32,601 bases of DNA from Candidatus Eiseniibacteriota bacterium (GCA_030609365.1 JAUWCJ010000015.1:1-32601); one strand, 5' to 3'; shown: positions 1 through 32,601, numbered from the stretch's first letter. The notes: generated from the letters alone by a model not told the origin. Numbers and translations: made by a program.

Positions 1-402
1 CTGGTCTTCGCGCTCATCGGCGCCTACAAGCTCTCCGGGATCGCGCTTGCGACATCCGTGTCCCACGTGTTCAAGCTGGGCATCTTCCTGCTGGTGCTTC
101 CGCCGGTGCTGAGGCGAGGCCGCTACGGGAGGTTGTTCAGAGCGTTCGGAGGCACCGCGCTGTCGACGGCGGTGATGGCGGGCGTGCTCTATCTCGTGAC
201 TCGAGGACTGGCCGGCATGCCCGTGGCGGAGTCCTTAGGTGCGCGGGTGGCGGTACTGGGCGGAGCGGCTCTCGTGGGCGCGGCGGTCTACGTGGGAGCG
301 GCGCGACTGTTCGCGAGAGCCGAGCTTACCGAGACGCTCCGGGCGATTCGGGACGGAGTGGGAGACATGCTGCACGGGAAGCGGCGGTCCGCATCCGGCT
401 AG
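1..402 (+). CDS. murJ: Lipid II flippase MurJ, C-terminal fragment
   Basis: The reading frame is open from the window edge and ends at TAG 400-402, giving the last 133 residues of a membrane protein. It shows the usual MurJ/MviN C-terminal layout: a GIALATS segment at the start of a helix, a basic RRGRYGRLFRAFG loop, a helix with TAVMAGVLYLV, another hydrophobic helix, and a short basic tail. MurJ flips lipid-linked peptidoglycan precursor across the inner membrane. About three of the family's 14 helices are visible. The start lies upstream of the window. The stop codon sits inside a 28-bp tandem duplication. A more general MOP-superfamily polysaccharide exporter is the alternative. The assignment rests on sequence pattern only. 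Confidence 0.72.
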   Translation: MVFALIGAYKLSGIALATSVSHVFKLGIFLLVLPPVLRRGRYGRLFRAFGGTALSTAVMAGVLYLVTRGLAGMPVAESLGARVAVLGGAALVGAAVYVGAARLFARAELTETLRAIRDGVGDMLHGKRRSASG

Positions 403-433
403 GCCGAAGCGGCGGTCCGCGTCCGGCCAGGCC
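378..433 (+). repeat. 28-bp tandem duplication across the murJ stop codon
   Basis: Two adjacent 28-base units, 378-405 and 406-433, both begin gaagcggcggtccgc and differ at two positions (A/G at 393/421, T/C at 400/428). The first unit holds the TAG stop of the upstream gene. In the second unit the matching triplet is CAG. The duplication therefore lies just after the coding region and shortens the gap to the next gene's ribosome binding site. Confidence 0.9.
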
Positions 434-475
434 GGGGCCGCGGCCTGGCGTTGGTTCCAACGGGAGGTTGAGAGC

Positions 476-1378
476 GTGTTCGAGCTGGTGGTGCTTGACT
501 CGGCCCTGAGAATGGCCACACCATTGATACTGGCAGCACTCGGGGGGCTCTTCTCGGAGCGCTCGGGCGTCGTCAATATCGCGCTCGAGGGCATCATGCT
601 AACGGGGGCGTTTGCGAGCATCGTCGCCACCTACTACACGGGCGATCCGTGGGTCGGCGTATTCGCGGGCGTGTTCGCGGGCATACTCATCTCTCTGATC
701 CACGCGGTCGTGTCCATCGTGTTCAAGGCCGACCAGATCGTGAGCGGCGTCGCCATCAACCTGCTGGCGATGGGACTCACGCAGTTCCTCACCTGGATAA
801 TCTGGGGCAGCTCAGCGAACTCTCCGCCGGTTCAGGGCATGGCGCACTGGTCTCTTCCCGAGACCTGGGGCCCGGTGGCGCGCGGTGTGAACGTCGTCAT
901 AGGCCATTACCCGCCGCTGGTCTACGTGGCGCTCGCCTTGGTGGCCGTGTCCCACGTGGTGCTCTTCAGGACGCCCTTCGGTCTCAGGCTCCGGGCGACC
1001 GGGGAGCATCCCGAGGCCGTCGACACGCTTGGCGTCAGCGTTCACGCGATGCGGTTCGCCGGAGTGCTCATGAGCGGGGCGTTCGCGGGCCTCGGTGGGG
1101 CGTTCCTCGCGCTCAACACGCACCAGTTCGTGAAGAACATGTCGGCCGGCAGGGGGTTCATCGCCCTCGCGGCCATGATATTCGGGAAGTGGAGCCCAGG
1201 GGGCGCGCTCGCCGCGTGCCTGCTCTTCGGCTACGCGGAGGCCGTTCAGATGGGGCTCCAGGGGCAGGCGGTTCCCACGCAGTTCGTTCAGATGATTCCC
1301 TACGTACTTACCATGGTGGCGCTCGTCGGAGTGATCGGCCGGGCTCGACCCCCGGCCGCCATCGGGAAGCCCTACTGA
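476..1378 (+). CDS. BMP/nucleoside-type ABC transporter permease (NupQ/YufQ-like)
   Basis: This is a 300-residue integral membrane permease of the BPD_transp_2 family, the second-permease type of nucleoside or simple-sugar importers that use BMP-family lipoprotein receptors. The conserved N-terminal block is visible (TPLILAALGGLFSERSG, then VVNIALEGIML), as is the later GLRLRATGEHPEA cytoplasmic segment, followed by MRFAGVLMSGAFAGLGGAFL. The length matches the family (about 300-320). I chose the GTG at 476 because GGGAGG lies 8 bases upstream and the conserved domain starts right after it. The frame is open further upstream but unconserved. Its usual partners (first permease, ATPase, BMP lipoprotein) are not visible. 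The upstream neighbour is MurJ-like, and the phosphoesterase gene begins 12 bases downstream. The substrate is inferred from family only. Confidence 0.85.
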   Translation: MFELVVLDSALRMATPLILAALGGLFSERSGVVNIALEGIMLTGAFASIVATYYTGDPWVGVFAGVFAGILISLIHAVVSIVFKADQIVSGVAINLLAMGLTQFLTWIIWGSSANSPPVQGMAHWSLPETWGPVARGVNVVIGHYPPLVYVALALVAVSHVVLFRTPFGLRLRATGEHPEAVDTLGVSVHAMRFAGVLMSGAFAGLGGAFLALNTHQFVKNMSAGRGFIALAAMIFGKWSPGGALAACLLFGYAEAVQMGLQGQAVPTQFVQMIPYVLTMVALVGVIGRARPPAAIGKPY

Positions 1379-1390
1379 GAGGAGACTCGA

Positions 1391-3406
1391 ATGCGCAGGA
1401 ACAGTGTGCTCACGCCGGCGACGGCCATGTTGGCCGCGGCCGTCTACCTGGCGGGCAGTGGTGCGGCTGTTGACAGCATAGCGTCGGACGACCTCGGGGG
1501 CACCGCGGCGCACTGTTTCCAGGACATCGCGCTGGACGATTTCCAGTCGATCGAGTTCAACGCTGACCGCCTCCTGGTGGAAGGGCCCTCTGTCATCGGG
1601 TTCGAGGGTCCTCGCGCGATCATCGAGTTCGAAACGAGCGTTCCGACTCCCGCCGCCGTCGTGCGCTTCGGTCCTCTCACCCTGGCGGGTGGCGTCAGAG
1701 AGGCGCTCTTTCGGAAGGTCGCCGGGGAGCGGCTCGAGTCGGGCGAGACCGCGACTACTCACCGCATCGAGGTGGATGTCTCCAAGCTGGAGTCATCCTC
1801 GTACGATCTGTACTACATAGAGGGCGGGGGAGGAGAGGTCGCGTACAGGCTGGAGGTCTACGATCCACGCTGGGGATCCGCAGGTCTGTACGACCGGAGG
1901 TTCCGCTACGTGAGGGAGGGCCCGAGGAAGACGGGGGAGTACGCGCTCGCCTCGACCATGACGTTCGGTCCGTTCGTCGATCTGGTCGGCCCGGACTCGT
2001 TCGTCATCTCGTGGGAGACCGATGTTCCGGCCCGTGGAGCCGTCGTCCTCGCCGATACGACCTTCGCCGACCCGGAGGTTTCCCTGACACATGAGGTCGC
2101 CGTGGACGGCCTGCTCCCGGATTCGGACTACGAGTATCGCGTCCGCTACGGTCCGGACGACGCCCACACGGGAGCCTTTCGCGCGAGAACGGCCCCTGAG
2201 GAGGGGGCCGGTGGGTGTCGATTCGCCTACGCGTCCGACAGCCGCGGCGGGGCCGGGGGATGCGAGCACGACCTCGAGGGAGTCAACCACGCGACCCTCA
2301 AGGCCATCCTTGCCGATGCGGTCTCAAAGGAAGTGGATCTGATGCTGTTCGGCGGTGACCTCGTCGACGGCTACACGACGTCGGAGGATGCCTTCAGGTC
2401 CGAGCTGGATTCGTGGAAGAGAGCGGCTGGCTCGGTAGCCTTCTCGCTTCCCATCTACGAGGGAGTTGGCAACCACGAGCAGCTGGGAGACTACATGGCG
2501 GCGCCTGAGCCAGGACAGCCGGACAAGAGGTTCATCGTCCACTGCGACCGTGAGGGAGCGGAGAGTCTTGAATCCGTGTTCTCCAGCGAGTTCACGAATC
2601 CGACCGGAAGCTGCTACGGCTTCAGCCTGCGCCCGGAGGAATTGCTGGACGACCGGTGGCGGGTCTCTACGGGCCCCGACTACGCCGAGACCGTGTATTC
2701 CTTCAACCGTGGGAACTGCCACTTCGTCTCGATCAACACGAACTACTGGTTCACGGGCGTGATGTATGACGAGACGACCGTGCGGTATCCCAGTGACAAG
2801 GAGGGCACGGCTCTGGCGCTTCGCGTGCTGGGCGGCAACCGGGAGGGATACGTTCTCCCTTACCAGCTCGAGTGGCTCGAGCAGGATGTGGCGGCCGCGG
2901 AGGCCGACGAGAACATCGACTGGATCTTCGTGTTCACGCACGAGCCGGCGTTCCCGAACGGCGGGCACCTCTACGATGCGATGTTCTGGGGTGCGCCGGG
3001 GAAGGGGCACGAAGGGGGTCTCAACGACGCCTCGGTTCCTCTGGGCGACGTCATCGACATGCGGAACCGGTTCTGGGGCGTCCTGGCGCACAGTCCCAAG
3101 GTGGTCGCGTTCATGTGCGGGGACGAGCACAACTACAGTCGGACCCTCATCGATACCGACATCGACCCCGGCTTCGCTCATCCCGTGTGGCATATCGTGA
3201 GCGGCGGCGCCGGAGCTCCGTTCTACGCGCAGGACAAGTCGGTGCCCTGGGTGGACAAGGTCGCCGCCTTTGCCCCGGTCAACCACTATTGTGTGTTCGA
3301 CGCAGACCACGAGAGCGTGTCGCTCCGCGTCTACGCGGCGAACGGCACGCTGCTGGAGGATGTGCCCGACCTCACTGCCTACAGCTTGACCGGCGGCTCG
3401 GAGTAA
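1391..3406 (+). CDS. Secreted purple-acid-phosphatase-like metallophosphoesterase
   Basis: The 671-residue protein has a signal peptide (about 1-26), two Ig/FN3-like segments (about 62-175 and 190-268, the second resembling the purple acid phosphatase N-terminal domain) and a calcineurin-like phosphoesterase domain (about 276-645). Metal-site motifs appear in order: SDSR 282-285, GGDLVDG 321-327, GNHE 360-363, THEP 516-519 and GDEHNYSR 577-584. The last is usually GHxH, so its first histidine is an aspartate here. It probably hydrolyses phosphomonoesters or diesters outside the cytoplasm. The substrate cannot be read from sequence. ATG 1391 follows GAGAGGA closely and is 12 bases from the permease stop, so the two are probably co-transcribed. 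This would fit release of phosphate from nucleotides before uptake of the nucleoside, but that link is inference. Confidence 0.85.
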   Translation: MRRNSVLTPATAMLAAAVYLAGSGAAVDSIASDDLGGTAAHCFQDIALDDFQSIEFNADRLLVEGPSVIGFEGPRAIIEFETSVPTPAAVVRFGPLTLAGGVREALFRKVAGERLESGETATTHRIEVDVSKLESSSYDLYYIEGGGGEVAYRLEVYDPRWGSAGLYDRRFRYVREGPRKTGEYALASTMTFGPFVDLVGPDSFVISWETDVPARGAVVLADTTFADPEVSLTHEVAVDGLLPDSDYEYRVRYGPDDAHTGAFRARTAPEEGAGGCRFAYASDSRGGAGGCEHDLEGVNHATLKAILADAVSKEVDLMLFGGDLVDGYTTSEDAFRSELDSWKRAAGSVAFSLPIYEGVGNHEQLGDYMAAPEPGQPDKRFIVHCDREGAESLESVFSSEFTNPTGSCYGFSLRPEELLDDRWRVSTGPDYAETVYSFNRGNCHFVSINTNYWFTGVMYDETTVRYPSDKEGTALALRVLGGNREGYVLPYQLEWLEQDVAAAEADENIDWIFVFTHEPAFPNGGHLYDAMFWGAPGKGHEGGLNDASVPLGDVIDMRNRFWGVLAHSPKVVAFMCGDEHNYSRTLIDTDIDPGFAHPVWHIVSGGAGAPFYAQDKSVPWVDKVAAFAPVNHYCVFDADHESVSLRVYAANGTLLEDVPDLTAYSLTGGSE

Positions 3407-3533
3407 CGCGCCGCCCTGCTTGGGAGTAACGTCCCGCCCCACGGTGGAAACCCCTCCGGCAACGCCGCATCCCACAGGTGTGCGGGGATGTGCTGACTCG
3501 TGTGTGAGAGCGTGCTGAGCCCACCCTCATTTC

Positions 3534-3562
3534 TTGACTTCTGCCGACATTGGGTCTACACT
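3534..3562 (+). promoter_or_regulatory. Sigma70-like promoter of the 3640-19160 operon
   Basis: The -35 box TTGACT (3534-3539), a 17-base spacer and the -10 box TACACT (3557-3562) predict transcription from about 3569. This lies in the 233-base gap after the phosphoesterase gene and in front of ten closely spaced plus-strand genes. The predicted start lies downstream of an in-frame ATG at 3550, which rules that codon out as the start of the next gene. Confidence 0.7.
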
Positions 3563-3571
3563 CGCGTCCGT

Positions 3572-3596
3572 TGGCGGGGAATGCCGAGCCCCGCCA
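3572..3596 (+). promoter_or_regulatory. GC-rich hairpin at the 5' end of the operon leader
   Basis: TGGCGGGG (3572-3579) pairs perfectly with CCCCGCCA (3589-3596) around a 9-base loop. It begins only a few bases after the predicted transcription start. There is no U-run behind it, so it is unlikely to be a terminator. A 5' stem of this kind can protect an mRNA from decay. Confidence 0.5.
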
Positions 3597-3639
3597 TGTC
3601 TTTCCTACCGTGTACGACAGACAGAAGGAGATGACGACC

Positions 3640-4938
3640 ATGAGACGAGCCAGGCTCTGGCCGGTGGCGCTTGTTGCGCTCGCGCTGGTGTTCGCCGCGG
3701 GCTGCGCCCAGAAGGAAACGAACCCGTTCGACCCGTCACAGGATCCGGATCCGCCGGTGGTGACGGGTTTCGTGTATTCCGGTGGTGAGGCCCAGTGGTC
3801 GACCGATGAGCCGGCGCTCTGTGTGCTGGAGTACGGACCCGTCGGCGGGGAGTTCGAGCACTACGTCTACGCGGCTACCAAGTACCACTCGACGTTCCAC
3901 CGCGTTACGCTATTGGACATGGAGGACGGCGTCGACTACGAGGTGCGGGTGCGGAGTGTCGATCGCGCTGGTAACGAGGGCTACGAGGTATCCGCACAGA
4001 TGCCGGATTCCATACCAGGTGAGGCGTTCACCGATCTCACGATGACGCTGGCGATGATCGACGTCGGATGGGGGCTCTCGATGGTGCTCACGACGCCGTC
4101 TGGAGCGAACGTTCTCATCGACGCGGGCCACTTGGATCACTTGGACGACGTGCTCACGTACCTCGAGGATCACTCGATCAGCTACTTCGACGCCGCGGTC
4201 GTGACGCATTATCATAACGATCACTACGGCGGGTTCGGTGGCTACACCGGGAACCCCAACACGGAGGTCGATGGAATCCTGAACACGTTCGGCGTCGGTG
4301 TTTTCGTTGCTCCCGACACCACGAATCTCTACAGAGAAATGGTCACCAGCCTCGCCGGGAAGCTCGACCGGTACAACGTTGATATTGAGTATGTGGGTCA
4401 GGGAGACAGCTCGTGGGATCATCCCGCGCTCGCGTGGGACAACACCTCCGGGTTCGAGGTCACGGTCCTGTCGGCCGGCGTGGGCGGGTTGGTAGGTCTC
4501 AACGACGACTCTGGCGACGAGGGTATGAACACCAACAACGACTCCGTCGTGCTCAAGCTGAGCTTCGGGGACGTCTCCTTCATCACGACAGGGGACGGCG
4601 AGCACTTCACCGAGTACGGCATCATCGACGCATTCGGGAGAGAGGCCGTCAGGGCCGATCTGCTTCAGGTCGCTCATCACGGCAGCGACGACTCCACCTC
4701 CAGGCTGTGGCTCGACAACGTTTCCCCGCGGGTAGCGTTCATATCGTGCGCCATTATCGAGGCGCCGCTCGTGAAGGAAGAGGTCCTCCGGGGCATAAGG
4801 GGTGTGAACGCCGATTACTTCGTGACGGATCGCGTAGTGGCGAACACCCCCAGACACGCCGTTCCGACGTATGGCAACGTGATAGCGGTCACCGACGGTT
4901 CTACTATTGAGGTCACCACCGAAGAGCACGTGTGGTAG
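3640..4938 (+). CDS. Lipoprotein with ComEC-like metallo-beta-lactamase domain
   Basis: The 432-residue protein starts with a lipoprotein signal (LVFAAGC, lipid cysteine 22), followed by an FN3-like segment (about 38-125) and a metallo-beta-lactamase fold (about 132-430) of the type at the C-terminus of ComEC/Rec2. Visible motifs are MIDVGWGLSMVL (139-150), THYHNDHYGG (189-198, zinc ligands), NNDSVVLKL (299-307), TTGDGE (316-321) and VAHHGS (344-349). The ComEC channel helices are absent, so this is a free-standing lipid-anchored hydrolase. Likely activities are nuclease or another phosphodiester hydrolase. ATG 3640 is chosen over 3631 because AAGGAG ends directly before 3631 and is 9 bases from 3640. 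It is the first gene of a long operon, 22 bases before an ABC permease gene. Confidence 0.85.
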   Translation: MRRARLWPVALVALALVFAAGCAQKETNPFDPSQDPDPPVVTGFVYSGGEAQWSTDEPALCVLEYGPVGGEFEHYVYAATKYHSTFHRVTLLDMEDGVDYEVRVRSVDRAGNEGYEVSAQMPDSIPGEAFTDLTMTLAMIDVGWGLSMVLTTPSGANVLIDAGHLDHLDDVLTYLEDHSISYFDAAVVTHYHNDHYGGFGGYTGNPNTEVDGILNTFGVGVFVAPDTTNLYREMVTSLAGKLDRYNVDIEYVGQGDSSWDHPALAWDNTSGFEVTVLSAGVGGLVGLNDDSGDEGMNTNNDSVVLKLSFGDVSFITTGDGEHFTEYGIIDAFGREAVRADLLQVAHHGSDDSTSRLWLDNVSPRVAFISCAIIEAPLVKEEVLRGIRGVNADYFVTDRVVANTPRHAVPTYGNVIAVTDGSTIEVTTEEHVW

Positions 4939-4960
4939 CGAGCGGCCGGAGGCGAGCGGG

Positions 4961-5935
4961 ATGACCTGGCTCGAGAGGCTCAAGCGGAAGAGCTACATGG
5001 ACCCCCTGACGGCGGCACTGTACCTGGTGCCAGCCGGCATCATCGTGGTCGTCTTCCGCATGCTGCCCATCGGCTCCGCCTTCCTGCTCTCGTTTTTCGA
5101 CGTCAAGATGGGGAGGATCCGGGGATTCGTCGGGCTCGCGCAGTACGCGCGGCTCTTCCAGGACCCGACCTTCTGGAGCTCGCTCGGCACGACCGCGTAC
5201 TACGTTCTCGGAGTTGTGCCGCTGTCGCTCTTCCTGTCGCTCTTCGCCGCCGTGCTTCTCAACCAGAAGATCCGCGCGCTTGGCTTCTACAGGACGGTCT
5301 ACTTCCTGCCCGTCGTGACCTCGCTCGTCGCGGTCTCGATGGTGTGGAAGTGGATCTTCCACCCCAGGCTGGGACTCCTGAACTACTTCCTGCAGTTCCT
5401 TGGGGGCGGGTCGCTTCAGTGGCTCGAGGAGCCCCGGGGCATATTCGAGATGGCGGCGGGCGCACTGGACTGGAGCTGGTGGCCGGGCGGGTTGGCCGGG
5501 CCCAGCCTTGCTCTCATCGCCGTCATCGTCGTCGCCATCTGGCGCGGCATCGGCTACAACATCGTCATTTTCCTTGCCGGGCTTCAGAACATCCCGGACC
5601 AGTACTACGAGGCGGCGCGGATAGACGGCGCGAGCCCGCGCCAGGTCTTCTGGAACATCACGTGGCCACTTCTCTCGCCGACGACCTTCTACGTGCTTCT
5701 CTCCACGACCATCGTGTCGTTCCAGGTCTTCACGCAGATCTATCTCATGACCGGCCCGCCGGTCGGAGGGCCGATGGGGACCACGAAGGTCATCGTCTAC
5801 TACCTGTTTGAGAAGGGGTTCGACGCCGGCGGCAACATGGGCTACGCGAGCGCGGTGGCGCTCGTGCTGTTCGGTATCATACTGACGCTCACGCTGGTTC
5901 AGCGGCGGATCGTGGAGCGGAGGGTCTACTACTAG
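4961..5935 (+). CDS. ABC importer permease, MalF/UgpA-like
   Basis: This 324-residue inner-membrane permease of the carbohydrate-uptake ABC class has six or more hydrophobic helices, the first at about 15-35. The EAA loop that docks the ATPase is clear (EAARIDGASPRQVFW, 217-231), with NITWPLLSPT following. The length is typical for UgpA/MalF2-type subunits. ATG 4961 has GGAGG 8 bases upstream. It pairs with the MalG-like gene, which starts on the last base of this one. Substrate class (sugar or glycoside, glycerol-phosphate compounds) is a family inference. The neighbouring genes hint at phosphate-containing or nucleic-acid-derived substrates. Confidence 0.9.
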   Translation: MTWLERLKRKSYMDPLTAALYLVPAGIIVVVFRMLPIGSAFLLSFFDVKMGRIRGFVGLAQYARLFQDPTFWSSLGTTAYYVLGVVPLSLFLSLFAAVLLNQKIRALGFYRTVYFLPVVTSLVAVSMVWKWIFHPRLGLLNYFLQFLGGGSLQWLEEPRGIFEMAAGALDWSWWPGGLAGPSLALIAVIVVAIWRGIGYNIVIFLAGLQNIPDQYYEAARIDGASPRQVFWNITWPLLSPTTFYVLLSTTIVSFQVFTQIYLMTGPPVGGPMGTTKVIVYYLFEKGFDAGGNMGYASAVALVLFGIILTLTLVQRRIVERRVYY

Positions 5936-6948
5936 TGAGTCCGGAGATGTCACAGCACGATCTCAAGATGAACACCCGGTACCGGGCGCGCAGGACGCTC
6001 GGGCGGGCCGGCGTCTACGCCGCCCTGTGGGTGGGGATCATCATCATGATCGTGCCCTTCTTCTGGATGCTCTCAACGTCGCTCAAGTCTCCCATCGAGA
6101 TTCTCAAGTTTCCCCCGACGTGGATTCCGACGGGGCACTTCGCCCAGACCGAAGACGGCGCCGCCGAAGTCTACGTGATTTCGGAGGACCGCACCGCGGG
6201 CACCGCGGTCGTGCGGTCCGTCGATGGGGGACCGGACTCGACCGTGCTGTCGTCAGAGGTGATAGACCGGGCGCGCCTGCGGTTCTCGAACTACGTTGAG
6301 GCTTGGAACCAGGCGCCGTTCGCCCGCTACTACTTCAACACGATTCTAGTGACCCTCTTCGTCGTAGCCGGCGTGCTGGTGACGTCTTCGCTCGCGGCCT
6401 ACGCGTTCGCGAGGATGAAGTTCTGGGGAAGGGACAACATCTTCGTGGTCTTCCTTTCGATGATGATGGTGCCGCAGCCCGTCTACATCGTCCCGTCGTA
6501 CATCGTGCTCGTGAAGCTCGGGTGGATAGACACCTATCAGGCGCTCATCATCCCGTGGCTCGCGCACATCTTCAGCATTTTCCTGTTGAGGCAGCACTTC
6601 AAGACGATCCCGAACGACCTCTACGACGCCGCCATCATAGATGGCTGCAGCCGGTTCGGGTTCCTGTGGCGAGTCATGCTGCCGCTGTCCAAGGCGGTGC
6701 TGGTCGCCGTCGTCATCTTTACCATCGTCGGCACGTGGAACTCGTTCCTGTGGCCCCTAGTCATGACCAACACTCCGGAGGTTCGTCCTCTCCAGGTCGG
6801 TCTGGCGCGGTTCTCCCAGGAGCAGGGCACCAGCCACGAGCTCATGATGGCCGCGGCGGCGTTCTCCATTGCGCCCCTCATCGTCGCGTACTTCTTCGCA
6901 CAGAAGCAGATCATACAGAGCCTGGCGACGTCGGGCATGAAGAGCTAG
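5935..6948 (+). CDS. ABC importer permease, MalG/UgpE-like, with enlarged periplasmic loop
   Basis: This is a 337-residue partner permease. It has helix 1 at about 26-47, the typical STSLKSPIEILKFPPTWIP segment, and an EAA-type loop at 230-246 (YDAAIIDGCSRFGFLWR). The GTG start shares one base with the preceding TAG (TAGTG), which suggests translational coupling. A GGAGGG sequence lies about 11 bases upstream. Between WIP (63-65) and NYVEAW (119-124), where most family members have only a short link, there is an insert of roughly 50 residues with short beta-like stretches (AEVYVISED, TAVVRSVDG). It lies in the first periplasmic loop, facing the binding protein. No ATPase gene follows in the window. 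Confidence 0.9.
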   Translation: MSPEMSQHDLKMNTRYRARRTLGRAGVYAALWVGIIIMIVPFFWMLSTSLKSPIEILKFPPTWIPTGHFAQTEDGAAEVYVISEDRTAGTAVVRSVDGGPDSTVLSSEVIDRARLRFSNYVEAWNQAPFARYYFNTILVTLFVVAGVLVTSSLAAYAFARMKFWGRDNIFVVFLSMMMVPQPVYIVPSYIVLVKLGWIDTYQALIIPWLAHIFSIFLLRQHFKTIPNDLYDAAIIDGCSRFGFLWRVMLPLSKAVLVAVVIFTIVGTWNSFLWPLVMTNTPEVRPLQVGLARFSQEQGTSHELMMAAAAFSIAPLIVAYFFAQKQIIQSLATSGMKS

Positions 6949-7023
6949 CCGCAGGGCGTCGAGAGTTAGACGTCAGGCGCCAGGAGCCAGACGCAGGACA
7001 TGAAGGGCCAGACGGAGGAGATT

Positions 7024-8304
7024 ATGAAACGGTACGTGATAGCGGTCGCCGTGGTGCTCACGGTCGCGGCACTCATTGCGGGGTGCGGTGGTGGAGGAGA
7101 GGAATCGACTTCCGGTGTCGTCACTGTGCAGTTCTGGCACGCGATGGGCGGGCCCCTGGGTGATGCGCTGGACGAGCTCGTCGCCGAGTTCAACGAGACC
7201 CACCCCGGGATCGATATCGTGTCGATCAGCATGGGGAGATATCAGGCTCTCTCTCAGAAGATCATGGCCGCCGTCGCGGCGGGACAGCCGCCGGTGCTGG
7301 CCCAGGCCTACGAGGCGTGGACCGGGGAACTCATCGAGAACGGTAGTGCAGAGCCGCTCAATACGTACATCGAGGGAGCTGACGGCCTGACGGCCGCTGA
7401 GATCGACGACTTCGTACCTGGGATGCTCGACAACAACTCGTGGGAGGGCACGATCTACTCGTTTCCCTTCAACAAGAGTGTCAGGGCCATCTACTGGAAC
7501 AGGGACCTGTTCGCGGCGGAGGGTCTGGACCACGCTCCGACCGACTGGTCCGAGTATGAGGGCTTCGCCCGCCGCCTGACCAAGGACACTGACGGCGACG
7601 GCAAGATCGACCAGTGGGGAACCGCAGGCCAGATCAGCGCCTGGATGTTCGAGAACCTCCTGTTGCAGACCGGCGGACAGATCCTCACGGATGACGGAAC
7701 GGCGGTCGCCTTCGACAGCGCCGAGGGAGTGGACGCTCTCGAGTTCATGGTCCGGCTCCTGACGAAATGGGGCAAGGTGACCTCCGGCTACGAGTATCAG
7801 AACGACTTCCAGGCCGGTAAGGTCGCGATGATCGAGGGCTCGACGGTGTCGCTCTCCTTCATGGAGGGGAAGTACACGTTCGATATGGCGGTGGCGCCCC
7901 TGCCCGAGCAGAAGGGGAAGGGCTGCTACGTGGCCGGGACCAACGTCGTCATCTTCTCGAACGCGTCTCAGGCGCAGAAGGACGCCGCGTGGAAGTTCAT
8001 CAAGTGGTTCACGAGCCCCGAGACCACGGCGCGCTGGGCGGCGCGGACAGGCTACGCGCCCGTCCGGATGAGCGCGACTGCGTCCGAGGCGATGACCGCG
8101 CGGTTCGCAGAGATAGACGGACTGAAGGAAGTCCTCCAGCAGCTTGAGTTCGCGTCCTACGAGCCGAGGTCGGGCGCATGGTACGCCGGGCGCAAACATC
8201 TGGAGGAGGTGGGTGTCGAGGGCGCGCTCAGGCAGCGGATGACTCCGCCCGAGGCGCTCATCGAGGCCGCACGGCTCGTGAATGCTGCGCTGGCCGGGCA
8301 GTAG
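7024..8304 (+). CDS. ABC importer substrate-binding lipoprotein (family 1)
   Basis: The 426-residue protein has a lipoprotein signal (LIAGC, cysteine 21), followed by a glycine linker and a bacterial extracellular solute-binding family 1 fold. It shows typical sequences: VTVQFWHAMGG near 34-43, FNETHPGIDI, SFPFNKSVRAIYWNRDLF and an EF-hand-like calcium loop DTDGDGKID (188-196) seen in many members. It would capture substrate in the periplasm and deliver it to the two permeases encoded just upstream. ATG 7024 follows GGAGGAG with a short spacer. An upstream in-frame ATG at 7000 would add residues before the signal and lacks a good ribosome site. The 75-base gap before it is rich in short CAGACG/CCAGGAG repeats of no clear function. 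Confidence 0.9.
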   Translation: MKRYVIAVAVVLTVAALIAGCGGGGEESTSGVVTVQFWHAMGGPLGDALDELVAEFNETHPGIDIVSISMGRYQALSQKIMAAVAAGQPPVLAQAYEAWTGELIENGSAEPLNTYIEGADGLTAAEIDDFVPGMLDNNSWEGTIYSFPFNKSVRAIYWNRDLFAAEGLDHAPTDWSEYEGFARRLTKDTDGDGKIDQWGTAGQISAWMFENLLLQTGGQILTDDGTAVAFDSAEGVDALEFMVRLLTKWGKVTSGYEYQNDFQAGKVAMIEGSTVSLSFMEGKYTFDMAVAPLPEQKGKGCYVAGTNVVIFSNASQAQKDAAWKFIKWFTSPETTARWAARTGYAPVRMSATASEAMTARFAEIDGLKEVLQQLEFASYEPRSGAWYAGRKHLEEVGVEGALRQRMTPPEALIEAARLVNAALAGQ

Positions 8305-8393
8305 TATCGACCGACCGACTCATCCGCGCGCGGAGCGGGAGCCGGTTTGAAAACGACGAATCGACGGATAGCACGCAACTACAGGAGGGATCG

Positions 8394-9488
8394 ATGATGC
8401 GAGAGCAGAAGGGCTGGGTGATCCTGGCGGTCGCCCTCGCGGTTCTGACGGCGGCGCCGGCTGCGGGGCAGGAAGTGACGATCTGCGACGTGCAGGAGTA
8501 TGACGCGATGGGGTTCTCGGTGCTCGAAGGAGATACCGTGGCCGTGCAGGGCGTGGTCACGGTCGAGCCGGGGGTGTTCCAGCCCGCGATGACGTCCTTC
8601 TTCATCGAGTGGGGCGACTGCGGGATCAACGTCTTCCACCCCTATTCCGACATTGTCGCGGTAGCCGTGGGCGACACCATCGAAGTGACCGGTGTGGTCA
8701 CGGAATATCAGAGCTCCAGCACCGGGGCCGGATCGACGACGGAGATCGTCCTGTTGAGCCCGTCAAGCTGGTCGATGGTGGCGGAGGGCGACGGCGAATT
8801 CGAGCCCACGTACCTGAGCCTCAAGAGACTCGGAGCGGAGAAGAACGAGGGCAGGCTGTGCAGGACCATCGGCGTGGTTTGTGAGAGGAACCTGCCGTAC
8901 GACATATACATCCATCAGCCGTGGTCGGGCGCCGACATCCAGGTCTACCGGGCCAACGAAGAGCTGAATCTCGGCGTGTTCGATATCGGTGATACCATCG
9001 ATGTAACGGGCAACATGATGCAGTATGACAGGGAGGCGCCGTTCTTCGGCGGCTACGAGCTGTCGCCGCGATACGAGAGCGACATGAAGATGGCGGTCGT
9101 GCCGGCCTCATGGCCGCCGGAGCCGGAGTTCTGGCCGAACGCCGCCCTCCGGATTCCCACACAGGTGTTCAGGCCTCACGGCAACGAGGTGATTCCCATC
9201 GCCTATCTCGCGGACGACCGTAGCGAGGTCACGATGAAGATCTACGATTTGCAGGGAAGGGTCGTGCGAACGCTGACCGAGGAAGAGTACACGGGCTACT
9301 CGTCCCTACCGGAGTTCTACAAGGAGGACTTCTTCGTTCAGGGCATCAACGGCTGGGACGGCCGCGATGACCTTCGACGGCTGGCTCCCGCGGGAGCGTA
9401 CGTCTGCCGTCTCGAAGTGGAGGACAGAGACGGACTGGTCAGTGTGTCGACGGCGCCGATCGTGGTCGGCGTCAAGCTCACGAGGTGA
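8394..9488 (+). CDS. Secreted protein with paired OB-like domains and FlgD-like Ig domain
   Basis: The 364-residue protein has a signal peptide (1-25, cleaved near AAGQ), two consecutive OB-like beta modules (about 27-125 and 130-232) and a C-terminal FlgD-type Ig domain (about 262-362). The Ig domain carries EVTMKIYDLQGRVVRTL and a WDGRDD turn. The OB pair has the signature QEYDAMGFSVLEGD, later VEPGVFQP, and ends with GGYELSPRYESDM. The second OB pair of the next gene (residues 698-896) has the same landmarks, so the two are paralogous. No catalytic motif is visible. A binding or scaffold role outside the cell is likely. ATG 8394 and ATG 8397 both follow AGGAGGG, and I chose the first. It ends in a hydrophobic PIVVGVKL strand rather than a recognised sorting motif. 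Confidence 0.75.
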   Translation: MMREQKGWVILAVALAVLTAAPAAGQEVTICDVQEYDAMGFSVLEGDTVAVQGVVTVEPGVFQPAMTSFFIEWGDCGINVFHPYSDIVAVAVGDTIEVTGVVTEYQSSSTGAGSTTEIVLLSPSSWSMVAEGDGEFEPTYLSLKRLGAEKNEGRLCRTIGVVCERNLPYDIYIHQPWSGADIQVYRANEELNLGVFDIGDTIDVTGNMMQYDREAPFFGGYELSPRYESDMKMAVVPASWPPEPEFWPNAALRIPTQVFRPHGNEVIPIAYLADDRSEVTMKIYDLQGRVVRTLTEEEYTGYSSLPEFYKEDFFVQGINGWDGRDDLRRLAPAGAYVCRLEVEDRDGLVSVSTAPIVVGVKLTR

Positions 9489-9518
9489 CGGGCGCAACCG
9501 GACTGAAAGGACGATCGT

Positions 9519-12500
9519 ATGCATGTGATGCGGGTAGCTCTGATCGGGATGTTCATCGTCGCCCTGCCTGTGCTGGCAGGCGCTGACATCATCCCCATAT
9601 CGGACGTCAACGAAAACGACGAGCATGGGTTCCCCGTGCTCAGGGGAACCGTGGTGACGGTGCAAGGTGTGGCGGTCGTAGGGACCGGGGTGCTGGGAGA
9701 CGACACCGATATCTACATTCAGGACGAGACAGGCGGCGTGAACGTGCGGCAGACGGGCATGGCGTCGCCGGTCATCGCTCTGGGCGACAGCGTCTGGGTC
9801 AAGGGCAGAGTCGGCCACGCCACGAGCAGTGGCCGCACCGCTCTCTACATCGACGCCATCGCGTATCCCTCGACAAGAATGGTCATCGTGAACAGCGGGA
9901 ACGAACTCCCGACGCCTCTCGAGCTGACGCCGCGCCAGATTTCGGTGTCGGGGGAGGACCTCGAGGGGATCTACGCCGTCGTCAGGGACGTATCGCTCGC
10001 GGGCAGCTGGCAGAACTGCGCCAGCCCTCCTGTAGACAGCTACACGAGGATCGCAGACGGCGACACCATCTGTCTGCTCTGGTTCGACAAGGACACGGAC
10101 CTCTGTGGACCTCCGGAGCCGCTTCTGACCTTCGACGTGTACGGCTTTGTGGTTCCGGATATCAGCAGCACGCCCACGACGGGCCATGGGATTCTTCCCA
10201 GGAGCAGGAGCGACGTGCTGTCGTCCGGTCCGGGGAGCGGGTTCGTCACGCTCGAGCCGGACCGCGTGTTTACGGACGAGGTGGCCGATCTCCTGTTCGG
10301 ATTCGAGGCGGACGGCAGCGAGCTGACGCAGGTGTCTATTGCGGTGCCGGGTGGTTGGGAGTTCCCGGATCCCGCGTCCGCCGTGCACCTGGTCGGCCCC
10401 GGTTTTGCGGGCGCGCTGATCGAGGCTACGTCTGACCTGGTCGTGCTGACCGGGTGCGAGCTGACCCGGGAAAACCCGGGCACGGTGATACTGGCGGGAA
10501 TTGTGGCACCCGCGTCGGCGGGCACGTATTCGTTCGAAGTCAAGACCGCGGACGAGGGGAACGACCTCGCCGACATCCAGGCACAGCCTGAAATTGGAGT
10601 GGGGGCGCTTGCCGACGCCGGCACGGTGCTCATCAATGAGATCTACGCCCACTCCGGGGGCACCGACCTCAACGACCGGTCGGAGTTCATCGAGCTCTAC
10701 AACCCCGGTGACGAGGCGGTCGACCTGACGGGCTGGGTGCTGACCGACATAAGCGACGAAGGCTACTGCGCCGGGTCGAACCTCTGGGAATTCCCCGAGG
10801 GGACCGAGCTCGCGGCCCACGACTACGTCGTGATCGCCAAGGACGCCAAAGGCAGTTACGGGCAGGGCTTCTACTACGTGTTCTGGGAGTGGCCGGACTT
10901 CGAGTTGGTCGATCCCTATCGCAGTGATGCCGCATCGCCGAACGACGTCGAGGCCATGATCCTGGTGACTCCCTACGACGGCAACCTATCGGTGAAGCAG
11001 GAGATCCGTCTCATCGGCGGTCCCGACGGCAACGGCACGCTCGTTGCCGGCACGCCGTCCTACGAAGCGGTGCTTCTGTACACCGACCGGACGATGACTC
11101 ATCTGGTCGACGCGGTCGAGTACCGCGACCCGGTGTTCCTGGCCGAGGACCCCTGCGCGGACGCTCCGGGACTGGGAGGCATCGACGACGCCTGGACCCC
11201 GGGCCCCCCGCCTTGGCACACGTCGCTCGCCAGGAACGAGGTCTCCGACGATACGGACGTCAGCCGTGACGACTTCTCCCTGGTCGCGCCGACGCCGGGC
11301 GAGCAGAATCCAATCTCGGACGAGTCGGTCCCGACGGTCGCGTCGGCTTCGGGCGCCAGTCACAATCTGGCGCTGGTGAAGTTCAGCAAGCCGGTGAATC
11401 CAGACGATGCGGAGAATCGTGCCAACTACACAGTTGGGGACGATGTCGTGGTGCTCGAGGCCACGCTGTCGCGCGACGGACGAACCGTGCTGCTCAAGAC
11501 GACCGACCGTACTCCCGGCGAGTCGTACTCCATCGATATCGAGAACGTGACCGACGTGGCCGGCAACACGATGGAGAGTTTCTCGGATTCGATAGCGATA
11601 GGCGTCACCACCATTTCCATCACCGACCTGCAGGAGTACGACGAGAATGGCTTCAGCATAAGGGCCGGCCAGACGGTGAAGGCCGTTGGCTTAACGACGG
11701 TCCCGGCGGGCGTCTTCCAGCCCGATTACACCAGCATGTACATACAGGAGCCGGACGGCTTCGGAGTGAACGTCTTCATGTACGGACAGATGTCGGAACC
11801 GGCACTCGAGGGCGACCTTGTCGCGGCTGCGGGTGAGATCGTCGACTACGTCAGCGGCTCCGGCGCCGGGGCAACGACGGAGGTGGACGCGAGTTCGGTA
11901 ACGGTTCTCGCTCGCGGGTTCTCTCCGCCTGAGCCGACCGTGCTGAAGACGGGCGAAGTCGGCCACGAGGACAACGAGGGTCTGTTCGTGCAGACGTCCG
12001 GAGTTGTCGTGAGCGTCGAGGGCTTCGCCATCTTCGTCGACGACGGTTCCGGGTCGATCCAGATCTACCAGAACTTCAACAACATCAACTTCGAACAGTT
12101 CGCCATCGGTGACAGCGTGAGCATGATGGGCGCCGTTCTGCAGTACGACCAGAGCGTGCCCTACCTGTCCGGATACGAGCTGGCGCCGCGATACAACGCT
12201 GACATGGAGATCCTCGAGGCCCAGTTCTCCGGGAGCGCGGACGTCAAGATCTCAGCACGCGTGCTCGACCTGGGCTCCGATGAGGCCATTGAGATTCTCT
12301 ATAGCGCGCCGAAGGCTAGCCACGTCACCGTGCGCATATTTGACTTAAAGGGAAGAGAGGTGGCGACTGTCTACGACGGCATCTGCCTGGGCCTGCAGCG
12401 GGCGACGTGGGACGCCAGGGACAACGCGGGGAACAGGGTGCCGATGGGCGCCTACCTGTGTCACGTGATGGCGAGAGACAGGGACCGCGGCAACGGAAGT

Positions 12501-12542
12501 AACGCGGCAGCGCCGATAGTCATCGGGAGGAAACTGGACTAA
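9519..12542 (+). CDS. Large secreted modular protein: OB pairs, lamin-tail domain, Ig domains
   Basis: The protein has 1007 residues. In order they are a signal peptide (1-22), an OB-like pair (25-235), a cohesin- or Ig-like domain (about 240-362), a lamin-tail domain (367-600; VLINEIYAHSGG, then SEFIELYNPGDEAVDLTGW), a bacterial Ig-like domain (603-695; LVKFSKPVNPDDAENRANY), a second OB-like pair (698-896; QEYDENGFSIRAGQ, PAGVFQP, GYELAPRY) and a C-terminal FlgD-like Ig domain (912-1007; VTVRIFDLKGREV). Lamin-tail plus OB modules are found around extracellular nucleases of the ExeM/NucH kind, but no nuclease catalytic domain is visible, so it is best seen as an adhesin or binding scaffold. 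It begins 30 bases after the previous gene, with AAAGGA before the ATG. Confidence 0.78.
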   Translation: MHVMRVALIGMFIVALPVLAGADIIPISDVNENDEHGFPVLRGTVVTVQGVAVVGTGVLGDDTDIYIQDETGGVNVRQTGMASPVIALGDSVWVKGRVGHATSSGRTALYIDAIAYPSTRMVIVNSGNELPTPLELTPRQISVSGEDLEGIYAVVRDVSLAGSWQNCASPPVDSYTRIADGDTICLLWFDKDTDLCGPPEPLLTFDVYGFVVPDISSTPTTGHGILPRSRSDVLSSGPGSGFVTLEPDRVFTDEVADLLFGFEADGSELTQVSIAVPGGWEFPDPASAVHLVGPGFAGALIEATSDLVVLTGCELTRENPGTVILAGIVAPASAGTYSFEVKTADEGNDLADIQAQPEIGVGALADAGTVLINEIYAHSGGTDLNDRSEFIELYNPGDEAVDLTGWVLTDISDEGYCAGSNLWEFPEGTELAAHDYVVIAKDAKGSYGQGFYYVFWEWPDFELVDPYRSDAASPNDVEAMILVTPYDGNLSVKQEIRLIGGPDGNGTLVAGTPSYEAVLLYTDRTMTHLVDAVEYRDPVFLAEDPCADAPGLGGIDDAWTPGPPPWHTSLARNEVSDDTDVSRDDFSLVAPTPGEQNPISDESVPTVASASGASHNLALVKFSKPVNPDDAENRANYTVGDDVVVLEATLSRDGRTVLLKTTDRTPGESYSIDIENVTDVAGNTMESFSDSIAIGVTTISITDLQEYDENGFSIRAGQTVKAVGLTTVPAGVFQPDYTSMYIQEPDGFGVNVFMYGQMSEPALEGDLVAAAGEIVDYVSGSGAGATTEVDASSVTVLARGFSPPEPTVLKTGEVGHEDNEGLFVQTSGVVVSVEGFAIFVDDGSGSIQIYQNFNNINFEQFAIGDSVSMMGAVLQYDQSVPYLSGYELAPRYNADMEILEAQFSGSADVKISARVLDLGSDEAIEILYSAPKASHVTVRIFDLKGREVATVYDGICLGLQRATWDARDNAGNRVPMGAYLCHVMARDRDRGNGSNAAAPIVIGRKLD

Positions 12543-12597
12543 CCAGCGGACGAGAATGCAGATGACACGAATGGTCTCAGCACCAAAGGAGGTACAT

Positions 12598-13479
12598 GTG
12601 AAAGGGGCAAGAACGATCATCGTCGTTGCGACGGTGGCAGTCCTGCTCGTGCCGTGCGCGGCCTACGCGGAGGGTGTGTTCGACAATCTCATCCTGTCGC
12701 CCAGGGCCCGCGCAATGGGCGGAGCGTTCGTTGCGGTCTCGGACGATGAGACGGCCATATTCACGAACCCGGCGGGGCTCGCCGATCAGGTTTCCATCGG
12801 CTTCTACGGGAGCTACGTGGACCTGTTCGGCTATCCGTACTTCGATCTGGGGTCCCTCTCGGCCGTGATGCCGACGAGCTACGGGACCGTGGGATTCGGC
12901 GCCAGGCTGTTCGAGGTCGAGCAGAACGACGTCGATCTCCTGCAGGAGTACACGATCTCACTCGGCCAGGGTTTCACGCTGATGAAGGACATCCACTCCT
13001 CGCTGGCGGTCGGTTACGCGGCGAACCTCTACGGGCTGTCGTTCGAGGCTCAGAGCGTCTCGGACGAGGACCTTGGCTCGGCCAACGCCGTCGGATTCGA
13101 CGTGGGCGTGCTCGGCACCCTGCGCGGACGGACCCGATTCGGGTTCTTCATGAAGAACATCAACAACCCGAAGATGGGCAAGACCGATACCGAGGACCTG
13201 CCCCAGTGGTTCACGGTAGGCGTGGCGTACGATCCCTACGGCGGTGTCACGACGTCACTCGAGATGCAGAAGCAGGACAACGAGGACGTCAGGACCTGCT
13301 TCGGCGTCGAGGCCGACGTAAACGACTACGTGACGGTTCGAGCGGGTCTGCAGAACAACCCGAACAGAGTCTCGGCGGGGTTCGGAGCGAGATGGCAGGC
13401 GGTCCGTATCGACTACAGCTACACTTCGCATGCCGTTCTGCCCGGCAGCCACCACATCGGGCTGGGCGTGGCGTTCTAG
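12598..13479 (+). CDS. PorV/PorQ-like outer-membrane barrel protein
   Basis: The 293-residue protein has a signal peptide (1-24, AYAEG) and then the N-terminal signature of PorV/UPF0164-type outer-membrane proteins, SPRARAMGGAFVAVSDDETA (34-53), followed by FTNPAGLA. The rest is a series of amphipathic strands ending in HHIGLGVAF, a typical barrel C-terminus. In Bacteroidota, PorV shuttles type-9-secreted proteins at the outer membrane, and many FCB lineages carry several paralogues of unknown role. I chose the GTG at 12598 because AAAGGAGG (12585-12592) ends 5 bases before it. An upstream ATG (12556) would put 14 extra residues before the signal. It sits between secreted modular proteins and another barrel, which fits a surface-assembly or transport role. 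Confidence 0.75.
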   Translation: MKGARTIIVVATVAVLLVPCAAYAEGVFDNLILSPRARAMGGAFVAVSDDETAIFTNPAGLADQVSIGFYGSYVDLFGYPYFDLGSLSAVMPTSYGTVGFGARLFEVEQNDVDLLQEYTISLGQGFTLMKDIHSSLAVGYAANLYGLSFEAQSVSDEDLGSANAVGFDVGVLGTLRGRTRFGFFMKNINNPKMGKTDTEDLPQWFTVGVAYDPYGGVTTSLEMQKQDNEDVRTCFGVEADVNDYVTVRAGLQNNPNRVSAGFGARWQAVRIDYSYTSHAVLPGSHHIGLGVAF

Positions 13480-13547
13480 AGCGGTTCGGACGGACCTGGG
13501 AATCGGGCGAATCCGGTTCCTAAGCAGAGTGAATCAGGGGAGGCACG

Positions 13548-16028
13548 ATGAGACCACTGAAAGCCATGGGGTTCCTCGCGATCCTGGTCGGTTTGTTCCT
13601 GACCTCGATCGCCCCATGTGTTCGGGCCGAGGAGCCGCTGGACCTGAACCGCGCGACGCTTGAGGAGATCATGAAGCTCCCGATCTCGGAGCCGGCCGCG
13701 CGCGCGATATGGGAGCGCAAGGAGTTCAGGTCCTACTTCGTGAGCGTGTACGAGCTGAGAGAGCTGCCCGAGATAGGGCAGGAAGAGCTCAACCTGCTCA
13801 AACCGCTGGTGAAGATAGTCGCGGTCCCGGTCGAGGACGAGGAGCTCAAGAGGGTCAACGAGATCTACTACAGGATCCGCAACTGGGAGGCTGAGGAGGG
13901 GGCCAGTGAGGCGTTGGTGGATCACTGGATCGATCTCGCGAAGGACCCGTTCAACATCAACGAAGCGAGCTACTGGCAGATCGCGAATCTGCAGACGATC
14001 TCGCCGCCCGACGCGGCCGCCATCTACCACTACACACAGGGGAATCGGATCGAGCGGCGGACGGCGCTGCGCAACGTTCCGGGGCTCACTTATTGGGGGT
14101 ACTACAACGCCCGCAATTTCGTGCGCTACCAGGAGGCGGAGGAGTCGGAGGCACTGAGAGGTAGCTACCAGTTCCGCGCCTTCAACACGTCTTCGTTCTT
14201 CGATATCGAAGAGTGTCTGCAGGAGAACAGGAACCAGGCGGACGGCGCGTACGACTCGTGGTGGGATCGCCTGGACCTCGATAGCGCCGGCCCCGTCTAC
14301 CAGCACAAGCTGCGGCTCAGGTGGGGTCAGGACGTCAGGGCCGGTGCCTTGGCCTATAGCGGCGTCGACGCTGGTAACGAATTCGACGCGTTGAAATACC
14401 ACGTGACGGTCGAGAACAAGGACTTGGGATCGGTCCACTTCGACAACGTCATCGTCGGAAACTACGCCGTCGCGTTCGGTCAGGGTCTGGTGATGCAGAA
14501 CACCGACTTCTACAAGCCGCGCAACTCCGGTTACGGCTGGGACAAGCGCCACATCGGGATTCTCGGCGATGTGTCCCAGACTCAGGAGTTCCAGCTTCAC
14601 GGGATCGCGACGGAGTTCGACGTCGGCAATGTGAGGAGCATTCTGTTCTACTCCGATGACTGGAAGGACGCGGTCCTGAACCCGGACAAAACGGCCAACC
14701 AGTACATCATAATGACGCCCAGGATCGACAACAGCGATCTCGCGGCGGGGGGACTGCGCGCGATGCGCGACGTCCTTCACGAGCAGACCGTCGGTGGGAA
14801 CGTCAAGTACATCTTCGGTCCGGGCACGTGGGTCGGACTCTCGGGGTACGAGGCGCGGTACAATAAGTTCTTCAAGGCTGCGTACGACCCGGATGGCGGG
14901 AGTGACGTCAGCTGGATAGTCCCGGAATCCGACCAGGACCACATCGTCAATATGGACAGCGAGTATTTCGGTTCCTACACGAGTCCGGGCAAGTTCCGGC
15001 GCGTGTACGGTGCTGAATTCCAGTGGGTCCACGACAACTACTCGTTCGCGGGTGAGTACGCCGGGCTGGACTCAGACGGCGAGCTCACGAAGTTCGAGGA
15101 CGACCCGAAGGCCCTCGTGGTCAACGGGTTCGCCTCTTACAGCAACCTGAGCGTGCTCGCGCTCTACCGCGACTACGATGTGGGGTTCGAGAACCCATAC
15201 AGCCGGGGGTTCTCAGAGTACAAGCGTTACAAGGGGACGATCCTCGAGGACCAGTACTACCTTTCGGATCCCCTCTACGGTCTGATGTACGACAACTCCT
15301 TCATGCCTCAGGCCGAGCGCGGGCTCTACCTGAACACGAGGTACAGGTTCTCGCATCGTCTCACGCCGGCGATCGAGTTTGATACGTGGGAGCGGAAGGC
15401 CGATGGCGCTGACTACTCGAGGGTCGTGCTCAAGCTGCGATACCAGCCCATCTACAACATTGTGATGAACCTCAGGCACAAGTGGCAGGGCCGGCTGAGC
15501 TCGAACTGGATAACGCCTCAGAACTACGATCAGGTAGAGACTAGACTGAGGGTCGAGTACCGGCTGTCGAAGTACGACGAAGTAGAGTTCCTGCTCTCGC
15601 GGTCGTGGATCACGTGGCCGCCGAGACCTCGTCTGTCGGACAATGTGGAAGCGGACGGCGGCCATCCGGATATCGGATCCGCGGCCGTCCCGTCGTACGC
15701 CGTCGGCGCTCAGCTGACCCACAACGTCAACGACTGGCTCAAGCTTGTGGGCGCGATCACGTACTACGATGGATTCCTCTGGATGTTCGAAGACGGCAGC
15801 TTCCAGATCATGGATGGGCAGGCGGTGAGGTACTGGATATCGGTCTCGGATCGCATATCCGACCACCTCGCGCTGAGGCTACGGTGGACGAACGACCACT
15901 CGTACCCGCTGACGTACGTCGACCCCAGGGAGTACAACGAAAACCCGGAGGGAAATCCGGAGCCTGACGGTTGGAACGTCAGAGACGACTCGGGCACGTT
16001 CCGCATCCAGCTCGATTACTCATGGTAG
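13548..16028 (+). CDS. Helix-hairpin-helix domains fused to a predicted outer-membrane barrel
   Basis: The 826-residue protein has a signal peptide (1-27, VRAEE) and two ComEA-like helix-hairpin-helix segments. The first (32-90) begins LDLNRATLEEIMKLP and ends with ELPEIGQEELNLLKPLV. The second (136-194) begins FNINEASYWQIANL and ends NVPGLTYWGYYNARNF. From about 205 to 826 it is beta-rich with many alternating aromatic strands and ends in FRIQLDYSW, as outer-membrane barrels do. ComEA-type HhH motifs bind double-stranded DNA in competence systems. If these keep that ability, they would sit in the periplasm at the mouth of a barrel. ATG 13548 follows GGGGAGG by 5 bases. Similar HhH-barrel proteins are known to me only as uncharacterised proteins in candidate phyla. 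Function is not established. Confidence 0.7.
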   Translation: MRPLKAMGFLAILVGLFLTSIAPCVRAEEPLDLNRATLEEIMKLPISEPAARAIWERKEFRSYFVSVYELRELPEIGQEELNLLKPLVKIVAVPVEDEELKRVNEIYYRIRNWEAEEGASEALVDHWIDLAKDPFNINEASYWQIANLQTISPPDAAAIYHYTQGNRIERRTALRNVPGLTYWGYYNARNFVRYQEAEESEALRGSYQFRAFNTSSFFDIEECLQENRNQADGAYDSWWDRLDLDSAGPVYQHKLRLRWGQDVRAGALAYSGVDAGNEFDALKYHVTVENKDLGSVHFDNVIVGNYAVAFGQGLVMQNTDFYKPRNSGYGWDKRHIGILGDVSQTQEFQLHGIATEFDVGNVRSILFYSDDWKDAVLNPDKTANQYIIMTPRIDNSDLAAGGLRAMRDVLHEQTVGGNVKYIFGPGTWVGLSGYEARYNKFFKAAYDPDGGSDVSWIVPESDQDHIVNMDSEYFGSYTSPGKFRRVYGAEFQWVHDNYSFAGEYAGLDSDGELTKFEDDPKALVVNGFASYSNLSVLALYRDYDVGFENPYSRGFSEYKRYKGTILEDQYYLSDPLYGLMYDNSFMPQAERGLYLNTRYRFSHRLTPAIEFDTWERKADGADYSRVVLKLRYQPIYNIVMNLRHKWQGRLSSNWITPQNYDQVETRLRVEYRLSKYDEVEFLLSRSWITWPPRPRLSDNVEADGGHPDIGSAAVPSYAVGAQLTHNVNDWLKLVGAITYYDGFLWMFEDGSFQIMDGQAVRYWISVSDRISDHLALRLRWTNDHSYPLTYVDPREYNENPEGNPEPDGWNVRDDSGTFRIQLDYSW

Positions 16029-16111
16029 CGGGGTGGGAGCGCAGGAAGCTCAAGGACAACGCCATGGAATCCAAGGTGTCAACAAGGAATCGTAAGAGGA
16101 GGAGGGTAGAG

Positions 16112-17377
16112 ATGCGTCGCCTGACGGCTGCGACAGCAGTCATTGCGATAGTGGCGCTCGCCGGAAGCGCGGGCGCGTTCACGCTCGCTGAGTGGGAGCG
16201 CTACGGCTATACGATGTCGACGTACGACGCCCGATCGCTCGGGATGGGAGGTGCGGGGCTCGCTGCCATAGACGGAGCGGCGGGGATGGCTCTGAACCCC
16301 GCGCTTCTGGGCAAGAGTGAGGGCATCGACGTCGCCCTGACCGGTATGTTCGTCATCGCGGAGGAGGCCAGGGAGACGCCTCTTCACGACAGCTTCGAAG
16401 GTATCATCGGGTACAACACGTACGCACTGAACACGGAGGTCTACGACCGCTATGTGGGCGCCGTGGCGTTCAACCCGACGACCGAACTCACGGACTTCAA
16501 GTGGGCGCCGGTGGTTGCCGTGGGCTACAGCCCTCGCATCGATATGAGCTATGGGTATCACGTGCAGTACAGGGATCCCGATTTCCAGACGGAGCCGGCG
16601 GACAAGATCCTCTATGACGACTACATCGATGGCAGCGGCGGCGTGAACGCTTTCTCTGTGAGCCTGGGACAGGAGGTCACGCCGGACGTCTACGTGGGGT
16701 TGGGCGTTGACTTCCTCAGTGGCGACTACGAGGTCAGCGAGCGACGGGTGTATCCCGCGGACTCCGACGATGAGGATGTCGAATCCTACGCGGAGTACAA
16801 CAAGGTGACGGGGACCCGGTTCACGCTCGGCGCTCTCCTCGAGAATCTCCACAGGGTGGACATCGCCGCGGTCTATCGGGCGCCGTTCACGCTCTCGGGT
16901 GATTACGACCTCCGCACCATCGGTTCGGAGGCCGGTTCGGAGGGCAGCTTCAAGCACGGTTATCCGGGCGAGCTTGCGCTGGGCCTGGAATACCATCCGC
17001 GGAATCTAATGCTGACGACGGTCAGCTGCGATGTCGAGTACACTTGTTGGTCCGAGTTCACGGACGACATGCCCGGGAGCGATCCCGAGCTGAACGACAC
17101 GGTCACGTACCGTCTGGGCGTCGAGCACGGGTTCTTCGATGACACGTTTGCCCGTTTCGGTTTCTCGTATCGGCCGTCCTACACCGACGAGAGAAACACG
17201 ACCACGGCGTTCAGTGTCGGGCTCGGTCTCGATATTCTGGGCGTGAGAATGGATCTTGGGGGGCAGGTGGGCTTGCGGGAGTACGGCATAGAGGACGACA
17301 CGGAGCACGGGATAGAGAACGTGCGAGTGCGCGAGACAACGACGCTCGCCATGATGACACTGACGCATACGTTCTAG
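16112..17377 (+). CDS. FadL/OmpP1-like outer-membrane transport protein
   Basis: The 421-residue protein has a signal peptide (1-22, SAGAF). It then carries the motif RSLGMGGAGLAAIDGAAGMA (41-60) followed by LNPALL, as in the OmpP1/FadL/TodX and related families of long-chain or hydrophobic-compound channels. The body is strand-rich and ends in a typical barrel end (TLAMMTLTHTF). I chose ATG 16112 because AGGAGGAGGG lies a few bases upstream and the signal peptide starts there. ATG 16064 is possible but would add a long basic stretch. It is the second small barrel in the operon. A PorV-like relative is the main alternative family. Confidence 0.68.
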   Translation: MRRLTAATAVIAIVALAGSAGAFTLAEWERYGYTMSTYDARSLGMGGAGLAAIDGAAGMALNPALLGKSEGIDVALTGMFVIAEEARETPLHDSFEGIIGYNTYALNTEVYDRYVGAVAFNPTTELTDFKWAPVVAVGYSPRIDMSYGYHVQYRDPDFQTEPADKILYDDYIDGSGGVNAFSVSLGQEVTPDVYVGLGVDFLSGDYEVSERRVYPADSDDEDVESYAEYNKVTGTRFTLGALLENLHRVDIAAVYRAPFTLSGDYDLRTIGSEAGSEGSFKHGYPGELALGLEYHPRNLMLTTVSCDVEYTCWSEFTDDMPGSDPELNDTVTYRLGVEHGFFDDTFARFGFSYRPSYTDERNTTTAFSVGLGLDILGVRMDLGGQVGLREYGIEDDTEHGIENVRVRETTTLAMMTLTHTF

Positions 17378-17405
17378 AGAGGCTACCGCTGAGGAGCACG
17401 CGATT

Positions 17406-19160
17406 ATGAGAAGCATCAGAGGCCCGGCGGCCGTTCTTGTGGCAGTCGCACTCGTCATGGCGGCGGTGGTCCCATCCGCGTCGGGCGAGGATGGGCTTAT
17501 CAGGCTGTCGGTCATCTTCACGAACGACATCCACGGCGGCATCGACAGGAGCGGCGCGACGTTCATGAACCGGGAGTTTCCGCCCCCCCTGGGCGGGGCC
17601 GCGTCGGCCGTAACGTACATCAGTTCGGTCAGGAAACGAGCCGCGGCGGAAGGTGATCACGTCCTTGTTATGGACCAGGGCGACATCTTCCAGGGGACGC
17701 CCGTCGGTAACTTCAAGAAGGGCGAGTCGGTCATCGAGTACTTCAACGCGATGGACTTCGACCTCTGGACCGTGGGCAACCACGACTTCGATGAGGGGTT
17801 CGAGAACCTATGGGATCTGATCGAGATCTCGGAGATGCCGGTCCTCTCGGCCAATCTCGTCTGGGCCGAATCCGGCGAGCCGGTCGAGCACGTCCTTCCT
17901 TACATCATCAAGGACTACGGCGGCATCAAGGTGGCGATCATCGGGCTCACGACGACCGACACGCCGAAGATGGCGTTTCCGGATCACGTCTCGGCCGTGG
18001 GGTTTCTCGATGAGATCGAGGCCGCGCGCAAGTACGTCCAGGAGGTCCGGGAGAAGGGCGCGGACCTCGTGTTCGTGTCCGGACACATAGGACTCCCGTA
18101 CGACCCCGAGTCCAGCTACATGGAGATGATCGAGGAGGAGGAAGAGCGGGAGGCGGAGAACGTGCGCGAGCCGCTCGAGGAACGGAAGTGGGGCCCGAGC
18201 ACGATAGAGATATCACACTGCGTTCCTGGGATCGACGTGTTCTTCTGCGGGCACATCCACAAGGGCTTCGACAAGCCCTGGGAGGAGCCCACGAATCATA
18301 CACTTCTTTTCCAGACCTACGGTAGGGGCTCGGGCGTCGGCCACGTCGACCTCCTGATCGACCCTGTGACGAAGACGCTCGCCGGCTATGAGCTGCCCAG
18401 CTACCGGGGCGTGCTGGTGACGCTCTTCGAGGACCAGTGGTGGCCGGAGGAGGAGATGGCTTCCATGGTCGAGGCTCGAGTGGCGGAGGCCGAGCAGGGG
18501 ATGGACCGGGTACTCGGCGAGGCCAACGTCGACCTGACCAGGGGGGGGGAGGGAGAGACCCGCATGGGCAACCTCGTGTGCGACGCCATGCGTGAGGAGG
18601 TGTCAGCCGACTTCGCTTTCACGAACCTGGGCGGCATCAGGGACGAGATCCCGGCCGGGTCTGTGACACCGCGGCAGGTATTTCGCGTTCTTCCGTTCGG
18701 CAACAGCCTTATGGTTTTCGAGATGGACGGGAGGTTGCTGAAGGAGGTCATTGAGTACCGCGTCAGCGCCGGGCACCACGGCGTCTACATGGCCGGCGGC
18801 AAGGTCATCTACAACAAGACGCGTCCGGACTACGACCGCATCACCTACTTCGAGATTGGTGGGGAGCAGTGGCAGCCCGACAAGATCTACAGCGTGGTGA
18901 CGTCTGACTTCCTCGCCACCGGCAACGCGGGCCTCTACATGTTGCCGCTGGTGCCGGAGGAGAAGAAGATGAGGACCTCGACGACGTGCATGGACGCCGC
19001 CGTGCACTACATCGAGCGTCACTCACCGATCGAAGAGAACATGGACGGGCGCTGGGTTCGTGACGACACCTCAGAGCTCGATCCCGCCCTGGCCGCTGCT
19101 ATGAAGGGAATGGAGCCGCTGGCTCCGCCGGAGGCTGAGTCGGGCGAAGCGTACCAGTAG
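17406..19160 (+). CDS. Secreted 5'-nucleotidase, UshA/SoxB-type
   Basis: The 584-residue protein has a signal peptide (1-27). The metallophosphatase domain shows NDIHG (40-44), DQGD (90-93), GNHDFD (124-129, with the catalytic His-Asp pair), GHIG (226-229) and GHIH (282-285). The C-terminal substrate-binding domain (about 365-545) has MGNLVCDAM, NLGGIRD (407-413) and VLPFGNSL. It should remove phosphate from nucleotides (or cyclic nucleotides/UDP-sugars) outside the cytoplasm. Differences from classical members are NLGGIRD where NGGGIR is common, and a very acidic insert (about 236-270) before GHIH. ATG 17406 follows GAGGAG by 8 bases. A run of nine G residues in the domain linker (18541-18549) is a potential slippage site. 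It is the last gene before the terminator. Confidence 0.88.
   Translation: MRSIRGPAAVLVAVALVMAAVVPSASGEDGLIRLSVIFTNDIHGGIDRSGATFMNREFPPPLGGAASAVTYISSVRKRAAAEGDHVLVMDQGDIFQGTPVGNFKKGESVIEYFNAMDFDLWTVGNHDFDEGFENLWDLIEISEMPVLSANLVWAESGEPVEHVLPYIIKDYGGIKVAIIGLTTTDTPKMAFPDHVSAVGFLDEIEAARKYVQEVREKGADLVFVSGHIGLPYDPESSYMEMIEEEEEREAENVREPLEERKWGPSTIEISHCVPGIDVFFCGHIHKGFDKPWEEPTNHTLLFQTYGRGSGVGHVDLLIDPVTKTLAGYELPSYRGVLVTLFEDQWWPEEEMASMVEARVAEAEQGMDRVLGEANVDLTRGGEGETRMGNLVCDAMREEVSADFAFTNLGGIRDEIPAGSVTPRQVFRVLPFGNSLMVFEMDGRLLKEVIEYRVSAGHHGVYMAGGKVIYNKTRPDYDRITYFEIGGEQWQPDKIYSVVTSDFLATGNAGLYMLPLVPEEKKMRTSTTCMDAAVHYIERHSPIEENMDGRWVRDDTSELDPALAAAMKGMEPLAPPEAESGEAYQ
18541..18549 (+). repeat. G9 homopolymer inside the 5'-nucleotidase gene
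   Basis: Nine consecutive G bases encode the RGG stretch at residues 379-381 at the junction between catalytic and C-terminal domains. Gain or loss of one base would truncate the protein before its substrate-binding domain. As read here the frame is intact. Confidence 0.9.
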
Positions 19161-19186
19161 CAGCGGGCGACATACGAGTTACGAGG

Positions 19187-19225
19187 AGGGCCCCGGACAG
19201 GCCGGTTCGCGGGCCCTCTGCTTTT
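19187..19225 (+). terminator. Intrinsic terminator of the long operon
   Basis: GAGGGCCC (19187-19194) pairs with GGGCCCTC (19211-19218) and is followed by TGCTTTT. It lies 26 bases after the 5'-nucleotidase stop codon and just before a new promoter. Confidence 0.75.
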
Positions 19226-19243
19226 GTCGATGCGGCGGAAAGC

Positions 19244-19272
19244 TGGACAAGCAATATGGAATGTGATATAAT
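19244..19272 (+). promoter_or_regulatory. Strong extended -10 promoter of the 972-residue protein gene
   Basis: TGGACA (19244-19249), a 17-base spacer and a perfect TATAAT (19267-19272) preceded by TGA form an extended -10 element. Transcription should begin near 19279, giving a leader of about 170 bases. It is the closest match to consensus in the window. Confidence 0.8.
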
Positions 19273-19278
19273 GGCGTA

Positions 19279-19447
19279 ACGGAAAAGAAGCCGCTGCGGC
19301 GCGCGGAGGGCGTTGTCCTGCTTTCGCCCAACGTCGAGCGGGTAGCTGTCTGTTGGTTCAAAGGAGGTGCGACGGCGAGACAACACGTGTGACATGGGAT
19401 TCCGGCAGTACTGAGACGCAAAGTCCTTTGGCAAAGGGGGACCTGAA
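19279..19447 (+). promoter_or_regulatory. Long 5' leader with ribosome-site hairpin
   Basis: This leader of about 169 bases holds a perfect AAGGAGG (19361-19367) with no start codon at working distance, a GACGCAAAG stretch (19415-19423), and a small hairpin. In the hairpin CCTTT (19425-19429) pairs with AAAGG (19433-19437). The second arm is part of the ribosome binding site of the gene starting at 19448, so folding would hide it. Together these suggest post-transcriptional control. The type is unknown. Confidence 0.45.
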
Positions 19448-22366
19448 ATGACGAGACTACCCATCGCAGCCCTGGTGGTCCTCGTGTTTGCTTTCGGGGT
19501 GGCCGTGGCCAATCCCGCGGGCGACAACATCGTGATTAACGAGATCTACTGTGACGGCAACGGCTACTACGACGGCTCGGAATTCATCGAGCTCTACAAC
19601 CCGACCGACGGGTTAATCGACATCAGCGGCTGGGTGCTCACGGGCGTCGAGTACGACCAGACGTGCGGAGGCGAGGACCTGTGGCAGTTCCCGCTAGGGT
19701 CGCCGATCAACATCCCGCCCGGCGGCTACCTGGTCGTTGCCAAGGACGGTGACGAGAGTGCGGTCCCCGAGTACGACGACTCGTTCTACTGGGAGTTCGG
19801 GTTCTGGCCGGAGTTCGAGCAGTATGATGACTCTGCCGATTTCGAACACGATAGCCCGAACGTCGCCAACATGGACCTTCTTACGCCCGACGGGGCGGCG
19901 AACTACAGCGACGAGATCCAGCTGGTCGGCGGCAGGGGATACGGCGTCGTCTGCTCGTCGCCGTCGAGTGACGCGGACGTCGTCTATCTCTATGATGGTG
20001 ACCCGAGCAGCGGTCCGGTGACTCTCGTAGATCTCATCGAGTACATGGATCCGGACGAGTGCTCGACCGACCCGTGCGTCGCTCCGTTCTCGGATGACGG
20101 CGCGGACGACAACGCGTTCCAGGGGATCCCTTACCTTGGCAACACGCTGGGACGTGACGGGTCCGGCACCGATACCGACATGAGTATCAACGACTGGACC
20201 CTGCAGGCGCCCACGCCGGGCGCGGTGAACGTCGAGAACACGCCTCCGTGGATCAGCACACTGCGCTACTCGCCGATCCCGCCGAACGAGAACGACGACA
20301 CGATGATCAGCGCGTACGTGACCGACGACGGTACGATCGACTCCGTCATGGTCTACTACAAGATCGGGACCGGCAGCTGGAGCAAGGTCGCTGCGTCGAC
20401 GAGCGATTCGCTCTACACGGCCGACATTCCCGCGTCGGCGGTCTTCGACGGCGACGTCGTGGACTACTTCATGCGTGCCGTGGACAACCACGGCGCCGCG
20501 ATGAACTACCCGGCGGGGGCCATGAGCGATCCCTATTCCTATAGAGTGGGGATCACGCCGATCTACAACATTCAGTTCGTGGAGCCGGGCGGTGACGAGT
20601 CCTCATACGTCGGGCTGCCCGTGAATGTCCAGGGCATCGTCACGATGGCCACCGACATTATGGAAGACGACCTGTTCTACATCCACGACGGCACGGGCGA
20701 GTTCCACGGCATAGCATGCTACATGCCCGGCACGCCCACGTCTGTGCAGGAGGGCGACCTCGTCTCGTTCAGCGGCTACGTTACTGAGTACTACGGCCTG
20801 ACGGAGGTCACCAGGCACTTCACCGAGTCGATGGTCATCGAGTCCTCCGGCAACCCGAACCACGGCTACACGGACGTCGAGACGGAGGCGATCGCCGCGG
20901 ACAGCCTGGACGCTGAGTACTACGAGGGCCAGCTGGTGCGAGTCACCGGTGCCACGGTGTCATTTGAGCCCGACAGCTACGGCGTCTGGCAGTGCAGGGA
21001 CAGCTCGGGCATCGACTGTCTGGTCGACGACGAGGCCTACTACACTTACGACGCTGAAGTGATGGATTCGATTGCGGAACTCCGCGGTATTCTGTTCTAC
21101 AGCTACAGCGAGTACAAGCTCCAGCCTCGCTACGATGAGGACATTATCGGCCCGCCGCGCATCAGCGAGGTGCGGTACTCGCCGGTCCCGCCGGCAGAAG
21201 GCGTGGCTACGACCATTTCGGCGACCCTCGATGACGATATCGGTATCGCCTCGGCCACAATGCGCTGGTCGTACAGCAAGGCGAGGCCATATCCCAACAC
21301 GGTCCCGATGAGCGAGGCCAAGTACACCGGCGTCTGGGAGGGTGACGTTCCCGGGCAGACTGCGGGCACGCGCGTCTACTACTACGTCGAGTGCGCCGAT
21401 GCGGGGGGCATGGACGCGGAGAAACCCTCGGTCGGCGGCTACAGCTACTACGTCGGCACGACAACCATTCAGAGCGTCCAGGAGGTGCCGCCGGGAGGGG
21501 ACACTTCGCCGATGGACTCGCTCGCGGTCAACGTCGAGGGCTACGTGACTGTCGAGTCCGGTCTCTTCAACGACAACACGTTCTACATTCAGGAAGAGCC
21601 CGGTGCGTGGCACGGCATCATGGTCTACGACCGGACCGGTAGCCTGACGTTTGAGCGCGGTGACCATGTGATTGTCTGTGGCGAGGTGGACGAGTACTAC
21701 GGGCAGACGCAGATCGCGCTGCACTTCGCTGACGCGGCTCAGATCACGGCGGTTCCGTCAGATCTGGTTGACCCGGTCAGCATAGCCACGGGCATGCTGC
21801 AGAACGTCGTGTCCGCTGAGCAGTATGAGAGCGTGCTCGTACACGCCGAGGACTGCACGGTCATCGACGAGGACCTCGGATTCGGCGAGTGGGCGATATC
21901 GAACGGCACCGCCAGCGATACGTGCCGCGTCGACGACTACGCCGACTACGACTACGTCCCAGTGAACGGCGACAACGTTTACGTCAGGGGCGTAGTCGGG
22001 TTCGTGTACGGTAACTACAAGATCGAACCGCGCGGCAACGAGGACATCGCCGCGAACCCGACCGGCGTGTCCGGCGACTACTTCGGCGGGAAGTTCGGGC
22101 TCGCGCAGAACATGCCGAACCCCTTCAACCCGAAGACCACGATCGCCTTCAACCTGACTGATCCCGGTGATGTGACACTTGGGGTCTATGATGTGGCCGG
22201 CCGCAGGGTTGTGACCCTGCTCGACCGCCACATGGACGCCGGCACCCACATGGTTCACTGGGACGGCAGGACCAGCGACGGAGAGCGCGCCGCGAGCGGC
22301 GTCTACTTCTACAAGCTGGCAGCCGGCGAAGAGAGGACAAGCAGGAAGATGGTGCTGCTGAAGTAG
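19448..22366 (+). CDS. Large secreted modular protein with lamin-tail domain and T9SS-like sorting domain
   Basis: The protein has 972 residues. In order they are a signal peptide (about 1-22), a lamin-tail domain (25-255; IVINEIYCDGNG, SEFIELYNPTDG), two copies of a unit made of an Ig-like domain plus a pair of OB-like domains (267-566 and 569-867), and a C-terminal sorting domain (885-972). The sorting domain has NMPNPFNPKTTIAFNL, VYDVAGRRVVTLL and a GVYFYKL end strand. This sorting domain is the type-A-like signal of type 9 secretion in FCB bacteria and predicts surface release or anchoring. No catalytic site is evident. Lamin-tail/OB combinations occur in extracellular nucleases and surface proteins. 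It is a single-gene unit with its own promoter and a strong hairpin terminator. Confidence 0.82.
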   Translation: MTRLPIAALVVLVFAFGVAVANPAGDNIVINEIYCDGNGYYDGSEFIELYNPTDGLIDISGWVLTGVEYDQTCGGEDLWQFPLGSPINIPPGGYLVVAKDGDESAVPEYDDSFYWEFGFWPEFEQYDDSADFEHDSPNVANMDLLTPDGAANYSDEIQLVGGRGYGVVCSSPSSDADVVYLYDGDPSSGPVTLVDLIEYMDPDECSTDPCVAPFSDDGADDNAFQGIPYLGNTLGRDGSGTDTDMSINDWTLQAPTPGAVNVENTPPWISTLRYSPIPPNENDDTMISAYVTDDGTIDSVMVYYKIGTGSWSKVAASTSDSLYTADIPASAVFDGDVVDYFMRAVDNHGAAMNYPAGAMSDPYSYRVGITPIYNIQFVEPGGDESSYVGLPVNVQGIVTMATDIMEDDLFYIHDGTGEFHGIACYMPGTPTSVQEGDLVSFSGYVTEYYGLTEVTRHFTESMVIESSGNPNHGYTDVETEAIAADSLDAEYYEGQLVRVTGATVSFEPDSYGVWQCRDSSGIDCLVDDEAYYTYDAEVMDSIAELRGILFYSYSEYKLQPRYDEDIIGPPRISEVRYSPVPPAEGVATTISATLDDDIGIASATMRWSYSKARPYPNTVPMSEAKYTGVWEGDVPGQTAGTRVYYYVECADAGGMDAEKPSVGGYSYYVGTTTIQSVQEVPPGGDTSPMDSLAVNVEGYVTVESGLFNDNTFYIQEEPGAWHGIMVYDRTGSLTFERGDHVIVCGEVDEYYGQTQIALHFADAAQITAVPSDLVDPVSIATGMLQNVVSAEQYESVLVHAEDCTVIDEDLGFGEWAISNGTASDTCRVDDYADYDYVPVNGDNVYVRGVVGFVYGNYKIEPRGNEDIAANPTGVSGDYFGGKFGLAQNMPNPFNPKTTIAFNLTDPGDVTLGVYDVAGRRVVTLLDRHMDAGTHMVHWDGRTSDGERAASGVYFYKLAAGEERTSRKMVLLK
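20246..22048 (+). repeat. Two tandem Ig-OB-OB protein units
   Basis: Residues 267-566 and 569-867 of the modular protein are diverged copies. Both start PPxIS followed by (T/E)(L/V)RYSP(I/V)PP. Both continue with a YYFMRAV/YYYVECA strand, then PGGD, VNVQGIVT/VNVEGYVT, F-YI-(H/Q), EYYGxT, and end KLQPRYDEDI or KIEPRGNEDI. The repeat is visible in protein rather than DNA sequence, so the duplication is old. Confidence 0.8.
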
Positions 22367-22385
22367 CATCGTCTGGCTCCAACCC

Positions 22386-22413
22386 GTCTTCGGCGGCCTG
22401 AGCCGCCGAAGAC
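22386..22413 (+). terminator. Twelve-base-pair perfect hairpin after the modular protein gene
   Basis: GTCTTCGGCGGC (22386-22397) pairs perfectly with GCCGCCGAAGAC (22402-22413) around the tetraloop CTGA. It lies 20 bases after the stop codon. No U-run follows immediately, so it may stall polymerase or protect the 3' end rather than terminate alone. Confidence 0.6.
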
Positions 22414-22444
22414 CGGGACGGGGATCTTTGTATTGGCAACAGGG

Positions 22445-22497
22445 CCGGGAGTGGAACGCGACCTGCTAGGTTTCGTTCATACTCCCGGTCTTTGTCT
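22445..22497 (+). terminator. Long imperfect hairpin followed by a T-rich tail
   Basis: CCGGGAGT (22445-22452) pairs with ACTCCCGG (22481-22488). Inside it GAACG (22454-22458) pairs with CGTTC (22474-22478), and ACCT (22461-22464) with AGGT (22468-22471). TCTTTGTCT follows directly. This is probably the true terminator of the modular protein transcript. Confidence 0.7.
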
Positions 22498-22674
22498 ATC
22501 TGGTTGACACATCGCGTTGTCACGCCGGCGGGGTGGCCTCCCTGTGCCTCCACCGCCGCCAACGCGTGCTGTCTCAGCGGCACGTGCCGCCCCAACGGGT
22601 GCTGTCCCCCTGCGGTCGCCCCCTCTTGATTTCGTAGTTCCGCCCCTCACACTCAAGAGCAGGAGGTATGCTGC
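22498..22674 (+). other. Gap before the small lamin-tail gene
   Basis: The gene-free stretch runs from 22367 to 22674 and begins with the two hairpins. The remainder holds a TTGACA (22504-22509) with no matching -10 box and several CCGCC/GGCGG inverted repeats. A weak TTGATT (22626-22631) also lacks a convincing -10. The ribosome site AGGAGG ends at 22666. I see no gene here, and the promoter of the next gene is unclear. Confidence 0.6.
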
Positions 22675-23295
22675 ATGAAGACGATGCGGTTGTCTGTCGT
22701 GCTTGCGCTGTTGTTGGCGTCGACGATCCTCACGGGCCCCGCGCGGGCTCAGATCGTGCTGAACGAGCTCATGCCGGACCCGGCCAGCGACTGGTCGCCG
22801 ACGGACGGCAACGAGGACTACGGCTCGCTGGAGGACGAGTGGGTCGAGATATTCAACGTGGGCTCGGAGGCGATCGACGTAACGGGGTGGAGGCTGCGCG
22901 ACGCCGTTTCGGACTCGAGCTGGCGGTTCGGGTTCGACGGAGTGCTGGAGCCGGGTGAGTTCTTCGTCGTCTACGGCAACGAGGCCTACCAGTGGGAGGA
23001 CCAGAACGGCTACGCGAAGAACGGGCTCTCTCTGAACAATGCTGGAGACACGATCACGCTCGTGTCGGCCGACCTTGTCACGGTCGTGGACCTCGTGACC
23101 TATGAGAGCCAGGACGTAGGCGACGACCGGTCCTGGGGGCGCGTTCCGGACGGTTCGCTCAACTGGGAGTGCAACGACGGGCTGAACCCCGCGAACCCGC
23201 CCGGGAGCGGCCTCCCGCCAACACCGGGAGAGCCCAACCTCGGTGCGCCCGTCGAGACGGCCGACTGGGGACAGATCAAGGCGCTGTTCCGCTGA
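22675..23295 (+). CDS. Small secreted lamin-tail-domain protein
   Basis: The 206-residue protein has a signal peptide (1-25, ARAQI) and then essentially one lamin-tail domain (about 26-170). The domain has IVLNELMPDP, DEWVEIFNVGSEAIDVTGW and later YAKNGLSLNNAGDTITLV. A proline-rich stretch and the tail ADWGQIKALFR follow. It has no sorting domain, unlike the larger neighbour. The lamin-tail domain is an Ig-like module of secreted bacterial proteins and often sits beside nucleases. No enzyme motif is present. ATG 22675 lies 8 bases after AGGAGG, whereas ATG 22668 is too close. Probable role is as a surface or periplasmic binding module. Confidence 0.78.
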   Translation: MKTMRLSVVLALLLASTILTGPARAQIVLNELMPDPASDWSPTDGNEDYGSLEDEWVEIFNVGSEAIDVTGWRLRDAVSDSSWRFGFDGVLEPGEFFVVYGNEAYQWEDQNGYAKNGLSLNNAGDTITLVSADLVTVVDLVTYESQDVGDDRSWGRVPDGSLNWECNDGLNPANPPGSGLPPTPGEPNLGAPVETADWGQIKALFR

Positions 23296-23353
23296 CCGAT
23301 GATACCCATAGGAACCGCGCGGCCGGGGGGAATCGCCTCCGCGGTCTGACGGA

Positions 23354-23402
23354 ACGTGGTGGAATGCGGGGTCCCGGCGCCAGTGTCGGGGCTCCGCCAC
23401 GT
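23354..23402 (+). terminator. Possible terminator hairpin after the small lamin-tail gene
   Basis: ACGTGGTGGA (23354-23363) pairs with TCCGCCACGT (23393-23402), ten pairs including one G-T. The tail ACCAGCCTTTCC is only weakly T-rich. It stands just before the promoter of the exchanger gene. Confidence 0.4.
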
Positions 23403-23415
23403 ACCAGCCTTTCCG

Positions 23416-23445
23416 TTGACACCCGGCGAACGGGGTACCTATACT
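23416..23445 (+). promoter_or_regulatory. Sigma70-like promoter of the exchanger gene
   Basis: TTGACA (23416-23421), an 18-base spacer and TATACT (23440-23445) predict a start near 23452, about 35 bases before the TTG start codon at 23487. It may also drive the following membrane protein and murQ-anmK-nagZ genes, since no terminator was seen between them. Confidence 0.75.
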
Positions 23446-23486
23446 CCGGATGAAATCAGGAGCAACCCACCAGCGAGGACGGTCCA

Positions 23487-24518
23487 TTGCCGCTCGAAAG
23501 CCTGCCGGTGTCCGTGGCATTCTTTGTCGTCGGGGCGGCCGCCATATGGTTGGGCGGCAGCCGTCTGCCGGAGACGGGGAACAGCCTCGCGGGGAAGCTC
23601 GGCATAAGCGCCACTGCCATCGGGCTCTTTGTGCTCTCCATCGTCACGTCCCTGCCGGAGCTGTCCGTGACGCTCGCGGCGATGCTGAAAGAGGGCGCGC
23701 CCAACCTCGCCTTCGGGAACATCTTCGGCAGCAACAACTTCAACATCACGAGCATCGTGATTCTCGAGCTGCTGGTAGCCGGCGTGTTCCTTCACAACGT
23801 CGACAGGGCTCGCTACACAAGGACGTGCGTCTACCTGCTCATTCTCACCTGTATCGCCGGCCTGGGAGTGTTCATCGGCCCGCGCATGTCGTCCCCGGTC
23901 CTCCCGGTGCTCCTGTTCAGCGTTCCCATCGTTGCGATCTTCCTGCACGACTCGTTGACCCACCGCAAGGTGCAGGGAAAGAGGACGGCGGATGCGGAAG
24001 CCCGTGACGTGAGCGGCGGCACGGGGGGCGTCGCTCTTCGCTTTCTGCTCCTCTCGGCCGTTGTCGTTGCCGGCGGCTTCATGATCGCAAAGGGCGCCAA
24101 CGGGATCGCGTCGTACGAGTTTCCCGGCGGCATGACCCTGGGCCACACGTTCGTGGGAACGCTCCTGGTCGCGGTCGCCACGTCCATGCCCGAGGTGTCC
24201 GTCGCCTACGCGGCGGTCAAGAGGGCCGGGCTGGAGGACATGGCCATGGGGACGATCCTCGGCAGCAACATGATCAACATTCTCGTCTTTGCGGTCGGTG
24301 CGCCACTGCTGGCATTCAGGTTTTCGCAGTCAGCGTGGGCGGTGATCTCGGTGTCCAACCTTGTGAGTGTTGCGGCGGCGCTCCTGCTGACGCTGTTCGT
24401 CCTGGTTGGGATTCTCAGCCGATCGCACCGCGCCGGGAGAGCGATCGCCAGGTCGATGGTGATCCTCACGGTGCCCGTCTACCTCATCGCGCTCTTCCTC
24501 GTCTACAAGAGCGCGTGA
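23487..24518 (+). CDS. Na+/Ca2+ exchanger family (CaCA) membrane protein
   Basis: The 343-residue membrane protein has the two inverted alpha-repeats of the CaCA family. Alpha-1 has TSLPEL (54-59) and GNIFGSNNFNI (77-87). Alpha-2 has TSMPEVSVA (232-240) and GTILGSNMINI (255-265). A basic, hydrophilic loop (about 155-182) lies between the halves, and about ten helices are visible. It should exchange Ca2+ or another divalent ion against Na+ or H+ at the inner membrane. The start is uncertain. The TTG at 23487 has GAGGA 7 bases upstream and matches the predicted transcript. The GTG at 23508 is the alternative, and no in-frame ATG is near. It is similar in length to YrbG-type exchangers. Confidence 0.85.
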   Translation: MPLESLPVSVAFFVVGAAAIWLGGSRLPETGNSLAGKLGISATAIGLFVLSIVTSLPELSVTLAAMLKEGAPNLAFGNIFGSNNFNITSIVILELLVAGVFLHNVDRARYTRTCVYLLILTCIAGLGVFIGPRMSSPVLPVLLFSVPIVAIFLHDSLTHRKVQGKRTADAEARDVSGGTGGVALRFLLLSAVVVAGGFMIAKGANGIASYEFPGGMTLGHTFVGTLLVAVATSMPEVSVAYAAVKRAGLEDMAMGTILGSNMINILVFAVGAPLLAFRFSQSAWAVISVSNLVSVAAALLLTLFVLVGILSRSHRAGRAIARSMVILTVPVYLIALFLVYKSA

Positions 24519-24600
24519 CGAAGTACCTCGGACGGGAACTGCTCGAGAGGACCGCGCCACGGGACACCGTGGGCGGGAGCCGGACGGAAGGAGAACGGCA

Positions 24601-25596
24601 ATGACGACAGATCGGAACATCGACTACTGGGGAATTATCTCAAGATCCGCCGGTATTACCTGGAACCACAGGTTCCTCTGGCTCTTCGGATTCTTCGCCG
24701 CCTCGGGTGCAGGCGGCGGGAACTCCATGAACTGGAAAAACCATGGAGTCGATGAGATACGGGACTTCTTGATGTCTCACATTGGGATGATGGTGGCCAT
24801 CATCATGGGACTCGTGCTTCTCTGGTTTGCCCTCTTCGTGCTGAACCTCATTTCGAAGGGAGCACTCCTCTCGTGCATCAGCCGCGCTGACGACGGCGAG
24901 TGCATTCGATTCGAGGAAGGATGGCAGGCCGGCATCAGGGCATTCTGGGGCATGCTCGGGATCGCCATCATTGCGTTGATCGTCTTCCTTGTTGTGACGG
25001 CAGTGTGTGTCCTGGCGGTTGTGCTGCCTATGATAGGGGGCGCGGCGGGGATCGCCATCGCGGTCTTCATCGGAGCGGTGCTGTTCATTCCCTACGTCGT
25101 CTTCCTGTTCCTGCTCGCGTTCACCGTGATCTATGCTGAGAGAGAGTACGTGATAGTGGGAGGCGGAGTGACCGACGCGCTGTCCGCCGGGTGGAACCTG
25201 ACGAAGACCTACTTCTGGCAGTCCCTTCTGATGTGGCTCGTATCGTTGGTGTCCTCCGTGGCGTTTATCGTCGGTCTCCTGGTCGTGCTGCTTGCCATAG
25301 CAATGCCCTTCATTCTGATAGGTATCGCGAGTCCGATAGCCGGTCTCATGCTGGGCATTCCCATCGGCCTCATCGTGGTGGTTCTGGCCATCTCGGCATA
25401 CAGCACCTACGACCACTCTTTATGGACGCTCATGTATCGGGACCTCACGAGGACCACCGCGGCCACGCTGCCGGGCGGCTCGCCGCCGGCCGTGGAGCCA
25501 CCTGACCCGGAGCCACCGGCTGCGGAGCCACCGGCCACGGGAACCCCGGCCGACCGATGGGACATACCGGAGAGACGCAGTGACGAAGAAGCCTGA
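24601..25596 (+). CDS. Multi-pass membrane protein of unknown function with proline-rich tail
   Basis: The 331-residue protein has a conserved-looking N-terminus (YWGIISRSAGITWNHRFLWLFGF) and then several long hydrophobic helices between about 58 and 285. A ITWNHRFLWLFG-type start followed by paired helices is seen in uncharacterised bacterial membrane proteins of the glycerophosphodiesterase-membrane-domain/DUF975-like sort, but I cannot name a family. The last about 45 residues are a proline- and glutamate-rich tail with PEPPAAEPPA repeats, probably cytoplasmic. AAGGAG lies 7 bases before ATG 24601. Its end overlaps the murQ start by 17 bases, so it is translated with the recycling genes. 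A link to muropeptide or amino-sugar transport is possible only by position. Confidence 0.7.
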   Translation: MTTDRNIDYWGIISRSAGITWNHRFLWLFGFFAASGAGGGNSMNWKNHGVDEIRDFLMSHIGMMVAIIMGLVLLWFALFVLNLISKGALLSCISRADDGECIRFEEGWQAGIRAFWGMLGIAIIALIVFLVVTAVCVLAVVLPMIGGAAGIAIAVFIGAVLFIPYVVFLFLLAFTVIYAEREYVIVGGGVTDALSAGWNLTKTYFWQSLLMWLVSLVSSVAFIVGLLVVLLAIAMPFILIGIASPIAGLMLGIPIGLIVVVLAISAYSTYDHSLWTLMYRDLTRTTAATLPGGSPPAVEPPDPEPPAAEPPATGTPADRWDIPERRSDEEA

Positions 25597-26536
25597 CGGC
25601 AGGGCGTGGCGGCCGCCGACCCGCGACATGAGTGGCACCGGCTCCGCTCTCACCGAGCAGCGGAATCCAGCCTCCGTGAACATCGATACGATGAGCGCGA
25701 GTGAGCTCGTCGAACTCATCAACACAGAGGACGCGACCGTCGCCGCCGCCGTCGCTTGTGAGAAGGACCGCATCGCGGCTGCCGTCGAGCTCATCGTTGA
25801 ACGGTTGCGGCGAGGGGGGCGGCTCATCTACGTGGGCGCCGGGACGAGCGGTCGCCTGGGCGTGCTGGACGCCTCGGAATGCCCTCCGACGTTCGGCACC
25901 GAGCCGGAGATGATCCAGGGCGTGATTGCCGGCGGCTACGGTGCCCTGGTCCGGGCCAGGGAGGGCGCCGAGGACGATCGGGACGCGGGTGGAACCGATC
26001 TGCGCGAGAGAGATGTCGGCCCGGACGATGTCGTCATGGGCATCGCGACGAGCGGCGGGACGCCCTACGTTCAGGGCGCTCTGGAGGAGGCTGTCCGGTC
26101 GGGCGCGGGAACCGTGTTCCTCTGCTGCACGCCCGTGGAGGAAGGCGCGGTGCCCACCGACGTGACCATCACCCCGCTCACGGGTTCCGAGGTGGTCACC
26201 GGATCGACGCGGATGAAGGCCGGAACGGCCACGAAGCTCGTCCTGAACACCATCACCACCGCGGCGATGGTCCTGCTCGGAAAGACCTACGAGAACCTGA
26301 TGGTCGATCTCGGGGCCACCTGCGAGAAGCTGCGCGACCGGGCCTGCAGGATCCTGGTGGAGACCACCGGTGTCGGATACGAGGCGGCGGCCGCCGTCAT
26401 CACACGAGCGGAAGGCTCCGTCAAGGCGGCGATCGTGATGCAGAAGGCCGGCGTCGGTCTCGAGGAGGCGAACCGCCTGCTCGCCGAGGCCGGCGGATTC
26501 GTCAGAGCGGCGCTGGCACTACGGCCTGAGGAGTAG
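25580..26536 (+). CDS. murQ: N-acetylmuramic acid 6-phosphate etherase MurQ
   Basis: MurQ cleaves the D-lactyl ether of MurNAc-6-phosphate to give GlcNAc-6-phosphate and D-lactate in the cytoplasm. The 318-residue protein shows the family start LTEQRNPASVNIDTMS (24-39), the SIS-domain sugar-phosphate site VGAGTSGRLG (85-94), ASECPPTFG (98-106) with the catalytic glutamate, the EGAEDD acidic motif (128-133), and TGSTRMKAGTATK (207-219). The GTG start at 25580 has GGAGAG upstream and overlaps the previous gene by 17 bases. ATG 25628 is closer to the conserved start but has no ribosome site. It is followed 33 bases later by anmK. Confidence 0.95.
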   Translation: MTKKPDGRAWRPPTRDMSGTGSALTEQRNPASVNIDTMSASELVELINTEDATVAAAVACEKDRIAAAVELIVERLRRGGRLIYVGAGTSGRLGVLDASECPPTFGTEPEMIQGVIAGGYGALVRAREGAEDDRDAGGTDLRERDVGPDDVVMGIATSGGTPYVQGALEEAVRSGAGTVFLCCTPVEEGAVPTDVTITPLTGSEVVTGSTRMKAGTATKLVLNTITTAAMVLLGKTYENLMVDLGATCEKLRDRACRILVETTGVGYEAAAAVITRAEGSVKAAIVMQKAGVGLEEANRLLAEAGGFVRAALALRPEE

Positions 26537-26569
26537 GGGGCCGGGACCGGAATCGCGGCTGGAGGCGGG

Positions 26570-27784
26570 ATGACCCTCGGAGAGAGGCTCCACGAGATAG
26601 CGTCGTTGGACGAGCGCCTGGTCGCAGGTCTTTCGTCCGGGACCTCCTGTGACGGCATAGACGCCGCGCTGGTCAGCATACGCGGGCACGGGGACGACGT
26701 CCGCGTCGAGCTGCTCTCCTTCGTCTGTGTGCCTTTCGCGTTCTCCCTGCGTGAGCGCATCGTCCGTTCGCCCTCGAGCGACGCGCCCGAACTCACGAGA
26801 CTCAACTTCGACATCGGAGAGGCCTTCGCCGCCGCGGCTCTCGAGCTCGCCGCCGGAAGCGGCCGCAGTATCTCCGACCTCCACCTGATAGGTTCCCACG
26901 GCCAGACCGTCTATCACGACCCGCCCTCGGGGGGACGCTCAGGAGCGACTCTGCAGATGGGGGAGGCGGACGTGATCGCTCGCCGGACCGGCGTTCCGAC
27001 GGTCGCGGACTTCCGCACTGCGGATGTCGCCGCCGGTGGCTCGGGCGCTCCACTGGTTCCACTCGTGGACTGGCTGCTCTTCCGCAGGGCAGGGGAGGCG
27101 CAGGTGTTCCTGAACGTCGGTGGCATCGCCAACCTGACCTACGTCACCGAGCGCCTCGAGGACGTACTGGCATTCGACACGGGTCCCGGCAACGCTCTGG
27201 TGGACGAGATAATTCGGACCTCGACCGGCCGGGCCGATGCTATCGACGACGGTGGGCGGCTGGCAATGGGCGGCACGGCCGACTCCCGTGCGGTCGATGC
27301 GTTTCTGGCACATCCGTACTTCGCGGCCGCCCCACCGAAGTCGACGGGCAAGGAGACGTTCGGCCGTGAGGCGGCCGGCAGACTAGCCGAGCTCGTCCAC
27401 CCCGGAAGTGATATCGGAGCGCTGGACAACGACGGGCTCTCCAACCTTCTCGCAACGGCCGTGTCGGTCACCGCCCGCTCGGTTCACGGCGCGTTCGCGT
27501 TTCTGCCGAAAGACGCCGCGCCCACACGCGTTGTCGTGAGCGGCGGGGGTATGAGAAACCGCGCGCTTATGACGGATCTTGCGAGATTGCTCGAACCGTG
27601 TCCTGTTCTGGCGCTGGACGACCCCGCTATGGAGCCGGGGCTGCGAATGGACCCCGACGCCAAAGAGGCCGTGGCTTTCGCCGTGCTTGCCGACCGCGCC
27701 CTGGCTGGCACACCTGGGAATGTCCCGGCGGCGACCGGCGCCTCGGGGCGCGTGGTCCTGGGCAAGATCAGCTCCGGGATGTAG
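26570..27784 (+). CDS. anmK: Anhydro-N-acetylmuramic acid kinase AnmK
   Basis: AnmK opens the 1,6-anhydro ring of anhydroMurNAc with ATP and yields MurNAc-6-phosphate, the MurQ substrate. The 404-residue protein has the phosphate loop SGTSCDGID (23-31; SGTSMDGID in most members), IGSHGQTVYHDPP, LQMGEADVIA, VPTVADFRTADVAAGGSGAPLVP (in two visible blocks), LNVGGIANLT and FDTGPGNALVDE with the catalytic aspartate region, and VVVSGGGMRNRALM near the end. The length is slightly above the usual about 370-390. ATG 26570 follows GGAGG. It lies between murQ and nagZ, forming a complete salvage route. Confidence 0.95.
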   Translation: MTLGERLHEIASLDERLVAGLSSGTSCDGIDAALVSIRGHGDDVRVELLSFVCVPFAFSLRERIVRSPSSDAPELTRLNFDIGEAFAAAALELAAGSGRSISDLHLIGSHGQTVYHDPPSGGRSGATLQMGEADVIARRTGVPTVADFRTADVAAGGSGAPLVPLVDWLLFRRAGEAQVFLNVGGIANLTYVTERLEDVLAFDTGPGNALVDEIIRTSTGRADAIDDGGRLAMGGTADSRAVDAFLAHPYFAAAPPKSTGKETFGREAAGRLAELVHPGSDIGALDNDGLSNLLATAVSVTARSVHGAFAFLPKDAAPTRVVVSGGGMRNRALMTDLARLLEPCPVLALDDPAMEPGLRMDPDAKEAVAFAVLADRALAGTPGNVPAATGASGRVVLGKISSGM

Positions 27785-27871
27785 CCGGAGAGCGGAACGT
27801 GCGGCGGCCCAGCCATCTGCCGTGCGTCGATACCGCTCGACTAGACACCTTCACCACTCCACAGGAGACAC

Positions 27872-29530
27872 ATGGAACTCAGACGGAAGATAGCTCGCCT
27901 CGTGATGAGCAGCATCAGCAACCGTCAGGGCGACGACCTCGCGGAGCAGTACCACCGTCTCAGACGCGAGGTCATCGAACTCGGCGCCGGCGGCTATATC
28001 GTATTCGGCGGCAACGTGGACTCGATGGCCCAGCTGACTCACGAGCTCTCGGACGAGGCAGACCATCCGCTCCTGGTCGCATCCGACCTGGAGCGCGGCC
28101 TCGGCCAGCAGCTCGACGGCGGTACGGTCTTCCCCACGCAGATGGCCGTCGGCGCCACCGGCGTCACCGACCTCGCGTTCGCTCAAGGGTGGGCCACCGC
28201 GCACGAGGCGCTTGCGGCGGGCATCGACCTCGTCTTCTCTCCGGTGGCTGACGTCGCGAGTGAGCCCACGAATCCCATCATCGGCGTGCGCGCGTTCGGG
28301 GGCGACCCGGCCGTGGTCGCGGCCATGACCGCCGCTTTCGTGCGTGGGTGTCAGCAGGCGGGCGCGGCGGCGACAGCGAAGCACTTCCCGGGACACGGCG
28401 ATACGAGACTGGATTCGCACATCGAGCTGCCCTCGGTTGGGGTCGACCGCGCGACGCTTGAGGCGCGGGAGTTCGTGCCCTTCCGTGCTGCCATCGACGC
28501 GGGCGTGCGAGCCGTCATGACCGCGCACGTCGCGTACCCGGCCCTGACGGGCGGGGACGTGCCGGCCACGCTCTCGCGCGCCGTGATGACCGACCTTCTG
28601 CGTAGCGACATGGGATTCGAGGGCGTGCTCGTGACGGACGCGCTTCTGATGGGCGGCATAGCAGAACGATACGGATGCGGCGAGGCGGCCGTCATGGCGA
28701 TCGAGGCGGGCGTTGACATTCTGCTCATGCCTCCGGATGTGGAGGAAGCGATCGGCGCTGTCAGGGAAGCGGTTAGGACGGGACGTATCACCGAAGAGAG
28801 GATTGACCAGTCGCTCCTGCGCATCGATGCGCTCCACGAGTGGCTTGGCGACTACAGAGAGACGGACGACAACCACCTGGAGTTCCCGCCCGAGATAGCC
28901 GGAGCCTTCGGCGACGACGAGCTGCCCGATGACAACCACCGTGTCGGTCTCCACAACGGCCACGATGCCGCCGCCGACCACATCGCGAGGCGCGCCGTCA
29001 CACTGCTGCGAGACGATGCATCACTCGTCCCGCTCAGTGTCCGGGACCTGACCGGCAAGCGCGTCGTGGTCTTCACGCTCAAGGACGCAGACAGAGCGAT
29101 GAATCTCGTGTGGTTCCGCTCGAAGCTTGCGGCCACGCTGCCCGACGTCCAGGAGGTGATCCTGGACGAGCGAGTGACGATGGATGAGCTCGGCCGCATG
29201 ACGGAACTGGCCGCTGCCGCCGACGTGTCGATAGTCGCTGTCTTCGATGACGTCGTGGCGTGGAAGGGGCGGTCGGGGCCTTCGGAGGAGCTTCTGGCCG
29301 CGGCGCGGCGCCTGATAGAAGCGGCCCCGGACGCGATCGTGCTCGCGTTCGCGGGGCCGGAGATCTCAGTGGAGCTTTCAGGGGCGTCCGCCCTGATCTG
29401 CTGCTACGACGGCTCGGAACCGTCGCAGAGGGCGGCGGTGGGGGCGCTCTTCGGGGAGTCCCCCCTGACCGGGCGCCTGCCCGTCGACATTCCACCGCTC
29501 TTCAGAGCAGGGGCCGGCCTCAAGCGTTGA
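27872..29530 (+). CDS. nagZ: Beta-N-acetylhexosaminidase NagZ-like, GH3 family, two-domain
   Basis: This enzyme removes GlcNAc from GlcNAc-anhydroMurNAc or GlcNAc-MurNAc muropeptides. The 552-residue protein carries KHFPGHGDT (170-178) followed by the DSH dyad (181-183) specific to NagZ-type GH3 enzymes, and VTDALLMGG with the nucleophile aspartate at about 256. A second domain (about 365-545) resembles the GH3 C-terminal alpha/beta domain, as in Bacillus-type two-domain NagZ, while Proteobacterial NagZ has only the first. There is no signal peptide, so it acts in the cytoplasm, in line with its kinase and etherase neighbours. ATG 27872 follows AGGAGA. The 87-base gap after anmK shows no promoter or terminator. 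It converges on the next gene with 13 bases between the stops. Confidence 0.9.
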   Translation: MELRRKIARLVMSSISNRQGDDLAEQYHRLRREVIELGAGGYIVFGGNVDSMAQLTHELSDEADHPLLVASDLERGLGQQLDGGTVFPTQMAVGATGVTDLAFAQGWATAHEALAAGIDLVFSPVADVASEPTNPIIGVRAFGGDPAVVAAMTAAFVRGCQQAGAAATAKHFPGHGDTRLDSHIELPSVGVDRATLEAREFVPFRAAIDAGVRAVMTAHVAYPALTGGDVPATLSRAVMTDLLRSDMGFEGVLVTDALLMGGIAERYGCGEAAVMAIEAGVDILLMPPDVEEAIGAVREAVRTGRITEERIDQSLLRIDALHEWLGDYRETDDNHLEFPPEIAGAFGDDELPDDNHRVGLHNGHDAAADHIARRAVTLLRDDASLVPLSVRDLTGKRVVVFTLKDADRAMNLVWFRSKLAATLPDVQEVILDERVTMDELGRMTELAAAADVSIVAVFDDVVAWKGRSGPSEELLAAARRLIEAAPDAIVLAFAGPEISVELSGASALICCYDGSEPSQRAAVGALFGESPLTGRLPVDIPPLFRAGAGLKR

Positions 29531-29543
29531 GCGGGCACTGGTA

Positions 29544-30584
29544 TCAGCTGCCGAGAACCGCCTTGAGGTCGACGTTCTCGCGCACGAGCTTCTCCAGAAG
29601 CTCTATCTTCTCCTTCTCATCCCGCTTCAGCAGGTACTGAGCGTCGTCGATCTGCTTGGCGACCTGGTAGGTGTCGTCCGGCACGAGGAGGAGGGGCACG
29701 CCCAGCTGTCCCGCCTGCGAGATTATGGTCGACGACGGTGAGATGTTGTTCGTGAGAACGATCCCCGCCGTGTCGCCCTCCAGCGACGCCAGGATCATGT
29801 CGCTTCTGTCCCCGCTCGTGATGACGAGCTTCTTCGTCCTGCCGAAGCTGGGGTGCCTGCGGGCGGCGTCGGCCGACATCGCCCCGACGAAGATGTTCTT
29901 GGCCACGGTCGTGAGGCCCACCTCTCCCGCTATGACCTTGGCGAAGAGACACTCCGACAGGAACCCGACCGAAGGATGGGTCAACTCGACCGCGTAGGGG
30001 ATGACTCCCAGCACCTGAACGCCGAGTCCGGCTATGATCGGTGCGTAGGTGGTCTTGAAATCCTCTACGTCGTACGCGCGGTTGACGATGACGCCGGCGA
30101 ACGAGACGCCATCGAGATTGAGGTGGTTCTTCACGAACGTGATGTCGTCCAGGATGGTCCTCTCGTCACCTCCCGTCACTATCACCAGAGAGGCGCCCGT
30201 GTATCTGGCCAGCGAAATGGGATCGAGATTGACGGAGATGCCGTAACCCAGGTCTCTTCCGGCCTCGATGAACACGATGTCCCGGTCCTTCTCGATGTGC
30301 TACAAGAGCTCCGCGAGCTTCTTCTTCGTTTCGGCCTCGTCGTACATGAACCTGAGCTTGGAGTGGTCGAACCCCAGGCTGATGTCCTCGGGGTTCTCGC
30401 CCAGATCGAAGATGTTCGCGATGAGCGCTGAATCGTAATCCCAGAGCCGCTTCTTCTTGTAGAGAAGCCGGTCGCCGAACGGCTTCATGTAACCGAACGG
30501 CCTGCCCAGGGCACCACCCAGACCGACTATGACACTGGTCTTCCCGGCCCCCTCACGCATCGATGCAAATACCAGCCTACGCAT
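29544..30584 (-). pseudogene. BioD-like P-loop/DRTGG protein (phosphotransacetylase N-domain type), interrupted by amber codon
   Basis: Read through, this frame gives 346 codons. It has a dethiobiotin-synthetase-like P-loop domain (EGAGKT at 11-16; VFIEAGRDL near 104; LVIVTGGDERT; GVIVNR) followed by a DRTGG domain (about 210-330; ITSGDRSDMILASL, GIVLTNN, PLLLVPDDTYQVAKQID). Both domains are those found in front of the catalytic part of long phosphotransacetylases, here as a stand-alone protein. Codon 95 is TAG (30300-30302), in the same frame as both flanks, with no frameshift. The product as written is thus a 94-residue fragment. ATG 30584 has GGAGG upstream and overlaps the synthetase gene by 8 bases. 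It may be a recent mutation, an assembly error or, less likely, readthrough. A regulatory role in acetyl-CoA metabolism is inferred from its partner. Confidence 0.8.
30300..30302 (-). other. In-frame amber codon inside the BioD/DRTGG gene
   Basis: On the minus strand the codons read GAG CTC TTG TAG CAC ATC GAG. The protein pattern continues unbroken on both sides (AELL, then HIEKDRDIVFIE). A single base change from CAG, GAG, AAG, TAC or TAT would restore a full-length protein. TAG is also used as an ordinary stop elsewhere in the window (for example 400-402 and 4936-4938), so a global code change is not supported. Confidence 0.85.
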
Positions 30585-32601
30585 TGGTTCCACCTCCGGT
30601 AGTCTCAGAAAGGAGGACGCGGATATCAACGGCCTTCGCCCCCTGACCCTGCTCGTATGCCATGAGAGGATTCACCTCTATGTCCGAGATGCCGTCGCAT
30701 CTCTGAATGACCGTGCCCAATCTGATAATGGTGTCGAGAACGCTCTCGATGTCCTTGCGCTCCTCGCCTCGAACGCCGAGCAGGAGCGGATAAGCGCGGA
30801 TGTCCTTCATCATCCCGATGGCCTCGGCCCTGCTGAAGGGGACCGCGCGGAACGTCACGTCCTTGAGTACTTCGACGTAGATACCGCCCATGCCGAACAT
30901 GATGGTCGGGCCGAACGCGGGGTCCTTCCGAGCACCGACGATGAGCTCCACGCCGGACGGCGCCATCTCCGAGACCTGAATGCCCTTTATGCGCGCGCGC
31001 GGGACGCGGGAGCGGCAGTTGCTCATGATGGCCTCGTAGGCGTCCATCACTTCCTCGCGGTTCTCTAGGTCGAGCGCGACGCCGCCGACATCGCTCTTGT
31101 GCAGGATGTCGCGTGAGACGATCTTCATGACGACTGGGTATCCGATCTCGTCCGCGAATCGTACCGCGTCCTTCAGGTTCTTCGCGACGCGCGTCTCAGG
31201 CATCTTGATGCCCGCCGCCTCCATGAGGTCACGGCCCTCTTCCGCGAGCAGGAAGCTCCGACCGTCAGCGCGGGCCGCCTCGACGATCCCTGCGATGGTC
31301 GCCTCGTCGATCTCTTCCTCGTCGATCCCGGCCGGCTGCGCGGACGCGTTCCGCCAGTGTCTGTAGAGTCCACCCACGCACGCCACGGTCTCGTAGACAT
31401 CGCCGAAGACAGGGACGCCCTTCTTGGTGAGCGTCGCAAGGGCATCCTCGGCAGTGCTCCCGCCGAACACCGAATAGATGATCGGCTTCCCGGCTGCGCG
31501 GTAGCTCTCTGCGGTCTCCTCGATCATCTGCGTCAGATTGTCCGCGTCGAACACCGCCGTCTCGCAGTAGAGCGAGATGACCGCGTCGATCTCCTCGTGC
31601 TCGAGCGCTGCATTCAGGGCGCCCGTGAAATCCGGCGAGGTGGCGCCTCCCGTGAGGTCTATGGGGTTCTTCGTTGAGCCGAAGTCGGGCGTCACTGAGT
31701 CGAAGATACTCCTGAGTGTCTCGTTGTCGTCGTAGAGCTTGACGTTGTACTTCTCACAGGCGTCTGTCGCCAACACTCCGATGCCGCCGCCGTTGGTGAC
31801 GATGGCGACGTTCTCGCCTGCCGGCATGCTTGAGGTCGAGAGGAACTTGCAGAGGTTGAAGGCCTCCTGGATGCTCTCGGCCCGCAGGACCCCACACTGC
31901 CGCATTATGGCGTCGAAGACGTCGTCCGAGCCCGCCAGCGAGCCCGTGTGCGACGCCGCGGCGACCGCGCCCCGTTTCGAACGTCCGGACTTGATGACGA
32001 CGACGGGCTTCAGTCGCGTCGCCTCCTCGAGCACGTCAACGAGCTTGTCCCCGTTGCCGACGCCCTCGATATACATCAGGATTACCTTGGTCAGGTCGTG
32101 ATGCATCAGGTACTCGAGAAGGTCCGCCTCCTCGATGTCGGCCTTGTTGCCGACCGAGACCATCGCCGAGATACCCATGTTCTCGACGGCGGTCTTGCCT
32201 ATCATGGCGAGGCCGAGCGCTCCGCTCTGAGTGATGATGGCCACGCTGCCGGCGCTGATGCCGCCGGGGCCGAAGTTGGCGTCGAGCTTCGCGGAGGCGG
32301 AGAACATGCCGAAGATGTTGGGCCCGATGATGCGCATGCCGCGTTCCGTGGCGTAGGACGTCAGCTCGCGCTCCTCAGTGATGTTGCCGACCTCGGAAAA
32401 ACCGGACGTGATGACCAGATTGAACTTCGCGCCGATGTCCGCCGCGTCCTTCACGGCCTGGAACGCGAACTTCGCGGGTACGGCCGTGACCACCAGGTCT
32501 ATCTCGCCGTCCAGCTCCCCGAGCGATGTGTAGACGGGGAGGCCCAGGATCTCACCGCCCCTGGGGTTGACCGGCAGTATCCGTCCCTCGTAGCCGCCCT
32601 C
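30577..32601 (-). CDS. ADP-forming acyl-CoA synthetase (fused alpha+beta), partial
   Basis: The frame runs off the right edge and gives the last 674 residues. It starts inside a CoA-binding domain (GYEGRILPVNPRGGEILGLP), continues through two succinyl-CoA-ligase-like domains with the phospho-histidine segment SHTGSLAG (about 217-224), and ends in an ATP-grasp domain (about 440-674). In the ATP-grasp domain HKSDVGGV (about 501-508) holds a second conserved histidine and GPTIMFGMGG follows. The enzyme converts acetyl- or acyl-CoA, ADP and phosphate to the acid, CoA and ATP in the cytoplasm, the usual ATP-yielding acetate route in many anaerobes and candidate phyla. Only about 30-40 N-terminal residues seem missing. 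The gene's last codons overlap the start of the BioD/DRTGG gene. Acyl specificity is not visible, and a protein-acetylating Pat-like enzyme is unlikely since no GNAT domain is seen. Confidence 0.9.
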   Translation of the reverse strand, partial: EGGYEGRILPVNPRGGEILGLPVYTSLGELDGEIDLVVTAVPAKFAFQAVKDAADIGAKFNLVITSGFSEVGNITEERELTSYATERGMRIIGPNIFGMFSASAKLDANFGPGGISAGSVAIITQSGALGLAMIGKTAVENMGISAMVSVGNKADIEEADLLEYLMHHDLTKVILMYIEGVGNGDKLVDVLEEATRLKPVVVIKSGRSKRGAVAAASHTGSLAGSDDVFDAIMRQCGVLRAESIQEAFNLCKFLSTSSMPAGENVAIVTNGGGIGVLATDACEKYNVKLYDDNETLRSIFDSVTPDFGSTKNPIDLTGGATSPDFTGALNAALEHEEIDAVISLYCETAVFDADNLTQMIEETAESYRAAGKPIIYSVFGGSTAEDALATLTKKGVPVFGDVYETVACVGGLYRHWRNASAQPAGIDEEEIDEATIAGIVEAARADGRSFLLAEEGRDLMEAAGIKMPETRVAKNLKDAVRFADEIGYPVVMKIVSRDILHKSDVGGVALDLENREEVMDAYEAIMSNCRSRVPRARIKGIQVSEMAPSGVELIVGARKDPAFGPTIMFGMGGIYVEVLKDVTFRAVPFSRAEAIGMMKDIRAYPLLLGVRGEERKDIESVLDTIIRLGTVIQRCDGISDIEVNPLMAYEQGQGAKAVDIRVLLSETTGGGTNA

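Follow-up and report, generated by a model that had tools for sequence, protein, structure and literature searches.

A conserved HhH-barrel locus of Candidatus Eiseniibacteriota that most likely serves nucleic-acid or nucleotide scavenging

Which substrate is handled, and by what route, by a set of genes that unites a ComEC-type metallo-beta-lactamase (MBL) lipoprotein, an ABC importer, OB-fold proteins, outer-membrane barrels and a 5'-nucleotidase? We analysed a window of 32,601 nucleotides, the whole stretch of DNA studied here, from a Candidatus Eiseniibacteriota bacterium (GCA_030609365.1, JAUWCJ010000015.1:1-32601), for which a sequence-only reading had proposed degradation of nucleic acids or nucleotides at the cell surface, passage through a barrel, dephosphorylation and import. 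Extracellular DNA is a large sediment nutrient pool, and outer-membrane entry in non-piliated diderms is poorly known. The locus is most likely a real and ancient nucleic-acid/nucleotide scavenging locus. Nucleic acids or nucleotides are probably its substrate class, and the full chain proposed below probably operates as a nutritional nucleic-acid scavenging system. It provides a specific candidate pore of wide conservation, together with a dedicated surface, periplasmic and inner-membrane chain and an attached purine-fermentation pathway.

Extent and conservation of the locus

Ten genes, c to l, lie on the plus strand at positions 3631-19160, and all of them start with ATG and have purine-rich sites upstream. 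The intergenic gaps from c to l (22, 11, 75, 89, 30, 13, 68, 83 and 28 bp) bore out the description of ten same-strand genes less than 90 bases apart (11-89 bp), and a check of the encoded domains against Pfam and NCBIfam confirmed the inventory of MBL, importer, OB pairs, PorV, HhH-barrel, FadL-like barrel and 5'-nucleotidase. The one promoter and one terminator said to be directly visible did not survive: scans of the window returned four promoter-like sites (2.7 expected) and seven terminator-like sites (7.8 expected), counts no better than chance. The promoter-like site at 3534 matched 9 of 12 positions and the hairpin at 19209 had only five pairs. The promoter-like site at 19244-19272 was strong (11 of 12 positions) and suggests that a separate unit begins at gene m (19448).

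The order of c to l was constant in the own-family members whose contigs span the locus. The ten genes of the proposed operon held, but its limits did not, since the conserved neighbourhood is wider than 3534-19225 and takes in two upstream genes, a and b, and one downstream gene, m, all on the plus strand. Gene a (482..1378) encodes the second permease of a nucleoside-type (BMP/BPD_transp_2) ABC importer (PF02653, 3.4e-43; NF047928, 3.9e-52, under the cut-off). Gene b (1391..3406) encodes a secreted metallophosphoesterase with PhoD_N-like and calcineurin-like domains (PF00149, 5.4e-07; PF16655, weak) and is syntenic in G011, G014, G008 and G016. Gene m (19448..22366), which is syntenic throughout the own family and in G226, combines a lamin-tail domain, OB/DUF5689 pairs and a T9SS-type tail (LTD, DUF5689, FlgD_ig and Por_Secre_tail).

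The remaining importer genes of a were found upstream in relatives. Among Candidatus Eisenbacteria relatives, the locus is preceded by a purine-catabolism cluster and an ABC importer of the nucleoside type; in a genome of the same genus (G004) this cluster is contiguous with BmpA-ATPase-permease-a-b-c-d-e-f-g, an order also present in G008, G010, G011, G012, G014 and G016, while in the own genome it is on contig C125 and ends in BmpA. Matches over the cut-off were obtained for Ade (TIGR01178), TIGR02033, SsnA and ArcC; MocA, transketolase, subunits of xanthine dehydrogenase (Xdh) and YgeW/OTC-like transferases were also matched. Ade was detected in 19 of the 20 own-family genomes, and the purine cluster was next to the barrel locus in the own family only. 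The cluster resembles the reductive uric-acid/purine cluster of E. coli (PMC12507026) in SsnA, a HyuA-type dihydropyrimidinase, YgeW/OTC-like carbamoyltransferases, carbamate kinase and Xdh subunits, and differs from it by the addition of adenine deaminase and transketolase; the stretches of the neighbouring purine cluster that were read showed no identifiable YgfK, YgeY or XdhD.

Genes for MurQ, AnmK and NagZ lie downstream at 25580-29530, a position kept in G006, G007, G009 and G016, and the importer of the locus is of the carbohydrate class, so that a sugar-type importer could serve the use of polysaccharide or peptidoglycan fragments. We consider this very unlikely. In front of the recycling genes stand five unrelated genes and the strong promoter-like site, MurQ-AnmK-NagZ was not found near the barrel in distant genomes sharing the importer, OB, barrel and nucleotidase genes, and the domain searches of c-m turned up no glycoside hydrolase, no polysaccharide lyase and no carbohydrate-binding module. 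The separate promoter-like site and the absence near the barrel outside the family led us to reject polysaccharide or peptidoglycan use as the main function.

Barrel-centred versions of the locus were found in about 25 other bacterial families. Among these distant families (n=25), an i-type PorV was directly upstream of j in 19, and an OB protein was present in 18, k in 16 and the substrate-binding protein (SBP) in 6. Related loci without MBL, HhH and nucleotidase genes had been looked upon as evidence against scavenging; the own family keeps all three, while the distant families keep the UshA-type nucleotidase in 13 and the MBL, by similarity, in 3 of 25. The HhH domain defines the set compared in the distant families. 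One genome outside the own family (G153) carries the full set c-d-e-f-OB-OB-PorV-j-k-UshA, in which the MBL is a divergent one that comes on top of those three. Open reading frames in GC-rich relatives came from a simple heuristic and some are spurious; conclusions were drawn from tblastn and family matches.

Importer, binding protein and enzymes

Genes d (4961..5935; PF00528; PRK10561, 8.6e-39) and e (5947..6948; PF00528; PRK10973, 3.9e-34) encode UgpA-like and UgpE-like ABC permeases, and f (7024..8304) encodes a substrate-binding lipoprotein of the TTHA0379 (dinucleotide-binding)/UgpB class (7c0t/7c0f, 3.7e-40). Comparison with solved structures in the PDB showed that the nearest relatives of f are those of Thermus thermophilus TTHA0379 (7c0f-7c19), with 30% identity, against 24% for E. 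coli UgpB. The TSG[YF]xxQ and GTN motifs are common to f and the Thermus protein and are both absent from UgpB. However, conservation of the pocket is partial, two residues (N and Q) mutated by the authors of the Thermus study being Ala in f. The Thermus protein is called a 'dinucleotide-binding protein' in the title of its report (FEBS J, doi 10.1111/febs.15774, cited by PMC12718374). An identity of 30% does not fix the ligand of f, and dinucleotide-type binding is putative.

Among named families, d, e and f score best against UgpA, UgpE and UgpB. The ligand of E. coli UgpB is glycerol phosphate, and b and l are phosphoesterases, so the locus might instead scavenge glycerophosphodiesters or other organic phosphate, with f-d-e importing G3P-type compounds and b and l acting as phosphatases. 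This is very improbable: the scores of d, e and f are all far under the equivalog cut-offs (134/335, 119/297 and 111/411 bits), f resembles the dinucleotide binder more closely than it does UgpB, sharing motifs that are missing from UgpB, the locus has no glycerophosphodiesterase, and the linkage to adenine deaminase and phosphopentomutase would be left unexplained. Adenine deaminase is tied to this importer in two families other than the own one: the importer operon of G260 is deoB-ade-perm-perm-SBP (phosphopentomutase, adenine deaminase), and ade is about 4 kb from f in G123.

Homologues of j were present in 59 of the 386 genomes. The f clade and the barrel occurred together in 21 of 29 genomes when 3.1 were expected (p 2e-17) and, counted by family, in 13 of 20 (p ~5e-10). 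About half of these co-occurrences are unlinked, and seven families have the f clade without the barrel. The nucleic-acid/nucleotide substrate class put forward by the sequence-only reading is backed by the nucleoside importer and purine cluster, the kinship of f with a dinucleotide binder, the unlinked co-occurrence of f and barrel, and the linked adenine deaminase. Two other genes beside j were not counted: a carbamoyltransferase in G122, YgeW-like at first, proved to be an ordinary ornithine carbamoyltransferase, and a carbamate kinase in G144 could belong to arginine metabolism.

Gene c (3631..4938) encodes a lipoprotein with a lipobox, a fibronectin-like N-terminus and a ComEC-type MBL domain (TIGR00361, 7.3e-23) that is 27% identical (E 4e-11) to the MBL domain of the full ComEC of the own genome, located at C165 and unlinked to the locus. 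The TIGR00361 match (7e-23) and the HYHNDH (HxHxDH) and HHGS motifs are shared with ComEC; c differs in standing alone as a lipoprotein that has a fibronectin-like N-terminus and lacks a membrane channel, and its nuclease activity is predicted. In favour of scavenging, ComEC-type MBLs or full ComEC also lie close to j in G136, G151 and G227. Apart from c, no obvious secreted nuclease was found in the locus. Gene l (17406..19160) encodes a UshA-type 5'-nucleotidase/sugar-nucleotide hydrolase (PF02872, 1.9e-32; PF00149, 4e-13; PRK09558, 3e-56) with both the Metallophos and 5_nucleotid_C domains and the metal-site motifs DIH/GNHD/GHIH; its score against the UshA equivalog was 191, for a cut-off of 600. 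OB folds and UshA-type enzymes also serve other substrates.

The HhH-barrel and its surface partners

The AF2 model of j (13548..16028; pLDDT 84.3, pTM 0.81) has two HhH modules and 24 long strands: a signal peptide is followed by HhH modules at 13638-13811 and 13947-14117 and by a 24-strand beta-barrel at 14154-16022. The modelled strands are long, amphipathic and closed, and j is a predicted outer-membrane barrel. Its Foldseek matches were outer-membrane barrels with a TM of only 0.2-0.3, partly because the HhH modules and the barrel were scored jointly. Pfam matched nothing in j beyond HHH_3, with no TonB_dep_Rec and no plug domain. The HhH-barrel core of the locus appears to be new to the literature, as we found no description of an HhH-barrel, or of these genes in Eisenbacteria, in the open-licence literature.

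The designation of the HhH modules as ComEA-type was right as to homology with HHH_3 (PF12836, 1.9e-12) and lost its value as evidence of DNA binding. HhH hairpins of the Gly-x-Gly (Gly-hydrophobic-Gly) form make contacts to DNA phosphates. The Gly pattern of the j hairpin at position 45-48 is absent across the family, and at 75-77 Gly is found in 19 of 33, followed by T/D; the match of j to TIGR01259 was 1e-4 and ComEA matches in a PDB search were weak. The loss of Gly-x-Gly, with an acidic HhH region (net charge -11), leaves direct DNA binding by the HhH of j unsupported. The missing hairpin glycines ruled out HhH as proof of DNA binding, and charge was unusable as evidence, all exported proteins of the locus being strongly acidic. 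We give an even chance to the j barrel being an import pore, and find it somewhat doubtful that the polymer, rather than fragments, crosses the outer membrane.

Gene g (8394..9488) encodes a secreted protein with two OB folds, supported by PF01336 in homologues and by an AF2 model resembling the OB folds of Ten1 (TMt 0.63), AsnRS and RPA14, and a FlgD_ig (T9SS-type) C-terminus. The secreted protein h (9519..12542) has OB folds on both sides of a lamin-tail domain (LTD, 3e-16) and a FlgD_ig C-terminus (9e-09), and its C-terminal third is 41% identical to g. PF01336 was found in 20 and DUF5689 in 12 of 25 homologues of the OB proteins. OB folds are carried by g, h and m, with putative nucleic-acid binding. 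The FlgD_ig/Por_Secre_tail ends of g, h and m, the PorV/PorQ-family outer-membrane protein i (12556..13479; NF033709, 4.7e-24) and SprA, present in 13 of 13 good own-family genomes, recall type IX secretion, for which g, h and m are predicted cargo; i differs in scoring slightly under the PorV_fam cut-off (85.6 bits for 90). Gene k (16112..17377) encodes a FadL/BamG/PorV-like outer-membrane barrel (PF03349, 2.5e-05; NF053685, 2.8e-16).

These proteins raise the alternative that j serves in surface assembly, with i, j and k placing the OB/lamin-tail proteins in an usher-like or T9SS-accessory-like manner while uptake uses other porins. The OB-PorV-HhH-barrel set is the most widely kept (18-19 of the 25 families), many of the families lacking UshA (kept in 13) or the importer (kept in 6), the weak structural matches of j include the 24-strand FimD/PapC ushers, the HhH hairpins are degenerate, and PorV/PorP-type shuttles are frequently linked to their own cargo (PMC12618676). 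We nevertheless judge it unlikely. The own family already possesses the known T9SS translocon, SprA; the f importer and the barrel occur together even in genomes where they are unlinked, something not expected of an assembly role; and families f126, f133 and f141 have the barrel with no OB neighbour detected.

In Riemerella anatipestifer, RA0C_RS04920 (DUF5689), RA0C_RS04915 (predicted outer-membrane beta-barrel) and RA0C_RS02645 (HhH) are required for transformation (PMC8459023), and both systems bring a DUF5689 surface protein, a large barrel and an HhH domain to a Gram-negative outer membrane. However, the Riemerella HhH protein is separate and predicted to be periplasmic, whereas HhH and the 24-strand barrel are one protein here; the Riemerella barrel has a carboxypeptidase-regulatory domain, the likeness drawn here being one of ingredients; and the genes studied here are linked to importer, nucleotidase and catabolism genes. 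A natural-transformation DNA-uptake machine with secondary nucleotide use would agree with this likeness, with the DUF5689 matches in 12 of 25 OB proteins, with full ComEC in 16 of 20 own-family genomes and with the full ComEC located three genes from j in G227. It is quite improbable as the main role, as the genes linked to the locus in the own family encode importers, phosphatases and enzymes of base catabolism, and not DprA, ComF or pili, and as f is akin to a dinucleotide binder. ComEC is also widespread among bacteria, being present in 10 of 14 controls, and unlinked in the own genome, and a search of the own-family locus for competence genes (type IV pilus/ComEA/ComEC system) found none linked.

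A proposed scavenging route

In the nucleic-acid scavenging that we favour, the OB proteins g, h and m would be exported by type IX secretion, with the PorV-like i as a dedicated shuttle, and would retain DNA or RNA on the cell surface. Nucleic acid or its oligonucleotides would cross the outer membrane through the 24-strand barrel of j, possibly assisted by k, and its trimming and dephosphorylation would fall to c (MBL), l (5'-nucleotidase) and b (phosphatase). The activities, the ligand, the cellular sites of c and l and the sequence of steps are presumed here, whereas gene content and order, conservation, domain assignments, the barrel model, the co-occurrence and the neighbouring pathway are shown. 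Degradation was earlier placed at the surface, before barrel passage; the polymer could also cross first. Short oligonucleotides would be imported by f-d-e and nucleosides by the neighbouring BmpA-type importer, and the adjacent purine cluster would catabolise bases and pentose. Like SusC/SusD loci, the locus groups an outer-membrane pore, surface binders, degradative enzymes and an inner-membrane importer; unlike them, it has no detected TonB-dependent receptor, plug or SusD domain, and its candidate pore is the HhH-barrel.

We propose only tentatively that HhH-barrels, as 24-strand pores with two degenerate HhH modules, are an undescribed family of outer-membrane nucleic-acid importers of many phyla, fed by T9SS-displayed OB proteins and bringing DNA/RNA polymers to the periplasm with no need of type IV pili; they would serve nutrition and, in some lineages, also transformation. 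A possible mechanistic parallel with the unexplained DUF5689/HhH transformation genes of Riemerella opens outer-membrane DNA entry to experiment in those bacteria that carry the barrel and can be cultivated. The ATPase for f-d-e would act in trans and would be the single UgpC/MsiK-type ATPase of the own genome, the only UgpC-type one scoring over the cut-off; the loci of G285 and G148 have a RecJ-type exonuclease, and that of G285 also has a UgpC over the cut-off.

Gene content and conservation of the locus

The run of ten same-strand genes (c to l) proposed by the sequence-only reading was found at 3631-19160 with intergenic gaps of 11-89 bp, and family searches upheld each of its gene assignments: a ComEC-type MBL lipoprotein (c), two UgpA/E-like permeases (d, e), a UgpB-like binding lipoprotein (f), two proteins with OB pairs (g, h), of which h also carries a lamin-tail domain, a PorV-family protein (i), an HhH-barrel (j), a FadL/BamG-like barrel (k) and a UshA-like nucleotidase (l). 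Neither the promoter nor the terminator claimed for this run exceeded chance expectation, and we infer its operon structure from how closely the genes are spaced and from their conservation. Ahead of m (lamin-tail plus OB/DUF5689 protein), a strong promoter-like site at 19244 suggests that m starts a separate transcription unit.

Comparison of gene order showed that c-d-e-f-g-h-i-j-(k)-l-m is retained across the family (Joyebacteraceae) wherever contigs allow, and the HhH-barrel was present in 20 of 20 genomes. A small secreted lamin-tail-domain protein (m2, 22675-23295) is kept after m throughout the family. Downstream of m, G008 (L008; G008:C2:128000-146000) carries several huge secreted tandem paralogues (~1570-1580 aa) with C-terminal ends that match m in its T9SS-type tail. 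In the window, a Na/Ca-exchanger-family membrane protein (23487-24518) lies between the locus and a peptidoglycan-recycling cassette of consecutive MurQ (SIS domain), AnmK and GH3 NagZ-type genes (25580-29530); G006, G007, G009 and G016 keep this cassette in syntenic position downstream. Judged by sequence alone, the minus-strand gene at 30577-32601 appears to encode the C-terminal portion of an ADP-forming acyl-CoA (acetate) ligase.

Purine cluster and importer

Upstream of the locus, seven relatives carry the remaining parts of the importer that includes window gene a: a BMP-type lipoprotein, an ABC ATPase and a permease. Further upstream they encode adenine deaminase, carbamate kinase, two carbamoyltransferases, xanthine dehydrogenase subunits, MocA, a split transketolase, SsnA and dihydropyrimidinase; Ade, SsnA, dihydropyrimidinase and carbamate kinase scored above curated NCBIfam cut-offs. 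The cluster resembles that of the E. coli reductive uric-acid pathway (PMC12507026). In the window's own assembly it lies on contig C125, which breaks off within the BMP gene; a single contig of same-genus G004 spans the region from XdhFAD through gene g. No other single finding points to the substrate as strongly as this attached purine-using pathway. An apparent MurJ C-terminal end (1-402) is situated between the two permeases of the nucleoside importer, as in several relatives; it is absent from G004 (L128), where ~150 bp separates the permease genes.

The solved structures nearest to f form a Thermus set (7c0f and mutants), which we take to be crystals of TTHA0379 with a dinucleotide. At four mutated pocket positions covered by the alignments, f has Ala in place of N, Ala in place of Q, Ser in place of Thr and Phe in place of Tyr; f and its distant relatives share with TTHA0379 the motifs TSG[YF]xxQ and GTN, which E. 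coli UgpB lacks. At 1e-80 the f clade occurred in 29 genomes outside the family, among the same 386 searched for the barrel, and 21 of the 29 also carry the barrel, where 3.1 would be expected (by genome, Fisher p 2e-17; by family, 13/20, p ~5e-10; both p values are inflated by phylogenetic non-independence). Every match above 400 bits sits in a barrel-positive genome, and about half are unlinked to the barrel; one unlinked case is the G260 importer operon deoB-ade-permease-permease-SBP; in G123, ade is ~4 kb from the f homologue. The window's genome has one UgpC/MsiK-type ATPase above cut-off, on contig C6 away from the locus, which could power f-d-e in trans. The substrate class of the locus is probably nucleic acid or nucleotide.

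Surface proteins and HhH-barrel

For the OB folds claimed for the surface proteins, Pfam gave confirmation in 20 of 25 homologues. A model of g (pLDDT 78.8, pTM 0.56) confirmed them as well, its single domains matching Ten1, asparaginyl-tRNA synthetase and RPA14 best. DUF5689, found in 12 of the 25, is shared with Riemerella RA0C_RS04920, a protein essential for transformation (PMC8459023). Given a nucleic-acid or nucleotide substrate, the role in this family is very probably nutritional rather than in transformation. Judging from their FlgD_ig/Por_Secre_tail ends and from SprA in the genomes, the OB proteins are probably T9SS cargo shuttled by i, in agreement with the shuttle-cargo linkage reported in Flavobacterium (PMC12618676). 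Exported proteins within 1391-22366 are strongly acidic, with a net charge of -4 to -12 per 100 residues, which may reflect adaptation to salt.

The AlphaFold2 model of j (33 homologues; pLDDT 84.3, pTM 0.81) showed two all-helical HhH modules (~residues 31-88 and 134-190) followed by 24 long strands (residues 203-825). Its PDB matches, 24-strand ushers and TonB-dependent receptors among them, were outer-membrane barrels at a TM of 0.2-0.3, so no close solved relative was found in this comparison. We give j even chances of acting as an import pore, the main rival being a role in surface assembly instead. The hairpins of the HhH modules lack Gly-x-Gly and the region has a net charge of -11, which does not support DNA binding by these modules. 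The modules are nevertheless strongly conserved (D155, R175, G184, R189).

Conservation outside the family

A profile search found j in 59 of 386 genomes, 39 of them outside the family and spread over 26 families. In the 25 whose neighbourhoods were read, an OB protein (18/25) and PorV (19/25) lie upstream of j and a k-like barrel downstream (16/25); UshA (13/25), SBP (6/25), permeases (5/25) and MBL (3/25, omitting G153, whose MBL falls just past the distance limit) occur nearby. G153 has the full set c-d-e-f-OB-OB-PorV-j-k-UshA at 30-67% identity. The components are of known kinds. In the literature searched, neither their combination nor the HhH-barrel family as a conserved system appears to have been described.

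Near j, G151 encodes a ComEC-type MBL and G227 a full ComEC. In G136 a second HHH_3 protein, 600 aa long and flanked on both sides by a ComEC-type MBL (two in all), adjoins the barrel locus (L104:2481-6875); the three are possibly a second, variant nucleic-acid module. In G285 (L116:14295-19128) and G148 (L117:14021-17740), UshA near j is followed by a protein that starts with a PHP-like FYGNLHAHTGYSDG and ends in FlgD_ig, and by a RecJ-type exonuclease (RecJ/DHH-DHHA1); G285 has a UgpC ATPase there as well.
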